A stretch of 64,000 nt of DNA from the NCBI GenBank assembly GCA_900016875.1, contig FCNR01000060.1, forward strand, positions 1 to 64,000, in the 5' to 3' direction. Origin of the DNA: Eubacteriaceae bacterium CHKCI004. GTDB taxonomy: Bacteria > Bacillota > Clostridia > Lachnospirales > Lachnospiraceae. Below are positions 1 to 64,000 of the stretch, piece by piece. The translations under genes and the position numbers were made by a program. A model generated the notes under the pieces. That model worked only from the letters and a program-made list of their open reading frames with translations, did no database searches and was not told the origin of the DNA. The first letter of the stretch is position 1. Every line of letters begins with the position of its first letter.

Positions 1-69
1 GAGGTTCTATTCTTCAGGATGGCGTCTCCGCCGCATTCATTATCTTGTCTGGAACAGTGATTCCCTCTT

Positions 70-122
70 TTCGGACAGGTGATTTCCAAAACACCGGACA
101 GGCGCTTTCAGCGCACCGGTAT
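70..122 (+). repeat. Diverged right end of a second IS21-type element
   Basis: Bases 70-122 align without gaps to the right end of the complete IS21 element (2751-2803): both hold cggacaggtg, then acaccggacaggcg, then gcgcaccg at the same spacing, with about a third of positions changed. The orientation is that of a right end, so another, diverged element probably lies just outside the window on the left. Only the end is visible, so whether that copy is intact is unknown. Confidence 0.55.
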
Positions 123-391
123 ATCCATATCGTATATTCCATGAAGCTCTCCTATGAAAATGGCCATTGCGTTTTTTACATTATATCATAACTCAAATAA
201 TACAGTAACGAAAACTTGATTATTCCGGGGCTCTTTGAGCCACCTGTCCGGACTTTGAGAGCCACCATTCCGGAGAATGAGAGCCACATATTCCGGTAAT
301 TCAGAGCCACTTTAGGCTCTATTACATAGATTTCCTTTATACTGTAAGAACACATCGTCTGATGTGAATACAGTTAAAGGAGGTCACCATT

Positions 392-1954
392 ATGACCAAA
401 TACCGAGAGATCCTTCGCCTAAAAAGCTTAGGATTCAGCGAACGGAGCATCGCACATAGTTGCGGTGTGTCCCGTAACACAGTTGCTAAGGTCGTCAAAA
501 AGGCTGCGGAAATAAAACTTTCCTGGCCACTGGATCATGACATGACCGACAGCACACTTGAGGAAATGCTTTTCCCCAAGACAAAATCAGCAACCAATAA
601 ACGGATGCCTGATTATGACTACATCCGCAGAGAACTCCTGCGTAATGGAGTCAATAAGAAGCTCCTATGGGTAGAATACTGTGAGGAATGCCGTATGAAT
701 GGCGAAGAACCTCTCATGTATTCCCAGTTCTGCTACTACATTCAGAAGGATGAAGAAAAACGCAGGGCAACCATGCACATCCCACGGAAACCGGGTGAGC
801 AGATCGAAGTAGATTGGGCCGGTGATCCGGCACAGCTCATCGATCCAGACACCGGTGAGATCACGGAGGCATGGATATTTGTAGGAGTCCTTACTTACAG
901 CCAGTATACCTTTGTAAAGGCATACCTGAACCAGAAGACAGACAACTGGATCAAAGCGCATATCCAGATGTTTGAATTCTTCGGCGGCGTTACACCGATG
1001 CTTATTCCTGATAACTGTTCTACGGCAGTGAACCCTTCGAAAAGCGACTGGTATACGACCGTGCTGAACACTACTTATCATGAGATGGCAGAACATTATA
1101 ATATCGCCATTATTCCGGCAAGAGTCCGGAAGCCCAAGGATAAACCAAATGTGGAAGGTTCCGTTGGTAAGATCTCCACATGGATCACTGCAGCCCTCCG
1201 CAATGAACAGTTTTTCTCTCTTGCAGAATTAAACGCTGCGATCCGCGAAAAGCTGGATGCCTACAATGCAAGAAAGTTTCAAAAGAAGGATTGTAGCAGG
1301 CTCAGTTTATTTCTTGGGGAAGAAAAGCCATTGCTGGCACCGTTGCCTGCCACACCCTTCGAACTGGCGGAGCGGAAACAGGTCACTGTCCAGTTCAACT
1401 ATCACATCGCAGTAGACAAGATGTACTACTCCGTGCCTTATCAGTATATCAAAGATAAGGTCGATGTGCGCATAACAGAAACAACGATTGAAATATTTTA
1501 TCATCACAACCGGATTGCCTCGCATCGCCGTCTCCATGGCAGGAGCGGCCAATACTCCACGGTAATGGAACATATGCCGCCAGATCATCAGAAATATCTG
1601 GAATGGAACGGTGACCGTTTCCGCAGATGGGCAGATTCGATTGGAATCAACACAAGGAAGGTGGTTGATGCAATCCTGACCTCCGGCAGGGTGGAACAGC
1701 AGACTTACAGAAGCTGTATGGGGCTGCTGAAACTGGCTGAGAAGCATTCTCCCAGCAAACTGGAAGAAGCTTGTTCAAGAGCGCTCCTTTATTCCAGAAC
1801 ACCCAGTTATAAAAGTATCAAAAATTTATTAGCTGCCATGAAAGAGGATTCCGATCCTGTTTTCCAGAATCTGGATTCAATTTCATCTGAGACGCAATCA
1901 CAGGCACGTGGCATTACAAGAGGTGCCAGATACTACGGAGGTAAAAGATCATGA
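392..1954 (+). CDS. istA: IS21 family transposase IstA
   Basis: A 520-residue DDE transposase. The N-terminal helix-turn-helix (about residues 10-35, LGFSERSIAHSCGVSRNTVA) is of the IS21/IS30 type. The catalytic core is visible as EVDWAG (first Asp, about residue 145), IPDNCS (second Asp) and KDKPNVEGSVGK (Glu). The C-terminal beta-rich part (YYSVPYQYI) is usual for IstA. The gene follows an AAAGGAGG ribosome site and overlaps istB by four bases (ATGA), the classic IS21 arrangement that couples translation of the two. It cuts and joins element ends; IstB chooses the target. Family length is about 500, so the gene looks intact. Confidence 0.95.
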   Translation: MTKYREILRLKSLGFSERSIAHSCGVSRNTVAKVVKKAAEIKLSWPLDHDMTDSTLEEMLFPKTKSATNKRMPDYDYIRRELLRNGVNKKLLWVEYCEECRMNGEEPLMYSQFCYYIQKDEEKRRATMHIPRKPGEQIEVDWAGDPAQLIDPDTGEITEAWIFVGVLTYSQYTFVKAYLNQKTDNWIKAHIQMFEFFGGVTPMLIPDNCSTAVNPSKSDWYTTVLNTTYHEMAEHYNIAIIPARVRKPKDKPNVEGSVGKISTWITAALRNEQFFSLAELNAAIREKLDAYNARKFQKKDCSRLSLFLGEEKPLLAPLPATPFELAERKQVTVQFNYHIAVDKMYYSVPYQYIKDKVDVRITETTIEIFYHHNRIASHRRLHGRSGQYSTVMEHMPPDHQKYLEWNGDRFRRWADSIGINTRKVVDAILTSGRVEQQTYRSCMGLLKLAEKHSPSKLEEACSRALLYSRTPSYKSIKNLLAAMKEDSDPVFQNLDSISSETQSQARGITRGARYYGGKRS

Positions 1955-2727
1955 CCAATCAGAGTACCATTGATAAACTTATCGAGATGCGCCTGTCATC
2001 CATGGCAGATGCATTCCGGATCCAGATGAATGATTCTGCAATGAAGGAAGTTCCGTTTGAAGACCGCTTCGGCATGCTGGTTGATGTTGAGTATACAAAC
2101 CGGAAAAACAACCGCCTGAAAAGGCTGATCCGTCAGGCAGAACTGGAGCAGCCAGACGCCAGCATCGCAGCCATCGACTATCAATCCGGCCGGAAGCTGA
2201 ACAAAGCCTTGATCAGCCGTCTGGCAACCTGTGAATACATCTCAGAGTACCGCAACATTTTTATTACCGGTGCCACCGGAAGCGGTAAGACCTATATGGC
2301 ATGTGCTTTCGGTATGGAGGCATGTAAACACTATTACACTGTGAAATATGTCCGCCTTCCGGATTTGTTGCTGGATCTGCAGGCAGCCAGGGATGCCGGT
2401 ACATTTACCAACGTACTCAAGAAGTACACGAAACCGGTTCTGTTAATTATTGATGAATGGCTCCTGCTCAAGCTGACCGAGTCCGAAGCCAGAAATCTTT
2501 TTGAACTGATCCACAAACGCAGGAAGAAGTCATCGACCATCTTCTGCTCCCAGTTCCGGGAAAGCGAGTGGTACCAGCAGATCTGCAGCGGTGAGAACAC
2601 TCTTGCAGATGCCATCATGGATCGCATTTCATACGATTCATATAAAATCAACATCGAGAGCATCGATCCATCAAAAGACCTTTCCATGAGAGAGGTATAT
2701 GGTCTGGATCCTGCTCAGGCCGAGTAA
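1951..2727 (+). CDS. istB: IS21 family helper ATPase IstB
   Basis: A 258-residue DnaC/DnaA-like AAA+ ATPase. Walker A is GATGSGKT (about residues 106-113); Walker B reads LLIIDEW, where most IstB proteins have DDxG, so the segment is slightly atypical. An N-terminal helical segment precedes the ATPase core. IstB oligomerises on target DNA and delivers it to the IstA-bound transposon ends. The start overlaps the istA stop. It is full length for the family and is followed at once by the right-end repeats of the element. Confidence 0.93.
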   Translation: MTNQSTIDKLIEMRLSSMADAFRIQMNDSAMKEVPFEDRFGMLVDVEYTNRKNNRLKRLIRQAELEQPDASIAAIDYQSGRKLNKALISRLATCEYISEYRNIFITGATGSGKTYMACAFGMEACKHYYTVKYVRLPDLLLDLQAARDAGTFTNVLKKYTKPVLLIIDEWLLLKLTESEARNLFELIHKRRKKSSTIFCSQFRESEWYQQICSGENTLADAIMDRISYDSYKINIESIDPSKDLSMREVYGLDPAQAE

Positions 2728-2859
2728 CTATCAATAGGTGGCTCCGTTAGTCCGGACAGGTGGCTCTCGCCACACCGGACAGGCGGCTCCGCCGCACCGT
2801 AATATTCAGAAAACTTATAAAAAATAATAAACTTAACAAGAAATTAAGATGACATACGT

Positions 2860-2949
2860 TTGAAAAATAAGTTATTTGTATCAGTTGGAGAAGTAGCGCA
2901 AGACTTAGATATTTCCCGAGCTACTGTCGAATATAAAGCTAACAGATAG
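2860..2949 (+). pseudogene. Remnant of a small helix-turn-helix (excisionase-like) protein
   Basis: From TTG at 2860 the frame reads 29 codons with the motif SVGEVAQDLDISRATVEYK and then TAG. The pattern E-VA--LDISRATVY is the recognition helix region of small MerR/excisionase-like HTH proteins, but the reading breaks off right after the helix and no ribosome site precedes it. I read it as the head of a decayed gene from a former mobile element. It could instead be a chance resemblance. Confidence 0.4.
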
Positions 2950-2950
2950 C

Positions 2951-3104
2951 GATATTTATCGCTGGAAAAGCCGATATGATGATTTTTGGTATTCTATTCT
3001 TTTCCAGTACACGGCCATTGATGAACTAGCTAAATTGTCGGTTTATAGAAGACTTTGAGGAATATTATACCTGTTCTTTCGTACAATTCTTTGAAGAATT
3101 GTAA
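2951..3104 (+). pseudogene. Frameshifted, internally deleted transposase remnant (IS3/IS481-like)
   Basis: In one frame bases 2951-3058 read DIYRWKSRYDD followed by FQYTAIDELA. In the next frame bases 3048-3104 continue with EDFEEYYTCSFVQFFEEL. The order (YRW-KRY from the DNA-binding part, then QYTAID at the first catalytic Asp, then a Y-E-YST-SFVQFLEE-like stretch) is that of IS481/IS3 integrase-type transposases, with most of the middle missing and one frameshift. It is clearly dead. Family assignment is by pattern only. Confidence 0.5.
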
Positions 3105-3470
3105 ATACGGTTAAAATCCTACGACTGTAGGGAGTGTCATAACTTTCTTATGTGTGTATATTGGGATGGAAAAATCCAAATACCTCGGGATTATTTGTAG
3201 TCGATGTAATAATTGTTTGACAAACCGACAGAGATGATATTATGTTCTTTTTGTAATTATTGAAGAAATTGCAGAGATATGATATTATTTAAATATTAAA
3301 TAATTAAATAGTCATGGTTAGGATTGCTAGCTTGTGTTTTCTCATGTAGCTCTGTCATGTACTCTCAACAATTTAAAAGTAGATTTCAGTGGAGATTTAT
3401 AATATCAGGAGGTACGGTTATGACAATAATAACAACTGTAAAAAGCATTATGGTGGGCAACGGAATTTCT

Positions 3471-3561
3471 GGGAATTTTTGCTAAAGTGTGCAGGGGCAG
3501 TGAGAAAAAATACGGTTGGTATGACATGAAGAGTCCGGGAGGTTCAAATCTCCAATTCCCA
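3471..3561 (+). other. tRNA-like structure, probably a decayed or rearranged tRNA
   Basis: GGGAATT at 3471-3477 pairs perfectly with AATTCCC at 3554-3560. Just before the 3' strand lies a T-arm-like hairpin (GGAG, GTTCAAAT, CTCC), followed by one discriminator A and a rho-independent-type hairpin (ggggctgttttcagcccc). Total length, 91 bases, suits a class II tRNA. However the T-arm is one base short, no clean anticodon arm can be drawn and no CCA is encoded. It may be a tRNA fragment left by element integration, or an unrelated RNA. Confidence 0.3.
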
Positions 3562-3862
3562 TCGGGGCTGTTTTCAGCCCCGCTTAATTTTAGATTTGTA
3601 GCATAAATCTAGATGTACTTCGATTGTATTTTTTATATAGATTTTAGTTGTTGGTAGCCTTTGAAAATGCCTTAAAATAAATGGTTTTTATTTATATAGC
3701 ATATTAGCTGCCTAAAGTTTGAGTAATAAACATAGTATGAAGAAGTCAGTACTTATGAAAGTTACAAGTACACTAGCATAACCCCTGCCAATAAAATGAC
3801 AACATTTTAAATATTACTTATTAAATAATTCACTGAATAATAGAATACTGTAATAACAGAAA

Positions 3863-3904
3863 AACCTTACCGATTTTCAGAACTGAAAGTCGATAAGGTT
3901 TTTT
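3863..3904. terminator. Bidirectional hairpin terminator
   Basis: AACCTTA-CGA--TTCAG pairs with CTGAA--TCG-TAAGGTT around a two-base loop. A-runs precede it and a T-run follows, so it can act on both strands. No gene clearly ends at it, in keeping with loss of neighbouring genes. Confidence 0.6.
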
Positions 3905-4011
3905 CATGGATAAAGAGCTGATAGAGGTGAAAACTGCCATTATGTAATAGGGCGGATTTATTAGAAAAATTTTGTTGAAATTAAAGCAGGACAATGAAGT
4001 TATATTAATCA

Positions 4012-4040
4012 TTGACACCATATACGACACCACATATAAT
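4012..4040 (+). promoter_or_regulatory. Consensus sigma-A promoter of hicAB
   Basis: TTGACA at 4012-4017, a 17-bp spacer, then TATAAT at 4035-4040: perfect consensus in both boxes. The predicted start lies at about 4046-4048, at the edge of the AGGAGG ribosome site (4047-4052), so the untranslated leader would be only about 14 bases. Confidence 0.8.
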
Positions 4041-4060
4041 ATAAGCAGGAGGTATAAAAA

Positions 4061-4318
4061 ATGTCAAAATGGGATAAATTGATAATGCGAATATGTAATT
4101 TATCGAAAGACCTCCGGTTTGATGAGTTACGGAAGGTATTGGAAAGTTATGGATACGAAATGAATGCACCGAGAGGTGGAAGTAGTCATTACACGTTTAG
4201 GAAGGAAGGATGTATGCCAGTTACAATACCGAAGCACGAACCAATCAAAAAAGTATATGTAGAAATGGTAAGGCAGATTGTAGAAAGTGAGGCGAAGAAT
4301 AATGAAGACGCTGAATGA
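4061..4318 (+). CDS. hicA: HicA family toxin (mRNA interferase)
   Basis: An 85-residue protein with the double-stranded-RNA-binding-like fold of HicA. The family signature GGSSHYTFRK gives the catalytic His43, followed by PVTIPKHEPIKKVYVEMVRQI, typical of the C-terminal half. HicA cleaves mRNA when free of HicB. The start is set by AGGAGG eight bases upstream. hicB begins inside the last codons of hicA, so the two are co-translated. Slightly longer at the N-terminus than the shortest HicA proteins, otherwise ordinary. Confidence 0.9.
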   Translation: MSKWDKLIMRICNLSKDLRFDELRKVLESYGYEMNAPRGGSSHYTFRKEGCMPVTIPKHEPIKKVYVEMVRQIVESEAKNNEDAE

Positions 4319-4664
4319 TTATATGGCAATGTCCTATCGTATGGAAATTGTAGAAGATAAGGACGAAGGCGGATTTGTGGTTTCTTATCCGGATTTGCCT
4401 GGTTGCATTAGTTGTGGGGAAACTGTGGAGAGCGCAGTGGCAAATGCATTGGATGCAAAAAAAGCATGGATTGAAGCGGCATTGGAAGAAGGAGTGGAGA
4501 TTCATGAACCAGATAGTTTGGAAGCTTATTCCGGGCAGTTTAAACTTAGAATTCCACGTAGTTTGCACAGATCTCTGGCAGAACATTCTCAGAGAGAAGG
4601 AATCAGCATGAATCAGTATTGCGTATATCTTCTTTCGAGAAATGACGCAATGTTTTCAAAATAG
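4302..4664 (+). CDS. hicB: HicB family antitoxin
   Basis: A 120-residue antitoxin. Residues 1-70 form the RNase H-like HicB domain: an EDKDEGGFVVSYPDLPGC stretch followed by GETVESAVANALDAKKAWI. The C-terminus (LRIPRSLHRSLAEHSQREGISMNQYCVYLLS) is a ribbon-helix-helix DNA-binding domain, so HicB should also autorepress the operon. I chose ATG 4302 because GAGGCGAAG precedes it and it begins at the usual start of the domain; an ATG at 4287 would add five residues. It overlaps hicA by 17 bases. Confidence 0.9.
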   Translation: MKTLNDYMAMSYRMEIVEDKDEGGFVVSYPDLPGCISCGETVESAVANALDAKKAWIEAALEEGVEIHEPDSLEAYSGQFKLRIPRSLHRSLAEHSQREGISMNQYCVYLLSRNDAMFSK

Positions 4665-4735
4665 CAGCTGCGAAATATTTTCAGATAGTTATAAATGAAC
4701 TGACAACAAATTAGCTATGGAGAACTACAAACAAC

Positions 4736-5680
4736 ATGTTATCCTCAAATATTAAAAAACAAATTCAATACAATTACAAACGGATGAAACGCGGAAAAAT
4801 AAAAGGTATTCTGTTATATCTGATCATATGTGTGGTTGCGGCCTGTATTATCAGCCTTTTCCTTGGCAATCCCTTTCCGCATAAGGAGAATTTCACGGGC
4901 TTGTCAATTGATTCTTACGGCAGCTTCCTTTTTCCTGGGAATCCCTTTTCTTATAAGGGAGCTGGCTTATCACGTTCGGTATGGAATGACGGGTGGATGT
5001 ATACAGGATTAGTTACATATCCATATCTGCTGGTGCTTTTTTGCTTGGCAGCTTGTGTTTTGTCGATTATAATGGTATGCATCCCGCTGATCAGGGATGT
5101 AAATAAATATAATCAAGTTTTGCTCAGGAAATGTGACGTGAAATTGTATCTGGAAATCATGGAATATGGTGTGACTTATGGAAAAACTCTCAGATTCCGG
5201 GGATTTCAGGGATCGGTTTTTTCAGTGATGCAGGAGAATTTTGTGCTTGCGTTGATTGCCAACGAAAAACTGGAGGAATGTCGCCAGTTTTTAGAAGAAG
5301 AATGGACTGGAAAAAAGAACAGCAGGTCATATAAACGGCTGATGATGAATCTGGATTTCGTCGAGGCGTACAGGGATTTGGACTCTGACAGATTTAATGA
5401 ATTGTTTCAAAAGGCCGGGAGAAGGCTGAAAAAAGAGAAATTGTTGGTCGCGGAGAAAATGTTTCTGGAGCAGAAATATGACCAGACTATCACTCTTTTA
5501 AAGGCATACAAAGCGCCGCCCCGTTATAATGAAGTATTCCGCCACTATCTGATGGGGATGTGTTATGATAAAATGGATAATCAGAAAATGGCGGAAGATT
5601 GTATGCGGTATGTATCCGAGCATGGGAACACGATGCCGTGCCGGGAGAGAGCGCAGGAGTGGATTTCCCAAAATCTCTAA
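4736..5680 (+). CDS. Membrane-anchored protein with TPR-like C-terminus, unknown function
   Basis: 314 residues, not assigned to a named family. Two hydrophobic segments (about 26-44 and 95-120) flank an outside loop of about 50 residues that contains two related short repeats (FLGNPFPHK and FPGNPFSYK), also visible as a DNA repeat at about 4858-4885 and 4928-4960. Residues 130-314 are helical with TPR-like spacing (AEKMFLEQKYDQTITLLKAY, then YLMGMCYDKMDNQKMAEDCM). The ribosome site is weak. It runs towards the MerR gene on the other strand and overlaps its stop by four bases. It may be a scaffold at the membrane; this is inference. Confidence 0.6.
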   Translation: MLSSNIKKQIQYNYKRMKRGKIKGILLYLIICVVAACIISLFLGNPFPHKENFTGLSIDSYGSFLFPGNPFSYKGAGLSRSVWNDGWMYTGLVTYPYLLVLFCLAACVLSIIMVCIPLIRDVNKYNQVLLRKCDVKLYLEIMEYGVTYGKTLRFRGFQGSVFSVMQENFVLALIANEKLEECRQFLEEEWTGKKNSRSYKRLMMNLDFVEAYRDLDSDRFNELFQKAGRRLKKEKLLVAEKMFLEQKYDQTITLLKAYKAPPRYNEVFRHYLMGMCYDKMDNQKMAEDCMRYVSEHGNTMPCRERAQEWISQNL

Positions 5681-6555
5681 TTGCTATCAGAAGGATGATG
5701 CTCGGCATAATAGCGGAAGGCTTTTGCGATATAATCAGAAGCTCCTTTTTTGTATTTTTTGTCAGTTATGCTTCTAATATAATCGTTGGAATATGCATCA
5801 ATTAATACGTAGATATACGGTTTGGCAAGGGAAACACCTCCGCCGTTGTCCCTGATCAGTACATCTATCGAGTGAACGATGGATTGTATTTCGGGAGTAG
5901 ATACATTTATTGATAAATCGGCGGTTAGTTTGCCGTATAATATGTCGGATTGTTTGGCGATTTCCTTTGCTTCTTCCGGCAGCCGTGTTTCCATAATCTC
6001 AGAAAAATGTTCCAGATTATATTTCATTTGTTCTGTGTAGTTCTCGACGCTGCCAAATTGCTGGATGGCCAGTTTTGCCACCTGGTCTTCATCATCTCTG
6101 ATTTTCTGGATAAACATGTCAAAATTTTCGATACTTCCCCAGTGTTTTGTGACAGTTTCTGCCTGATTGGTTTTGAAATCTTCCAGGGCGCTTATATAAT
6201 CAGACAGATCAAATTCTTTAAAACTCGTACAGTGTTCCCCTTTTTCGAGGCGTTCCAGGAGTTGGATCAATCGGTTGATCCGATTGCGTTTCAACAGAAA
6301 TAATTCCTTTTGTTTTTTGAAGGCGGCAATTCTGTCGAAATCAGGATTTTCAAGAATTTCTTTGATTTCCTTTAATGAAAATCCCAGCTCTTTAAAAAAC
6401 AGGATTTGCTGCAAAGCCTGCAATGCATTTTCATCATATAAGCGATAGCCGGATGATGTGAGTTCACTGGGCTTCAGCAAGTCGATTTCATCATAATATT
6501 GCAGTGTTCGTATGCTGATGCCGGTTAGTTTGGCGACTTGACTTATACTTTTCAT
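5677..6555 (-). CDS. MerR family regulator with TipAS-type effector domain
   Basis: A 292-residue activator. The N-terminal winged helix is textbook MerR (ISQVAKLTGISIRTLQYYDEIDLLKPSELTSSGYRLYDENALQALQQILFFKELGFSLKEIKEIL is its span), then a coiled coil (about 75-110) and a C-terminal all-helical domain resembling TipAS (TipA thiopeptide-binding, antibiotic-recognition). ATG 6555 was preferred over upstream starts because AAGGGAG precedes it and the MerR domain begins there. It probably senses a hydrophobic drug and activates its own promoter, whose operator lies at 6645-6675. No drug pump is directly in the same operon, although a MATE gene lies nearby. Confidence 0.88.
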   Translation of the reverse strand: MKSISQVAKLTGISIRTLQYYDEIDLLKPSELTSSGYRLYDENALQALQQILFFKELGFSLKEIKEILENPDFDRIAAFKKQKELFLLKRNRINRLIQLLERLEKGEHCTSFKEFDLSDYISALEDFKTNQAETVTKHWGSIENFDMFIQKIRDDEDQVAKLAIQQFGSVENYTEQMKYNLEHFSEIMETRLPEEAKEIAKQSDILYGKLTADLSINVSTPEIQSIVHSIDVLIRDNGGGVSLAKPYIYVLIDAYSNDYIRSITDKKYKKGASDYIAKAFRYYAEHHPSDSN

Positions 6556-6644
6556 GGCGGATGCTCCCTTCATAAGATTGTGGCCTTTTTTATCAGAGGA
6601 TGATAAAAAATGACCGGTCAAAAATGAGTATGCTCTCTGAAACA

Positions 6645-6675
6645 ATAATACAATATCACGCTGCGTGAGAGTCAA
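6645..6675 (-). promoter_or_regulatory. MerR-type promoter with 19-bp spacer and operator
   Basis: On the minus strand TTGACT (6675-6670) and TATTAT (6650-6645) are separated by 19 bp, the overlong spacer that MerR proteins correct by twisting DNA. Within it lies the dyad TCACGC-T-GCGTGA (6656-6668). It drives the MerR/TipA-type gene, indicating autoregulation. Confidence 0.75.
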
Positions 6676-6802
6676 GCTTTAAAATGTATCGCTTATAATT
6701 TAAAATGTTGAGCAGTGAGAAAACGTTGTGAGAAAATATCTTTTTTGTAGGAATATTCAATGCTATAATCAGGGTATTACAAGGAGATTAAGGAGGGTAT
6801 AC

Positions 6803-6904
6803 ATGCTTGTTTTATATTTAAAGAGAGATGAGAAAATGAATAAAAAAATGGAAAGGAAACAGAACATTGAGAAACGATATAATAATACGCCCGGAAACCC
6901 ATAA
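6803..6904 (+). CDS. Possible 33-codon leader ORF
   Basis: ATG 6803 follows a strong ribosome site (AGGAGG, 6791-6796) and opens 33 codons (MLVLYLKRDEKMNKKMERKQ and on) that end at 6904, past the TTG start of the GNAT gene in another frame. The peptide is Lys-rich and unrelated to anything I know. Strong initiation here followed by overlap with the weak TTG start suggests translational coupling or a regulatory upstream ORF. It could also be fortuitous. Confidence 0.35.
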   Translation: MLVLYLKRDEKMNKKMERKQNIEKRYNNTPGNP

Positions 6905-7436
6905 AGATTATAAAGAGATCATTTCACTGATTTTACGTTCCTTTAGCGAAGGAACGGATTACTCAGATGGAACGGATATTATTGCACTGGTTGAAGAGAT
7001 CAGAGATTCTGAGTATTACATTCCGGAGTTGTCATTTGTGGCAGAGTTGAATGGCAAAATAGTGGGACATTTTTTATTTTCAAGATTTCCTCTGTCTTCT
7101 TCAAAAAACGGGAATTACATTGACAAGGAAGAGAAGAATATTGTGATGCTGGCGCCTGTTGCCGTTCATGCCGACTATTTTCATCAGGGCATCGGCAGCG
7201 CTATGATAACCAGGGGCATGGAAAAAGTGAGAGAGGCCGGATTTAAAGGCGTTACCGTCGAAGGCGATTATCATTTTTATAATCGCGTTGGTTTTAGAAC
7301 ATCATCGGAATTTCAGATATATCCGACAAGCGGTATACCGCTGACGGAGCCCCGCTGCATGATGTGTCAGGAAATGTACGAAGGAGCATTGGAGAATATT
7401 CACGGATATATTGTTTATATGTACTATAATGCGTAG
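6867..7436 (+). CDS. GNAT family N-acetyltransferase
   Basis: A 189-residue acetyltransferase of the YhbS-like type. The acetyl-CoA-binding motif A is MLAPVAVHADYFHQGIGSAMITRGMEKVREAGF (residues about 92-124, with Q-G-IGS in place of the usual Q/RxxGxG/A), followed by VEGDYHFYNRVGF, the typical beta5 region. The only start that fits is TTG at 6867 with GGAAAGGAAA just upstream; ATG codons nearby are out of frame. The substrate is unknown. It lies alone, downstream of the divergent MerR gene. Confidence 0.85.
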   Translation: MRNDIIIRPETHKDYKEIISLILRSFSEGTDYSDGTDIIALVEEIRDSEYYIPELSFVAELNGKIVGHFLFSRFPLSSSKNGNYIDKEEKNIVMLAPVAVHADYFHQGIGSAMITRGMEKVREAGFKGVTVEGDYHFYNRVGFRTSSEFQIYPTSGIPLTEPRCMMCQEMYEGALENIHGYIVYMYYNA

Positions 7437-7497
7437 TGTTTGTTAGCATTATATGTATTTGGGATTTAATTATAGAAAAAAATAAAATCCCCATCCA

Positions 7498-7574
7498 GGG
7501 CCGCGCGGTGCCAGAAGAGTAATCTGCCATTGTCGCGGCCCGCCGCAGGCGGAGAATCCTGCCTGGCAGGATTC
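7498..7574. repeat. Intergenic double hairpin
   Basis: GGGCCGCG (7498-7505) pairs with CGCGGCCC (7534-7541), and GAATCCTGCC-T-GGCAGGATTC (7554-7574) is a perfect inverted repeat. They lie between the convergent GNAT and MATE genes. No T-run follows, so these may be an intergenic repeat unit rather than a plain terminator; a similar palindrome ends the element at about 53500-53606. Confidence 0.5.
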
Positions 7575-7611
7575 AGTCTTGTGGTCGATAAGGCTGATGA
7601 GACCGATGGGG

Positions 7612-8976
7612 CTATTCTTTTTCCCTTCTCGAAATAATCTTTTTCAAGTCAAATTTCACAATATAAAAGTACATAACGAGCAGGAGTGCTGCCGCGAGTA
7701 CCCAGGCGGCTGGGCTTGCGAGACATACGCCCAGGTAGCTGTGCTGTCTGGCGGCGATGACGGCGACAACGCCTCTGCCGATCAGCTCGGCGACGCCGGC
7801 CATCATAGGCAGCAGGCCGTAGCCGAGACCCTGGATGCCGTTACGGTAAATGTTTACGATGGTCAGCGGGATGAAGAATGCGCCGACGCATTTTAAGTAA
7901 ATATCGACGGAGTCGATGATCAGCGCCACATCTTCAGATACAAAGAGGTAGCTCATGTATTTTCCCACTGTCATGACGAGAGCAGCCGCGGCAAAAGAAT
8001 AAACGATGCCGATGATGGTGGAAGAGCGGAAGCCTTTGCGGATGCGGGGGATGTTGCCGGCACCCATATTCTGCGCTCCGTATGTGGCGATGGTGGTTCC
8101 GAGGGCCACGTAGGCCTGGGTGACCACCTGCTCGATTTTGCTGGCGGCGGTGAAGGCGGCTACCAGGGTGGAACCGAGTATGTTCAGGGAAGACTGTACC
8201 ATCATGGTGCCGATGGCAGTGATGGAATACTGCAGCGCCATGGGAATTCCAATCTGCATCTGCCGTTTTAGGAGAGCGCCCTCTGGATGCCAGTCCTCTC
8301 TTGTCATGTGGAGAATTGGCACTTTTTTTATGATGTAGACCAGGCAGAGCAGACCGGATACTCCCTGAGAGATGATGGTGGCGATGGCAGCTCCTGCTGC
8401 GCCCATGTGAAATACAATGATGAAAAAAAGATCCAGGGCGATATTGAGCAGGGCCGAGAAAATCAGAAAATACAGGGGAACTTTGCTGTTGCCCAGCGCC
8501 CGTAGGATGCTGGCCAGCAGATTATAGAGCATCTGAGCCAGAATACCGCCGCTGATGATCATGATGTACGAATAGGCGTCCGCATAGATATCAGAAGGTG
8601 TGTTCATCAGATGAAGCCATGGTTCCATGAGAAGCATGAACGCCGCAGTCAGTATCAGTCCGATGATCAGGGACAGGATGGAAGCGCCGGCCACAGTACG
8701 GCGCATGGCCGGAAGGTCTCCGGCGCCGAATTTCTGTGCGGTCAGCACGGTGAAGCCTGCTGTCATGCCTACGACAAAGCCGTAGATCAGGAACATGATG
8801 GTTCCGGTGCTTCCCACTGCGGCGAGGGCTTTGGTCCCTACAAATTTGCCCACGATCACGGCGTCAGCCATGTTATAAAATTGCTGAAATACATTTCCTA
8901 TGAAGATGGGCAGCGTGAAATTCAGGATGATTTTTGTTGGATTTCCCACTGTCATGTCATATTGCGCTGCTTTCAT
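7612..8976 (-). CDS. MATE family multidrug/Na+ antiporter
   Basis: A 454-residue integral membrane protein with 12 predicted segments in two related halves, the usual MATE length. Typical features are the N-terminal NPTKIILNFTLPIFIGNVFQQFYNMADAVIVGKFVG and GFTVLTAQKFGAGD stretch, and in the second half the matching IGIPMALQYSITAIGTMMVQSSLN. It exports cationic drugs or metabolites in exchange for Na+ or H+. Translation starts at ATG 8976 after AAAGGA. The gene is single and converges with the GNAT gene. Substrates cannot be told from sequence; it belongs to the NorM/DinF-like clostridial group. Confidence 0.92.
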   Translation of the reverse strand: MKAAQYDMTVGNPTKIILNFTLPIFIGNVFQQFYNMADAVIVGKFVGTKALAAVGSTGTIMFLIYGFVVGMTAGFTVLTAQKFGAGDLPAMRRTVAGASILSLIIGLILTAAFMLLMEPWLHLMNTPSDIYADAYSYIMIISGGILAQMLYNLLASILRALGNSKVPLYFLIFSALLNIALDLFFIIVFHMGAAGAAIATIISQGVSGLLCLVYIIKKVPILHMTREDWHPEGALLKRQMQIGIPMALQYSITAIGTMMVQSSLNILGSTLVAAFTAASKIEQVVTQAYVALGTTIATYGAQNMGAGNIPRIRKGFRSSTIIGIVYSFAAAALVMTVGKYMSYLFVSEDVALIIDSVDIYLKCVGAFFIPLTIVNIYRNGIQGLGYGLLPMMAGVAELIGRGVVAVIAARQHSYLGVCLASPAAWVLAAALLLVMYFYIVKFDLKKIISRREKE

Positions 8977-9179
8977 AAAATAATCCTTTCTTTATCAAAA
9001 TTCAGAAGCAAATTATATATCAGGAGAAAAGGCTTGTAAATGTCATTTCTGGAAATAAAGATGGTTTTTGTGGTACATTTTCTCTGAGAAAATTATGCAG
9101 AGGAAAAATGACAATTTTCTACGAAAGCGCTCTTCTCTATGTTATAATGATGAAAATATGAGGAATCAGCACACAGAGG
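8977..9179. other. Intergenic segment between MATE and DUF975 genes
   Basis: About 200 bases between divergently read genes. TATAAT occurs at 9142-9147 (TGTTATAATG) upstream of the DUF975-CmpB gene; a matching -35 box is not convincing. The remainder is AT-rich and shows no structure I can name. Confidence 0.4.
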
Positions 9180-10736
9180 ATGAGGGAAATGTGGAGTAGA
9201 AAAGAATTAAAAAGAAATGGTAAGAAGAATCTGAAGAAGAATTTTTGGCGTGTGGTTGGAATAAGTCTGCTGATCGCATTTATCGCCAGTGGTTTGAAGG
9301 TGACGCAGCATGTGGATAATGCAGCGTTATATTTTGTAAACGGAAGATTTAATACGCCTACCAATGCGCAGATTATGAATGACTGGTATCAGAGCGTGAG
9401 ACAGAGCGGCGATCTGGAAGAAAACAGAGTCATTACATATTTGGGCGAGCATTACAAGCCGAAAAAGGGCGTGCTAGCGCATATCTACAATAAGATGACA
9501 CAGGAAAAATCTGCCCTTTACGGTTTTGTGAACGCCATGAACGATATTTTGTTTAAAGACAAGGGAACCCAGGGCATGGTCATTCTGGCGGGGGTCGTGC
9601 TTCTGCTTTTGTTTTATGCATTTGTCAGCAATGTACTTCGTGTGGGGCAATGCCGTTTTCTGCTGGAAAACCGTTCCTATACTCAGAGTAAAATTGGAAG
9701 ACTGCTGTTTCCATGGCGTGTAAAACGCGGAAAGAAAACGGCGTTCACTATGTTTAAAATGTCTTTCTTTATTTTTCTGTGGGATTTGACAGTGATCGGA
9801 GGAATCATAAAAAGATATTCTTATAAGATGATTCCGTACATTCTGGCGGAGAATCCGGATATTGGGCACAGAGAGGCGTTTATTCTCTCCCGACGGATGA
9901 TGCGTGGAAATAAATGGAGAGCGTTTGTTCTCGACTGGTCTTTTATCGGCTGGCATATATTAAATGTTTTTACTTTAGGAATACTTAATCATGTTTGGAC
10001 TATTCCGTATACGGAGACTGTATATGCTGAACTATACACAGCGCTTCGAAGAGAGGCGAAAGAGAAGCAGTATGCCTATGCAGAATATTTGAATGACAAG
10101 CTGTTGTTCACAGAGTCAGAGGAAGAGGAATATCCGGTGGAGAAATATCCGCTGTACAATCCGGAGACCAGACAGTGGATAAAAATCAATTATAAAAGAA
10201 AATATTCTGTCCGTTCCCTGATTCTGATGTTTTTTGCTTTTTCTATGATTGGATGGTGCTGGGAAGTGGCTCTGCATCTTTTTGGTGACGGAGTATTTGT
10301 CAACAGAGGATTTTTCTACGGTCCGTGGCTGCCGATTTACGGTACCGGCGGTGTTTTGGTGGTTATCCTGTTGAAACGATTTGTGGACAGACCATTGCTG
10401 ACTTTTTTCATGGCAATGCTGGTTTGCGGAGTGGTAGAATATTTTGTCGGTTTTTTCCTGTGGGAATTCAAACACATGTATTGGTGGAATTATTCCGGTT
10501 ATTTTCTGAATCTCCACGGAAGAATCTGTGCGGAAGGACTGATTATTTTTGGGCTTGGCGGCTGCGCCTTCCTTTATCTGATCGCACCGTTCTTTGACGA
10601 GCTGTTTAAGAAGATCCCGAAAAAGGCTGCAATCATAGCTTGTGTTATTCTTCTTGCAGTATTTGCAGTGGACGGAGTCTATTCCATGGTGAACCCGAAT
10701 AGTGGAGAGGGAATTACATCTTATGAGAATCATTAA
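9180..10736 (+). CDS. DUF975 domain fused to a CmpB-type (putative ABC transporter type IV) membrane domain
   Basis: 518 residues. Residues 1-300 match DUF975: a basic start (WSRKELKRNGKKNLKKNFW), a long outside loop, and the signature GGIIKRYSYKMIPYILAENPDI with SRRMMRGNKWRAF and FIGWHILNVFTLGI. Residues about 340-505 match the PF06541-like CmpB domain (FFAFSMIGWCWEVALHLF, GFFYGPWLPIYGTGG, a conserved VVEYFVG segment and a C-terminal helix). The two domains usually occur as separate proteins. About nine to eleven membrane spans are likely. Function is unknown. It precedes a phosphoesterase by 23 bases, probably one operon. Confidence 0.75.
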   Translation: MREMWSRKELKRNGKKNLKKNFWRVVGISLLIAFIASGLKVTQHVDNAALYFVNGRFNTPTNAQIMNDWYQSVRQSGDLEENRVITYLGEHYKPKKGVLAHIYNKMTQEKSALYGFVNAMNDILFKDKGTQGMVILAGVVLLLLFYAFVSNVLRVGQCRFLLENRSYTQSKIGRLLFPWRVKRGKKTAFTMFKMSFFIFLWDLTVIGGIIKRYSYKMIPYILAENPDIGHREAFILSRRMMRGNKWRAFVLDWSFIGWHILNVFTLGILNHVWTIPYTETVYAELYTALRREAKEKQYAYAEYLNDKLLFTESEEEEYPVEKYPLYNPETRQWIKINYKRKYSVRSLILMFFAFSMIGWCWEVALHLFGDGVFVNRGFFYGPWLPIYGTGGVLVVILLKRFVDRPLLTFFMAMLVCGVVEYFVGFFLWEFKHMYWWNYSGYFLNLHGRICAEGLIIFGLGGCAFLYLIAPFFDELFKKIPKKAAIIACVILLAVFAVDGVYSMVNPNSGEGITSYENH

Positions 10737-10759
10737 AACGGTACGAAAGGAGAAATATA

Positions 10760-11941
10760 ATGATTGCTTTTTTATTGGCTCCTGTTTATCTGGCCATAAA
10801 TGCATATATATTGTTGTGGATTTTTCGATTTATTGACGCCTGTCTTTCGGATACCCGTGCAAAAAGCGTTAAAATAATCTGCGCTGTCCTGTACATATTT
10901 CTGTGTCTGACGCCGCTGTTCGCTTTCCTTTTGCCGGCGTCTGATTTAAAAAAGACGGTCGCCCGCACGGGAAATTACTGGATGGGAGTTTTCCTTTATA
11001 CGGTGATCATTGTGGCGGCTCTGGATCTCATACGAGTTATCGTAAAAAGAGTTCCGGCGCTTAAAAAATGTATTCCGGAAACGAAACGTTTTTTTGTCAG
11101 CGTCTGCTGTTTTGCCTGTGTGGCTGCCGCAGGAATCAGTGTTTATGGAATATGGAATGCAAAGAACATACAAGTTACAGAATATACGGTGGACATTAAT
11201 AAGGACATTTCGCAATCTGATTCACTAAAAATTGTTCTGGCAGCGGATCTGCATATGGGTTACAGCATTGGCTATCGTCACGTAGAGCGGATAGTTCGTC
11301 AGATCAATGCACAGAATCCGGATATTGTCTGTTTTGCCGGGGATATTTTTGATAACCATTACGACGCTATAGATGAGCCGGAAAAGATAAAAGAGGTTCT
11401 GCGTACGATCAAAGCTCCTTTAGGTGTGTATGCCTGTTATGGCAACCATGATTATGAGGAAGAAATTCTGGCAGGCTTCACATTTTCTTCGCAGGAAAAA
11501 GTGGAGATTGGCGAGCAGATGCGGGAACTTTTAGAAGAATCAGGAATACGTACTCTGGAAGACGAAACTATCCTTGTGGATGACCGTTTTTATCTGACCG
11601 GCCGCCGGGATTATTCCTCCGGCAAATCAGGAATCACAAGGAAATCACCAGAACAGCTTTTGCAGGATCTGGATAAGACGAAGCCGATCATTGTCATGGA
11701 TCATCAGCCGAAGCAGCTTGCGGAACTGGCAGAGGCGGGAGCGGATTTGGATTTGTGCGGACATACCCACGACGGTCAGCTCTTTCCAGGCAATATTGTC
11801 ACAGCTCTTATGTGGGAGAATTCCTGTGGTTATCTTAAAAAAGGAGATATGCATAATATTGTCACTTCCGGTGCGGGAATTTTTGGACCGTATATGCGAG
11901 TCGGAACAAAAAGTGAGATTGTAGTGATAAACGTTTTATAA
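10760..11941 (+). CDS. Membrane-anchored metallophosphoesterase (YkuE/YaeI-like)
   Basis: 393 residues. Three to four hydrophobic segments (about 1-25, 35-55, 75-95, 112-132) precede a calcineurin-like domain with all metal motifs: AADLHMG (D-x-H), CFAGDIFD (GD), YGNHDYE (GNHD), IIVMDHQP (H) and LCGHTHDGQ (GHxH). Such proteins hydrolyse phosphoesters, in some cases UDP-diacylglucosamine or undecaprenyl pyrophosphate type lipids; the actual substrate is open. AAAGGAG precedes ATG 10760. The gene is followed by a strong terminator. Confidence 0.88.
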   Translation: MIAFLLAPVYLAINAYILLWIFRFIDACLSDTRAKSVKIICAVLYIFLCLTPLFAFLLPASDLKKTVARTGNYWMGVFLYTVIIVAALDLIRVIVKRVPALKKCIPETKRFFVSVCCFACVAAAGISVYGIWNAKNIQVTEYTVDINKDISQSDSLKIVLAADLHMGYSIGYRHVERIVRQINAQNPDIVCFAGDIFDNHYDAIDEPEKIKEVLRTIKAPLGVYACYGNHDYEEEILAGFTFSSQEKVEIGEQMRELLEESGIRTLEDETILVDDRFYLTGRRDYSSGKSGITRKSPEQLLQDLDKTKPIIVMDHQPKQLAELAEAGADLDLCGHTHDGQLFPGNIVTALMWENSCGYLKKGDMHNIVTSGAGIFGPYMRVGTKSEIVVINVL

Positions 11942-11948
11942 AAGAAAA

Positions 11949-11985
11949 GACCGATATTTCCCGGAAAGGAGATATCGGCCTTTTT
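11949..11985. terminator. Hairpin terminator after the phosphoesterase gene
   Basis: GACCGATAT-TCC pairs with GGA-ATATCGG-C around a short loop, followed by TTTTT. A-rich sequence on the other side means it can also end the convergent permease transcript. Confidence 0.8.
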
Positions 11986-11986
11986 G

Positions 11987-12088
11987 TCATCGGCTGAGAT
12001 GTTTCTCAAGCCAGGTAACACCCTTATACAAAAATGCGGCCATCAGACAAAGGAGAAAGATGGATAGCATTACCCAATCCATTTTGAA
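11987..12088 (-). pseudogene. Displaced C-terminus of the split ABC permease gene
   Basis: Read on the minus strand from the AA/TT core at 12087-12088, the frame gives (TT)C AAA ATG GAT TGG and onward to TGA at 11987-11989: F-KMDWVMLSIFLLCLMAAFL followed by YKGVTWLEKHLSR. This is the last transmembrane helix and basic tail of an SsuC/TauC-type permease. The missing N-terminal part is the gene at 34702-35499, on the same strand, which stops exactly where this piece begins. An internal ATG (12082) has no ribosome site, so the piece is probably not translated. Confidence 0.85.
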
Positions 12089-12130
12089 GAGCTGAGACAA
12101 AATGGAAGGGAAAATGATAAAGTGGGTATT
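12063..12130 (+). other. attL: attL: left junction of the island
   Basis: Chromosome-derived permease sequence ends at the AA core (12087-12088). Island sequence starts at GAG 12089 and reads GAGCTGAGACAA, then AAAATGATAAA at 12111-12121. This inner arm is the inverted counterpart of the inner arm of attR at 34667-34708 (31 of the first 42 positions agree without gaps). See the attR entry and the island entry. Confidence 0.8.
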
Positions 12131-12313
12131 GCAGTAAATATTATTTATATTCTAAACGGTTATTTAAAGAAGAAATTGCAATAATTGATATTTTATAGGA
12201 AGAAGGGCATCCAATTAATGGTAAATGTGGTATAGTAAGCAGGAGGAATTTACATAAACAATACAAATCTCTTTATTATGCTTCGGCATTTGAAGAATTT
12301 CAGGAGGAACCCC

Positions 12314-13960
12314 ATGGGTGAAATAAGAGAACAAAAGAAGATTTCTGTCGGATTGTGGGTATTTCTACTGGTGATTTTCAGTTTCTTAGTTATTTCATGG
12401 AGATATAGTCCGACAGAGCATTTTTTCGATGAAGAAGGAGTATATGAACTTGAGACTGTCTGGCATGGAGAGAGACAGTCGGAGAGCGTGGACAGCCTGC
12501 CTGCTGTTTTTGCACATGATGAAAATGGAACGGCCACCGTGTATACGACGATTGATGAAAAATGGATGGAACAGGGGAATACTCTTTGTTTTCGGGCTTC
12601 TCAGGAAGCTGTGCGCGTCTGGATTGACGGTTCTTTGGTGCTGGAACAAGGGAATCTGGATATCGGTATTTTTGGACAGGCTCCTTCCAGCGGCTGGGTT
12701 ATGTTCCGGCTTCCCGCAGACAGCGGAGGGAAAGAACTGAGAATAGAATTGTCCTCTCCCTATGAAAATTATCAGGGATTATTGCATAAGGTTTATATAG
12801 GTACAAAAGCAGCTCTGTTATTTGCTGTTCTGCATACTTATGGACTTGGATTTGCAGTTGCTTGTCTGCTCATAGCCATCAGCGTGGTACTGTTTCTGTT
12901 CTATCTGTTATTTTTTGTCAGGAAGATTCCTGGCAGTCAATTTTTGCTTCTGGCAGTTTTTGGAATGCTGGCGGGAATATGGATGCTCGGAGAGAGCCAC
13001 ATGCTTCAGTTTTTCACGGGAAAGCTGGCTGCCTGGTATAATATGACGATGATTGTCATACATTTAATGCCGTTGCCGCTTCTCGGAATCATGGAGAAAT
13101 TGCCGGACTATTCATACGGACGCATATGCAGAGGCGGCAGATATTTTCTGATGGGATATTTGATAATGCTGATCGGACTGCAGGTGTCGGGAATCCGGGA
13201 TTTTATGCAGATGCTCAACATATCGCTGATGATTTTACTTTTGATTTGTGTAGGTAACCTGTTTCTGATTTACTGGGAGTTTTTTCACAATCACAATAAA
13301 AAAATTCTTCCTATGGTAGTGGCAATCACCATATTTTCTGTCTTTGCCTGTATGGAGCTGACGCATGGACTGATTAATATTCACAGAGCTTTAGGCTCAT
13401 ATCTGCAGGTGGGAGTGCTGGCGTTTTACGTTGTTCTTTGTGTATTCAGCATTCGTACTACTTTTGACCTTTATGTGCAGGGCTTGCAGTCAGAATATTA
13501 TAAAAAACTCTCCTATGTAGATCAGATGACAGGATGTATGAACCGGCGCGCCTTTACAGAGCGGGAGGATAGCTGGGTTCCCGGCGGAAACGATGTGCTT
13601 CTCATGATAGATCTGAATGATCTGAAGGAGATTAATGATGTGATGGGACACCATGTGGGAGATGTCTATATCAAAAAATGTTCTGACGCTATATTGGATA
13701 TTTTTGGGAAGCTGGGAGATTGTTACCGGATGGGCGGTGATGAATTTCTTTTCTGGGGAACCGGCGTCCCGGAAGAAAAGCTGGAGAAGCTGGAAGAGGA
13801 GCTTCGTTCCCGCGTACAGGAAGCGTGCAAAGATATTTCTCCTGTCTGCGGCGTAGCTTCCGGTCATGCGGCAGCCACCCCGGAAGATAGATCAGTTGAA
13901 GAAATTCTGAAACGGGCGGACGAGAAGATGTATGAAAATAAACGTTATGTGAAGATGTGA
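12314..13960 (+). CDS. Membrane diguanylate cyclase (7TMR-DISM-like sensor, GGDEF)
   Basis: 548 residues. One N-terminal membrane segment (about 10-28), an outside domain of about 130 residues with beta-rich character (VRVWIDGSLVLEQGNLD), seven or eight membrane segments (about 165-385), then a GGDEF domain with LSYVDQMTGCMNRRAF, the metal-binding DLNDLKEIND and an intact GGDEF in RMGGDEF. It makes cyclic di-GMP in response to an outside signal. The inhibitory RxxD site five residues upstream is KLGD, so product inhibition is probably absent. ATG 12314 was chosen for its AGGAGG six bases upstream; an ATG at 12278 lacks one. First gene inside the island. Confidence 0.9.
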   Translation: MGEIREQKKISVGLWVFLLVIFSFLVISWRYSPTEHFFDEEGVYELETVWHGERQSESVDSLPAVFAHDENGTATVYTTIDEKWMEQGNTLCFRASQEAVRVWIDGSLVLEQGNLDIGIFGQAPSSGWVMFRLPADSGGKELRIELSSPYENYQGLLHKVYIGTKAALLFAVLHTYGLGFAVACLLIAISVVLFLFYLLFFVRKIPGSQFLLLAVFGMLAGIWMLGESHMLQFFTGKLAAWYNMTMIVIHLMPLPLLGIMEKLPDYSYGRICRGGRYFLMGYLIMLIGLQVSGIRDFMQMLNISLMILLLICVGNLFLIYWEFFHNHNKKILPMVVAITIFSVFACMELTHGLINIHRALGSYLQVGVLAFYVVLCVFSIRTTFDLYVQGLQSEYYKKLSYVDQMTGCMNRRAFTEREDSWVPGGNDVLLMIDLNDLKEINDVMGHHVGDVYIKKCSDAILDIFGKLGDCYRMGGDEFLFWGTGVPEEKLEKLEEELRSRVQEACKDISPVCGVASGHAAATPEDRSVEEILKRADEKMYENKRYVKM

Positions 13961-14036
13961 GTAACCTGCCTTCTGTCACCCCGGACATTTTTCCGCATAC
14001 TAATAAGAAGAAAATAAAAACTCGTGGTGTATCTTT

Positions 14037-14216
14037 ATGAAGGAAGATTCCTCATATGCAGAAGAGGCTAAGAGCAGAAAATCATGCGGTACGCCGGCAA
14101 AAACGTCCGCGCTTTTATTTCTGGACGTCCTCTGTACATACTTTGAAGAGGAGCAGATTCTTGACAAAGAGCAGATAAAGCTTTTTCGAAAACAGTGGAT
14201 GGCGGAGGAAATGTAA
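14037..14216 (+). CDS. Small hypothetical protein, 59 residues
   Basis: ATG 14037 opens 59 codons ending at TAA 14214-14216. The C-terminal two thirds (LLFLDVLCTYFEEEQILDKE, then QIKLFRKQWMAEEM) is amphipathic helical and reads like a real small protein, but no clear ribosome site precedes it and I recognise no family. It lies between the diguanylate cyclase and arsR. A role as an accessory factor of the island, such as a recombination directionality factor, cannot be judged. Confidence 0.35.
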   Translation: MKEDSSYAEEAKSRKSCGTPAKTSALLFLDVLCTYFEEEQILDKEQIKLFRKQWMAEEM

Positions 14217-14296
14217 GGGGATGGCAGTGGAAAACGTTTATAGAGCAATTTTATATGAAATATACTGCACTGGAATATATTTCTCAGAAAAATTTA

Positions 14297-14350
14297 TTGA
14301 CATCTGCACATTTCTCAGGTACAATTCTCACATCAAGATAATTTGATGTG
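14297..14350 (+). promoter_or_regulatory. arsR promoter and ArsR operator 1
   Basis: TTGACA (14297-14302), a 17-bp spacer and TACAAT (14320-14325) make a strong promoter. Right after it, over the start point, lies CACATCAA-6-TTGATGTG (14329-14350), a perfect 8-bp inverted repeat of the type bound by ArsR/SmtB repressors. The same half sites with the same 6-bp gap recur before the permease gene. Confidence 0.85.
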
Positions 14351-14360
14351 AGGTGAGGCG

Positions 14361-14675
14361 ATGGATACGATTCATCAGGAACATGCAAAGATATTCAAGG
14401 CTCTCTGTGATGCAAAACGTCTTGCGATACTGGAGCAGCTGCGCAGCGGCGAGAAATGTGCCTGTAAGCTTCAGGAGCCTCTGGATCTGACACAATCAGG
14501 ATTGTCCTATCATATGAAGATACTCTGTGATTCCGGCATTGTGGTCAGCCGTCAGGAAGGGAAGTGGACGCATTATCGTCTGAGCACATCCGGCAGAGAT
14601 TATGCGTTGGAACTGCTGAAAAAGCTGACGACCCCGGATACAGTCTGGAATGAGTGTGACGATAAGGAGAAATGA
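14361..14675 (+). CDS. arsR: ArsR family metalloregulator
   Basis: A 104-residue winged-helix repressor. FKALCDAKRLAILEQLRSGEKCACKL carries the alpha3 metal site Cys33-x-Cys35, as in the ELCVCDL motif of arsenite-responsive ArsR; Cys16 could be a third ligand. The recognition helix is LTQSGLSYHMKIL. It releases DNA on binding As(III) or Sb(III). It sits over its own operator and is followed by a hairpin, then a second operator and the permease gene, so it should control both its own gene and the downstream operon. Typical length for the family. Confidence 0.92.
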   Translation: MDTIHQEHAKIFKALCDAKRLAILEQLRSGEKCACKLQEPLDLTQSGLSYHMKILCDSGIVVSRQEGKWTHYRLSTSGRDYALELLKKLTTPDTVWNECDDKEK

Positions 14676-14706
14676 ACGTCATCTGTAATCAGATGGCGTT
14701 TCCTTT
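14675..14706 (+). terminator. Hairpin between arsR and the permease gene
   Basis: AACGTCATCTG pairs with CAGATGGCGTT around the loop TAAT (11 bp with one G-U pair), followed by TCCTTT. It probably ends or attenuates the arsR transcript, which explains why the permease gene has its own operator. Confidence 0.65.
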
Positions 14707-14714
14707 AAACTAAT

Positions 14715-14734
14715 ACATCAAAAAAACTTGATGT
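14715..14734 (+). promoter_or_regulatory. ArsR operator 2, before the permease gene
   Basis: ACATCAA-6-TTGATGT, the same half sites and gap as operator 1 (14329-14350). This places the permease, thioredoxin-like and arsC genes under the same repressor. Confidence 0.8.
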
Positions 14735-14762
14735 GATATTCTTGAGAAAGTGAGGAAACTAC

Positions 14763-15764
14763 ATGGGAATATGGCAGTTTATTCAGGAACAGATTCTTGG
14801 CATGAAATGGCTGAATGAGGTGATTGGCTTTGGGCTTTCTGCCCTGGGTCTTGACGTGAGCGGACGGATTGGAGGCAGCATACAGTTTTTCTTGTATGAT
14901 GTGGTAAAAATCACCATACTACTCTGTTTTCTGATTTTTGTTATCTCTTATATTCAGAGCTTTTTCCCGCCGGAGCGAAGCAAACGGATTCTTGGGAGGT
15001 TTCACGGTATCCGGGCAAATATCATCTCTGCTTTGCTGGGAACGGTGACGCCTTTTTGCTCCTGTTCTTCGATTCCGCTGTTTATCGGTTTTACCAGTGC
15101 AGGGCTGCCATTAGGCGTAACATTTTCCTTTTTGATCTCCTCCCCTATGGTGGACCTGGGAAGCCTTGTACTGCTCATGAGCATTTTCGGAACGAAAGTG
15201 GCTCTTGTCTACGTCCTTCTCGGACTGGTGATCGCGGTGGCGGGAGGCATGATCATTGAGAAAATGCACATGGAAAAATATGTGGAAAGCTTTGTGTTGT
15301 CCGCCGGCAGCGTAGATATAGAATCTCCGGATCTAACGGTGCGGGAGCGTCTGATTTATGCCAAAGAGCAGATGGCAGAAACATTTAAAAAGGTATTTCC
15401 GTACATCCTTCTCGGCGTCGGTATAGGCGCGGTCATCCATAACTGGATACCGGAAAGCTGGGTGGAAACAGTATTGGGGAATCGTAATCCGTTCGGCGTG
15501 ATCATCGCAACCATCGTGGGAATTCCCATGTATGCAGACATTTTTGGGACGATTCCGGTGGCGGAAGCATTACTCGCCAAAGGAGCGCAGCTTGGTACGG
15601 TGCTGTCCTTTATGATGGCGGTCACCACCTTGTCACTGCCTTCAATGATCATGCTCCGAAAAGCGGTGAAGCCAAAGCTGTTGGGGCTGTTTATCGCCAT
15701 TTGTGCAGTTGGCATCATAGTTGTGGGATATCTGTTCAATGCAGTGCAATATATGTTGATATAG
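14763..15764 (+). CDS. Permease of the ArsP / SO_0444 (DUF318) family
   Basis: 333 residues with eight to ten membrane segments. The family signature TPFCSCSSIPLFIGFTSAG (two Cys in a membrane segment) and SFLISSPMVDLG are present, and a second repeat-like half has GIPMYADIFGTIPVAEALL. Relatives export trivalent organoarsenicals (ArsP) or other soft metals or metalloids. It takes the place of ArsB or Acr3, neither of which is here. It lies behind an ArsR operator and upstream of a thiol protein and ArsC, so metalloid export is likely. Whether inorganic arsenite is its substrate is open. Confidence 0.87.
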   Translation: MGIWQFIQEQILGMKWLNEVIGFGLSALGLDVSGRIGGSIQFFLYDVVKITILLCFLIFVISYIQSFFPPERSKRILGRFHGIRANIISALLGTVTPFCSCSSIPLFIGFTSAGLPLGVTFSFLISSPMVDLGSLVLLMSIFGTKVALVYVLLGLVIAVAGGMIIEKMHMEKYVESFVLSAGSVDIESPDLTVRERLIYAKEQMAETFKKVFPYILLGVGIGAVIHNWIPESWVETVLGNRNPFGVIIATIVGIPMYADIFGTIPVAEALLAKGAQLGTVLSFMMAVTTLSLPSMIMLRKAVKPKLLGLFIAICAVGIIVVGYLFNAVQYMLI

Positions 15765-15840
15765 CATGTGCTTAGATAAGATAAAATGTATCGGAAGATA
15801 TACTGATGAAGGTTGAATATTGAATCGGGAGGTTTTTACA

Positions 15841-16185
15841 ATGAAACTATTTGGAGGAAAAACAAAACAGAAAACCGGAAATTGCTGCGGCGATGGATGT
15901 ACGCCGGAAACCATGCAGCAGGCAGAGACAAAGAAAAACAGTTCCGGAATCAAGGTGCTTGGCGGCGGCTGTGCCAAATGCCATGAGCTGGAGAATGCAG
16001 TAAAAGAAGCATTGGCGGAACTGGAAATGGACACCTCTGTCGAAATGGTAACAGATTTTGCGCAGATTGCCGCATACGGAGTGATGACGACTCCTGCTCT
16101 GGTGATTGACGGCAAAGTCGTATCCTACGGCAAAGTATTGAAAAAAGAGGAAGCAAAAGACATAATACAGAAGGCGAGGGGCTGA
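15841..16185 (+). CDS. Redox-active thioredoxin-like protein (TM0996/MTH895 family) with Cys-rich N-terminus
   Basis: 114 residues. Residues about 36-112 are a small thioredoxin fold with the active-site pair Cys44-Ala-Lys-Cys47 (LGGGCAKCHELENAVKEAL) and the cis-proline strand MTTPALVIDGKV. The first 35 residues form a Lys-rich tail with Cys15, Cys16 and Cys20 that could bind metal. The start is ATG 15841 behind GGGAGG. Such proteins are often coded beside ArsP-type permeases; it may hand reducing equivalents to ArsC or deliver metalloid to the permease. This role is inference. Confidence 0.85.
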   Translation: MKLFGGKTKQKTGNCCGDGCTPETMQQAETKKNSSGIKVLGGGCAKCHELENAVKEALAELEMDTSVEMVTDFAQIAAYGVMTTPALVIDGKVVSYGKVLKKEEAKDIIQKARG

Positions 16186-16187
16186 AA

Positions 16188-16592
16188 ATGAAGAAAAAAA
16201 CAAAAGTCGCATTTATCTGCGTCCACAATTCCTGCCGAAGCCAGATTGCGGAGGCACTGGGAAAACATCTCGCGTCCGATGTATTTGAGAGCTATTCTGC
16301 GGGAACAGAGACGAAACCGCAAATCAACCAGGACGCAGTACGTCTTATGAAACAGCTCTATGACATTGACATGGAAAAAACGCAGCGCAGCAAGCTACTA
16401 TCGGAGATTCCTCCGGTCGACATAGTCATTACCATGGGCTGCAACGTGGAATGCCCGTTTCTTCCATGCAAACACAGAGAAGACTGGGGACTGGAAGACC
16501 CCACCGGAAGCAGCGACGAGGTATTTTTACAGGTGATTAAAACTATTGAGGGGAAGGTGTTGGAGTTGAAGGAGAGGGTTAGGAAAGGGTAG
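16188..16592 (+). CDS. arsC: Arsenate reductase, LMW-phosphatase type
   Basis: 134 residues. The P-loop CX5R is Cys11-VHNS-Cys-Arg17 and the following SQIAEAL matches thioredoxin-coupled ArsC. MGCNVECPFLPC holds Cys85, Cys89 and Cys94; the first two stand where the relay cysteines of this family lie. EDWGLEDPTG contains the catalytic acid. It reduces arsenate to arsenite, which the cell then exports. It begins two bases after the thioredoxin-like gene, so the two are translationally coupled and may act together. Normal length, intact. Confidence 0.92.
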   Translation: MKKKTKVAFICVHNSCRSQIAEALGKHLASDVFESYSAGTETKPQINQDAVRLMKQLYDIDMEKTQRSKLLSEIPPVDIVITMGCNVECPFLPCKHREDWGLEDPTGSSDEVFLQVIKTIEGKVLELKERVRKG

Positions 16593-16660
16593 AAAATAAC
16601 ATTTCTGCATATATTTTCATATATAAGAATGACTTCATATGTCCTGATGAGGTGAGAAAT

Positions 16661-18568
16661 ATGCCGGAAAATCAAAAACGCGCCGTTATTTACTGCCGTG
16701 TCAGCACGCAGGAACAGGCGCAGCGGGATGCACTGGCTGTGCAGGTAGAAGAAGCCCAAAATGCGGTAAAGAGCAATGAATGGGTGCTTGTTGACCAGTA
16801 TATCGAGATGGAGAGCGGGACAACGAAACATGGTCGCTCAGAATACATGCGGTTGCTTGACGACATAAAGGATAAGAATAAATTTGATATTATCGTCATC
16901 AAATCCCTGGATCGTCTGAATCGTTCGGCCAAAAACTGGTATCTGTTTGTGGAGGAGCTTGTCAACAATGACAAGCTCCTTTATATATACATGGACAGAG
17001 CGTTTTATAAAACCGACGATCGCCTTATCTCCGGAGTGAAGGCGATCCTGGCGGAACAATATTCCAGAGATTTGAGCAGCAAAATCAATAATGCGCACGA
17101 GTACCGGCAGAAAAACGGTACAACGGTTCTGATCAATAATAATACCTATGGATATGTCAAGAATCCGGATAAATCTGTGTCCATTCATCCTGAGGAAGCG
17201 AAAATGATACGAAAGATTTACCGGCTGGCGGCGCAAGGCTGCGGTTCCCGCACAATCAGTAAGATTTTATATCAGGACGGCATCCGGAACCGCAATGGCA
17301 ATCAGTTGGAGGAGTCCAGCATCCGGAGAATTATCAAAAATCCGCTCTTTAAAGGCGTCGTTGTCATGAATAAGCGGCACTTTGACTTTGAAAAAAAGAA
17401 AGAAATAAAGAATCCGGAATCGGAGTGGATTTATCATCAGGGGCTTGTACCTGCCATTGTGGAGAAGGAATTGTGGGAAAAGGCCAATAAGATGCTTAAA
17501 TTATCGGCAGCGCAGGTAAAGGGCGCCGGCTGGCAGAAAAAACACAGAGAACTCTATGATTTCTCCGGTAAGCTGATCTGTGGAGAGTGCGGAGCTCCCT
17601 ACTATAAAACCTTCCGCCGGCAATATGCCAATCCGGAGCATGTCATCGTGGAATGGAGATGTTCTTCTTATTTAAAGCACGGGAGGAAGAAGCAAGAGGT
17701 GGCAGAAGGGACAAATCAATCTAAAGAATGGGGGGCTGATGAACAGAAGCTGCGCCGCGGTCAGATTACCGGCTGTGACAATATCCATTTAAAGCAGGAA
17801 GGGCTGGAGCGCATGATGCGGGAGCTGTCCGGACAGTTGTTTGCATGGCAGGATGAAGAAAATATGATCCGTCGTATTATCAAAATACTTTCTGAGGTGC
17901 TTCTCACGGGAGAGACACATTTGAAAAAAGAGGAAGTGGAGAAGAATCTTATGGCTGTCAGGAACCGGAAGAGCCGGTTACTTGATCTGCTGCTTGATAA
18001 CACCATCTCAAAGCAGGGGTATAAAAGCAAGCAAAAAGAACTGGAGCAGGAAGAACAGCGTTGGACGGAGCGGCTGGAGAGGATGGATGTGGAGGAAGAA
18101 AAGATCCGGCAGACGAAGGAACGTCTGGTGGGAATTGAGCAAAAACTCCGGGCCGATGGCTGCGAAAAGATTCAGGCAGGGTTGCTCATGCAGGTCATGG
18201 ACCACATCCGGGTTTTTGAAGACCGGCTGGAGATAGAACTGAATCCGGTGGCTTTGCCTGGGGTGGCATCTGTCCATGGATGGATCATGCAGAAGCCGGG
18301 GGCCTTACAGAAAGATTACCTGCAGGAGTATTTCATTGAAGTTCCGACGGCCCGTTACTTCGCCGATACCCGCATTATCAAAAAGAAGAAAAAAGAAAGT
18401 ATCCCGGATATCCTCAGAAAAGAGCCGTTTCTCACCAACAAGGAATTGGCGAAACGCCTGGATGTTACATTTTCTACCCTGCGCCGCTGGCTTGCTGATT
18501 ACAAAAAGAAAGGGCAGATTTACTTTGATAAGACAGGAGGGAAAGGTCAGTGGAGAGTGAGGGAGTAA
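16661..18568 (+). CDS. Large serine recombinase (site-specific integrase)
   Basis: 635 residues. The resolvase domain begins AVIYCRVSTQEQ with nucleophile Ser15, then SLDRLNRSAKNW. The recombinase domain has YGYVKNPDKSVSIHPEEAKMIRKIY and the usual SIRRIIKNPLFKG. A zinc ribbon follows (CGECG, later C and GCDN), then a long coiled coil (about 410-515). The last 60 residues (FLTNKELAKRLDVTFSTLRRWLADYKKKG) form an extra winged helix not found in most members. ATG 16661 follows GAGGTGAG; GTG 16652 is an alternative. It is the only recombinase in the island and is therefore the probable integrase for attL/attR. Confidence 0.93.
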   Translation: MPENQKRAVIYCRVSTQEQAQRDALAVQVEEAQNAVKSNEWVLVDQYIEMESGTTKHGRSEYMRLLDDIKDKNKFDIIVIKSLDRLNRSAKNWYLFVEELVNNDKLLYIYMDRAFYKTDDRLISGVKAILAEQYSRDLSSKINNAHEYRQKNGTTVLINNNTYGYVKNPDKSVSIHPEEAKMIRKIYRLAAQGCGSRTISKILYQDGIRNRNGNQLEESSIRRIIKNPLFKGVVVMNKRHFDFEKKKEIKNPESEWIYHQGLVPAIVEKELWEKANKMLKLSAAQVKGAGWQKKHRELYDFSGKLICGECGAPYYKTFRRQYANPEHVIVEWRCSSYLKHGRKKQEVAEGTNQSKEWGADEQKLRRGQITGCDNIHLKQEGLERMMRELSGQLFAWQDEENMIRRIIKILSEVLLTGETHLKKEEVEKNLMAVRNRKSRLLDLLLDNTISKQGYKSKQKELEQEEQRWTERLERMDVEEEKIRQTKERLVGIEQKLRADGCEKIQAGLLMQVMDHIRVFEDRLEIELNPVALPGVASVHGWIMQKPGALQKDYLQEYFIEVPTARYFADTRIIKKKKKESIPDILRKEPFLTNKELAKRLDVTFSTLRRWLADYKKKGQIYFDKTGGKGQWRVRE

Positions 18569-18609
18569 ATGTCTTTTAGAAGAAATCATAATAAATACAT
18601 TTTTGCCCT

Positions 18610-18649
18610 TTGTACTTTTGAGCATAATTATGTTATAATAATGTACAAA
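18610..18649 (+). promoter_or_regulatory. Promoter and palindrome of the Phd/RelE-type operon
   Basis: TTGTAC (18610-18615), 18 bp, TATAAT (18634-18639). The half sites TTTGTAC (18609-18615) and GTACAAA (18643-18649) form an inverted repeat that brackets the promoter, a likely operator for the antitoxin and the toxin-antitoxin complex. Confidence 0.65.
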
Positions 18650-18662
18650 AAGGAGGTGCAGT

Positions 18663-18926
18663 ATGCCACAGATTAGACCGATTACAGATCTTCGTAACAC
18701 TAACGAGATATCAGATATTTGTCATGCCCGGCGTGAGCCCGTATTTATTACGAAAAATGGATATGGTGATTTGGTGGTGATGAGTATTGAAACCTATGAG
18801 GAAATGGTGGAAAATACAGCGATAGATACCGCAATTTCAGAAGCAGAGGCCGAATTCGAACAAGACGGGAAGCTTTATGATGCAAAGGAAGCGTTGAAGT
18901 CTTTAAGGAGGAAGCATTTTGGATAA
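18663..18926 (+). CDS. Phd/YefM family antitoxin
   Basis: 87 residues. The N-terminal Phd/YefM DNA-binding fold is clear (IRPITDLRNTNEISDICHARREPVFITKNGYGDLVVMSIETYE), and the acidic C-terminus is the part that wraps the toxin. It neutralises the RelE-like toxin coded next and represses the operon. AAGGAGG precedes ATG 18663. The last eight bases overlap the toxin gene. Confidence 0.92.
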   Translation: MPQIRPITDLRNTNEISDICHARREPVFITKNGYGDLVVMSIETYEEMVENTAIDTAISEAEAEFEQDGKLYDAKEALKSLRRKHFG

Positions 18927-19221
18927 ATACAGCGTCAAATTGATGAGCCGAGCGTTGAAAGATTTGGATGGCATTTATAATTACATTGCCCATACGCTGT
19001 TGGAACCAGAGACGGCTTTGAACTTAGTGAATCGAATCGAGGATGCAATACTCTCGTTGGATACTATGCCATATCGTTGCCCAGAACGGAAACAAGGAGC
19101 TTATGCTAACCGGGGATACAGACAACTTTTTGTAGAGAATTATACAGTCGTCTTTCGGATTAACGAGGCTCAGAAGATGGTAATTGTGGTAACAGTTCGC
19201 TATTCCCCAAGTAAATTTTAA
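18919..19221 (+). CDS. RelE/ParE family toxin
   Basis: 100 residues, TTG start at 18919 with AAGGAGG seven bases upstream. The pattern SVKLMSRALKDLDGIYNYIA, then LDTMPYRCPE, RGYRQLFVENYTVVFRINE and VTVRYSPSKF is the ParE/RelE fold; the C-terminal Arg and Tyr could be RNase residues, while the N-terminal half resembles ParE. So cleavage of ribosome-bound mRNA or gyrase inhibition are both possible. Overlap with the antitoxin gene couples the pair. Confidence 0.9.
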   Translation: MDKYSVKLMSRALKDLDGIYNYIAHTLLEPETALNLVNRIEDAILSLDTMPYRCPERKQGAYANRGYRQLFVENYTVVFRINEAQKMVIVVTVRYSPSKF

Positions 19222-19382
19222 AAGAAATAATAGATAGTGAAAGAAGCAGTTTGGGAGATCAGGCTGCTTCTTCTGCTAAGGGAAAAGAGTTTTGATAAAA
19301 GAATCCTGATAATAAAAATTACCTGATGCTGAAAATATGAGAATAGAATTATCGAAATATCAAGGCGCAAGGCTGTAATCAC

Positions 19383-19423
19383 TTGACAGTTTTCTCACTC
19401 CTTTATATAATGAACAATGTTCA
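19383..19423 (+). promoter_or_regulatory. tetR-type promoter with operator copy 1
   Basis: TTGACA (19383-19388), 17 bp, TATAAT (19406-19411): full consensus. It overlaps the palindrome TGAACA-A-TGTTCA (19411-19423). An identical 13-mer lies at 20075-20087 before the next gene. Confidence 0.85.
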
Positions 19424-19438
19424 TATTGAGGTGATGCA

Positions 19439-20008
19439 ATGAATACAATCGTAACTTCAAAAGAAGAGATCTTAAAAATCAGCCGGGATATGATTCAGCA
19501 GCAGGGCTGGTCTGCGGTTAATATCCGTTCTGTTGCGGCTGCCTGCGGCGTGTCCGTGGGATCAATCTACAATTATTTTGATTCCAAAGCGGAGCTGATG
19601 GGAGCTGTGGTGGAGAGTGTCTGGCATGAGATTTTTCACCGTCCGGAAGATGAGAGCATGTTTCAAGATACGCAAACCTGCATCGCATGGATATACGGAC
19701 GGATGGAATATGGCTGCAAACAATACCCCGGATTTTTTACTCTTCATTCTCTGGGGTTCATGCAGGAAGAGAAATCCGACGGAAAACGGCGGATGCAGCG
19801 GACCTGGCAGCACATTCTGGATGAATTATGTTCCGTCCTGAAGAGGGATACAAAGATCAGGGCAGATGCTTTTACAGAGCAGTTTACGGCGGAGACCTTT
19901 GCGGATGTTTTGTTTTCGTTGATGCTGTCTGCTTTGCTGCGGCAGGACTATGATCCGGGCGCAGCGCTGGAAATCATCCGGCGAACCCTCTATGAAAAAG
20001 CTGACTGA
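19439..20008 (+). CDS. TetR family repressor
   Basis: 189 residues. The HTH (GWSAVNIRSVAAACGVSVGSIYNYFDSKAELM) is typical; the rest is a helical ligand domain with a WxGRMEYG-type core and an aromatic-rich pocket. It should bind the palindrome TGAACAATGTTCA found both before its own gene and before the two membrane protein genes that follow. The ligand is unknown. GAGGTG precedes ATG 19439. A terminator separates it from the genes it presumably controls. Confidence 0.9.
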   Translation: MNTIVTSKEEILKISRDMIQQQGWSAVNIRSVAAACGVSVGSIYNYFDSKAELMGAVVESVWHEIFHRPEDESMFQDTQTCIAWIYGRMEYGCKQYPGFFTLHSLGFMQEEKSDGKRRMQRTWQHILDELCSVLKRDTKIRADAFTEQFTAETFADVLFSLMLSALLRQDYDPGAALEIIRRTLYEKAD

Positions 20009-20033
20009 AATTATAAAAGCTGATTGGCTTTAT

Positions 20034-20063
20034 AAAATTCCCGCTGAGATGTGGGAATTTTTT
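20034..20063 (+). terminator. Hairpin terminator after the TetR gene
   Basis: AAAATTCCC (20034-20042) pairs with GGGAATTTT (20053-20061) around a ten-base loop, followed by TT. It lies just upstream of operator copy 2. Confidence 0.75.
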
Positions 20064-20074
20064 ATCCCGGAAAC

Positions 20075-20087
20075 TGAACAATGTTCA
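20075..20087 (+). promoter_or_regulatory. TetR operator copy 2
   Basis: TGAACA-A-TGTTCA, identical to the 13-mer at 19411-19423, and directly upstream of the AAGGAGG ribosome site of the next gene. I see no good promoter between the terminator and this site, so it may block read-through or a weak promoter. Confidence 0.75.
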
Positions 20088-20102
20088 AAAAGGAGGTAGA
20101 TT

Positions 20103-20549
20103 ATGAAAGTAAAGCGCAATACCCTGCTGCTCCTCGCCTGTCTGGTGTGGAGTGCGGCGGGATTTAATATCCTTCGCATCGGCCTGATGGCCTACCCGGC
20201 GTATCTTACTGTGACGAATTATCTGTTGTCCGTACTTGTCTTTGCCGTGTTCCAGCGGTTTATTTTTGGAAAACTGGTCAAAAAACATACGGACAGGATC
20301 AATTCCTACCCCGATGAACCACATTTTTTTCTAAAATTCTTTGACCGGAAAGCTTTCATCATCATGGCTGTGATGATGACCGGCGGCATTGGCCTTCGGG
20401 TGGGCGGACTGGCGCCGGAGCGGTTCATCGCATTTTTTTATACCGGATTGGGAGCTTCGCTCTTGCTGGCCGGGCTGTTATTTGGCCGTAACTATGGCCG
20501 GGCAATATTTACGGCCGCCAATGTGCAAAATGAAAGAAAGGGAGAATAA
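20103..20549 (+). CDS. Membrane protein controlled by TetR, unknown family
   Basis: 148 residues with four hydrophobic segments (about 8-26, 35-54, 82-100, 110-130) and a charged inner loop (FGKLVKKHTDRINSYPDEPHFFLKFFDRKAF). I do not recognise a named family. The following gene begins one base after its stop, so they form a pair. Behind a TetR operator, the two could be a two-part transporter or a membrane-stress system; that is a guess from context only. Confidence 0.7.
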   Translation: MKVKRNTLLLLACLVWSAAGFNILRIGLMAYPAYLTVTNYLLSVLVFAVFQRFIFGKLVKKHTDRINSYPDEPHFFLKFFDRKAFIIMAVMMTGGIGLRVGGLAPERFIAFFYTGLGASLLLAGLLFGRNYGRAIFTAANVQNERKGE

Positions 20550-21218
20550 ATGATGCAAGCAATTGGAGAAACACTATTTGACGTTGTCTATTTGATTTCC
20601 GTCATTACAATCGGAATTTTAATGATCCGCGGCAGCAAAGGAAACCGTCAGTTCCGCTTGTTTGGATGGATGGCGGTGGTGCTGGGAGCGGGCGACGCCT
20701 TCCACCTTGTTCCACGCGCGCTGGCCCTCTGTACCACCGGGCTGGAGAATTACACTGTTCCTCTGGGCCTTGGAAAATGGATTACATCCGTGACAATGAC
20801 GATTTTTTATGTGCTGCTCTACTATGTGTGGCGGCAGCGGTATAAAGTTCAGGGAAAAGCCGGGCTTACCGCCATCGTGTACATTCTGGCCGGTATGAGA
20901 ATCCTCCTGTGCATGATGCCGCAGAACCAGTGGCTGAGCGCCGAAGCACCCCTTTCCTGGGGAATCTATCGTAATATTCCATTTGCACTGCTGGGACTGG
21001 TGATAATCGTACTGTTTTACCGCAGCGCCAAAATTCATGAAGATAAGGCATTTCGCTGGATGTGGCTGACCATCGTGCTGAGCTTTGCATTCTACATTCC
21101 GGTGGTGCTGTGGGCGGATGCCATCCCTATGATCGGAATGTTGATGATTCCAAAAACATGTGCTTATGTGTGGACCGTGCTGATCGGATATTTTGCCATG
21201 AAGCGGGAATGTCGATGA
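20550..21218 (+). CDS. Polytopic membrane protein, unknown family
   Basis: 222 residues with about seven hydrophobic segments, spaced as in seven-helix proteins: residues about 8-26, 36-56, 74-94, 104-122, 136-158, 168-188 and 195-215. His and Asp residues inside segments (GDAFHLVPRA) and W-rich stretches (YYVWRQRY) are notable. No family name is offered. It starts with ATG ATG directly after the stop of the previous gene, so they are translated together under the TetR system. Confidence 0.7.
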   Translation: MMQAIGETLFDVVYLISVITIGILMIRGSKGNRQFRLFGWMAVVLGAGDAFHLVPRALALCTTGLENYTVPLGLGKWITSVTMTIFYVLLYYVWRQRYKVQGKAGLTAIVYILAGMRILLCMMPQNQWLSAEAPLSWGIYRNIPFALLGLVIIVLFYRSAKIHEDKAFRWMWLTIVLSFAFYIPVVLWADAIPMIGMLMIPKTCAYVWTVLIGYFAMKRECR

Positions 21219-21255
21219 GAAGATAAGAAAATGTCGTGAATATATGGAGGCAGAC

Positions 21256-21708
21256 ATGAAAATAGTTGAGGTGAAAGAACGGACTCCGGATTTGATAAAG
21301 GGCCTACTGGAAGTATGGGAAAACTCCGTGCGGGCTACCCACCTGTTTTTATCGGACAGTGAGATTCAGAGTATAAAAAAATATGTGCCGCAGGCCTTAA
21401 ATGAAGTGTTACATTTGCTGATTGCAGAAGATGAATAGGGTCGGCCGGTTGCATTTATGGGAGTGGAGGCCGGTTCATTGGAAATGTTGTTTATCGCTCC
21501 TGAAGAAAGAGGAAAGGGGCTGGGAAAACGCCTGATTCAATATGGGATAAAAAATTACTCTGTGGAAAAACTGACCGTAAATGAACAGAATCCCCAGGCA
21601 AAGGGATTTTATGAACATATGGGATTTCAGGTCTATAAAAGAACAGATTTAGACGAGCAGGGCAATCCATACCCGCTTTTGTATATGAGGCGTCCGGTGA
21701 TGCAGTAA
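21256..21708 (+). pseudogene. GNAT acetyltransferase gene with one in-frame TAG
   Basis: ATG 21256 follows GGAGG and opens a GNAT protein (KIVEVKERTPDLIKGLLEVW and on) that meets TAG at 21436-21438. The same frame continues with GRPVAFMGVEAGSLEMLFIA, PEERGKGLGKRLIQYGIKNY (motif A) and VNEQNPQAKGFYEHMGFQVY up to 21708. The total, 150 codons, is a full GNAT of the PhnO/YjgM-like size. A single CAG to TAG or GAG to TAG change would explain it. A second start at ATG 21457 could give an 83-residue fragment holding the acetyl-CoA site. Confidence 0.85.
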
Positions 21709-21781
21709 AAAGGATTACCGGTCGCCGGCGGCAGCAGAAACTGAAAGAGCTGAAAGAAATGTACTGAAAAGGGAATAGAGG

Positions 21782-22114
21782 TTATAATCTGTTTTTATCT
21801 CCCCATTCGCACATGCCATCTAAAATAGGAATTAAAGATTTGCCCCGCTCAGTCAGGCTATATTCTACTTTGGGCGGGATTTGCGGGTATTCTTCCCGGT
21901 GAACAAGCTGGTCGGCTTCCAGCTCTTTCAACGCTGAACTTAAAGTTTTATAGGAAATTGTGCCGATATATCTTTTCATTTCATTAAAGCGGACTACCCC
22001 AAACTCCATTAAAGTATACAATATTGTCATTTTATATTTCCCGCTGATCAATGACAGCGTGTAATTGAATCCGGTTGAACTGAGGCATTCGTTCGCGATA
22101 CATCTTTCGCCCAT
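21782..22114 (-). CDS. HxlR family transcriptional regulator
   Basis: 110 residues. The winged-helix signature is complete: LSLISGKYKMTILYTLMEFGVVRFNEMKRYIGTISYKTLSSALKELEADQLVHREEYPQIPPKVEYSLTERGKSLIPIL spans it. Cys5 and Cys10 lie in the N-terminal arm (ERCIANECLSS); a Cys there serves as a redox switch in relatives such as YodB and HypR. It is divergent from the FMN reductase gene and probably controls it, responding to quinones or disulfide stress. That link is inference from neighbourhood and family. Confidence 0.9.
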   Translation of the reverse strand: MGERCIANECLSSTGFNYTLSLISGKYKMTILYTLMEFGVVRFNEMKRYIGTISYKTLSSALKELEADQLVHREEYPQIPPKVEYSLTERGKSLIPILDGMCEWGDKNRL

Positions 22115-22130
22115 TCTACACTCTCCTTTA

Positions 22131-22180
22131 GGTAAGTATATAACCTGATTGTAAGTATCGCACTTTAATGTGCGTACTTG
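22131..22180. promoter_or_regulatory. Probable HxlR operator region
   Basis: AAGTA-T-CGCAC (22153-22163) and GTGCG-TACTT (22170-22179) form an inverted repeat; another GTAAGTAT lies at 22132-22139. GTA-(N)-TAC half sites of this kind are typical for HxlR/YodB regulators. The site lies between the divergent regulator and reductase genes. Confidence 0.6.
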
Positions 22181-22322
22181 TTTTTCGTTTCATTCTTGCT
22201 ATGATTATAATGTCAGTACCTGAAAAAGTCAATTTTGCAGGAATGTGGGTTACATACTGATTTTAGGACGGATATATCATAACGATGTAATCGTTTATGA
22301 AAACGATAGGAGGTAAAATGTA

Positions 22323-22874
22323 ATGAGCAAGAAAATCGTGGTGTTGAATGGAAGTCCAAGAAAGAATGGAAATACATCTATGCTGGTAAAAGCATTTACT
22401 GAAGGCGCGGAAAGTGCGGGGAATACTGTAACAGAGTTCTTCCTTGACAGTATGGAGATCCATGGCTGTAAAGGATGCTTCGGCGGACACAGCAGTAAAG
22501 AATGTCCTTGTGTACAAAAGGATGATATGGCGCAGATTTATCCGGCCATAAGAGAATGTGATGTGGTAATACTGGCTTCTCCGCTCTATTACTGGAATAT
22601 GAGTGGTCAGATCAGAACAGCCGTTGACCGTTTATTTGCCTTGGAGGAAGGCGATGGCAACCTTCTCAGAGGACATGACAGGGCGTCCGCTCTGCTGATG
22701 GCAGCAGAAGGGCAGGGATTCGAGGACGTACTTACCTATTATGATCATCTGATGGAACATTTGCATTGGAAGAATCTCGGTCATGTTCTTGCCGGCGGGA
22801 ATATGAATGTAGGAGATATTAAAGATAAGCCGGAAATTCAGCAGGCGTATGAACTAGGAAAATCAATCCAGTAA
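22323..22874 (+). CDS. NADPH-dependent FMN reductase / flavodoxin-like oxidoreductase
   Basis: 183 residues. The flavodoxin fold begins VVLNGSPRKNGNTSMLVKAF with the phosphate loop SPRKNGNT, then HGCKGCFGG and DVVILASPLYYWNMSGQIRTAVDRLF, a pattern of iron-sulfur flavoprotein/NADPH reductase relatives. Cys residues (GCKGCFGGHSSKECPC) may be redox active. It probably reduces quinones or disulfides and is paired with a divergent HxlR regulator. AGGAGG precedes ATG 22323. Confidence 0.9.
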   Translation: MSKKIVVLNGSPRKNGNTSMLVKAFTEGAESAGNTVTEFFLDSMEIHGCKGCFGGHSSKECPCVQKDDMAQIYPAIRECDVVILASPLYYWNMSGQIRTAVDRLFALEEGDGNLLRGHDRASALLMAAEGQGFEDVLTYYDHLMEHLHWKNLGHVLAGGNMNVGDIKDKPEIQQAYELGKSIQ

Positions 22875-22915
22875 ATGGCGGCATTTTATTAGAAAATTAT
22901 CAGAAAATTTTATGA

Positions 22916-22942
22916 GGGCAGCAGAAATAACATCTGCTGCCC
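22916..22942. terminator. Hairpin between convergent genes
   Basis: GGGCAGCAG pairs with CTGCTGCCC around nine bases. Neither side has a long T-run, so termination strength is uncertain, but the position between convergent reductase and Uma2 genes fits. Confidence 0.5.
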
Positions 22943-23000
22943 GTCCAGACTGTAGACATGTGTAAAAGGGCATGTCTTTCTTTTTTGCGGCCGGAAATAT

Positions 23001-23564
23001 TCACCTATCCAGCAAATCGGCGATCGCCGGGAAATTAATATATAAGTCATCGTAAATATTGACCTTAATCGTGGAATCAAAAGTATATGGTACACTCAGA
23101 ACATTTGCTTCAAAAAAGTACACAGTCACAGCTTTCCGCTTCAGGTCAACAATCCAGTATTCTCTTACCCCGTACTTTTTATAATAATACAATTTGCGAA
23201 TGTAATCGTCTGTCGGATTACCCGGCGAGACAATCTCAATAATAAAATCCGGAGCGCTGTTGCAGCGCTTTCCGTCCAGTTTATCTTTATTACAGACAAT
23301 CATAATATCCGGCTGAACGATGGTCAGCGGTTTGTCGGAGAGCTTTACGTCAAAAGGCGCAGGAAATACCCGGCACTTGTCTCCTTTGGATTTCAGATAA
23401 GCACGGATGGAAACAAGAAGTTCCGTGAGAATGGTTTGGTGGAGCTCAGAGGGACTGACCATATCATAAGTTACACCGTCAAAAACTTCAATTCTAGTAT
23501 CTTCGGGAAGATTTTCGTACTGTTCTAAAGTGATAATTTCCGGTGGTGTCTGTAAGCCTGGCAT
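23001..23564 (-). CDS. Uma2 family protein (PD-(D/E)XK nuclease fold)
   Basis: 187 residues. The family pattern is complete: ENLPEDTRIEVFDGVTYDMVSPS, VQPDIMIVC (catalytic Asp), APDFIIEIVSPGNPTDD (Glu of ExK-like motif), KLYYYKKYGVREYWIVDLKRKAV. Uma2/DUF820 proteins are restriction-endonuclease-like, often abundant in cyanobacteria and clostridia; their role is not settled. The start ATG 23564 has AAAGGA ten bases upstream; GTG 23573 is too close to it. A DNA fragment of a relative lies 600 bp upstream (23985-24027). Confidence 0.88.
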   Translation of the reverse strand: MPGLQTPPEIITLEQYENLPEDTRIEVFDGVTYDMVSPSELHQTILTELLVSIRAYLKSKGDKCRVFPAPFDVKLSDKPLTIVQPDIMIVCNKDKLDGKRCNSAPDFIIEIVSPGNPTDDYIRKLYYYKKYGVREYWIVDLKRKAVTVYFFEANVLSVPYTFDSTIKVNIYDDLYINFPAIADLLDR

Positions 23565-23573
23565 GAGATACAC

Positions 23574-24176
23574 TTCCTTTCACAAGCAATTGAATAAATC
23601 TTAGTTGAGTATATTTAAGTTGATTAAAATGCATGTCAGGTTTGTAGTTTTTGATTATAGTCTATAGTAATTTGAGAGAATGTTCAATATTCTATTTAAT
23701 CGTATCTTTTTATTTTTTCAATCTATATTATCTGAATTTTATTTCCGGGAAATATTAAAGAATTTCGAGTTGGGAAGATGCTAGCATATTTGTTGGCTAT
23801 GTTTGTTAGTTCCTTGTTGTTTTGTGACAGGAGAGATAGGTGTTGCAAATTATGTTGAACTTTGTGTAGGGGATTGCTTTTTTTAAATTTGGCTTGACTT
23901 TTTCTATTTATCGTATTATAGTAAAAATATAAAAACAATAAAAAAGATAGAAATGAGTAAAAAGTGCTTTCTGGCCAGCGAGTTGGCGCAGGAAATACCC
24001 GGCACGGGTCTCCTTTGGTTTTTCAGATTTAGTGACAGAACGAAACAAAACATTTCCTCTTTTTTTTCGTAAAATGTGGTACAATACATAATAACAATCA
24101 AAAATCTCGTTTTTCAAACTTTTTATATTGATTCTTTCATATTGTTTTTGTAAAAATTTAAAGAAAGGGATAATAA
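23574..24176. other. AT-rich gap holding a piece of a second Uma2 gene
   Basis: Bases 23985-24005 repeat exactly 21 bases of the Uma2 gene (23356-23376). The match goes on with gtctcctttgg (24008-24018 against 23379-23389) and tttcagat, with small changes, on the same strand. The remainder is AT-rich with stop codons in all frames. I take it as the trace of a duplicated or recombined Uma2 gene. Nothing else is visible except a possible TACAAT box near 24072 for the next gene. Confidence 0.55.
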
Positions 24177-25118
24177 ATGCAGACATCATTTGCTCATAGT
24201 ATTGAGGATGATCCACAAAAACGACAACTGGACGAACAGTGCAAGATTGTGCTGTCCCACAAGCCGCTCCTTGCCCGTATACTGAAAAGGACAGTAGAAG
24301 AAGTGGCAGATATGGAGATTGCCGAAATCATTGCTTCCATTGAGGGAAGCCCTTCTATTGGAAGCGTCCCTTTCCTGGAAGGAGAGGAACGGATTGCAGG
24401 CAGTAATACAGAGTCAACATCCAGGAATGAAGGAACTATATATTACGATATTCGTTTTTATATCCTTGTCAACGAAGGAAAAACAAAAATTTTGTTTGAT
24501 GTGGAAGCACAGAAAAACTATTACCCTGGTTATAAAATCGTGACAAGAGGGCTTGTTTACTGCGCCAGGATGATTTCTTCACAGATTAATCAGGAATTTG
24601 ACCTGAAGCATTATGATAATTTGAAAAAAGTTTATTCCATCTGGATCTGCTTCAATCCGCCAGATTATATCGGCAATGCTATCAGTAGGTACCATATCCA
24701 AAAAGAAGACCTTCTTACTGGTATCCCGGATGAGAAGGAGGCATATGATAAACTGGAAGTTGTCATGATTTGCCTGCGGGATGACATGGATCAAAAAGAT
24801 GACAAACTTATCGGGCTGCTGAATACGGTGTTTTCATCGGAAAAATCAAAAGAGGAGATTAAGGAAGAGCTGTCAGGCCAATACGGAATTCCAATGGAAG
24901 ACGGTTTTGGGAAGGAGGTTGATTTGATGTGCAACTTATCAGAGATGTATGAAGAGCGTGGTATGGAGCGTGGCATGGAGATTGGAGAGCTCGTCGGAAA
25001 AATCATGATGTGTAAAGAGTTTGGTTTTTCTGATGAAGAAACAGCAGAAAAATTAAATATCTCTGTGAAGACACTAAGAGAGACATTGAAGAAAAGGGAT
25101 CTTCAATTACAGAGATAA
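24177..25118 (+). CDS. PD-(D/E)XK nuclease family protein, Rpn/transposase-associated type
   Basis: 313 residues. IYYDIRFYILVNEGKTKILFDVEAQKNYYPGYKIVTRGLVYCARMI is the core of the PF12784-like (PDDEXK_2) / Rpn group: an Asp, then D-V-E-A-Q in place of ExK, then the YY-R-Y stretch. The N-terminal CKIVLSHKPLLARILKRTV is also typical. The C-terminus has a short repeat (ERGMERGMEIGE) and a helix-turn-helix-like end (GFSDEETAEKLNISVKTLRE). Such genes are repeated in clostridial genomes and are linked to mobile DNA. AAAGGG precedes ATG 24177. A terminator follows. Confidence 0.82.
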   Translation: MQTSFAHSIEDDPQKRQLDEQCKIVLSHKPLLARILKRTVEEVADMEIAEIIASIEGSPSIGSVPFLEGEERIAGSNTESTSRNEGTIYYDIRFYILVNEGKTKILFDVEAQKNYYPGYKIVTRGLVYCARMISSQINQEFDLKHYDNLKKVYSIWICFNPPDYIGNAISRYHIQKEDLLTGIPDEKEAYDKLEVVMICLRDDMDQKDDKLIGLLNTVFSSEKSKEEIKEELSGQYGIPMEDGFGKEVDLMCNLSEMYEERGMERGMEIGELVGKIMMCKEFGFSDEETAEKLNISVKTLRETLKKRDLQLQR

Positions 25119-25128
25119 CAAAGAGAAA

Positions 25129-25158
25129 AAGGGTACGGTTAGCGCCGTATCCTTTTTT
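25129..25158 (+). terminator. Hairpin terminator after the PD-(D/E)XK gene
   Basis: GGGTACGG pairs with CCGTATCC around six bases, followed by TTTTTTT. Confidence 0.8.
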
Positions 25159-25324
25159 TAATGATAAAATAATTAAGGGATACTGCTTATAAAGTAATAG
25201 GCCAATAATTCCAAAGTTATGATATAATTTTATTACATTTTGTGTTCAAAAGCGAGGTGGCGAGGAAGAAAAGATATTTCAGCGAAGAAACGATAAAAGA
25301 ATTGATCTTGCAGAGAAAAGAGGG

Positions 25325-28300
25325 ATGGATGAAATGATGTGGGAAAAAAGATTGATTTCCTGTATGATGGCAATGATAGTCGTGCTCACTATGGTTCTTT
25401 CTGTGCCTGGACTGAAGATGGAAGCAGCGGATACGGAAATTACTTATGCGGTTACCGGAGGAAATATAACGTTTGATATGTCCACGGGAACCATTACGGA
25501 CTGTGATGAGAGTGTCACGGAGGCAGTTATTCCGGATACCATTGGAGGAGTTTTAGTGGAGGAAGTGGGAATCAGAGCATTTGGAAGTTGTATCAATTTG
25601 CGCAGTGTAGAGCTGCCGGATAGCGTGACAGTGATAGAAGCTTTTGCATTTGACAATTGCGGCAGTTTGAATAGTGTGAAGATGCCGAAAAATTTGGAAA
25701 AAATAGAGAGCTGGGCATTTTGGGGCTGTGGCAATCTGAGTAGCATAGAGATTCCGGATAAAACAAGAAAAATAGGGGAAGAGGCATTTCAAAATTGCGC
25801 TGGTTTGGACAGTATAGAGATTCCGGCAAGCGTGATAAGCATTGGAAATAGTGCGTTTGGATATTGCAGCGGTCTGCGCAGCATAAAGGTAGATAAAAAT
25901 AATACGGCGTATTCCTCGGAAGATGGCGTGTTATTTGATAAAGAAAAAACCACGTTACTTTGTTATCCCATTGGGAAAAAGCAGACCGTGTATGAGATTC
26001 CGGAGGGCGTAACAAAGATAGAAGATACTGCATTTTGCAATTGTATCAGTTTGAGAGGCATAGGGATTCCGGAAAGTGTGACGGGGATAGATGAATATGC
26101 ATTTCATATGTGTGACAGTTTGACAGATGTCTATTATGGCGGCAGTAAAGAAGCGTGGCAAAACATTACGATCAAAGACTATAATGTCGCTTTAGAAACT
26201 GCTGCCATTCATTACGGCAGTACTTGTCCGGATGATGTTCCGCTGCCACCGCTGCCATCCGGTAATACTACCGTAACCGGCGATAACACCGAAGAAAACG
26301 ATATGGAGCTGACGGTCGGCGGCGATGTGGAGTTTGAGGTTCCCGATAATGTTCCTCTGATCGGCGGCGGAGAGGTCTCGCTGGATTTTGGAGAAATTCC
26401 GGTGCAGTTTGAACGGGAAGGAAATGAGTTCCGGCTTGGCGTGGGAGTTGATAGTCTAGAGGATCTGGATGAAAACGGATGGGCAACTTTTAAAAAGTTC
26501 GTAGAGACGCAGAAAGAATCTTATAGAAAAGGATGCAAGGCACTTTTATCCAGCAAACACGGAATAGCTTCCATGGGAATGAAGGTGAAGCCGGATATCA
26601 GTTTCTTTGCTTATGCGGAAGGCACGATCACAGAAGATGGAATCCAGTCTTTTGGCGGAAAGTCTTTCATAGAGATTAAAGCGAAAGCGGAGCAGAAATG
26701 GCAGACAGTGGTTGTTGTCGTTCCGGTTGTGGTGAAGTTCTCGGGAGAAGCCGGCGTGGCGGTGACAACTTCTCTTGGACTGGATTTGGCCAACAGCAGT
26801 GTATACAGTTCAGGAGAAGTAGAATTGACGCTGCCAAAGCTGAAATTGTCCGGCGGCGTCGGCGTTGCCTATATTGCGGATGTGTCCGTATATGGTTCCG
26901 GAAAAAATGTTTTGACAGCCGAGATGGAAGCGCCGGGAAATGGCGCTCCGAAGGGAAAATTCACCGGTACGCTGTCAGGAGAACTTGGTGTCAGCGCCAC
27001 TGCATTGTGCTTTTCCTATGAGAAAGCGTTGCTGGAGGATGATTGGGAATATTATTCATCAGAGAATGCAAAAGCCAGATCAAAAAGTGCCCCATATAGC
27101 TTGCCTGATGAAGGCCAGTGGGAGATAAAGCGGACAGACAGTTCCGCCTGGAACGGAAAGATGTCTTCTCAGAAGAAAAGCAGGGCGAAAGCGGCGAACG
27201 CTGACGGTGCGGAAGCAACTTCAGAAGCAGCGGTGCAGGTCCTGCAATCGGATATATATGCCAGTGCGAAACCAACGCTTTTACAGACAGATAGCGGAAA
27301 AAAGGTGCTGATTTATACGGCGGATCTTTCAGGCAGAACCACAGGGAATCATACGGCAGTGGTCTATTCCGTATATGATGAGAATACTGCAACTTGGTCT
27401 GATCCGGTACAGGTGGACGATGATGAAACCGCTGATTTTGATGCAGTGGCGGCTGTGAACGGCGAAAATGTTTATATTGCCTGGTCTGACGCAAAGAGAA
27501 CCTTTACAGAGACGGAAGATGAGCCACAAACTGAGAATTCTATGAAAGAAATGGCAAGTGCCTGCGAGATTACTGTGGCAAGATTGAACCTGGAGGGAAC
27601 CGCGGGAGAAAAGGTGGCCATTTATCAGTTAACGAATAATGACTACGCAGATTTGAAACCGGCTGTTACGGTAAATAACCATGTCCCATATATTGCATGG
27701 TATGAAAACCAAAACAATGATATTTTGGAAGGAACAGGTACGAACATTGTTCATGTGGCAGCTTTGGAGGGAGATGCCTTTGTACCGCGGGCATCTCAAG
27801 AGGTAAATGCTCCTGTACAGTCAGTGGCAATAGGCTCTATGAGGAATAATATAATGGCCGCGTGGGAATGTTCTTCCGGAACAGAAGAAAATTTGGAGAC
27901 TACCATCTCGGTGATGGATATGCAGGGAACGGTGACGGAAGTGGCCAGTCGTTCGCAGAATCAAAAGCCATCGTTTGCCCGGATCAATGAACAAAATGTT
28001 CTTCTTTGGTATGCCGAAGATGCCGATGGCGCAGCTTCTTTACAATATGCGGACGTTCCCGGTGGGGAGATTCATACATATTTGGAAGATGCAGTGATTA
28101 CTTCCGATTATAACGTGATAGAGGGAAATGATTGTGAGCTGGTTGTATGCGCATCCAATAAACCTGAAGAATACACGGATGGAAGTAACCTTTATGCCTA
28201 TGTGATGAGAAACGGTCAGATCAGTGAGCCGGTAACTTTGACAAATGTGAAAGGCTATGCGGCGAATCCGTCGGGCATCTGGAATGAAACAGATTTTGAA

Positions 28301-29923
28301 TTTTTATTTACCAGGACAGATGCTGCCTTCAACGGTGAACTGGGCATGGAGACAACGACAGATCTGTGCATTTCTTCTGTCCTCCCTCAGAGTAAACTGG
28401 AGATGGGAGCGATAGAATATACCGAGGAAGATATGATGCCGGGAGATACTGCAGTGCTGACGGTTCCGGTGACCAATGATGGTTTGGAAAGCACAGGTAC
28501 AAATGACAAAGTGCAGATTGTATGTGGAACAGAAATGATCGGAGAAGCTGTATTGAATCAGAAAATGGAACCGGGACAGACGGAACAGGTAGAAATTACT
28601 GCTGATATGCCTGAGAACTTACCAGAAAATGCAGAGTTAACGGTGCAGACTATTTCTGAGGCAGGTGGAAGCGATGATACACAGCAGATCACAGCGGGGG
28701 GTGCGGAACTGAACCTGACTGTAGAACAGCCGGACATGGATACATTTTCTGTGATTGTTTCCAATACGAGCGGTTATGATACCACAGCTTCCTTATCAAT
28801 AAAAAATGAAACAGGTGAGCCTATCAAAACAGAAGAGTTGGATAAAATTGCCGCTGGCGAGCAGGCAACCCGGGACTTTACAAGAGAAGAACTGGCAGCT
28901 TTGGGCAGTGATACCCTTGAGATTGAGGTTACGAATGAAAAACAGGATTTGCTGCCGTTTAACAATACCGCTTCCGTTTATGTGGGAGAAGACACTTTGA
29001 AAACTCTGGATCATCTGGTGGCTTCGAAGACGAAAGTAGAGTATAAAAAAGGTGAGGTTTTGAATCTGAATGATCTGCAAATAAGAGCCGTGTATACAGA
29101 TGGAAGCGAAGCGATCGTTACGGATTACACCACAAATGTATCGGATATCGATATGACGGTTCCGGGAGAAAAGGAGCTGGTCATCACTTACGAGGAGGTT
29201 TACCGGACAAGAAAGGTAAATATGCCGATTACCGTGATGAATGTTTCCGAGGATAAGCCGGAAGAACCAGACACTCCGGGAAGCGGGCCTCAGACAGAAC
29301 CGGATAAGGGAAATAATCAGACCACTCCGGGATCTTCTTCGGGACAAAATACTGGACAAAATATTGTGCAGACTGACAAAACGTACAGACCAGTAAAGAT
29401 TAGTGCCATGAGTCTTTCTGGTCCTTCCAATAAAATCGCCGTAGGCAAACGCATCAAACTGACTGCCAGCATCTTCCCGGTCAATGCATCCGACCAGCGT
29501 CTGATCTGGTCTTCCAGCAATCCGAAGGTGGCAACTGTCAATCAATTCGGCGTAGTGACCATGAAGAAAAAGACTGGCGGCAAATCTGTCATTATTACTG
29601 CAAGAGCTGCCGATGGCAGCGGAACCACAGCCACTTTCCGTATCAAATCTATGAAAGGCGTTGTAAAGAAGGTCACCATAGCAGGAGCTAAGAAGCGGAC
29701 AGTGAAAGCGGGACAAAAACTGAAGCTGAAAGCGAAAGTCACGGCCACCAAAGGTGCCAACAAGAAACTGATCTGGACCAGCAGCAATACAAAATATGCC
29801 ACAGTATCTGAATCCGGTAAGGTGAAGACAAAGAAACTGGGAAAAGGCAAAAAGGTAAAAATTACTGCTATGGCAACGGATGGAAGCAACAAGAAGATGA
29901 CAGTAACCATCAAACTAAAATAA
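25325..29923 (+). CDS. Giant secreted surface protein with BspA-type leucine-rich repeats, Big_3 and two Big_2 domains
   Basis: 1532 residues. A signal peptide (about residues 9-35, LISCMMAMIVVLTMVLSVPG) ends near MEAADTE. Residues 70-300 hold at least six LRR_5/BspA repeats (FGSCINLRSVELPDSVTVIE and FAFDNCGSLNSVKMPKNLEK type). Then comes a long beta-rich middle (about 330-1010), CARDB-like stretches (about 1020-1210), a Big_3 domain (VEYKKGEVLNLNDLQIRAVY), a Pro-Gly linker (about 1310-1360), and two Big_2 domains (IWSSSNPKVATVNQFGVVT; IWTSSNTKYATVSESGKVK) ending in a Lys-rich tail. No LPXTG motif; the basic tail may bind the wall. Probably an adhesin. It is the largest gene of the island. 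Confidence 0.88.
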   Translation: MDEMMWEKRLISCMMAMIVVLTMVLSVPGLKMEAADTEITYAVTGGNITFDMSTGTITDCDESVTEAVIPDTIGGVLVEEVGIRAFGSCINLRSVELPDSVTVIEAFAFDNCGSLNSVKMPKNLEKIESWAFWGCGNLSSIEIPDKTRKIGEEAFQNCAGLDSIEIPASVISIGNSAFGYCSGLRSIKVDKNNTAYSSEDGVLFDKEKTTLLCYPIGKKQTVYEIPEGVTKIEDTAFCNCISLRGIGIPESVTGIDEYAFHMCDSLTDVYYGGSKEAWQNITIKDYNVALETAAIHYGSTCPDDVPLPPLPSGNTTVTGDNTEENDMELTVGGDVEFEVPDNVPLIGGGEVSLDFGEIPVQFEREGNEFRLGVGVDSLEDLDENGWATFKKFVETQKESYRKGCKALLSSKHGIASMGMKVKPDISFFAYAEGTITEDGIQSFGGKSFIEIKAKAEQKWQTVVVVVPVVVKFSGEAGVAVTTSLGLDLANSSVYSSGEVELTLPKLKLSGGVGVAYIADVSVYGSGKNVLTAEMEAPGNGAPKGKFTGTLSGELGVSATALCFSYEKALLEDDWEYYSSENAKARSKSAPYSLPDEGQWEIKRTDSSAWNGKMSSQKKSRAKAANADGAEATSEAAVQVLQSDIYASAKPTLLQTDSGKKVLIYTADLSGRTTGNHTAVVYSVYDENTATWSDPVQVDDDETADFDAVAAVNGENVYIAWSDAKRTFTETEDEPQTENSMKEMASACEITVARLNLEGTAGEKVAIYQLTNNDYADLKPAVTVNNHVPYIAWYENQNNDILEGTGTNIVHVAALEGDAFVPRASQEVNAPVQSVAIGSMRNNIMAAWECSSGTEENLETTISVMDMQGTVTEVASRSQNQKPSFARINEQNVLLWYAEDADGAASLQYADVPGGEIHTYLEDAVITSDYNVIEGNDCELVVCASNKPEEYTDGSNLYAYVMRNGQISEPVTLTNVKGYAANPSGIWNETDFEFLFTRTDAAFNGELGMETTTDLCISSVLPQSKLEMGAIEYTEEDMMPGDTAVLTVPVTNDGLESTGTNDKVQIVCGTEMIGEAVLNQKMEPGQTEQVEITADMPENLPENAELTVQTISEAGGSDDTQQITAGGAELNLTVEQPDMDTFSVIVSNTSGYDTTASLSIKNETGEPIKTEELDKIAAGEQATRDFTREELAALGSDTLEIEVTNEKQDLLPFNNTASVYVGEDTLKTLDHLVASKTKVEYKKGEVLNLNDLQIRAVYTDGSEAIVTDYTTNVSDIDMTVPGEKELVITYEEVYRTRKVNMPITVMNVSEDKPEEPDTPGSGPQTEPDKGNNQTTPGSSSGQNTGQNIVQTDKTYRPVKISAMSLSGPSNKIAVGKRIKLTASIFPVNASDQRLIWSSSNPKVATVNQFGVVTMKKKTGGKSVIITARAADGSGTTATFRIKSMKGVVKKVTIAGAKKRTVKAGQKLKLKAKVTATKGANKKLIWTSSNTKYATVSESGKVKTKKLGKGKKVKITAMATDGSNKKMTVTIKLK

Positions 29924-29959
29924 ATAAGTGGGAACAGAAACTGATTTGATTGATAATTA

Positions 29960-29999
29960 AAAAGATGGCGCTTGATATATTTGTATCGGGCGCCGTCTT
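29960..29999 (+). terminator. Hairpin terminator after the surface protein gene
   Basis: AAGATGGCGC pairs with GCGCCGTCTT around an 18-base loop, followed by TC and a short T-rich stretch. Confidence 0.65.
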
Positions 30000-30081
30000 T
30001 CAGTTTCCTCGATAAAATGCAGATAGAATTAAGAATTTGCTGGATTTTTTGCAGAAAAAGATAAACTATATAGGAGACCAA

Positions 30082-30666
30082 ATGAATACCCCAACTCTCA
30101 AAACAGAAAGACTGATTTTAAGAAAATTTGAAAAAAGTGATTTGAAAGCAATCTATGAGATTTACAGAGACGAAGAGGCCAATACATTTCTGCCATGGTT
30201 TCCGATGAAAACGATGGAAGAAGCCAGGATGTTTTATGAAAAGCATCTGTTCAGACAGTATGAGAAGGAAAGCGCCTATAATTATGCGGTATGTCTAAAA
30301 GAAGATAATGTGCCCGTCGGCTATGTCAATGTCGGTATGGAGGACAGTTTTGACTTTGGGTATGGGCTGCGCAGAGAGTTCTGGCATCATGGTATCATCA
30401 CGGAAGCCTGCGAAGCAGTGATCGGGCAGCTTAAAAAGGACGGAATCCCGTATATTACCGCCACGCATGATGTAAAGAATCCACGAAGCGGTAATGTGAT
30501 GAAGAAACTGGGGATGAAATACCAATATTCCTATGAGGAATTGTGGCTGCCAAAAAATGTACAGGTCACTTTTCGAATGTATCAATTAAATCTTGATGGA
30601 CAAAAAGACAGAGTTTATTGGAAATATTGGGAGGAATCCACTGTACATTTTGTGGAAGAAGAATAA
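30082..30666 (+). CDS. GNAT family acetyltransferase, RimJ/RimL-like
   Basis: 194 residues. LKTERLILRKFEKSDLKAIYEIYRDEEANTFLPW is the hallmark start of RimJ/RimL-type enzymes. FGYGLRREFWHHGIITEACEAVIGQL is the acetyl-CoA site, and HDVKNPRSGNVMKKLGMKYQYSYEE the typical end. Targets could be a protein N-terminus or a small molecule. ATG 30082 was chosen because TAGGAG precedes it and the family begins there. The gene is single, between the surface protein and the AbrB gene. Confidence 0.9.
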   Translation: MNTPTLKTERLILRKFEKSDLKAIYEIYRDEEANTFLPWFPMKTMEEARMFYEKHLFRQYEKESAYNYAVCLKEDNVPVGYVNVGMEDSFDFGYGLRREFWHHGIITEACEAVIGQLKKDGIPYITATHDVKNPRSGNVMKKLGMKYQYSYEELWLPKNVQVTFRMYQLNLDGQKDRVYWKYWEESTVHFVEEE

Positions 30667-30749
30667 AGCGGGCAGAGATATTTCTGAGAGGTAGTTGATC
30701 TCTTCAATTCTTTTAAAATCTTTCAGAAAAAACAGCGGTAGAGGCAAAA

Positions 30750-31025
30750 TCAAAAATTTTCATCCTCATTTCTTAATTCTTCTACAAGTGTCATAATATC
30801 ATCTTCTGAGGTTAGTCCGGTACGTTCTGCTTCCCCGGCCATGTCCTGCTGGAGTATTTGCATCGCATAAACGGCAGAATTAACAATGCGAACATTACTT
30901 CCTTCAACGATAAAAGTCACTCTGTCGCCACTTGACACGCCAAGAACTTCACGAACATCTTTTGGGATAGTAATTTGACCTTTTGACATAACCTTAGCGT
31001 TGTCTACAAATGTGTTTGTTACCAT
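30750..31025 (-). CDS. AbrB/SpoVT family transcription factor (antitoxin-like)
   Basis: 91 residues. The swapped-hairpin domain VDNAKVMSKGQITIPKDVREVLGVSSGDRVTFIVEGSNVRIVN is complete. The C-terminal 40 residues are acidic and helical (MAGEAERTGLTSEDDIMTLV), like the toxin-binding tail of MazE/AbrB-type antitoxins, yet no toxin gene lies next to it. Its own promoter carries a 24-bp palindrome just after the -10 box, pointing to autorepression. Ribosome site AAAGGTGG. Confidence 0.9.
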   Translation of the reverse strand: MVTNTFVDNAKVMSKGQITIPKDVREVLGVSSGDRVTFIVEGSNVRIVNSAVYAMQILQQDMAGEAERTGLTSEDDIMTLVEELRNEDENF

Positions 31026-31046
31026 GATGTTATACCACCTTTCTAA

Positions 31047-31098
31047 AAAAGTAGGGAAATCCCTACTTTTATTATATGCAGGAAAGGAAAAAAATCAA
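31047..31098 (-). promoter_or_regulatory. Promoter and perfect palindrome of the AbrB-type gene
   Basis: On the minus strand TTGATT (31098-31093), 16 bp, TATAAT (31076-31071). Directly downstream AAAAGTAGGGA-AA-TCCCTACTTTT (31047-31070) is a perfect 11-bp inverted repeat over the transcription start. It is a likely autorepression operator; alternatively it forms a 5' hairpin in the mRNA. Confidence 0.75.
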
Positions 31099-31169
31099 TA
31101 AAAATTCTATAACATTGTGTTACAATTTCTAATAAAGTCAAAATTGAAAATATAGGAGGGAACTGCGGT

Positions 31170-31549
31170 GTGGAAAGATACTCTTTACCCATTGGTATCT
31201 CCAGCTTTGATAAGATAAGAAAAAATAGCTACTATTATATAGATAAAACGTGCTGACCGAAATGCTGTCAAATATTTTGTTTGATACGATCAGTTACCAT
31301 GACTATCAGGAAAGTTTTTATCATGCCTTTCTGGCCGGCCTGTTTTCCGGTGCAGGCTATATTGTGGAATCCAATTATGAACATGGGCTGGGGCGTTCCG
31401 ATGTGGTGATCAAGTATCGAAAACACCGCCGGGCAATCTTGTTTGAAGTCAAACATGCCGCCGAGGAAACTATGCTGGAGAGAAACAGGGAAGTAATCAA
31501 CATACTTCCCTGTTTCTTTTTCCCGATTTCTTTTTCCATCCAGGAATAA
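31170..31549 (+). pseudogene. AAA-ATPase / PD-(D/E)XK (DUF1703-like) gene with large internal deletion
   Basis: After AGGAGGG, GTG 31170 opens RYSLPIGISSFDKIRKNSYY followed by YIDKTC and a stop at 31254. That is the exact start of the AAA-ATPase-like/PDDEXK_9 proteins (LPIGIxSFxxIRxxxYYYVDKT). From 31250, one frame over, the end of the same family appears: TISYHDYQESFYHAFLAGLF, then SGAGYIVESNYEHGLGRSDV and AILFEVKHA (nuclease core). Some 400 middle codons with the ATPase are missing. After about 31480 the frame runs into a terminator, so the last residues are lost too. Confidence 0.85.
31482..31521. terminator. Bidirectional terminator at the end of the nuclease remnant and yitT
   Basis: GAAACAGGGAAGT (31482-31494) pairs with ACTTCCCTGTTTC (31504-31516), 13 bp without mismatch, followed by TTTTT. 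The yitT reading frame ends in its loop (31497) and the nuclease remnant enters it from the other side. Confidence 0.85.
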
Positions 31550-32249
31550 TTCTTCTTATCCGGTGGCATTTTATATTTGGAGGAGAAATTGTATTATGTT
31601 TTAATAATTTTGGCCGGCCCGGTAGTCGAAATTCCTGGATACGGTCAATCAGGAATGAAGAAATAATAACTGTAAAAACAGAAAAAACCAATTTGGAAAA
31701 ATGGATGTATGTGAGTGAAAGTCCCAATACTACAAAATCTGTAAACAGATAAGCTCGTGATAACCGGCAGTGTGTGATCCTGGAAATTGTGAGAGCTAAT
31801 GCATCGTCGCCGCCGCTCGAACCTCCTTGCCGGATAATGATTCCAACGCCAAGCCCGACAAAGATACCTCCGCTTATGGCGGCCAGTAAAGGGGAAGCGG
31901 ACAGATCAGGAAGCATGGGTGGAAACAGTTCCCATAAAGAATAAAATGCCGATACACTAAAGGTGGAAAGAATAGACATAATAATGAATTTTCCGCCCAG
32001 ATATTTAAAAGCCAGCAGGTAGCAGATGATATCAAGCACCGGCGTAATATAGGCTGGTGAAATGCCGAGCCAATGTTCTGTCAGAAGCATGAGTCCGATG
32101 ATGCCTCCCTCTGTGATATCGGCACGCTGATGGATATTGTGTATTCCAAAAGAACAGATAGCTGCGCCGAGAATAATAAACAGCAGTTTTTTCCAGGGGA
32201 TTCTTCGAATGATCGCCGTGGTTATTGTTGGTTGTTTTTTATCAGACAT
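31497..32249 (-). CDS. YitT family membrane protein lacking the C-terminal DUF2179 domain
   Basis: 250 residues. Residues 20-195 are the YitT membrane domain (five segments) with FGIHNIHQRADITEGGIIGL and the glycine-rich RQGGSSGGDDALALTISR motif. Relatives carry a soluble DUF2179 domain after it; here the sequence after LIDRIQE becomes a short basic tail (PGRPKLLKHNTISPPNIKCH) unlike DUF2179 and ends inside a terminator loop, so it looks truncated. Start ATG 32249 follows AAGGAG. Function of the family is unknown. Confidence 0.82.
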   Translation of the reverse strand: MSDKKQPTITTAIIRRIPWKKLLFIILGAAICSFGIHNIHQRADITEGGIIGLMLLTEHWLGISPAYITPVLDIICYLLAFKYLGGKFIIMSILSTFSVSAFYSLWELFPPMLPDLSASPLLAAISGGIFVGLGVGIIIRQGGSSGGDDALALTISRITHCRLSRAYLFTDFVVLGLSLTYIHFSKLVFSVFTVIISSFLIDRIQEFRLPGRPKLLKHNTISPPNIKCHRIRRIIPGWKKKSGKRNREVC

Positions 32250-32476
32250 ATATATCCACTCCTTGTTTTTTTGTAATCTGGAAACAGGATAAAGCATATA
32301 GTAACTATAATGTCAATAGAAAAAAGAGAAAATTTTTTTGACCGGTAAAATCTGATAATAATATTTGAAATAAGTATTGACCTTATACTAACTATATCGT
32401 TTATGCTATTTACAGAAGGTAATTGATAATCTTCAGAAACAGATTTATTTGTGTTAGAAAGGCAGGCGATTCATTT

Positions 32477-33514
32477 ATGATTAATCTTGAAAAAATTCGT
32501 GTGGTACAGTATGGATGTGGAAAAATGAGCAAGTACATTTTGCGCTATCTGTTTGAAAAGGGCGCGGAAATCGTGGGAGCAATTGATACAAATCCTGAGA
32601 TTGTGGGTATGGACGTCGGCGATTATGCAGGATTGGGTGTGAAGCTGAATGTTCCGATTCGGTCGGATGCTGACGCAGTGCTTGATGAATGTGATGCGGA
32701 TATTGCCGTTGTGACATTGTTCAGTTTTATGAATGATGTGCTGCCGCATTTTGAACGCTGCCTCTCCCGTGGCATTAATGTGGTCACCACCTGCGAGGAA
32801 GCAATCTATCCGTGGACGACCGCGGCCTCCATTACCAATCGTCTGGATAAGCTGGCTAAGGAAAATAACTGCACTATCACCGGCACTGGGATGCAGGACA
32901 TTTACTGGATCAATATGATCGGAGCTGTGGCGGGCGGCGTACACAGCATCAAAAAAATAGAAGGAGCCGTCAGCTATAATGTGGAAGATTACGGTCTTGC
33001 GCTGGCTAAAGCCCACGGGGTAGGTCTGACACCGGAAGAGTTTGAGGCGCAGCTGGCTCATCCGGAAACGGTGGAGCCGGCCTATGTCTGGAATTCCAAT
33101 GAGGCTCTGGCAAATAAACTGGGACTGACTATCAAATCCATCAGCCAGAAATGTGTACCGTATTTTTATGATACCGACCTTTGGTGTGAGACCACCGGCG
33201 AGACCATCAAAAAAGGCAATTGTATCGGTATGAGCGCTGTGGTCACCACGGAAACGTTTCAGGGAATTACGATTGAAACCCAGTGCATCGGCAAAGTTTA
33301 CGGGCCGGACGATGGAGACATGTGCGATTGGAAGATTATCGGAGAGCCGGATACAGAATTTCACGTGGTAAAACCTGCGACGCCGGAACACACCTGCGCC
33401 ACACTGGTGAATCGGATTCCTACTATTTTAAATGCACCGGCGGGATATATCACAGCGGAGAAACTTGAGGATGTGGAGTATCTTACATGGCCGATGCACA
33501 TGTATCTGGAATAA
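32477..33514 (+). CDS. 2,4-diaminopentanoate dehydrogenase-like / dihydrodipicolinate-reductase-fold oxidoreductase
   Basis: 345 residues. A Rossmann fold opens the protein ([31 protein letters not shown], Gly-x-Gly-x-x variant) and the remainder ([33 protein letters not shown]) matches the family of Ord, which acts on 2,4-diaminopentanoate in oxidative ornithine fermentation. The genes that normally accompany Ord (OrtAB, OraSE) are absent, so another amino or carboxylic substrate is possible. ATG 32477 was chosen over 32423 by the family start; GGCAGG lies upstream. Confidence 0.8.
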
Positions 33515-33534
33515 GAGAAAAATCCGTAACAAAA

Positions 33535-33586
33535 AGCAGACAGGAAGCATATTTTTCAGGCTTCCTGCCTGTTCTTTTTTTCGGGC
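33535..33586. terminator. Hairpin terminator between convergent genes
   Basis: ACAGGAAGC pairs with GCTTCCTG-CTGT around about eleven bases, followed by TCTTTTTTT. It ends the dehydrogenase transcript and lies in front of the end of the convergent MerR gene. Confidence 0.75.
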
Positions 33587-33644
33587 CGTCTTTGCGGAGT
33601 AGAACTATTTGCGAATCCTGTTACCTTTGCAGAGTGGCGTTAAT

Positions 33645-34475
33645 TTATGCATCAGGCTGTCGGATATAAAACATAATTTTGGTGATGTATTCGTTTTCAT
33701 CATAAGTCGTTATATAGTCGTTAATACAGAATTCATAAGAATCCGATACGATCTGCAGGTCATTCGCCTGACAGTAATCAAGAATCTTCTGATAAGAACG
33801 TCCGATGGATAAATAATCCCCAACGTGATAGATACTGACACATTTTCCGGCGGGAAGATATTTGATGTTGCAGGTCTGCTCCGTTGCTTCTATGGGAAGA
33901 AAAGCAAAGGTGGATTCGGTGAAACGTCCTTCCATGATATGCTGGTAAGGGACAACCACACCACATTGAAAAAAGATGGGTAGATTTTTCTGAAAAGAAT
34001 CGGCGAAACACTGCTTCGTTGCGATGCTGATCTCCCGCATACTGTAAGGAGGCTCCACTGCGTGAAGTAAAATGTACTGCGCCTTTACATTTTCCAGGAT
34101 AACTGTGTTTTCTTTTTCACGGTATATTTTTGCATTTTCCATCTGCGTGCAGCGATGCTGCAGCCGGCTGCGAATCAGACGAAGTTCCTCGATCTGACGG
34201 TCGATGGCGGTCAACTGTTTTCCAAGCGCAGACAGGCTGCTGTCGATGGTATAACTCTGCATATGCTCCCGTATTTCTTTCAGGGAGAACCCGCTTTTCT
34301 TCATAATCAGGATGGTGTCCAGATAGTCAATCTGTTTAGAGCTGTAATAACGATAACCGTTATTCGGGTCCACATAGGCAGGCTTGAACAAACCGATTTT
34401 ATCGTAAAAAATCAAAGTTTGCTTTGATATATTCTGATATTTTGACAACTCGCCGATTGAAAATAGATTATCCAT
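33645..34475 (-). CDS. MerR family regulator with GyrI-like (BmrR-type) effector domain
   Basis: 276 residues. The N-terminus FSIGELSKYQNISKQTLIFYDKIGLFKPAYVDPNNGYRYYSSKQIDYL is MerR; a coiled coil follows (about 80-118), then a GyrI/BmrR-type ligand domain (VEPPYSMREISIATKQCFAD, then YLPAGKCVSIYHVGDYLSIG and YEFCIND). Such proteins bind cationic drugs. It is the last gene before attR and is presumably autoregulated through the dyad at 34497-34517. AAGGAGG precedes the start. No target gene lies beside it. Confidence 0.9.
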   Translation of the reverse strand: MDNLFSIGELSKYQNISKQTLIFYDKIGLFKPAYVDPNNGYRYYSSKQIDYLDTILIMKKSGFSLKEIREHMQSYTIDSSLSALGKQLTAIDRQIEELRLIRSRLQHRCTQMENAKIYREKENTVILENVKAQYILLHAVEPPYSMREISIATKQCFADSFQKNLPIFFQCGVVVPYQHIMEGRFTESTFAFLPIEATEQTCNIKYLPAGKCVSIYHVGDYLSIGRSYQKILDYCQANDLQIVSDSYEFCINDYITTYDENEYITKIMFYIRQPDA

Positions 34476-34496
34476 AATACCTCCTTAGTATGTGAA

Positions 34497-34517
34497 CGAT
34501 GGAATGTACTTCTATCG
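34497..34517 (-). promoter_or_regulatory. Dyad operator of the BmrR-type gene
   Basis: CGAT-GAA-TGTAC-TTC-ATCG arms form an inverted repeat (one mismatch pair inside) just upstream of the ribosome site. A GTGACG box sits on the far side in minus-strand orientation, 19 bp from TTCACA, which would fit a MerR-type spacer although the -10 is poor. Confidence 0.5.
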
Positions 34518-34666
34518 TCACACAGTTTTGCGAAGCAATAAGTTAGCCTTTATAATGAGATCATGGTGCTGGTAACAGCACCCTGGCCTGTTGAAGCATT
34601 TAGCCCGCCAGTATATGTTTTTTCATTATATCAGATGGTTATGAGGGGTTCAAATAAAACTCTACT

Positions 34667-34740
34667 AATGCTCATTTTATCATTTCCCTCCCTAAATTGT
34701 CTCACCTCAACACCTGCGACCCATAAATAATCAGATACCC
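34667..34740 (+). other. attR: attR: right junction of the island
   Basis: Island sequence ends with TTGTCTCACCTC (34697-34708), the core AA is 34709-34710, and permease codons resume at 34711. The inner arm is the inverse of the one at attL: GAGGTGAGACAA here against GAGCTGAGACAA there, and AAATGATAAA in both at the same distance from the core. The shared identity of attL and attR in direct orientation is limited to the AA core, as is normal for serine integrases. Confidence 0.8.
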
Positions 34741-35499
34741 CAGTCCCTGTTTTGCTGCCAGGAACTCTCCGATGACCACGCCGATCAGGCAGAGGCCGAT
34801 ATCCACCTTGAGGATGCTCAGGATGGAAGGCAGATTGAGCGGCAGGATCACCTTGGTGAGACAGTCGATGCGGCTGCCGTGGAGTGTTTTTATGAGCTTG
34901 ATTTTGTCCGGGTCCGTGGATATGAAGCTTGTATACAGGTTCAGGATACTGCCGAAGACTGCCAGGGATATGGCGGTGATGATGATGGTCTTCATGTTGT
35001 TGCCGAGCCACACGATGAAGATGGGCGCCATGGCGGATTTCGGCAGGCTGTTCAGGATGACGAAGTACGGCTCCAGAATCTCGCTGAAGGTCTGGTTCCA
35101 CCAGAGCAGCACGGCGATGAGGATGGTGAAGACCGCCACCAGGAGGAAACTTCCGAAGGTCTCCGCCAGGGTGATGCCGATGTGCCCCAGAAGGTTTCCG
35201 TCGTGATAGAGCTCCGCAGCGCTTTTGATCATCCGGGATGGACTGCTGAAGATAAAGGAGTTCAGCAGTCCGACGTCGGAGCAGATCTCCCAGGCAGCAA
35301 TAATAAATACAAGAAGAAACACCTGAATAAACAGTACCAGACGACGGTGCTGTTTTATTTTTTTCATATAAAGGGTCTGGGCCGGGCTTGCCGCGAGGAC
35401 GCCGGTTGTCTCAATTCGGGTGGAATCTGGCACCGCCGGGGCGGCCGCTTTCGCTCTCTCATCCCGCAGTCCCTGGGATAATTTATGAAATGCTCTCAT
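34702..35499 (-). pseudogene. ABC transporter permease, SsuC/TauC type, interrupted by the island
   Basis: 265 codons. Residues about 55-263 are a binding-protein-dependent permease: AAWEICSDVGLLNSFIFSSP, HIGITLAETFGSFLL, and the EAA-like loop KTLHGSRIDCLTKVILPLNLPSIL. The frame ends YGSQVLR-stop, where LR and stop come from island DNA. Family members continue with QVFKLD and one more helix; that piece lies at 11987-12088. Reconstructed length is 296 residues. The shortened protein lacks its last helix and is probably inactive. It overlaps the ATPase gene by 17 bases. Confidence 0.85.
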
Positions 35500-36262
35500 C
35501 AGATTTCAGCTCCTTCCATATCTGGTCAAAATATTTCTGAAATTTCGGGTGCAGTCTCGCTTTCTGCGGGGAAGGCCGGTGTTTCGTCTCAAAGTCGATG
35601 GTGACAATGGAGCGGATAGAGCCTGGACGTTTTCCGAGAATGATGATGCGGTCAGCTATACTGATGGCTTCCGACAGGTCGTGAGTGACCAAAAGAGCCG
35701 TAACTTTTTGTTCCCGGATGATATTTACGATATCGCTGGATACGTCCAGGCGAGTCTGGTAGTCAAGGGCGCTGAACGGTTCGTCAAGGAGGAGAAAGGA
35801 CGGGTGCCCTGCCAGGGTGCGGATGAGCGCCGCCCGCTGGCGCATGCCGCCGGAGAGCTCATGGGGATGGGCGTCGGCGAAGTCGGCAATATCATACTGT
35901 TCCATGAGGGAGCGGACATACGCAATGTTTTCCGCTGTAAGCTGATGCTGAATTTCCAGTCCCAGGATAATGTTTTTGTAGATTGTTCTATATTCTAATA
36001 AATGGTCTTTCTGCAGCATGTATCCGATGGCGGGCGGACGCTCGCTGGATGGATAGACAAGGGAGCCCGTCTGCACAGGAATGAAGCCGGCGACCAGGTC
36101 GAGAAGCGTGGACTTGCCGCAGCCGGAAGGGCCGACGATGGCTGCAAATTCGCCGGGAAAAAGGTCGAAATTTATATCGTGAAGAGCCTGTGTCTCGCCG
36201 TTTTTTGTGTGGTAGGCATGGGAGAGATTTTTGACAGACAAAAAAATTTTTTTAGGTGGCAA
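35483..36262 (-). CDS. ABC transporter ATPase, SsuB/TauB type
   Basis: 259 residues. Walker A GPSGCGKST (about 41-49), Q-loop YMLQKDHLLEYRTI, signature LSGGMRQRAALIRTLAG, Walker B FLLLDEPFSALD and H-loop LVTHDLSEAI are all intact. This group drives uptake of sulfonates, nitrate-like anions or thiamine precursors (HMP); the substrate cannot be told since no binding protein gene is in the window. It is the first gene of a two-gene operon whose permease is split by the island, so the transporter is likely broken. Confidence 0.92.
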   Translation of the reverse strand: MPPKKIFLSVKNLSHAYHTKNGETQALHDINFDLFPGEFAAIVGPSGCGKSTLLDLVAGFIPVQTGSLVYPSSERPPAIGYMLQKDHLLEYRTIYKNIILGLEIQHQLTAENIAYVRSLMEQYDIADFADAHPHELSGGMRQRAALIRTLAGHPSFLLLDEPFSALDYQTRLDVSSDIVNIIREQKVTALLVTHDLSEAISIADRIIILGKRPGSIRSIVTIDFETKHRPSPQKARLHPKFQKYFDQIWKELKSDESIS

Positions 36263-36351
36263 AATGTCTCAATCCTTTCGTAAAGTGTTATAATTTAAAA
36301 TATGCCAAAAAAATGTGATATTTACAAAAAATAAGATAAAGGAGAAGAATC

Positions 36352-36819
36352 ATGAAAGCATATGCGAAGATGATACTGTCAATCATTGCCGGGGAAACCC
36401 TGATCAAGCAGTACATTTCTGAGAGGGAAAAGGAAGGAAAGAAGTCGTGGACGCTGCCGGGAGGCGTTGAGATTAAGCGGCTGGAAAACGGAGGGGCGGC
36501 CACGGGGCTATTCTCCGATCGGAAGAAGGAGATAAAAATGTGCAGCGGAGCGATTCTTGCCGTCTGCGGCCTTTTTCTGGCACGAGAGGGAAGAAAGGAA
36601 TATGTAACTGTAAAGGGAACGGGACTTGCGCTGCTGCTTGGAGGAGGTCTCTGTAACTTTGTGGACAGAGTCAAAAAGGGGACAGTAACGGACTATCTGC
36701 GTTTTACCAGATGTCCTGTATCCTGTGTCCGCAGGCTTGTTTTTAACATCAGTGATTTTTGTATTTTAATTGGTGGACTTCTCCTTTTTGTTTCTGAAAA
36801 ATTCAGAATAAAAAGTTGA
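36352..36819 (+). CDS. Signal peptidase II (LspA)-like protein
   Basis: 155 residues with four hydrophobic segments. The aspartic protease motifs are recognisable: LCNFVDRVKKGTVTDYLRF (N-x-x-D-R with first Asp) and VFNISDFCILIGGLLLF (F-N-x-x-D with second Asp); RLENGGAATGLF is the usual N-x-GAAFG region. It would cleave lipoprotein signal peptides. Compared with standard LspA the loop between the segments is longer and basic, so it may be a paralogue. AAAGGAG precedes ATG 36352. Divergent from the ABC operon. Confidence 0.82.
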   Translation: MKAYAKMILSIIAGETLIKQYISEREKEGKKSWTLPGGVEIKRLENGGAATGLFSDRKKEIKMCSGAILAVCGLFLAREGRKEYVTVKGTGLALLLGGGLCNFVDRVKKGTVTDYLRFTRCPVSCVRRLVFNISDFCILIGGLLLFVSEKFRIKS

Positions 36820-36942
36820 ATATCCGGAACAATTTCTGAAAACATAAAATTGAGGATTGTTGGAAGTTGTTTGTAAAATTTGTGCAAAATATATAAGAAA
36901 AATGTCGTTTTTTGAAGAATAAAAAGATGGAAAAAACTTCCG

Positions 36943-37032
36943 GTGGACAACTTGAAAAAGTTGTCCACAGAAAAAAACGGAAAAAATCGGGATAAATTCA
37001 AGTTATCCACTGAGTTATCCACATTATCCACA
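36943..37032. promoter_or_regulatory. Cluster of DnaA boxes beside a long palindrome
   Basis: TTATCCACA occurs twice in tandem (37015-37023, 37024-37032); TTATCCACT lies at 37003-37011 and TTGTCCACA at 36961-36969. GTGGACAACTT-GAAA-AAGTTGTCCAC (36943-36968) is a perfect 11-bp inverted repeat containing two box-like halves. The region 36822-37265 has no gene and is very AT-rich. It could titrate DnaA, place hpf under DnaA control, or be an origin-like site; dnaA itself is not here. Confidence 0.7.
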
Positions 37033-37202
37033 ATTTTTTCTGTGAACAGTGATTGTGGAAAGATTCGTCAAGATAAAACATTCGTTTTGTGTAATTCTTA
37101 ATATTTACCAAAAAAATCCATAAATTATTTTCAGAGAAAATTTTTTGATATGGAAAAAATTAATTATAATAAGTAAAAAATTCTGAAAATTATACTATTT
37201 GA

Positions 37203-37231
37203 TTGCAACTCTTGTAAAAAGTTGGTATAAT
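37203..37231 (+). promoter_or_regulatory. hpf promoter
   Basis: TTGCAA (37203-37208), 17 bp, TATAAT (37226-37231), then AAGGAG and ATG 37266. The preceding 200 bases are AT-rich without other clear signals. Confidence 0.75.
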
Positions 37232-37265
37232 AAAACCGTAGAATAAAAAGAAGGAGTGTGATCCT

Positions 37266-37793
37266 ATGCGTTACATTATTTATGGAAAGAACCTGGAGGT
37301 ATCAGAAGGATTAAAACAGGCGATTAATGACAAATTCAGCAAATTGGACAAGTTTTTTACACCGGATACCGAGGTACAGATCACATTAAGTGTTCAGAGA
37401 GAAAATCAGACAGTGGAAGCAACAATCCCGATGAAAGGAACGATCCTGCGGGCAGAGCAGACGAGTACAGATATGTATGTTTCGATAGATATGGCGGTAG
37501 ATGTTCTGGAGCGGATGATCCGCAAATATAAGACCAAGATATCCAGCCACGGCAAAGGAATCGGTACATTTACTGATGAATTCCTTGAGGAAGATGCGGA
37601 TAATCATGAAACTATTACTATTACACGGAGCAAACGGTTTGCTATCAAGCCGATGGATGCAGAAGAGGCATGTATCCAGATGGAACTTCTGGGACACAGC
37701 TTTTATGTATTCCGCAACGCCGAGACCTTCGAGGTAAATGTGGTGTATAAGCGGAAGGATAAGACTTACGGACTGATCGAGCCAGAGTTCTAA
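37266..37793 (+). CDS. hpf: Ribosome hibernation promoting factor, long form
   Basis: 175 residues. The N-terminal YfiA/HPF domain (IIYGKNLEVSEGLKQAINDKFSKLDKFF, then VQITLSVQRENQTVEATIPM and ADMYVSID-like strand) is joined by a linker to a C-terminal dimerisation domain (KRFAIKPMDAEEACIQMELLGHSFYVFRNAETFEVNVVYKRKD). The long form of Firmicutes pairs two 70S ribosomes into 100S dimers in resting cells. It stands directly before secA, a common order in clostridia. A terminator separates them. Confidence 0.97.
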   Translation: MRYIIYGKNLEVSEGLKQAINDKFSKLDKFFTPDTEVQITLSVQRENQTVEATIPMKGTILRAEQTSTDMYVSIDMAVDVLERMIRKYKTKISSHGKGIGTFTDEFLEEDADNHETITITRSKRFAIKPMDAEEACIQMELLGHSFYVFRNAETFEVNVVYKRKDKTYGLIEPEF

Positions 37794-37828
37794 TCGAGAT
37801 ACATGGCAGATATAATTATCGACACCAG

Positions 37829-37860
37829 GCGGGGACGCAGACAGCGTTCCCGCTTCTTTT
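37829..37860 (+). terminator. Hairpin terminator after hpf
   Basis: GCGGGGACGC pairs with GCGTTCCCGC around five bases, followed by TTCTTTT. Confidence 0.85.
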
Positions 37861-37919
37861 GTAAAATCTGTATATAGCCGAACCCCGCCAATAGTAAGAA
37901 TATTTAAAGATTTCCCGGC

Positions 37920-37948
37920 TTGAAATGCAGGTTTATCAATGTTACAAT
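37920..37948 (+). promoter_or_regulatory. secA promoter
   Basis: TTGAAA (37920-37925), 17 bp, TACAAT (37943-37948). The AGGAGG of secA lies 35 bases further on. Confidence 0.7.
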
Positions 37949-37994
37949 ATACTGCGTATGCTTAAAATGTAATTATGTCCTACAGGAGGTATAT

Positions 37995-40634
37995 ATGGGA
38001 ATTGCAGATATATTTTTCGGTAACAAAAGCGAAAAAGAGATAAAAAGAATATCAAAAACAGTGGATCAGATAGAGGCCCTGGATGAGAAGATGCAGGCGC
38101 TGAGCGATGAGGAGCTTCGTGCGAAGACCGCAGAGTTCAAGGAACGTCTGGCTGCCGGAGAGACTCTGGATGATCTGCTGGTGGAAGCCTTTGCCGTAGT
38201 AAGAGAGGCGGCGGACAGAACCATCCATCTGAAGCATTACCGGGTACAGCTCATGGGTGGTATTATTCTTCATCAGGGACGTATCGCTGAGATGAAGACA
38301 GGAGAAGGTAAGACTTTGGTGGCAACTCTGCCGGCATATCTTAATGCGCTGGAAGGAAAAGGCGTTCACATCGTGACGGTCAATGATTATCTGGCAAAGC
38401 GTGATGCGGAATGGATGGGCCAGGTACACGAGTTTCTGGGACTTAAGGTCGGCGTGATCCTGAACAGCTATAATAATAAAGAGCGTCAGGAAGCCTATAA
38501 CTGTGATATTACTTATGTTACCAATAATGAGCTTGGTTTTGATTATCTTCGTGACAACATGGTTATATATAAGGAAGATTTGGTGCAGAGGGATCTCAAT
38601 TATGCCATCGTCGATGAGGTCGATTCCGTATTGATCGATGAGGCAAGAACACCTCTTATCATTTCCGGACAGAGCGGTAAGTCCACAGACCTCTATAAGG
38701 CCTGCGACGTGCTGGCAAGACAGATGCAGCGGGGCACTTCCGACGGCGAGCTGTCCAAGATGGACGCCATCATGGGTATTGACATCGAGGAAGACGGAGA
38801 TTTCCTTGTAAATGAGAAGGAAAAACACGTAATGCTGACGCAGGAAGGTGTGAAGAAGGTAGAGCAGTTCTTCCACATCAAGAATCTGGCAGATCCGGAG
38901 AATCTGGAGATTCAGCACAACATTATTCTGGCGCTCCGCGCTCACAACCTGATGTTCCGCGACCAGGATTACGTGGTAAAAGACAATGAAGTTCTCATTG
39001 TCGATGAGTTCACCGGACGTATTATGCCGGGCCGTCGTTATTCCGATGGTCTTCATCAGGCTATCGAGGCGAAGGAACATGTGAAGGTTAATCGCGAGTC
39101 CAAGACTCTGGCAACCATCACTTTCCAGAACTTCTTCAATAAATATAAGAAAAAAGCAGGTATGACCGGTACCGCCATGACAGAGGATAAGGAGTTCATG
39201 GATATCTACGGCATGGACGTTGTGGAGATTCCGACCAACAAGCCGATGATTCGTGTGGACAAGGATGATTCCATCTACATGACCAAGAAGGAGAAATTAA
39301 ATGCGGTCATCCATGAGATCGTCGAAGCCCATGAGAAAGGACAGCCGGTTCTGGTTGGTACCATCAACATCGACGCTTCCGAGGAAGTCAGCCGACTGCT
39401 TACCAAACAGGGCATCAAACACAACGTATTGAATGCCAAATTCCATGAGCTGGAGGCGGAGATCATTTCCCACGCCGGTGAAAAAGGAGCCGTAACCATC
39501 GCCACCAACATGGCCGGCCGTGGTACCGATATCAAGCTGGAAGACGGCGTGGCAGAGCTGGGCGGACTGAAGATCATCGGTACGGAGCGCCATGAGAGCC
39601 GCCGTATCGACAACCAGCTCCGCGGACGTTCCGGACGTCAGGGAGATCCGGGTGAATCCAAGTTCTTCCTGTCTCTGGAGGATGATCTGATGCGTCTGTT
39701 CGGTTCTGAGCGTATGATGAATGTCTATAAGGCGCTTGGTATTCCGGAAGGTGAGGAGATTCATCACAAGACCATCACCAAGCAGATTGAAAAGGCACAG
39801 AAAAAGATTGAGAATAACAACTTTGGTATCCGTAAGAACCTGCTGGATTACGACCAGGTCAACAACGACCAGCGTGAGGTTATCTATGCAGAGAGACGCC
39901 GGGTGCTTGATGGCGAGAGCATGCAGGATGTGATCTACCGCATGATCAAGGATACCGTCCGTGACGACGTGGAGATGATCGGCGGAGAGACTTCTCCGGA
40001 AGAATGGAACATGGTGGAGCTTAACGAGACCCTCCGCCGTGAGATTCCGCTGCAGCCGATCGTACTGAGCGACGAGGAGAAGGCTGCTAAGGATAAAGAC
40101 GCCATCATCGAGCGTCTGCAGGAAGAAGCCATGGAGCTTTACCATGCCAAGGAGAAAGAGTTCGAAGAATTTGCCAGGAGCCAGGCAGAGCTGCCGGAAG
40201 AAGCGCTTCTGGAAGACGACAACGCCATGGCTTACAAAGAGGGAATCCGTGAGGTGGAGAGAGTCATCCTGCTTAAAGTGATCGACAGCAAATGGATGAA
40301 CCACATCGACGACATGGATCAGCTCCGTCAGAGCATCGGTCTCCAGGCATACGGACAGAAAGATCCGGTGGTACAGTACAAGTTCCTCGGTTATGATATG
40401 TTTGAGGAGATGACAAAGAATATCCGCCACGATACGGTCAGCGCACTGATGCATGTCCGCATCCAGCAGAAGGTGGAGAGAGAGCAGGTTGCCAAGGCGA
40501 CGGGCACCAACAAGGATGATACCGTGGCGCAGGGACCATACAAGAGAAAGGAAGCCAAGATCGGCAGAAACGATCCTTGTCCTTGCGGTAGCGGAAAGAA
40601 ATATAAACAGTGCTGCGGAAGATTCGCAGAGTAG
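37995..40634 (+). CDS. secA: Preprotein translocase ATPase SecA
   Basis: 879 residues. Motor motifs are complete: [11 protein letters not shown] (Walker A), [20 protein letters not shown] (DEAD-type Walker B), [10 protein letters not shown] and [11 protein letters not shown] in the second RecA domain. The preprotein cross-linking, helical scaffold and wing parts follow. The C-terminus [14 protein letters not shown] is the zinc-binding SEC-C motif that contacts SecB or ribosomes. ATG 37995 follows ACAGGAGG; an upstream in-frame ATG (37920) overlaps the promoter. SecA drives proteins through SecYEG, needed for the large secreted proteins in this window. Confidence 0.98.
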
Positions 40635-40673
40635 ACTGTAGCAAACAAATAAGAGTAACACGCAGACAATCAT

Positions 40674-40709
40674 AAGGGGCTGCCGCTTTCTTGCGGCATC
40701 CCCCTTTTG
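40674..40709 (+). terminator. Hairpin terminator after secA
   Basis: AAGGGG-TGCCGC pairs with TGCGGCA-CCCCCTT around a short loop, ending in TTTT. Confidence 0.85.
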
Positions 40710-40810
40710 GCATCTCTGCTGAAAAGCAGGACGTGCCGCAGGCTGCGAGCCGTAAAAGACGGCGCCGGTCATGGCGGCAGCCGCAAAATGAATGAGAAAG
40801 GAACCTGCAA

Positions 40811-41932
40811 TTGGTAGAATTAGATCAGTTTAAATTTACACTTAATCAATATAAGGAGCCCATGGAAGAGCTGAAGGCGTCCCTGGAGCTTGACAGGAAG
40901 AAGGCCCGCATGGAAGAGCTTGAGGCAAAGATGGAAGAGCCGGATTTCTGGTCCGACCCGGAAAAGGCCCAGGAGATCACGAAGGAGCTGAAAGGCATGA
41001 AGGATACCGTGGACTCCTTTGCCGGACTGGAAAGCACCATGGACGACGCCTATACCATGATTGAGATGGGCTATGAAGAGAACGATGCCAGTCTGATTCC
41101 GGAAATCGGGGAGATGATTGACGAATTCAAAGAAACCTTTGAGACAATGCGGATTCAGACCCTTCTTTCCGGTGAGTATGACAGCAACAATGCCATCGTC
41201 ACCCTCCATGCCGGTGCCGGCGGCACCGAGTCCTGCGACTGGGCGGGGATGCTCTACCGCATGTATACCAAATGGGCGGAGAGCCACGGCTATAAGACGG
41301 AGGTTCTTGATTATCTGGACGGCGATGAAGCGGGCATCAAATCCATCACCTTTGAGGTAAAGGGAGAAAATGCATTCGGATATCTCAAGTCTGAGAAAGG
41401 CGTTCACCGTCTGGTCCGCATTTCCCCGTTCAACGCGGCGGGCAAACGGCAGACCTCTTTTGCATCCTGCGATGTGATGCCGGACATTGAGGAGGATTTA
41501 TCTGTGGAGATCGCCGACGAGGATATCCGCATTGATACCTACCGCTCCAGCGGCGCCGGCGGACAGCACATCAACAAGACTGATTCCGCCATCCGTATTA
41601 CCCATCTTCCGACAGGCGTTGTGGTACAGTGTCAGAATGAGCGTTCCCAGCACAAGAACAAAGAAAAAGCCATGCAGATGCTGAAAGCAAAGCTCTATCT
41701 CATCAAAGAGCAGGAGAACAGGGAGAAGCTTTCCGACATCCGCGGCGAAGTTTCCGACAACGGCTGGGGCAACCAAATACGCTCTTACGTTTTGCAGCCG
41801 TACACCATGGTCAAAGACCACAGAACGGGCGAAGAGAGCGGCAACGTGCAGAGTGTGCTGGATGGCAACCTGGACGCGTTTATGAACGCATACCTGCGGT
41901 TTATCAACAGTACGGATCAGGAAACCGCATGA
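40811..41932 (+). CDS. prfB: Peptide chain release factor 2
   Basis: 373 residues from a TTG start at 40811 with AAAGGA upstream. The stop-codon motif SPF (RISPFNAAGKRQTSF) marks RF2 (UGA/UAA), and SGAGGQHINKTDSA holds the catalytic GGQ. Most bacteria have a programmed frameshift near codon 25 (CUU U GA C). Here codons 27-28 read CTT GAC in frame (40889-40894) with no extra base and no stop, so production is not self-regulated this way. The gene follows secA after a terminator, as in many clostridia. Confidence 0.96.
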   Translation: MVELDQFKFTLNQYKEPMEELKASLELDRKKARMEELEAKMEEPDFWSDPEKAQEITKELKGMKDTVDSFAGLESTMDDAYTMIEMGYEENDASLIPEIGEMIDEFKETFETMRIQTLLSGEYDSNNAIVTLHAGAGGTESCDWAGMLYRMYTKWAESHGYKTEVLDYLDGDEAGIKSITFEVKGENAFGYLKSEKGVHRLVRISPFNAAGKRQTSFASCDVMPDIEEDLSVEIADEDIRIDTYRSSGAGGQHINKTDSAIRITHLPTGVVVQCQNERSQHKNKEKAMQMLKAKLYLIKEQENREKLSDIRGEVSDNGWGNQIRSYVLQPYTMVKDHRTGEESGNVQSVLDGNLDAFMNAYLRFINSTDQETA

Positions 41933-41975
41933 TACCTAGTATATAACATTTAACAGAAAGCAAGGACAAAAATAT

Positions 41976-44120
41976 ATGGATATAATCAAACAGCTCGCCT
42001 CTGAGCTGCAAATCAGAAAAGAACAGGCGGAAGCCGCCGTACAGCTCATTGATGAAGGAAACACCATTCCTTTTATCGCCAGGTACCGGAAGGAGGCCAC
42101 AGGCGCTCTTGGGGACGAGGTTTTAAGAAATCTTCATGAGAGACTGCTTTATCTCCGGAATCTGGAAGAAAAGAAGGCGCAGGTGCTCCAGACCATAGAA
42201 GAGCAGGGCAAGCTGACGCCGGAACTTTGCGCCAGGATTACCGAGGCGGTGACTCTGGTGGCGGTGGATGATCTGTACCGGCCGTACCGTCCGAAGAAAC
42301 GAACCCGCGCCATGATCGCCAAGGAAAAGGGACTGGAGCCGCTGGCCAATATCATTCTGCTGCAAAAGACGGCAAGGAGCGTTGAGGAAGAAGCCGCTTC
42401 TTATGTGGATGCGGAGAAAGGCGTGGAAAATGTACAGCAGGCCATCGCCGGAGCCAGCGACATTATCGCAGAGCAGGTGGCAGACCGTTCCGACTACCGC
42501 AAGAGTATCCGGGAATGGACCATGAAGGAAGGCTGGCTGGCCGTCAGGGCGAAAGATGAAAAAGAGGAATCTGTCTATGAGATGTATTATGATTTCCGGG
42601 AGCCTCTTTCCAAAATGACCGGTTATCGCGTCCTTGCCATCAACCGGGGGGAAAAGGAGAAATATCTCACCGTCAAGGTGGAAGCGCCGGAACCGCAGAT
42701 TCTCCATGCACTCTGTAAGACCATGATACGTGACGAGAACGGGCCGATGGCGGCGGTTCTCAAAGACGCCATTGTGGATGGATATAACCGGCTGATTGCC
42801 CCGGCCATAGAGAGGGATATCCGCAATGAACTGACGGAGAAGGCCCAGAACGGAGCCATCACTGTTTTCGGCAAGAATCTGAAACAGCTCCTGATGCAGC
42901 CGCCGATCAAAGGACAGACCGTGCTGGGCTGGGACCCGGCCTTTCGGACCGGCTGCAAGCTGGCGGTGGTGGACGCCACCGGCAAGGTGCTGGATACGGT
43001 GGTCGTCTATCCGACTGCTCCGCAGTTTAAAGTGGAAGAAGCGAAGAAAACGGTTCATAATCTGATTGAAAAATACCATATCACTTTGATCAGCGTCGGC
43101 AACGGAACGGCGTCCCGGGAGTCGGAGCAGGTGATCACGGAGCTTTTAAAAGAGATACCGGAGAAGGTATCCTATGTCATCGTCAACGAGGCGGGGGCCT
43201 CCGTGTATTCTGCCAGCAAGCTGGCTACGGAAGAGTTCCCGGAATTTGACGTGGGGCAAAGAAGCGCCGCGTCCATCGCCAGACGGCTGCAGGACCCTCT
43301 GGCAGAGCTGGTAAAAATCGAGCCGAAGGCCATCGGCGTGGGACAGTATCAGCATGACATGAATCAGAAAAAACTGGAAGAGACGCTGCACGGCGTGGTG
43401 GAGGACTGTGTTAATAAGGTCGGCGTGGATCTTAACACCGCTTCCTTCTCCCTGCTGTCGTATATTTCCGGTATCAGTAAGACTGTGGCTAAAAATATCG
43501 TCGCTTACCGGGAAGCCAACGGAAGCTTTCATTCCAGGGAGGAGCTGAAAAAGGTTCCGAAACTGGGGCCGAAGGCATTTCTGCAGTGCGCGGGCTTCCT
43601 CCGGATTCCGGACGGAGATAATCCGCTGGACAATACAGGAGTTCACCCGGAATCCTATGAAGCGGCAGACAGACTTCTTTCCACCATGGGATATGAAAAG
43701 GGACAGCTTGGGGCCGGCGGCGGCTGTCATCTGAAGGATCAGATTACAGACATGGAGACTTTGGCCGGCGAACTTCATATCGGAGCGCTCACGCTGCAGG
43801 ATATTGTGGATGAACTGGAAAAACCAGGAAGAGATCCGCGAAATGACATGCCGAAGCCGATTCTCCGGACGGATGTGCTGGAGATGAAGGATTTAAAAGA
43901 GGGCATGGTTCTGAAAGGAACTGTGAGAAACGTTATTGATTTCGGAGCCTTTGTGGACATCGGCGTCCATCAGGACGGCCTGGTACACATTTCTCAGATG
44001 TCCGATAAATATATCAGGCATCCGCTGGAAGTGGTCAGCGTCGGGGACATCGTGGATGTGCAGGTGCTGAGCGTAGATGTGAAGAAAAAAAGAATTCAGC
44101 TTACCATGAAGATAAAATAG
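41976..44120 (+). CDS. tex: Tex family RNA-binding transcription accessory protein
   Basis: 714 residues. The N-terminal Tex domain (VQLIDEGNTIPFIARYRKEATGALGDEVLRNLHERL), a YqgF/RNase H-like domain (GWDPAFRTGCKLAVVDATGKVLDTVVVYPT), the helix-hairpin-helix pair (DLNTASFSLLSYISGISKTVAKNIVAYREANG, then KVPKLGPKAFLQCAGFLRI) and a C-terminal S1 domain (LKGTVRNVIDFGAFVDIGVHQDGLVHISQM) come in the standard order and length. Tex binds nucleic acids and affects transcription; its exact task is not settled. Confidence 0.96.
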   Translation: MDIIKQLASELQIRKEQAEAAVQLIDEGNTIPFIARYRKEATGALGDEVLRNLHERLLYLRNLEEKKAQVLQTIEEQGKLTPELCARITEAVTLVAVDDLYRPYRPKKRTRAMIAKEKGLEPLANIILLQKTARSVEEEAASYVDAEKGVENVQQAIAGASDIIAEQVADRSDYRKSIREWTMKEGWLAVRAKDEKEESVYEMYYDFREPLSKMTGYRVLAINRGEKEKYLTVKVEAPEPQILHALCKTMIRDENGPMAAVLKDAIVDGYNRLIAPAIERDIRNELTEKAQNGAITVFGKNLKQLLMQPPIKGQTVLGWDPAFRTGCKLAVVDATGKVLDTVVVYPTAPQFKVEEAKKTVHNLIEKYHITLISVGNGTASRESEQVITELLKEIPEKVSYVIVNEAGASVYSASKLATEEFPEFDVGQRSAASIARRLQDPLAELVKIEPKAIGVGQYQHDMNQKKLEETLHGVVEDCVNKVGVDLNTASFSLLSYISGISKTVAKNIVAYREANGSFHSREELKKVPKLGPKAFLQCAGFLRIPDGDNPLDNTGVHPESYEAADRLLSTMGYEKGQLGAGGGCHLKDQITDMETLAGELHIGALTLQDIVDELEKPGRDPRNDMPKPILRTDVLEMKDLKEGMVLKGTVRNVIDFGAFVDIGVHQDGLVHISQMSDKYIRHPLEVVSVGDIVDVQVLSVDVKKKRIQLTMKIK

Positions 44121-44209
44121 GCACAGTTCATAAAAGAACATGGATACATGATTGAATTGGTTCAGAACGATCTGAAAAGAAATATTAAGAGAAAAAGAAA
44201 GGAACGACC

Positions 44210-44920
44210 ATGCAGAGCTTTGAAAAAATCAGCAAAATGAATCTCGCTGATATTGACAGACCGGGGACACAGGATGATCCGGATGAATTGGATACGAATC
44301 CGGATGTGGATGCGGAGGTTGATGCCGCTGAATCTGGCGACACATCTCCTGAGATCGTGACAGTTGCAGATGTGGAGGGCACGGCTGCAGCGGGAACGGC
44401 GGAAACGGGAGAAGGCGCAGCTGAAAAGAAACAGATGCGTCAGCCGGAGGGAACGCATTACTATATTGATGCCAAGATCACAGAAAAGGAGATGCTCGCC
44501 TTCCTTTTCGGACACAACTATCGCCAGCCGCTGATGCTGCTCGCAGTAGCGATCGCGGTCATCTGGCCGATAATCGTCGTTGTGAGAAATGACAGCAACA
44601 TGTGGCTTGCCATTGCGCTGGCGGCTATCATTCTCATTGCTCTTCCGTTGTCCACATGGAACAGGGGAAGAAAAACGGTCAAAAATAATCCGGCGTACCA
44701 GCAGACTTTCCATTATATGGTGGATGAATGGGGTGTGCATCTGGAACTGGGTGATGAATGTATCGATGTGGAGTGGAAAAAGGTATATAAATGTACTTTT
44801 ATGAAATCGGTAACAACTGTTTACACGGGTAAAGTCAACGCATTTCTGATTCCGACTGCAGCTATGGGTGAACAGGCCGGAGAGATCAATGCGTTTATGA
44901 AGAAAATGAAAAATAAATAG
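44210..44920 (+). CDS. Two-helix membrane protein with acidic N-terminus (YcxB-like)
   Basis: 236 residues. The first 80 are acidic and low in complexity (Asp, Glu, Ala, Thr), followed by YYIDAKITEKEMLAFLFGHNYRQP, two membrane segments (about 105-122 and 127-145) and a soluble end (TVKNNPAYQQTFHYMVDEWGVHLELGDECIDVEWKKVYK) that resembles YcxB-like proteins (PF14317). The acidic part is unusual for that family. Function unknown. AAAGGAA precedes ATG 44210. It lies between tex and tsaE. Confidence 0.65.
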   Translation: MQSFEKISKMNLADIDRPGTQDDPDELDTNPDVDAEVDAAESGDTSPEIVTVADVEGTAAAGTAETGEGAAEKKQMRQPEGTHYYIDAKITEKEMLAFLFGHNYRQPLMLLAVAIAVIWPIIVVVRNDSNMWLAIALAAIILIALPLSTWNRGRKTVKNNPAYQQTFHYMVDEWGVHLELGDECIDVEWKKVYKCTFMKSVTTVYTGKVNAFLIPTAAMGEQAGEINAFMKKMKNK

Positions 44921-44982
44921 GAGCATACTGTTTTCCGGGCATATGGAGAAAACAGCATTTGCATGAGAAAAGGTTGTGAAAC

Positions 44983-45429
44983 ATGAAAATAGAAAGCTAC
45001 AGCACAGAAGACACTTTTGCCTTCGGTGAAAGATGCGGCAGGGAAGCCAAAGCCGGGCAGGTATTCTGCCTTTACGGCGACCTGGGCGTGGGCAAAACCG
45101 TTTTTACGCAGGGATTTGCCAAAGGGCTCGGAATCCGGGAGCCGGTCACCAGTCCTACATTCACCATCGTGCAGGAATATGAAGAAGGGCGGCTTCCTTT
45201 TTATCATTTTGATGTGTATCGCATCAGCGATCCGGAGGAAATGTACGAGGTCGGCTTTGACGAATACCTGGAGAGCGGCGGCGTGTGCTTTATTGAGTGG
45301 GCGGGGCTCATTGACGAGATTCTGCCGGAGGAGCGCACAGAGATCACCATAGAAAAAGATCTGTCCAGGGGATTTGAATACCGGCTGATTACTCGGACAG
45401 AACGAAAAAGAGAGGAGGAGCGTCCATGA
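44983..45429 (+). CDS. tsaE: tRNA t6A biosynthesis ATPase TsaE
   Basis: 148 residues. Walker A YGDLGVGKTVFTQGFAKGLG, then SPTFTIVQEYEEGRLPFYHFDVYRI and the acidic GFDEYLESGGVCFIEWAGLI are all family marks. TsaE powers the TsaB-TsaD complex that transfers threonylcarbamoyl to A37 of ANN-decoding tRNAs. It overlaps tsaB by four bases and stands in the tsaE-tsaB-rimI...tsaD order common in clostridia. Confidence 0.97.
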   Translation: MKIESYSTEDTFAFGERCGREAKAGQVFCLYGDLGVGKTVFTQGFAKGLGIREPVTSPTFTIVQEYEEGRLPFYHFDVYRISDPEEMYEVGFDEYLESGGVCFIEWAGLIDEILPEERTEITIEKDLSRGFEYRLITRTERKREEERP

Positions 45430-46136
45430 AGATACTTGCCTTTGACAGCTCGGGACTGGTGGCGTCTGTGGCGGTTCTCGAGGAGGAGCGCATGATTGCG
45501 GAGTACACTGTTAATTATAAAAAGACGCACTCTCAGACGCTACTTCCCATGCTTGATGAAGTGGTAAAAATGACAGAACTTGATCTGAATGAGATTGACG
45601 CTATTGCCGTGGCGGCAGGGCCAGGTTCTTTTACCGGGCTGCGCATCGGTTCGGCCACCGCCAAGGGACTGGGACTGGCTCTCGATAAACCGCTGGTTTC
45701 CGTTCCGACACTGGAAGGGATTGCATTTAATTATTACGGATGTGAGGACGTCATCTGTCCGATGATGGACGCCAGAAGGAAGCAGGTATACACCGGACTT
45801 TACACTTTTAAGGATGGTTCAATGCAGATTCTCAAAGACCAGACCGCCTGTCCGGTGGAAGAGATTCTCGCGGAGTGCAACGCACTGGGAAGAAAAGTGA
45901 TTTTTCTTGGAGACGGCGTGCCTGTATATCGTTCCATCATCGAAGAAAAAATGCAGGTATCCTATACATTTGCCCCGGCGCATATGAGCCGGCAGAGAGC
46001 AGGCGCTGTGGGAATGCGGGCTTTTGATTATATGCGTGAGGACAGAATAGAGACGGCAGCGCAGCATGCGCCGGTCTACCTTCGCAAATCCCAGGCGGAG
46101 CGGGAGCTTCTGGCGAAGGGAAAGTCTCTGGAATAA
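45426..46136 (+). CDS. tsaB: tRNA t6A biosynthesis protein TsaB
   Basis: 236 residues. An ASKHA-fold partner of TsaD: ILAFDSSGLVASVAVLEEER, the signature KKTHSQTLLPMLDEVVK, AVAAGPGSFTGLRIGSATAKGLG, and a C-terminal half VPTLEGIAFNYYGCEDVICP. It lacks the metal-binding His pair of TsaD, as expected, and serves as scaffold. The start overlaps tsaE; rimI follows after three bases. Confidence 0.97.
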   Translation: MKILAFDSSGLVASVAVLEEERMIAEYTVNYKKTHSQTLLPMLDEVVKMTELDLNEIDAIAVAAGPGSFTGLRIGSATAKGLGLALDKPLVSVPTLEGIAFNYYGCEDVICPMMDARRKQVYTGLYTFKDGSMQILKDQTACPVEEILAECNALGRKVIFLGDGVPVYRSIIEEKMQVSYTFAPAHMSRQRAGAVGMRAFDYMREDRIETAAQHAPVYLRKSQAERELLAKGKSLE

Positions 46137-46139
46137 AAA

Positions 46140-46613
46140 ATGAATACGACGGTGCAAATAAAAAAAATGTCTGAAAGAGACTGCGGGGCAGTCTGGGAAC
46201 TGCAGAAGAAATGTTTCTCCGTGCCATGGTCTTTGGAAAGCATCCGGGAGATGTTTGAGACTGAGGGCTACCTGAATCTGACCGCCTGGGAAGACGGAGT
46301 TCTTGCCGGCTATATCGGCATCAAAGCGGTGCTTGACGAGGCGGATATCACCAACGTAGCGGTGCATCCGGATCACCGGCGGCAGGGCATCGGAAAACAG
46401 CTTCTTGAGAAACTGCTCCGGCAGGCGGCGGCAGAGGGCGTGTGCCGGATCTTTCTGGAGGTCCGCACCTCTAATGCGGCGGCGCGGGCGCTCTACGAAG
46501 GAGCAGGATTTCAGATCATAGACATAAGAAAGAACTATTACGAAAAGCCAAAAGAAGACGCGTATATCATGGTTTGGGATTTTCTGATGCCAGATACTGC
46601 GGGTGAAACATGA
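46140..46613 (+). CDS. rimI: Ribosomal protein bS18-alanine N-acetyltransferase RimI
   Basis: 157 residues. GNAT fold with CFSVPWSLESIREMFE, the acetyl-CoA site VAVHPDHRRQGIGKQLLEKLL and LEVRTSNAAARALYEGAGFQ, the RimI-specific end of the fold, then RKNYYEKPKEDAYIMVWDF. It acetylates the N-terminus of S18 or related targets. It starts four bases after tsaB; the family is commonly placed between t6A genes. Confidence 0.95.
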   Translation: MNTTVQIKKMSERDCGAVWELQKKCFSVPWSLESIREMFETEGYLNLTAWEDGVLAGYIGIKAVLDEADITNVAVHPDHRRQGIGKQLLEKLLRQAAAEGVCRIFLEVRTSNAAARALYEGAGFQIIDIRKNYYEKPKEDAYIMVWDFLMPDTAGET

Positions 46614-46717
46614 TAATGTTCTTCCAATAGTTACTAACGCTTTTTTCGACAGTATCTTTTATAATGAGGGCGAAAGATGACACTGGCGAAAAAGACACTG
46701 ACGACTGGAGGTACAAC

Positions 46718-46945
46718 ATGGAAAAGAAAGAACTGAGAATAATTTGCAACTGCTGCGGAAAAGAGATTCACACAGAGCCGATGGCAGACCGGGAGGAGTA
46801 CCTGGAAGTGACCAAAGAATGGGGATATTTCTCCCGAAAAGACGGAGAAATCCACCATTTTATTCTGTGTGAGTCCTGTTACGACAGACTGACAGAACAT
46901 TTCTGCATACCTGTCGAAAAAAAGATGCAGACAGAACTTTTATAG
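46718..46945 (+). CDS. Small zinc-ribbon-like protein, unknown function
   Basis: 75 residues. CNCCGKEIHTEP and LCESCYDRLTEHFCIPVEKK give two CxxC pairs about 40 residues apart, suitable for one zinc. The start ATG 46718 follows CTGGAGG; an upstream in-frame ATG (46664) lacks a site. It lies between rimI and the RNase Z gene. I do not know a named family for it. Confidence 0.75.
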   Translation: MEKKELRIICNCCGKEIHTEPMADREEYLEVTKEWGYFSRKDGEIHHFILCESCYDRLTEHFCIPVEKKMQTELL

Positions 46946-46974
46946 AAGGTAAACTTAGAAAAGAGAGGAAAATT

Positions 46975-47886
46975 ATGCTGGAACTGTGTTTGCTAGGATG
47001 CGGGGGTATGATGCCCCTGCCGCACCGCAAACTGACTTCGCTGATGGCAAGATATAACGGAAAAAGTATTCTGATCGACTGCGGCGAAGGAACCCAGGTG
47101 GGAATCAAGGAAAAAGGATGGAGTTTCAAGCCCATTGACGTCATCTGTTTTACCCACTATCATGCCGACCATATCAGCGGCCTTCCGGGGCTTTTGCTGA
47201 CGCTTGGCAACGCACAGCGGACGGAGCCGCTTCTGATGATCGGACCGCGGGGACTGGAACGGGTGGTAAACGCTCTCCGGGTCATCGCGCCGGATCTGCC
47301 TTTCCCGATAGAGTTCCGGGAACTCAAAGAGAAATCGGAGACCATTGAGATGGACGGTTACCGGCTCCGTGCTTTCCGGGTGAATCACAATGTGATCTGC
47401 TACGGGTACACCATTGAGATTGACCGGGCAGGTAAGTTTGATGTGGAACGGGCTAAAGCCAATCAGGTGGAGATGAAATACTGGAACCGTCTGCAGAAGG
47501 GAGAGACCATCGAGCTGCCGGACCGGACACTCACCGGAGATCTGGTGATGGGACCGGCAAGAAAGGGTATTAAATGTACCTACACTACGGATACCCGGCC
47601 GACAGCCTCCATCACGGCCCACGCCATGCATTCGGATCTGTTTATATGCGAGGGCATGTACGGTGAGCCGGATAAGCAGCAAAAAGCTGTGGAATACAAG
47701 CACATGACCTTTTATGAGGCGGCCAGACTGGCCAGCGACGCGGAAGTAAAAGAGTTGTGGCTGACCCACTACAGTCCGTCTTTAGTATATCCGGAGGAAT
47801 TTATTCCGAAGGCGAGAGAAATCTTTCCGGCTACGAGCGCGGGCAAAGACGGCAGAAGCATTACGCTGATGTTTGAGGATGAATAA
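46975..47886 (+). CDS. rnz: Ribonuclease Z
   Basis: 303 residues. Metallo-beta-lactamase fold with FTHYHADHISGLPGLLLTLG (HxHxDH), a GPRGLERVVNALR stretch, the CTYTTDTRPT motif (Asp ligand) and LWLTHYSPSLVYPEEF (His ligand). It trims 3' trailers of tRNA precursors. Length is as usual for the short bacterial form. AGAGAGG precedes ATG 46975. Confidence 0.95.
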   Translation: MLELCLLGCGGMMPLPHRKLTSLMARYNGKSILIDCGEGTQVGIKEKGWSFKPIDVICFTHYHADHISGLPGLLLTLGNAQRTEPLLMIGPRGLERVVNALRVIAPDLPFPIEFRELKEKSETIEMDGYRLRAFRVNHNVICYGYTIEIDRAGKFDVERAKANQVEMKYWNRLQKGETIELPDRTLTGDLVMGPARKGIKCTYTTDTRPTASITAHAMHSDLFICEGMYGEPDKQQKAVEYKHMTFYEAARLASDAEVKELWLTHYSPSLVYPEEFIPKAREIFPATSAGKDGRSITLMFEDE

Positions 47887-47918
47887 AAAGAGATTGAAAG
47901 ATAGAGGGAAGTGAGAAT

Positions 47919-48959
47919 ATGGAGCAGACAGAAAAGGATGTGCTGATTCTGGCGATAGAGACTTCCTGTGATGAGACCGCCGCGGCGGTAGTAAAGAACG
48001 GAAGAGAGATTCTGTCCAATGTGATCTATACACAGATAAAACTGCACACCGTTTTTGGCGGAGTGGTGCCGGAGATTGCTTCCAGAAAGCACATAGAGAA
48101 AATCAATCCCGTTATTGAGGCGGCATTGTCGGAAGCCGGCGTCACGCTGGCGGATATTGACGCCGTGGCTGTTACTTATGGCCCGGGACTGGTGGGGGCT
48201 TTGCTGGTGGGCGTGGCGGAGGCAAAGGCCATCGCTTACGCTGCCGGAAAGCCGCTGATCGGGGTGCATCACATCGAAGGCCATATCAGCGCCAACTATA
48301 TTGAACATAGAGAACTGGAGCCGCCGTTTTTGTGCATGGTGGCTTCCGGAGGACATTCCCATCTGGTTCTGGTGAAGGACTACGGGGAATACGAGATTGT
48401 CGGGCGAACGAGAGACGACGCGGCGGGAGAGGCATTTGACAAGGTGGCGAGAGCCATCGGTCTCGGTTATCCCGGCGGCCCGAAGATTGACAAGCTGGCA
48501 AAGGAAGGCGACAAAAATGCCATTTCTTTTCCGCGGGCAAAAATAGCCGACGCGCCGGATGATTTCAGCTTCAGCGGTCTGAAGTCCGCGGTGCTGAACT
48601 ATCTGAATCAATGCGAGATGAAAGGTATCGAAGTCAACAAAGCGGACGTGGCGGCCTCCTTCCAGCAGTCGGTCATCGACGTGCTCACGGAGCATACGGC
48701 AGCGGCAGCGAAGCGGCTGGGCATCAAGAAGGTTGCCATCGCCGGCGGCGTGGCTTCTAACAGCTCCCTGCGGACGCAGATGGAAAAGGTTTGTGAGAAA
48801 AATCACCTGACCTTTTATCATCCGTCGCCGGTTTACTGCACGGACAATGCGGCCATGATCGGCGTGGCGGGCTATTATGAATACAGAAAAGGGGTCCGTG
48901 ACGGCTGGGATCTGAATGCTGTGCCGAATCTGAAGATCGGGGAGAGAAAGAAAGCATAA
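47919..48959 (+). CDS. tsaD: tRNA N6-threonylcarbamoyladenosine transferase TsaD
   Basis: 346 residues. [20 protein letters not shown] opens the ASKHA fold; [19 protein letters not shown], the metal ligands in [13 protein letters not shown] (HxxGH), [17 protein letters not shown] and [14 protein letters not shown] are complete. It moves the threonylcarbamoyl group onto A37 of tRNA, with TsaB and TsaE coded 2 kb upstream. AGGGAAGTGAG precedes ATG 47919; ispD follows. Confidence 0.97.
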
Positions 48960-48980
48960 GGGAAGGATACAGCGGGGGAA

Positions 48981-49694
48981 ATGAAAAACAAAACGAGAAC
49001 AGCAGCTATCGTGCTGGCGGCAGGAAAAGGAAGCCGTATGCACATGGATATACAGAAACAGTACGCGGAAATACTGGGCCGGCCGGTCATCGCCCATACG
49101 CTGGATTCTTTTGAAGCCAGCGAAGTGGACGAGATCATCCTGGTGGTGGGCGAGGGAGAGATCCCTTTCGCCAGGGAACAGATCGTGGAACGTTTTGGCT
49201 ATAAGAAGGTGAGCCGCATTGTCACTGGCGGTAAAGAACGCTATGAATCCGTATACGAAGGACTCTGCGCGGCACAGGATATTACCTATGCTCTCATCCA
49301 TGACGGCGCCAGAGCGTTTATCACGCCGGAGCTTATCGCTCAGTGTATCCGCAATGTGAAGCGATATGACGCCTGCGTCATGGCGGTGCCGGTGAAGGAT
49401 ACCATCAAAATTGTGGATGAGGAGCAATATTCCATCTCCACGCCGGACCGGAGCGTTATGTGGCAGATGCAGACGCCGCAGTGCTTCCGTCTGTCCGAGA
49501 TCAGGGAGGCGTACCGGCAGATGCTCGAAAATGGCGACACTACCATGACGGATGACGCCATGGTCATGGAAAAATACGGCAGCCGCCGGGTGAAAATGAT
49601 CATGGGAAGCTACGAAAATATCAAGCTGACGACCCCGGGTGATTTCATACTGGGAGAGGCTATTTTGCAAAATATGAAGAAACAGGAGCGGTGA
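48981..49694 (+). CDS. ispD: 2-C-methyl-D-erythritol 4-phosphate cytidylyltransferase
   Basis: 237 residues. AAIVLAAGKGSRMHMDIQKQYAEILGRPVIAHTL is the nucleotide-binding start; VTGGKERYESVYEGL and ALIHDGARAFITPELIAQCI, then AVPVKDTIK and MWQMQTPQCF are IspD marks. It makes CDP-methylerythritol in the non-mevalonate isoprenoid route. It overlaps the next ORF by four bases if GTG 49691 is used, but the next gene probably begins at 49697. Confidence 0.95.
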   Translation: MKNKTRTAAIVLAAGKGSRMHMDIQKQYAEILGRPVIAHTLDSFEASEVDEIILVVGEGEIPFAREQIVERFGYKKVSRIVTGGKERYESVYEGLCAAQDITYALIHDGARAFITPELIAQCIRNVKRYDACVMAVPVKDTIKIVDEEQYSISTPDRSVMWQMQTPQCFRLSEIREAYRQMLENGDTTMTDDAMVMEKYGSRRVKMIMGSYENIKLTTPGDFILGEAILQNMKKQER

Positions 49695-49696
49695 GA

Positions 49697-51397
49697 ATGA
49701 AAAAAGATGAACTGGAACACAAGACAGGAGAAGATAACGTAACTGCTTCAGGAGAAAATGTGGCAGAAGAGATTTACCACAACTTAATCAGTCCGTTGCT
49801 GGAAGAGGCAAAAAGAGGGCTGGAAGAAGAATATAATGAACGAAAAAAAGGTTCCGATGGGTTTGATGAGGTATTCGGCGAACTTGACGAAGAATCCGAT
49901 GATATCTATGAGGAGGATGAAAGCGACTCTGAGGAGGACGAAGAATCCACGGAGATGACAACGGCAGAAGATGGCGACGGAGACGATACATCGAAGAAGA
50001 CCGAATACTGCTGCATGTGCCATCGGACAGAGAGTCAGGGAGCCAAACTGCTTCGGATGCCTAACGACATGAGTATCTGTACGGACTGTATGCAGAAGTC
50101 TTTTGACACGTTCAGCTCTGGTTTTGGCAATAATAGCGGCATTCAGTTTGTGGATCTGTCCAACATGGATTTAAACAGCCTGCGGAATATGAACTTGGGC
50201 GATCTGCTGGCCGGCAATATGACGGCCCAGAAGGTGAAACCGAAGAAGGCTAAGAAGAAAAAGAAAAAAGATAAGGACAAGGCTCCGAAGGAGACCCTTT
50301 CCATCAAAAATATTCCGGCGCCTCACCAGATCAAGGCGAAGCTTGACGAGTATGTCATCGGACAGGATTATGCCAAAAAGGTAGTATCCGTTGCAGTGTA
50401 CAACCATTATAAGAGGGTGATCACCAATACCATGGATGAGATTGAGATTGATAAATCCAACATGCTCATGATCGGACCGACTGGTTCCGGAAAGACCTAT
50501 CTGGTGCGGACTCTGGCAAGACTGTTAAATGTACCTCTGGCCATCTGTGACGCCACGTCGTTGACGGAAGCGGGATACATCGGAGACGATGTGGAGAGCG
50601 TATTGTCCAAGCTTCTGGCCAACGCGGACAATGATGTGGAGAGGGCGGAAACAGGTATTATTTTTATTGATGAGATCGACAAGATCGCCAAGAAGAAAAA
50701 TACTACCAGCCGTGATGTGAGCGGAGAATCCGTTCAGCAGTCTCTGCTGAAGCTGTTGGAAGGCAGCGAGGTTGAAGTGCCGGTGGGAGCAAGCTCCAAA
50801 AACGCCATGGTGCCGATGGTGACTATGAACACGAGAAATATTCTCTTTATCTGCGGAGGAGCTTTTCCTGATCTGGATGTTATCATAAAAGAGAGATTGA
50901 ACAAGCAGTCCTCCATTGGATTTGCGGCGGAACTGAAAGATAAATACGATAATGATAAAAATATTTTGTCGTATGTGACTATCGAGGACCTGCGCAAATT
51001 TGGCATGATACCGGAGTTTATCGGAAGACTGCCGATTCTCTTTACGCTGAATCCATTGACAAAAGATATGCTGGTTGCTATTCTGAAAGAACCAAAGAAC
51101 GCTATTTTAAAACAGTATCAGAAGCTTCTGGCGCTGGATGAGGTAGATCTGCAGTTTGAGGACGGAGCGCTTTATGCCATCGCGGAAAAAGCGATGGAAA
51201 AGAATACGGGGGCGAGAGCGCTTCGTGCCATCATCGAAAAGTTTATGCTGGATATCATGTATGAGATTCCGAAGGACGACAACATCGGAAGAGTTATCAT
51301 TACGGAGGACTATATCCGCAATAACGGCGCGCCGATCATAGAGATGCGGCAGTATCTGCAGCTGACACAGAAGGATGATTATCAGCAGCAGGGCTAG
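49697..51397 (+). CDS. ClpX-like AAA+ unfoldase with long acidic N-terminal extension
   Basis: 566 residues against about 420 for ClpX. Residues 1-100 are acidic (FDEVFGELDEESDDIYEEDE). A ClpX-type zinc domain follows (Cys105-x-x-Cys108, Cys128-x-x-Cys131), then a Lys-rich linker (KPKKAKKKKKKDKDK) and the ATPase: GPTGSGKT, pore loop EAGYIGDDVE, IIFIDEIDKIA, and the IGF loop SSIGFAAEL that docks to ClpP. The RKH loop region (SSKNAMVPMVTMNTRN) lacks the RKH triad. It may be a second ClpX with other substrates; no clpP is beside it. Confidence 0.85.
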   Translation: MKKDELEHKTGEDNVTASGENVAEEIYHNLISPLLEEAKRGLEEEYNERKKGSDGFDEVFGELDEESDDIYEEDESDSEEDEESTEMTTAEDGDGDDTSKKTEYCCMCHRTESQGAKLLRMPNDMSICTDCMQKSFDTFSSGFGNNSGIQFVDLSNMDLNSLRNMNLGDLLAGNMTAQKVKPKKAKKKKKKDKDKAPKETLSIKNIPAPHQIKAKLDEYVIGQDYAKKVVSVAVYNHYKRVITNTMDEIEIDKSNMLMIGPTGSGKTYLVRTLARLLNVPLAICDATSLTEAGYIGDDVESVLSKLLANADNDVERAETGIIFIDEIDKIAKKKNTTSRDVSGESVQQSLLKLLEGSEVEVPVGASSKNAMVPMVTMNTRNILFICGGAFPDLDVIIKERLNKQSSIGFAAELKDKYDNDKNILSYVTIEDLRKFGMIPEFIGRLPILFTLNPLTKDMLVAILKEPKNAILKQYQKLLALDEVDLQFEDGALYAIAEKAMEKNTGARALRAIIEKFMLDIMYEIPKDDNIGRVIITEDYIRNNGAPIIEMRQYLQLTQKDDYQQQG

Positions 51398-51463
51398 AGG
51401 TATGCAGGGAGAAGGAAATGAATTTTTGTTATTCAAAAAATGTATATAAAGGGGGTTAACTAT

Positions 51464-53425
51464 ATGCAGCATTTGAATTTAAAGTATCTGGAGAGTCTGG
51501 CGACCCAGTATCCGAATATTGCCAGAGCTTCCACAGAGATAATTAATCTTCAGGCAATCCTTAATCTTCCCAAAGAGACGGAACATTTTGTGTCTGATAT
51601 CCACGGGGAATATGAACAGTTTTTACATATTTTAAGAAACGGTTCCGGCGCCATTCGCAATAAGATTGAGGACGTTTTCGGCAACACGCTGAGCGCCAGG
51701 GACAAAAAAAGCCTTGCGGCTCTGGTCTATTATCCGGAGCAGAAAGTGGAACGGATGAAGATGGAACTGTCTCATGAGGATCTCCTGGACTGGTACAAGG
51801 TTTCTCTGAACCGTCTCATTGCAGTCTGCAAGGAAAGTTCTGCGAAATATACCCGTTCCAGGCTGAGAAAGAGTTTTCCTCCGGATTTCTCTTACATTCT
51901 GGAAGAATTACTCAGCGAGAATAACCGGGTGGTGCAGAAAGAGCAGTATTATAATGAGATTTTTGATACTATCATCCGAATCAACAGGGCCAAAGAGTTT
52001 ATTGTGGCTATTTCCCAGACTATTCAGCGTCTGGTTGTCACAAGACTTCATGTGATCGGGGATATTTTCGACAGAGGACCTGGGCCTCATATTATCATGG
52101 ATCATCTGATGCAGCTGGAGAACGTGGATTTCCAGTGGGGGAATCATGATATGGTATGGATGGGTGCGGCTTCCGGGCATGAAGCCTGCATAGCCAATGT
52201 TATCCGGCTGTCTGCCCGCTATAATAATCTTGATGTGCTGGAAGACGGCTATGGAATTAATCTGGTGCCTCTGGCAAGTTTTGCCATTGAGACTTACAGA
52301 GATGATCCATGCGATTGTTTCGGTGTTCACGCTGAGGATCATCATGATCCGAGGGAGGTATCTCTCAATAAGAAAATGCACAAGGCCATTGCTGTCATCC
52401 AGTTTAAGCTGGAGGGGCAGGTCATCAAAAAAAGGCCGGAGTTTAACATGGATAACCGGATGCTTCTTCATAAGATTGATTATGAGAAAGGAACGATCAC
52501 CATTGACGGGAAGACATATGAACTTCTGGATAAGTCCTTCCCGACTATTGATCCGGCGGATCCGTACCGCCTGTCTCCGGAAGAAGAGAGTCTGATGAAA
52601 CGGCTTCGCATGAATTTTCGTAATTGTGACAAACTGCAGGAGCATGTACGTTTCCTCTTTAATAAAGGAAGCATGTACCTGTGCTATAATTCTAATCTGC
52701 TGTATCACGGCTGTGTGCCGCTGGATGAAAATGGATATTTCCGCAAAGTCAAGCTGGGCAGTAGGGAATATTCCGGCAAAGAACTTTACGATGTACTGGA
52801 GTATTACGCGCGGAAAGGCTATTATGAGCAGGATAATCAGGAGGAGCATGAATATGGCAAGGATATCATGTGGTACATTTGGTCTAACGAGAATTCCCCG
52901 GTGTACGGCAAGGAAAAGATGGCTACTTTTGAGCGGTATTTTATAGATGATAAGGCGATTCAGGAAGAGAAAAAAGATTATTATTACAAGCTCATCGAAA
53001 AGGAAGAGGTAGCCAACCGGATTCTCACAGAGTTTGGTATGGATACGGAACACTCCCATATCATCAACGGACATATGCCTGTAAAAACAGTACAGGGAGA
53101 ATCTCCGGTAAAATGCGGCGGTAAAGTAATGATCATCGACGGAGGTTTTTCAAGGGCTTACCGCCGGACTACGGGGATAGCGGGATATACGCTGATCTAT
53201 AACTCCTATGGTCTGCGTCTCGTCTCGCACAATACGTTCACTTCGACGGAAGATGTCATAGAAAATGAGATCGACGTACATTCTGACACCGTCATCACCG
53301 AGTTGTCCAGCCACCGGGAGCGTGTCCGGGATACAGAAAATGGAAAGAAAATCAAAGAAAAGATCAAAGATCTGGAAGAACTTCTTCATGCTTACCGTTC
53401 CGGTTTGATTTTGGAGCAGGTATAG
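51464..53425 (+). CDS. fbp: Fructose-1,6-bisphosphatase, class III
   Basis: 653 residues, the size of Firmicutes class III enzymes. Phosphoesterase motifs: FVSDIHGEYEQFLHIL (DxH), VIGDIFDRGPGPHIIMD (GDxxDRG), VDFQWGNHDMVWMGAASG (GNHD), INGHMPVKTVQGESP (GH). It is gluconeogenic and unrelated to class I FBPase. ATG 51464 follows AAAGGGGG; ATG 51440 is an unlikely alternative. A long hairpin follows the gene. Confidence 0.96.
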   Translation: MQHLNLKYLESLATQYPNIARASTEIINLQAILNLPKETEHFVSDIHGEYEQFLHILRNGSGAIRNKIEDVFGNTLSARDKKSLAALVYYPEQKVERMKMELSHEDLLDWYKVSLNRLIAVCKESSAKYTRSRLRKSFPPDFSYILEELLSENNRVVQKEQYYNEIFDTIIRINRAKEFIVAISQTIQRLVVTRLHVIGDIFDRGPGPHIIMDHLMQLENVDFQWGNHDMVWMGAASGHEACIANVIRLSARYNNLDVLEDGYGINLVPLASFAIETYRDDPCDCFGVHAEDHHDPREVSLNKKMHKAIAVIQFKLEGQVIKKRPEFNMDNRMLLHKIDYEKGTITIDGKTYELLDKSFPTIDPADPYRLSPEEESLMKRLRMNFRNCDKLQEHVRFLFNKGSMYLCYNSNLLYHGCVPLDENGYFRKVKLGSREYSGKELYDVLEYYARKGYYEQDNQEEHEYGKDIMWYIWSNENSPVYGKEKMATFERYFIDDKAIQEEKKDYYYKLIEKEEVANRILTEFGMDTEHSHIINGHMPVKTVQGESPVKCGGKVMIIDGGFSRAYRRTTGIAGYTLIYNSYGLRLVSHNTFTSTEDVIENEIDVHSDTVITELSSHRERVRDTENGKKIKEKIKDLEELLHAYRSGLILEQV

Positions 53426-53462
53426 AAGCAGGATTGGCATAGAACAGACGGAAGCGGCATAT

Positions 53463-53506
53463 TTTTATTTTATAGGAGATTCCGCTGGAATTCCTATAAA
53501 ATAAAA
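53463..53506. terminator. 20-bp hairpin after fbp
   Basis: TTTTATTTTATAGGA (53463-53477) pairs with TCCTATAAAATAAAA (53492-53506), continued by ATTCC against GGAAT across a single bulged G, leaving the loop GCT. Far longer than a usual terminator stem; it may be an RNA processing site or part of a repeat unit that goes on to 53606. Confidence 0.65.
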
Positions 53507-53633
53507 GCCCTCCGGGCGGGATGCGTACTTGCGCGAGCAGAAGCTTATCGCTGAAGCGGCTGCGCTCAGCGCGAGAGTTCTGTCAGACAGAACTCTCTGC
53601 CCCAGGGAATAGCAAAGGCAGGAGGACATCCTT
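53507..53633. repeat. Structured intergenic segment
   Basis: It contains CCGGGCGGG, CGCTGA (53550-53555 region) against TCAGCG, and the perfect palindrome GAGAGTTCTG-TCAGA-CAGAACTCTC (about 53572-53596). GC content is well above the surrounding intergenic DNA. No coding frame. It resembles the double hairpin at 7498-7574 in layout, so both may belong to one family of intergenic repeats. Confidence 0.4.
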
Positions 53634-55082
53634 ATGAAAAAGCAAACGCTTTGTGACATACCGGCGGACAATCTGGAGCAGGAATATGAGACAAGCCTGG
53701 AAAAAGGTCTGGCAGCCGGAGAGGTAAACCGGAGACTTTCAGAAAACAGATTTGAATATCTCACAAAGGAGAAAAAGCGGTCATGGATTCGCAGCGCAGA
53801 GCAGGAATGTCTTGATCCGCTTTTCTTTTTTCTTCTTTTTCTCTGTACATTTTATTTCCTGACAGAAGAGAAAGGCTGGCTGGCAGCACTGCCCCTGCCG
53901 GTGATTGTTCTGTTGCTTAAAGTGGGACAGGCAAAGAGAAATAACATGTTCCTGCAAAAAAGGAAAGAACTTTTTTTGCCCAAAATCCAGGTGCTGCGGG
54001 ATGGTGTTTACCGATATATTGATGTGCGGGAAATTGTGATTGGAGACATTCTGCGTCTCAAAAAGGGGAAAAGAGTTCCCGCGGCGGTCCGTAGCCTGAT
54101 AAATCCCGGCGTTGTCTATGAAAAAGGCGACGTTTTTCCCGAAGAATCAGGAAAAGCGGTCGCCATGGGATCCGCAGGTTCCACCGCGCTGCAGAAACGA
54201 GGTATTTTATCCCGTATTTTGTCAGAATCAGCACTGTTTCCGCTCCGTGCTCAGGATATGTTGTACAGACGGGGTGTGATTGCCATGGAAACGTCCTGCC
54301 TGCCCGGAAAGGGAAAGAAAAGGGCGGTCGTCATTGATACAGAATATTTTCCATCTTCCCTGAAACCTCATGCGCTGCGGGAACTGACAAAATTGCTGCA
54401 GCGTGAAGCTGTTCCGCTTATTTTTTTTACGGATAAAAAACGGGAAGAAGCATTTGATATTTTAAAGAGGCTGGGGCTGGCGGAACAGGAGCGGGATGTG
54501 ATTGATGAGAAACAGTTTGTCTGTTATCTGGACAGCGATTACCGGCGTCAGCTGAAAACCATACGCGCTTATGCAGGGCTGAACAAGCAGGAAAAAAGCA
54601 GGGTTTTGGATGGATGGTGCAAGGAATGCGACTGGCTGTACGTTCTTCCGGACAGAAACTGGCAGAGGCCGGAAAAGGATTTTTCCGACCAGAAAAATCT
54701 GACTCAACGTAGTAATGCAGAAAATGTGCCGGACATTGCAGGGACAGAAAGGAAAAAAGAAAAAGGCCGCATTCTGTGGCTGGGACTTCTTGATGAGTCA
54801 AGCCTTGACAGAGATTTTTATTTTAAGAAACACTGGAGTGATGGGCTGCTTCGTCTGTTTCAATGTGAAAGCAGATGGAATACCTTTGAGAATATCACGG
54901 AAATGGTGCAGAAAAGAACGCTGACAATGCTCTGCATTTTCAACGGTATCATGCTCTTTGCAGGGTGTTCCGGAGCGGGCGTCCCGGTCTTTTACTGGAT
55001 GTTTCTGGTTTCTTATGTAATATGCGGCGGGCTGGCTCTGTGGAGAGAGCTTTGGTGGATGTGGATGCATATTCATGCATAA
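53634..55082 (+). CDS. Degenerate P-type ATPase-like membrane protein without catalytic motifs
   Basis: 482 residues against about 850 for a cation pump. The start (EKGLAAGEVNRRLSENRFEYL) copies the pump N-terminus, then two helices and an actuator-like stretch IQVLRDGVYRYIDVREIVIGDILRLKKGKRVPAAVR. TGES is missing (EESGKAVAMG) and there is no DKTGT. ELTKLLQREAVPLIFFTDKK, then EEAFDILKRLGLAEQ recalls the phosphorylation domain, and ITEMVQKRTLTMLCIFNGIM the step into the last helices. The frame is open and has AGGAGG at its start, so it is a made protein, not a wreck. It probably regulates or scaffolds something. Confidence 0.7.
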   Translation: MKKQTLCDIPADNLEQEYETSLEKGLAAGEVNRRLSENRFEYLTKEKKRSWIRSAEQECLDPLFFFLLFLCTFYFLTEEKGWLAALPLPVIVLLLKVGQAKRNNMFLQKRKELFLPKIQVLRDGVYRYIDVREIVIGDILRLKKGKRVPAAVRSLINPGVVYEKGDVFPEESGKAVAMGSAGSTALQKRGILSRILSESALFPLRAQDMLYRRGVIAMETSCLPGKGKKRAVVIDTEYFPSSLKPHALRELTKLLQREAVPLIFFTDKKREEAFDILKRLGLAEQERDVIDEKQFVCYLDSDYRRQLKTIRAYAGLNKQEKSRVLDGWCKECDWLYVLPDRNWQRPEKDFSDQKNLTQRSNAENVPDIAGTERKKEKGRILWLGLLDESSLDRDFYFKKHWSDGLLRLFQCESRWNTFENITEMVQKRTLTMLCIFNGIMLFAGCSGAGVPVFYWMFLVSYVICGGLALWRELWWMWMHIHA

Positions 55083-55223
55083 ATATGCATAGAATTTGTA
55101 TTTTTCCCGGGACAATTCATCTTTTTACAGGAAGATTCTTGTCAGCTTTCGTGAATATATGATAGAATATATGCAATATTTTGTTTTGCAGCTTTGCAGA
55201 GAGACACACAGGAGGGCATGAAA

Positions 55224-57515
55224 ATGATAGAATTATTACAACACGGCGCGTATCTGGTTCACGGCAGTGAGATTGTAGAGGACACGCCTGAGGCGGCAAA
55301 GAAGCTTCAGGCCATGCTCGGTGCCGCGGCTCCTTCGAAAGAAGAGGCGGCAAAAGGAACCATCGCGTATGGGATTCTTGAGGCGCACAATACATCAGAC
55401 AGCATGGACAAGCTGAAGATACGTTTTGATAAACTGACGTCTCATGATATTACATATGTCGGCATAATTCAGACTGCCAGAGCATCAGGACTGGAGAAGT
55501 TCCCGATGCCGTACGTACTGACAAACTGCCATAACAGCCTTTGCGCTGTGGGCGGCACCATCAACGAGGATGACCACATGTTTGGTCTGACCTGCGCGAA
55601 ACGTTACGGCGGCATCTATGTTCCGCCTCATCAGGCAGTCATTCATCAGTTTGCCAGAGAGATGCTGGCTTGCGGCGGCAGCATGATTTTAGGTTCTGAC
55701 TCACACACCCGTTACGGAGCGCTGGGAACCATGGCCATGGGCGAGGGAGGTCCGGAGCTTGTAAAACAGCTCTTAAATCAGACCTATGATATCAATATGC
55801 CTGGCGTGGTGGGCGTCTATATGACCGGAGCGCCGATTCCGGGCGTGGGTCCACAGGACGTGGCTCTTGCCATTATCGGCGAAGTATTTAAAAATGGATA
55901 TGTAAATAATAAAGTCATGGAATTTGTAGGTCCTGGAGTGGCTTCCTTAAGCGCGGATTTCCGTATTGGCGTGGATGTTATGACCACAGAGACCACCTGT
56001 CTTTCCTCCATCTGGAAGACCGACGAGACCATCCGCGAGTTCTATGAGATTCACGGAAGAGAGCAGGATTATAAGGAGCTGGCTCCGGCCGACGTGGCTT
56101 ACTACGACGGTATGATCAAGATCGACCTCAGTACTATCCGCCCGATGATCGCTATGCCGTTCCATCCGAGCAATACCTACACTATCGAGGAGATGAACGC
56201 CAACCTGATGGACGTACTGGATGACTGCGAGAAGAAAGCGCTCGTCAGTCTGGACGGTCAGGTGGAATTTACACTGAAAGATAAAGTACATGACGGAAAG
56301 CTGTACGTAGAGCAGGGAATCATCGCCGGATGTGCCGGCGGCGGCTTCGAGAACCTCTGCGCGGCGGCTGATATTCTGAAAGGACGCTCCATCGGACCGG
56401 ATGAGTTTACGCTGAGCGTTTACCCGGCCAGCACCCCGATCTTCATGGAACTGGTAAAGAACGGCTCTGTGGCTGACCTGATGGCAGCGGGAGCTATCGT
56501 GAAGACCGCGTTCTGCGGCCCTTGCTTCGGCGCAGGCGACACGCCGTCCAACAACAGCCTGAGTATCCGTCATTCAACCAGAAACTTCCCGAACCGTGAA
56601 GGATCCAAGCTGCAGAACGGTCAGATCGCTTCCGTGGCGCTGATGGATGCCAGATCCATTGCGGCCACGGCAGCCAACAAAGGCTTCCTGACGCCGGCTA
56701 CAGATCTTGATGTGGAGATAAAAGGAAAGAAATATTTCTTTGACAGTACCATTTATGAAAATCGTGTCTTTGACAGCAAAGGTATCGCAGATCCGACGGT
56801 GGAGATCAAGATGGGACCGAACATCAAAGACTGGCCGGCCATGAGTCCGCTGCCGGAGCATCTGATTCTCAAAGTCGTTTCTGAGATCCATGATCCGGTA
56901 ACTACCACGGACGAATTGATTCCGTCAGGAGAGACTTCTTCCTACCGTTCCAATCCGCTGGGACTGGCAGAGTTTACGCTGTCCAGAAAAGATCCGGCTT
57001 ATGTAGGGCGGGCAAAAGAAGTACAGAAAGCACAGAAAGCTATCGAGTCCGGAGAGAGTCCGACAGAGGCGCTGCCGGAGCTGCAGGCGGTTCTCGATGC
57101 CGTTCACGCTAAATACGCCGATGTGAACGAGAGTAACATGGGTGTTGGAAGTACTATTTTCGCTGTAAAACCGGGCGATGGCTCTGCCAGAGAGCAGGCA
57201 GCTTCCTGCCAGAAGGTTCTGGGCGGCTGGGCGAACATTGCCAATGAGTATGCCACAAAACGGTATCGTTCCAACCTCATCAACTGGGGTATGCTGCCAT
57301 TCCTGATCGATGGAGAAGATCTGCCGTTCGCCAACGGAGATTATATTTTCGTACCGGATGTCCGCAAAGCAGTAGAAGATAAAGCGACGAAGTTTACGGT
57401 ATATCAGGTAAAAGACGGCGCTCTCCATGAATTTACTTTGTCCATGGGCGAGCTTACGGATGATGAGCGGGAGATTATCCTGAAAGGTTGTCTGATCAAT
57501 TACAACCGGAGATAA
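55224..57515 (+). CDS. Aconitase-superfamily hydratase
   Basis: 763 residues. [38 protein letters not shown] and [20 protein letters not shown] belong to the aconitase core, and [40 protein letters not shown] provides further cluster and substrate residues (Cys, Arg). The swivel domain is C-terminal ([18 protein letters not shown], then [30 protein letters not shown]). Such clostridial proteins are annotated hydratase or aconitate hydratase; citrate conversion is likely but not certain. ATG 55224 is seven bases from AGGAGGG; ATG 55218 is too close. Confidence 0.88.
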
Positions 57516-57554
57516 GGACAGCGAAGATACATCAGAATAAATGAAATCATTAGA

Positions 57555-57607
57555 AGACAGTCGGGATGTTCCCACAAAATGTGGGAAGGGCTCCGGCTGT
57601 CTTTTTA
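57555..57607 (+). terminator. Hairpin terminator after the hydratase gene
   Basis: AGACAG-CGG pairs with CCG-CTGTCT, with an inner hairpin TTCCCACA/TGTGGGAA, then TTTTT. Confidence 0.85.
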
Positions 57608-57726
57608 TGTTGCGTATGTTAAAATGATAAAAAAACACGAAGTTGTTTTTTTCAATATGTGAAAAGTAAACCAAGAAAATGTGCAGAACGCAGGAGGTAT
57701 AAGTTTTTCAAGAAAAGGAGAAGAAT

Positions 57727-59400
57727 ATGGGAGAGACGGCGAGAAAAAGGTCTGGCAAACTTGTAAGAAAATGTATTGCAACAATCCTGGCGGTGGTTAT
57801 GGTATTGAGCGGATTATACCGGATCAATATGGAAAGAAAAGAAGCGGCAGACGGAAATGTACAAATGTATGATATGTACTTAAATGACCCGGAGATTTCA
57901 TCCGGCAGTTATTTGTCTAATTTGGATAAATATCATTACATTTTCCGTCTTGGGCTGGCCGGGCCGGGACTTACAGCCTGGGATTACTCTACCGGGAAAG
58001 GAATCAAGGCAGCGGTGATTGACAGCGGAGCCAATGTAAATCACAGGGATCTTGCAGGAAATGTGGCGGGCGGATATAATGCGGTAAGTAAAACAGAAGG
58101 AATAAATTGTGTGACAGATGGGGACGGACATGGATCCATTATTGCGGGGATCCTCGGCGGCGTTGGAAATAACGGATTTGGTTCGTCCGGCGTAGCTCCA
58201 GAGGTAGATCTTTATGTGGTAAAAACAGAGGATGATCAGGGGGATGTATATGCTGCTGCTATATCAGAGGGAATTCGCTGGGCAGTGGATGAAGGATGCC
58301 GTGTTATCAGTATCAGTTTAAGCAGCGAAAATTATAATGAGAAGTATGAAGATGCAATAGAATATGCGGCGGCACATGATGTTGTTGTCGTATGTTCCGG
58401 TGGAAATACCGGTACTTCGGCACTCCGGTATCCAGCTGCCTATGACGGGACGATTGGCGTGTCAGCGTTAAACTATGATGCATCAACAGGGTATACGATA
58501 ATAGATTCTTGTACTCATAATGATGATATTGATGTGGCTGCGCCGGGCAGTGGACTGTATGGAGTGTCAAAAAATAATAATACGGAGTTGGCCGCAGGAG
58601 GTTTGACCAGCGCCGCAGCACCTTATGTGGCCGGCGTGGCAGCGCTGATACTTTCTGCTGACCCGACGATCAATGCGCAAGAATGTGAACAGATAATAAA
58701 AGAAACAGCGACAGATGCTGGAGCGACAGGTTATGATGAATGGTACGGTCACGGTATCATCAATCCGCTGGCGGCAGTCCAGCGTGCGAAATTAAAACAG
58801 AAATCCATCAGCAGGAGTATTTCCGGAATAGCGTCTTCTTATACGAAAAAGCTTTCTGCCGGTACATTTCAGCTGAATCCGAAAACAGAGGGATCAGGAG
58901 TCTTCTCTTACAGTTCCAGCAAGCCTTCCGTAGCGTCGGTGGATGCAAACGGAAAGGTAACGCTCAAAAAAGAGGGGACAACCAGCATTACCGTATCGGT
59001 TGGTCTATCGGGTATTTATCAGCCGGCCTCGGTGACAACGAAGCTGACGGTGACTGGAAACTCTTCTGATAAGAAGTCAGATAAAAAACAGTCTGAGAAA
59101 ACCGGTTCAAAAGCTTTGAAAAAAGTAAAGGGCGTAAAATTGGCAGCCGGCAGACGTTCTATTACCGTCCGCTGGAACAGGAATGACAGAGCCGATGGAT
59201 ATCAGGTGTGGATTGCCAGAAATAAAAAATTTACAAAAGGTAAGAAAACTGTTCTCATAAAGAAAAATAAAAAGGTGAAAAAGACAATCAGGAAGTTAAA
59301 GAATAAAAAATACTATGTAAAGATTCGTACATTTAAAAAGAGCAGTACAGGAAAAATTTTTGGCAAATTCAGCAAAGTGAAGAAAGTAAAAATCCGATAA
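57727..59400 (+). CDS. Secreted subtilisin-like serine protease with Big_2 and fibronectin-like domains
   Basis: 557 residues. A signal segment (about 20-36, IATILAVVMVLSGLY) ends near KEAADG. The S8 triad is complete: Asp99 (AAVIDSG), His135 (GDGHGSIIAG) and Ser295 (GGLTSAAAPYVAG; the usual GTSMAAP is GLTSAAAP). Residues about 360-440 form a Big_2-like domain (VFSYSSSKPSVASVDANGKV) and 460-557 a Lys-rich fibronectin type III-like end (GYQVWIARNKKFTKGKK). It likely cuts surface or host proteins outside the cell. AAAAGGAG precedes ATG 57727. Confidence 0.93.
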   Translation: MGETARKRSGKLVRKCIATILAVVMVLSGLYRINMERKEAADGNVQMYDMYLNDPEISSGSYLSNLDKYHYIFRLGLAGPGLTAWDYSTGKGIKAAVIDSGANVNHRDLAGNVAGGYNAVSKTEGINCVTDGDGHGSIIAGILGGVGNNGFGSSGVAPEVDLYVVKTEDDQGDVYAAAISEGIRWAVDEGCRVISISLSSENYNEKYEDAIEYAAAHDVVVVCSGGNTGTSALRYPAAYDGTIGVSALNYDASTGYTIIDSCTHNDDIDVAAPGSGLYGVSKNNNTELAAGGLTSAAAPYVAGVAALILSADPTINAQECEQIIKETATDAGATGYDEWYGHGIINPLAAVQRAKLKQKSISRSISGIASSYTKKLSAGTFQLNPKTEGSGVFSYSSSKPSVASVDANGKVTLKKEGTTSITVSVGLSGIYQPASVTTKLTVTGNSSDKKSDKKQSEKTGSKALKKVKGVKLAAGRRSITVRWNRNDRADGYQVWIARNKKFTKGKKTVLIKKNKKVKKTIRKLKNKKYYVKIRTFKKSSTGKIFGKFSKVKKVKIR

Positions 59401-59485
59401 AAAAGATGCTTCGGCTGTTTTCTGCCGCGGTGCCGGGTTTATCTGCGGGCGCTGCGGCAGTGCTGTATAATTCTGCAAACAATAG

Positions 59486-59513
59486 TTGACAATCCGGCAA
59501 ATTATGTTATATC
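59486..59513 (+). promoter_or_regulatory. Probable ilvBN promoter
   Basis: TTGACA (59486-59491), 16 bp, TATATC (59508-59513), with ATG 78 bases further. No T-box, leader peptide or attenuator could be recognised in the short leader. Confidence 0.6.
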
Positions 59514-59590
59514 ATTAACTCATTACGCGGCTTTTTTGAAAGAAAAAGGACATATTTTTGCAAAATTATCAACATAAAGGGGTGGAAAAG

Positions 59591-61324
59591 ATGAAGATTT
59601 CAGGAAATGACCTTTTTGTAACAGCAATGAAAAAAGAAGGTGTGGATACTATTTTTGCGTATCCAGGCGGTATGGTCGTCAATCTTTTAGATGCACTCCA
59701 TGATTGTCATAGTATTGATTTGGTGCTTCCAAGACATGAGCAGGGGCTGATTCATGCGGCAGACGGTTATGCGAGAGCGACAGGAAAGGTCGGTGTCTGT
59801 CTCGTCACCAGCGGCCCGGGAGCAACGAACCTGGTAACAGGAATAGCCACAGCCAATTATGATAGTATTCCCCTGGTCTGTTTCACCGGACAGGTGGCGG
59901 AAGACCTTATCGGCAATGATGCCTTTCAGGAAGTAGACATCGTGGGAATTACCCGGAATGTGGCAAAGTTTGTTATAATGGTAAGAGATAGAGAGATGCT
60001 GGCTCAGCGCATTAAGGAAGCTTTCTATATAGCTCGCTCCGGCAAACCTGGTCCGGTGCTTGTGGATCTGCCCACAGATGTGATGGCGGAGCTTGGCTCC
60101 ACATCCTATCCGACAGAAGTCAATATCCGCGGTTACAAACCGAATAAGGGAGTTCATGTTGGTCAGCTCAAAAAGGCCATCGCACTGATGGAAGAAGCCA
60201 GAAAACCGATGTTTTTAATTGGCGGAGGTGTTAATCTGGCCCATGCGCAGGAAGAGATGACAGAATTATGCGAGAAATTAAATGTTCCAGTGATTACTAC
60301 AGTGATGGGACGGGGAGCGATTCCTACGGACCACCCGCTCTACATCGGCAATATCGGTATGCACGGTTCCTATGCTGCCAACAGAACGGCGGATGAATGT
60401 GATCTGATGTTTTCCATCGGCTGCCGGTTTAATGACAGGGTGACGGGAAATGTAGCGAAGTTCGCCCCTCATGCCAAGATTGTTCATATTGATATTGAGG
60501 CGGCGGCCATTTCCAGAAATGTAACAGTAGATATTCCAATCGTGGCGGATGCCAAGATGGCGATTCGGAAGATCCTCGATCACACGGAGCCGATGGAGCA
60601 TAAAGAATGGATAGAGGAAGTCAAGGGATGGGATAAGGAGCATCCTCTGGGTATCCAGGTGAAGGCGGGCGTGAATCCGCAGTGTATCATGGAGATATTG
60701 AACAAAGTATATGCAGACAGGGATACCATTTATACATCGGATGTGGGACAGCATCAGATGTGGGCCTGCCAGTATTTGAAACTGGATGCCATGCACCGTC
60801 TGGTGCAGAGCGGCGGACTGGGAACCATGGGCTTTGGTCTCCCGTCAGCAGTGGGTGCGCAGATTGGATGTCCGGGCAAAGCAGTGGTATCCATCAGCGG
60901 AGACGGCGGCTTCCAGATGAACATCCAGGAGATGGCGACGGCCATGAATCAGGAACTGCCGCTGGTCAATATTGTGCTGAACAACAATTATCTTGGCATG
61001 GTGCGGCAGATGCAGGATTTATTCCATAATAAGCGCTACACCATTACCTGCCTGCGTTACCATAAGTCCTGCAAGGGCAAATGCGGCAAACCGGGCTGGA
61101 CCTGTCCGGATTATTCTCCGAACTTTGTAAAGATTGCCGAAGCCTACGGTTCCAAAGGTTACCTGGTAACGGAGGATTCTCAGCTTGAGAAGACCATCAA
61201 AGAGGCGAGAGATTATGCCGAGGAGCATAACAAGCCGGTTATTATAGAATGTGCCGTTTCACCGGAAGAGCTTGTCCTGCCAATGATCCGCGGCGGCGCC
61301 AGTTTTGATGAAATCATATATTAG
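59591..61324 (+). CDS. ilvB: Acetolactate synthase large subunit
   Basis: 577 residues. ThDP enzyme with FAYPGGMVVNLLDALHD, the activating Glu in PRHEQGLIHAADGYARATGK, TSGPGATNLVTGIATA and the ThDP/Mg site GDGGFQMNIQEMATAMNQELP to NIVLNNNYLGMVRQMQ. It condenses pyruvate for valine, leucine and, with 2-ketobutyrate, isoleucine. After the ThDP motif a Cys-rich insertion lies at Cys487, Cys494, Cys498 and Cys505 (TCLRYHKSCKGKCGKPGWTC). ATG 59591 follows AAAGGGGTGG; ilvN follows in an operon. Confidence 0.95.
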   Translation: MKISGNDLFVTAMKKEGVDTIFAYPGGMVVNLLDALHDCHSIDLVLPRHEQGLIHAADGYARATGKVGVCLVTSGPGATNLVTGIATANYDSIPLVCFTGQVAEDLIGNDAFQEVDIVGITRNVAKFVIMVRDREMLAQRIKEAFYIARSGKPGPVLVDLPTDVMAELGSTSYPTEVNIRGYKPNKGVHVGQLKKAIALMEEARKPMFLIGGGVNLAHAQEEMTELCEKLNVPVITTVMGRGAIPTDHPLYIGNIGMHGSYAANRTADECDLMFSIGCRFNDRVTGNVAKFAPHAKIVHIDIEAAAISRNVTVDIPIVADAKMAIRKILDHTEPMEHKEWIEEVKGWDKEHPLGIQVKAGVNPQCIMEILNKVYADRDTIYTSDVGQHQMWACQYLKLDAMHRLVQSGGLGTMGFGLPSAVGAQIGCPGKAVVSISGDGGFQMNIQEMATAMNQELPLVNIVLNNNYLGMVRQMQDLFHNKRYTITCLRYHKSCKGKCGKPGWTCPDYSPNFVKIAEAYGSKGYLVTEDSQLEKTIKEARDYAEEHNKPVIIECAVSPEELVLPMIRGGASFDEIIY

Positions 61325-61336
61325 GAGGGCGGTATC

Positions 61337-61855
61337 ATGAGAGAAGTAAATCATACCAAAAGAAAAAGATGGGTCTCCCTGTACGTGGAGAACCGCATTG
61401 GTGTTCTGGCGCGGATTTCTGGCATGATGTCCGGCAAATCTTATAATATTGACAGTATCACGGTGGGCGTCACAGAAGATCCGACCATTTCCAGAATGAC
61501 CATCGGTCTGAGTTCCGATGACGCCACCTTTGAACAGATAAAGAAGCAGTTGAATCGCTGTGTGGAAGTAATAAAACTTAATGATATCACTGACGCGCCG
61601 ACGCACATGAAGGAGATACTATTTATCAAAATTCATGAATGTTCTGAGTTTGAGAAAGGGGAAATCTTCCGCATTGCGCAGGTATTCGGAGCAAAAGCTA
61701 TTGATTACGGTATCAACAGCGTTCTGCTGGAATGTGTGGCGACAGAAGGAAGAAACAATGATTTGATTGATCTGCTGAACCGCAAGTTTGATCAGGTAGA
61801 GATTGTCCGGGGCGGTATTGTCGCCATCGAGTCTATCAGCATGACGGACAGATAA
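61337..61855 (+). CDS. ilvN: Acetolactate synthase small (regulatory) subunit
   Basis: 172 residues. N-terminal ACT domain (RWVSLYVENRIGVLARISGMMSGKSYNIDSITVGVTEDPTISRMTI) and a C-terminal ALS_ss_C domain (KEILFIKIHECSEFEKGEIFRIAQVFGAKAIDYGINSVLLECVATE). It binds valine for feedback control and activates IlvB. AGGAGG precedes ATG 61337. A strong terminator follows. Confidence 0.96.
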   Translation: MREVNHTKRKRWVSLYVENRIGVLARISGMMSGKSYNIDSITVGVTEDPTISRMTIGLSSDDATFEQIKKQLNRCVEVIKLNDITDAPTHMKEILFIKIHECSEFEKGEIFRIAQVFGAKAIDYGINSVLLECVATEGRNNDLIDLLNRKFDQVEIVRGGIVAIESISMTDR

Positions 61856-61877
61856 CAGCATAACAAATGTACAGCGA

Positions 61878-61925
61878 CCCGCTTTTGTCTGGGGATTTTT
61901 CAGGCAGAAGCGGGATTTTTTTATC
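61878..61925 (+). terminator. Hairpin terminator after ilvBN
   Basis: CCCGCTT-TG-CTG pairs with CAG-CA-AAGCGGG, followed by ATTTTTTT. Confidence 0.88.
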
Positions 61926-62038
61926 AAAAATTATATCTATAAAATGTTTTTAATTTTAAAGATTGACTTTTTGGCTCGCAGATGATACCATAAAAATGGA
62001 AACTGTTCCAGATATTTCCAGAAAAGAAAGGAGAAGTT

Positions 62039-64000
62039 ATGAAGAATCATCTGAGAAAGCTGCTGCTGGTTTTGCTGACAGGATGTCTGATCTTTCAGCA
62101 GATTTCTATGCCTCTGTATGCAGGGACAACGGGGGTAGCGGCAGTCTTTATTGATTCGAAGGATGAAGTGGGAACAGCGGAAGATACAAAGGATACATTT
62201 ATAAAGAAGAGTAACTGGGCAGCAGCCAGAGATCAGAATGTTCGGACAGCCGGCAGGAATCGGTATATCGAGGCTTCCGGTGGGAATAATTCGGGACGAA
62301 AGAAGCAAGATACAAAAGCAGCCAGAGGAACGATCACGGATACTGCAGGAACAGAACAGTCCGTACAAGATAAGAATGATGCGGAAACAGATAAAGATAA
62401 CGATGGAGTTTCTTCTGACGAGGAAGACGCCGGCAGTACCGGAGAGGAAGCCGGGGAAACTGCCAGTGATGAAACGGAGACCGGAGAAGATGATCAGGGA
62501 GCAGGTTATACCGGGGATGAGACAGAGCCCGGAAAAGATGATCAGGAGGCCATAGATGAGACAGAGCCCGGAAACAATGAACAGGGAGGCGAAGACGGTA
62601 CAGAAGGCGAGACAGAGAATGCAGGGGGAGACGACGATGACGGCCGGAAGCAGAATGACCTGAATTCGGAAGAAGGCATCAAGGAGGACAAGACAGAGCA
62701 AAAAGGGAAAACAGAAGACGGTGCGCAGGAGAATAACAGTTCTGTTTCCATCCCGGCACATACCGGAGAAGAACAGGAGAATACTGAGCAGACGACAGAA
62801 AACGCCGCTAGGCAGCAGGAGGATATTTTTGACCGGCTGCTCAATAAGAATCTTCTGCGCGCTGATGTCCGGGCAAAAAATGATTTTAATATGCCGAAAG
62901 CAACTTATGAGACATTTATTCTGCAGGGAAGAAATGGAAAAGGGCAGAAGATAGGAAACAGCGGCAAGGTGACGATGATGCCTTCCAGAAGGGCGATTCA
63001 GAATGATATAACGCAGAAACATAATGACTATGTTTCTTTTACCCCTCACTGGGGAATCGATACCACAGCATCTCTGTCCACGCAGTCCGGTTCCCGGAAT
63101 GTCAGCTATTATGTCAATGATCCAAAGAAGGCGCAGCACGTGGGCGGAATCGGACTGGCCAGCATGTCTCCGAATATTATCGGAGGACGGGTTTTTAAAC
63201 TGGACGCTTCCATGAAGAATAAATTGAGCTGCACTTATTATAATGTGGGGCGATACTATGACCGGGCTTCCGGCAGATCATACGCCATTGACATGAAGGC
63301 GGTGGTGACCGATTTTACAAAGAAACCAAAAGGTACGGAAGATGTGAAAGGTGCCATTGCCGATGGAGCTTTGGGCGATGACGGAGGTCCGCTGTTCTGC
63401 TTTGTGGGCGGCCAGTCGGTGGGGTCCATCGGAGTGCTCACCTGTTTCTGTGATGCAGTGACTGTCCGGTATTCTTTTTATATTCATGGCACGCAGACGC
63501 CGATTCAGCTGAAAGGGTTTACCAGATTTCGGGATGTTGACGCTCAGCAGGGTATTGAGTTTTCCGGAGAAGCCAATTATTTTTATGCTGTTGATGCAGC
63601 TAATGAATATCTCGGATACAGTAAAGGTGTGTATAATCAGGGGAGCAAAGCATACATTTATGCGTTGAGTTCTGCGGCGGTTTCCGGCAATGCGGGAAGC
63701 TCCTTTTATACGCTGTTTTCCGGTTCGCAGCTCACTCTGCGCTACACTTTTGCAAAGTGCAGCAGGAAAGATGACGGCGGCCCGCAGAATGGAAGTAATC
63801 TGACAAAGTATAAAGTACCTTTTGATAATTCTGATGTGAAAGACTATTCCACCAGTTCATCAAGCGGTTATATCCGGTTTGATGCGAGACAGCCGTATCT
63901 GGCTCAGCCTGAAATTCAGAAGTCTGTTTTCAATGGAAACGATATACAGGCTGAGATCCGCACGCCGCACAATGGGGTTTCCAATGAATTATCCAGACTG
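62039..64000 (+). CDS. Secreted protein with long acidic low-complexity region, partial at window end
   Basis: ATG 62039 follows AAAGGAG; the frame stays open to the last base (654 codons so far). A signal peptide (LRKLLLVLLTGCLIFQQISM, ending LYA-GTT near residue 28) is followed by about 230 residues rich in Glu, Asp, Gly, Thr, with imperfect units such as DETEPGKDDQ and DETEPGNNEQ. From about residue 270 the sequence becomes ordered (FDRLLNKNLLRADVRAKNDF, then YVSFTPHWGIDTTASLST and beta-rich glycine-dotted segments). I recognise no family. It is probably a surface or matrix protein; a wall anchor would lie outside the window. Confidence 0.75.
   Translation, partial: MKNHLRKLLLVLLTGCLIFQQISMPLYAGTTGVAAVFIDSKDEVGTAEDTKDTFIKKSNWAAARDQNVRTAGRNRYIEASGGNNSGRKKQDTKAARGTITDTAGTEQSVQDKNDAETDKDNDGVSSDEEDAGSTGEEAGETASDETETGEDDQGAGYTGDETEPGKDDQEAIDETEPGNNEQGGEDGTEGETENAGGDDDDGRKQNDLNSEEGIKEDKTEQKGKTEDGAQENNSSVSIPAHTGEEQENTEQTTENAARQQEDIFDRLLNKNLLRADVRAKNDFNMPKATYETFILQGRNGKGQKIGNSGKVTMMPSRRAIQNDITQKHNDYVSFTPHWGIDTTASLSTQSGSRNVSYYVNDPKKAQHVGGIGLASMSPNIIGGRVFKLDASMKNKLSCTYYNVGRYYDRASGRSYAIDMKAVVTDFTKKPKGTEDVKGAIADGALGDDGGPLFCFVGGQSVGSIGVLTCFCDAVTVRYSFYIHGTQTPIQLKGFTRFRDVDAQQGIEFSGEANYFYAVDAANEYLGYSKGVYNQGSKAYIYALSSAAVSGNAGSSFYTLFSGSQLTLRYTFAKCSRKDDGGPQNGSNLTKYKVPFDNSDVKDYSTSSSSGYIRFDARQPYLAQPEIQKSVFNGNDIQAEIRTPHNGVSNELSRL

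What the first reader, a model, noticed from the sequence alone, without database searches (positions are those of the whole stretch)
12063..34740. A 22.6-kb serine-recombinase island splits an ABC permease gene and can be excised on paper to the base
Seen: the permease ORF at 34702-35499 stops at YGSQVLR, and 22.6 kb away on the same strand and in correct order lies the missing tail KMDWVMLSIFLL. Joining at the AA dinucleotide present at 12087-12088 and 34709-34710 gives in-frame YGSQ-VF-KMDWVML, the canonical continuation for SsuC/TauC permeases. This sets the island at 12089-34710. Inference: the recombinase at 16661 inserted it. I know of no description of this target, but could not search.
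Basis: partly seen in the sequence, partly recalled or inferred. Interest (0 to 1): 0.9.

Follow-up and report, generated by a model that had tools for sequence, protein, structure and literature searches.

The report
Mobile island docked in transporter gene
A 22.6-kb block of foreign genes sits at one exact spot inside a transporter gene of a gut bacterium, and related recombinase genes occur with many different cargoes at that same spot in dozens of related species, so this gene looks like a recurrent docking site for mobile DNA.

Summary
An ABC permease gene (SsuC/TauC-like) is split by 22,620 bp (12089-34708) bounded by 42-nt inverted arms and a shared AA (TT in gene sense). Eight close genus mates have the uncut gene, continuing as predicted across the join. 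In sister species G009 the DNA is 998/1000 identical inside the tail-side edge and 81/106 outside. It is one case of a Lachnospiraceae-wide pattern. With the window's recombinase as query, 19 of 25 family genomes that have both genes have the permease cut, each at this codon. With a recombinase profile, 69 of the best 80 loci show one or both permease halves nearby. TT stands at the joint in 85 of 85 N-side and 55 of 55 tail-side junctions; arms of both sides give one motif (r=0.90). Elements span about 2.3 to 66 kb with varied cargo. Synonymous distances show transfer and replacement. Best reading: a site-specific large-serine-recombinase island family whose target I found undescribed. Excision was not seen; the vehicle between cells is unknown.

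The parts
12089..34708 (.). Island (22,620 bp) inserted in the permease gene
   Evidence: Inverted arms and cores; uncut relatives; drop of identity to G009 at the tail-side core
12087..12088 (.). AA core (TT in permease sense), tail-side junction (attL-like)
   Evidence: TT in 55 of 55 tail-side junctions
34709..34710 (.). AA core, N-side junction (attR-like)
   Evidence: TT in 85 of 85 N-side junctions
12089..12130 (+). Left inverted arm (half of the presumed attP)
   Evidence: pair I1
34667..34708 (-). Right inverted arm
   Evidence: pair I1
34702..35499 (-). N-terminal part of the ABC permease, ends ...YGSQV|LR
   Evidence: BPD_transp_1
11987..12088 (-). C-terminal tail of the permease, 33 residues and stop
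35483..36262 (-). ABC ATPase gene directly upstream on the same strand, presumed partner
16661..18568 (+). Large serine recombinase, 635 aa from ATG (638 from GTG at 16652): Resolvase, Recombinase, Zn_ribbon_recom
12278..13960 (+). Cargo: GGDEF protein
14361..16592 (+). Cargo: arsenic-type cluster: ArsR-type regulator, ArsP_1 permease, ArsE-like thioredoxin, arsenate-reductase-like LMWPc
   Evidence: ArsE family over cut-off; arsenate reductase models below theirs
18919..19221 (+). Cargo: ParE-type toxin-like protein
19439..21218 (+). Cargo: TetR-type regulator and two proteins without a Pfam hit
21782..25118 (.). Cargo: HxlR(-), FMN reductase(+), Uma2(-), PD-(D/E)XK transposase-like(+, below cut-off)
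25325..29923 (+). Cargo: 1532-aa LRR_5/Big protein, in a stretch shared with G009 at 95.6%
30037..34475 (.). Cargo of the right end, mostly not shared with G009 (31181-31479 is): GNAT(+), MazE-like(-), YitT(-), DAP dehydrogenase-like(+), MerR(-)

Best explanation
The interval is a site-specific integrative island of a large serine recombinase family whose attB is a conserved codon stretch (YGSQV|F-K) near the 3' end of a Lachnospiraceae ABC permease gene. Likely steps: the recombinase binds its attP, an inverted repeat around TT in the circular island, and the permease site, cuts both at TT and rejoins them, leaving attL and attR as the two junctions (inferred from the junctions). Insertion takes the last 33 residues off the permease and adds a few foreign ones, so the transporter is probably off while the island is in (inferred). 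Exact reversal would restore the gene (shown on paper only). The family moves between species and is replaced at the site (shown by sequence distances). Cargo is exchanged: G000 and G009 share the left 17.8 kb but not most of the right end.
For: Arms end at the cores. Uncut gene in eight close genus mates. The cut state is scattered on the genus permease tree, 5 changes for 13 genomes (well-supported branches alone force 2). Identity to G009: island 998/1000, tail 81/106, permease 525/600; 97.1% over 13.2 kb of island against 82-85% in the chromosome. Window recombinase as query: 19 of 25 family genomes cut, all 19 at this codon. TT in 85/85 and 55/55 junctions. 72 distinct N-side and 50 distinct tail-side arms give one motif, r=0.90 in register, -0.14 to 0.22 when slid by 1-3. 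Recombinases in cut genomes cluster on the tree: 3 changes against 7.3 in shuffles, 0 of 500 as low. Transfer: G000/G009 recombinase dS 0.18 against permease 0.66; L187/L189 0.26 against 0.86. Replacement: L199/L228 permease dS 0.70, recombinases 51% identical.
Against: No circle junction or empty site in the window's assembly, so present activity is unproven. In 6 of 25 family genomes with a recombinase relative the permease is uncut (G169, G311, G189, G320, G111, and G367 with a second, cut 3' end); their recombinase hits are E 2e-95 or weaker. Two of these lineages (G111, G169) nest among permease-cutting ones on the tree, which left out G311, G367 and G010. A1 was built from 16 recombinases of cut genomes and one of unknown state, and only the best 80 of 124 hits were returned, so the 69 of 80 is not an unbiased rate. 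11 of 80 loci showed neither half, two of them on stretches over 21 kb (L222, L231). The window's recombinase lies 16 kb from the N-side junction, whereas in 23 of 61 loci it is within 200 bp. The window's own arms score low on the family motif (10.3 and 1.7 bits; family median 16.6). On the N side TT is also what the native Phe codon has, so there only the point of divergence informs.
Confidence: 0.93

Rival explanations
1. A gene-interrupting regulatory element, like skin in sigK (recalled): the recombinase excises the island under a given condition to switch the transporter on.
For: Both recognisable halves stay open: 0 of 66 N halves with a stop, 43 of 43 tails end at 31-36 aa; median dN/dS 0.051 in 15 pairs of cut genes. 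Some elements are little more than a recombinase (about 2.3 kb in G165, there with a short 293-aa recombinase, and 2.5 kb in G392). The best-scoring NCBIfam model is XisF of the fdxN element. In G367 an uncut permease sits beside a second 3' end holding a decayed element.
Against: Patchy presence, transfer and replacement mean that the insertions may simply be young, which also explains the low dN/dS. Decayed halves would have been missed, since both were found by similarity. Cargo is diverse with no evident tie to the transporter. XisF cut-off not reached (101 of 375 bits).
Confidence: 0.12
2. A decayed ICE, IME or prophage: recombinase and site are relics of a larger self-transferring element that lost its transfer genes.
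For: The two permease halves of G101 are about 66 kb apart. G104's contig has ORFs whose first residues look like MobC and a relaxase (by eye). The recombinase matches phage integrase family phrog_95 (273 bits) and the LRR/Big protein matches one head and several tail models, through its Ig-like repeats.
Against: No relaxase, T4SS or packaging family among the 20 window ORFs scanned, nor among the 25 commonest Pfam families of 115 cargo ORFs of 33 elements (61 further families not shown). Those 33 elements are 3-11 kb and still exactly bounded.
Confidence: 0.2
3. A composite: two elements in tandem or nested, the ars-recombinase part being one and the right end another.
For: The recombinase is 16 kb from the N-side end and the right end differs from G009's. 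The best single-arm match in the island (15.1 bits) starts at 29925, after an AA and four bases past the end of the G009-like stretch.
Against: That score is not beyond chance (27 of 200 shuffles reach it) and no arm faces it; none of the eight best two-arm sites of the window lies inside the island other than its right end. The motif fits this subclade poorly, so the test is weak. The two outer arms match each other.
Confidence: 0.18
4. Assembly artefact or chance likeness of the two ends.
For: None found.
Against: The same junction recurs in dozens of assemblies, among them a 3.79-Mb contig with both halves (G151) and a complete genome (AP025573.1, tail side).
Confidence: 0.01

Closest known systems
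Site-specific large serine recombinases with one target gene (Durrant et al., PMC10083194; passages seen)
   Same: Diverse recombinases converge on one conserved site in a coding sequence; that paper reports it for a prolyl isomerase (33 LSRs) and for a Mg-chelatase/protease gene.
   Different: 'ABC transporter' and 'permease' occur 0 times in its main text; its supplementary tables could not be read, so this target may be in its database.
Serine-integrase ICEs in conserved dispensable genes such as rumA and hsdM (PMC7563491; passages seen)
   Same: Internal sites of conserved genes.
   Different: Other targets; those are conjugative, and no transfer gene was found here.
IME_Rho_tet of gut Bacillota (PMC12904643; passages seen)
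   Same: Serine recombinase, terminal inverted repeats, gut Clostridia.
   Different: Most often in MAFF2 ORFs; carries a relaxase and tet genes.
SCC of staphylococci (recalled)
   Same: Works alike: cassette with serine recombinase and varied cargo, one chromosomal dock, no transfer genes.
   Different: Ccr models far below cut-off (CcrB 80 of 900 bits); the dock is an ABC permease that gets truncated, not rlmH.
fdxN element and XisF
   Same: Best-scoring NCBIfam recombinase model; precise gene interruption (recalled).
   Different: 101 of 375 bits; no developmental excision shown.
Phage serine integrases, phrog_95
   Same: Recombinase residues 4-526 match, 273 bits.
   Different: Best near-full-length match in phage records is 27% identical; no permease half in 7 viral contigs with relatives.

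Membership tests
Large serine recombinase | Resolvase + Recombinase + zinc ribbon domains | tested here: met
   PF00239, PF07508, PF13408 over cut-off
Large serine recombinase | Conserved catalytic-domain residues | tested here: met
   Y11, R13, S15, D84, R85, R88 invariant in 17 aligned sequences; their roles recalled
Large serine recombinase | attP x attB recombination | not testable with these tools
   No assay; no circle junction in the assembly
TndX/TnpX-type multi-target transposase | DUF4368 and many targets | tested here: not met
   No DUF4368 hit at E<=0.001; permease halves at 69 of 80 loci
SCC | Ccr recombinase | tested here: not met
   CcrB 80 of 900, CcrC 63 of 900 bits
SCC | Insertion in rlmH | tested here: not met
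   ABC permease instead
fdxN/XisF element | XisF equivalog | tested here: not met
   101 of 375 bits
ICE or IME | Relaxase, with or without T4SS | tested here: not met
   None among the 20 window ORFs I picked for Pfam; smaller and overlapping ORFs not scanned
Prophage | Structural or packaging genes | tested here: not met
   20 ORFs against PHROGs: only the LRR/Big protein hits head and tail models, through its Ig-like end; no portal, terminase or capsid family

The most novel reading that the evidence does not exclude
One permease codon stretch serves a whole bacterial family as a shared chromosomal dock for exchangeable cassettes, and because both gene halves are kept intact and rejoin in frame, occupancy works as a reversible transporter switch as well as a gene-exchange port. 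The element is then both cargo carrier and regulator, in dozens of gut species.
Probability: 0.13. Interest if true: 0.82.

Novelty: new member of a known kind. Interest (0 to 1): 0.6.

Why it matters
It turns one odd split gene into a rule: a permease site used again and again by a diverse recombinase clade across Lachnospiraceae, with predicted natural attP/attB pairs by the dozen. That gives candidate integration tools for gut bacteria that are hard to engineer, explains a class of apparently broken ABC permeases in their genomes, and offers a clean system to test why serine recombinases choose conserved protein-coding sites and whether such interruptions are reversible.

Tried and rejected
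Second attP inside the island: none among the eight best two-arm sites except the island's own right end; the best single arm (29925) is at chance level. RNA element near the permease: no Rfam match at gathering score in the window. tRNA target: none in the window. Phage or plasmid carriers: best near-full-length matches 27% (phages) and 32% over 83% (plasmids). Viral contigs: 7 relatives, none with a permease half. Circle junction or empty site in the own assembly: none. Defence cargo in the window: of seven window proteins scanned, one (Uma2) matches candidate family PDC-S03. G160 has an uncut second permease copy, but it differs from the cut one (56% and 64% identity to the query), so I did not read it as a mixed state. 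The share of cut genes among the 207 permease genomes could not be counted, as its row list was truncated.

Papers: PMC10083194, PMC12904643 and PMC7563491 were seen in passages by term; others (for example PMC5025042 on skin, PMC10747680) only in search listings. That the target is unreported rests, and on 0 uses of 'permease' in the main texts of PMC10083194 and PMC12904643; supplements were not open to me.

Full report
CHECK. The window (G000 contig C18) carries an ABC permease ORF on the minus strand, 34702-35499, ending YGSQVLR, and its missing tail at 11987-12088. Both edges share the dinucleotide AA (TT in gene sense). Joining there gives one open frame. The interval 12089-34708, 22,620 bp, begins and ends in 42-nt imperfect inverted arms that stop exactly at the cores, the longest of 195 inverted pairs found in the region.

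RELATIVES IN THE GENUS. 14 of 24 genomes hold the permease at E<=1e-50; one search repeats this with an uncut query. Eight close copies are uncut and read YGSQVFKMDWVML (G022: YSSQVFKMDWVML), five are cut after YGSQV, and G012 is a distant copy that matches to its end. The recombinase, at E<=1e-40, is in four of 24 genomes, G000, G009, G001 and G019, all cut; by hand, four of four falling among five cut of 14 has a chance of 5/1001. The fifth, G010, has next to its junction a 352-aa recombinase end, 36% identical to a family member. G001 likewise has one beside its junction. On the permease tree the cut state needs five changes among 13 genomes and is not clustered; support of most branches is low, and the well-supported ones alone force two changes.

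THE CLIFF. G009 is Eubacterium sp. An11 by the length and match of its contig (13,842 bases). Beside the tail-side core the island is 998/1000 identical to the window's and the host tail beyond it 81/106; on the other side the permease is 525/600. Over 13.2 kb the island is 97.1% and over the next 4.8 kb 95.6% identical, against 82-85% in the chromosome beside it. Most of the right end differs. G009's two contigs were taken as one element because they meet at the same window position; this is inference.

THE FAMILY. In 397 genomes of the bacterial family drawn by the tool, 29 (the window included) have the recombinase at E<=1e-60. Of the other 28, 25 have the permease: 19 cut (G153, G419, G209, G300, G104, G319, G328, G430, G392, G152, G158, G309, G222, G241, G151, G165, G248, G160, G101), each at this codon, and six uncut (G169, G367, G311, G189, G320, G111); three have no hit (G094, G116, G388). 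In 17 of the 19 recombinase and cut permease are on one contig. A scan of the 84,980-species collection with the recombinase alignment A1 returned the best 80 of 124 loci. A1 holds 17 sequences, 16 of them from cut genomes, so this set leans to the permease clade. Within reach the N half was found in 61, one or both halves in 69, neither in 11; of these 11, L163 has a short N end after all.

JUNCTIONS. Over both sets, duplicates included, TT stands at the joint in 85 of 85 N-side (72 distinct arms) and 55 of 55 tail-side junctions (50 distinct arms). The position was fixed by the YGSQV codons or the tail's Phe, and that divergence starts there was read by eye; on the N side TT belongs to the native Phe codon. 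The two groups of arms, one reversed, give one motif, tAGcTG.G..g.catacTGAtA.aAt, with r=0.90 in register and -0.14 to 0.22 when slid by up to three bases. This is what the two halves of a serine-recombinase attP should look like. The window's own subclade (G000, G009, G001, G019) has the outer TGATA-like block 9-10 bases further out, read by eye, and the window's arms score low on the motif.

SIZE AND CARGO. 33 elements with both junctions inside 10-kb flanks measure 3.1-11.1 kb, median 6.1 kb, a range capped by the flanks. Others: about 2.3 kb (G165) and 2.5 kb (G392), 22.6 kb here, and about 66 kb between the halves in G101 (Anaeromicropila populeti). Of 115 cargo ORFs from those 33, after dropping ten recombinase ORFs from the 125 listed, the commonest Pfam domains are PDDEXK_9 (9) and AAA-ATPase_like (7), then response regulators (5) (25 of 86 families shown). 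The window carries an arsenic-type cluster, a GGDEF protein, a large LRR/Big protein and regulators. PHROGs finds the integrase family phrog_95 for the recombinase and head/tail Ig models for the LRR/Big protein, but no packaging gene in 20 ORFs.

MOVEMENT AND SELECTION. In 25 pairs that I chose, synonymous distances show transfer (G000/G009 recombinase 0.18 against permease 0.66; L187/L189 0.26 against 0.86; L172/L208 0.51 against 0.96) and replacement (L199/L228, L220/L228: near hosts, recombinases 51-52% identical); other pairs are level or saturated (L182/L175: 1.45 against 1.34). Over 63 loci recombinase and permease distances still correlate, rho 0.56, 0 of 999 permutations as high, so exchange is mostly among related hosts. 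None of 66 N halves has a stop, and 43 of 43 tails end after 31-36 residues; both were found by similarity, so badly decayed ones would be missed. Median dN/dS is 0.051 in 15 cut pairs and 0.088 in four uncut pairs, two of which are the same two genomes. This fits young or reversible insertions and cannot separate them.

MECHANISM. Shown: exact site, arms, core, uncut site, association with one recombinase clade (3 changes on a tree of 31 recombinases against 7.3 shuffled), transfer and turnover. Inferred: that this recombinase does the joining, that the truncated permease is inactive, that excision restores it, that a directionality factor exists. Unknown: the vehicle between cells, as no transfer gene was found here.

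KNOWN KINDS. The recombinase is a large serine recombinase by domains but not XisF, CcrB, CcrC or a DUF4368 type. The closest published pattern is the single-target LSRs of PMC10083194 (passages); related patterns are in PMC7563491 and PMC12904643. I found no report of this target in the eight searches named, with the limit that supplements and most subscription papers were closed.

Noticed in passing
L147 7150-14500 (G367): An uncut permease is followed by a second partial 3' end that holds a decayed element; the two tails are 95% identical over 126 bp. Suggests that gene function was kept or regained beside a dead element.
   Followed up: partly
L123 (G241): The permease tail lies inverted relative to the N half, about 1.4 kb from it, so the region seems to have been inverted after insertion.
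   Followed up: partly
L140 604-5105 (G101, Anaeromicropila populeti): Besides the roughly 66-kb insertion at the dock, the permease is cut a second time near residue 136 of the N-half query by about 3.8 kb of other DNA.
   Followed up: no
window 12089-12130 and 34667-34708; G009, G001, G019 junctions: Outer TGATA-like block of the arms lies 9-10 bases further from the core than in the rest of the family, about one helical turn (by eye).
   Followed up: partly
window 29921-29954: Homology to G009 ends at 29921, and the best single arm-like match of the island starts at 29925 after an AA; score at chance level (27 of 200 shuffles).
   Followed up: partly
G001 contigs C190 and C205 (L028, L029): Two overlapping but different recombinase copies (by eye); the one on C190 follows ORFs that look like carB and a sigma/anti-sigma pair.
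   Followed up: no
L030 1714-2925 (G019) and L033 8794-10026 (G005): A transporter-like gene, alike by eye, lies between recombinase and permease in G019 and directly downstream of the uncut permease in G005, hinting at captured or rearranged host DNA.
   Followed up: no
L222 and L233: A recombinase relative on a 95-kb Anaerocolumna contig and on a 99-kb IMG/VR contig that gave identical chance matches, with no permease half in reach; possibly a phage-like relative with another target.
   Followed up: partly
one of the 33 elements in alignment A2: One cargo ORF matches the Antibiotic_NAT family (aminoglycoside acetyltransferase type); which element was not traced.
   Followed up: no
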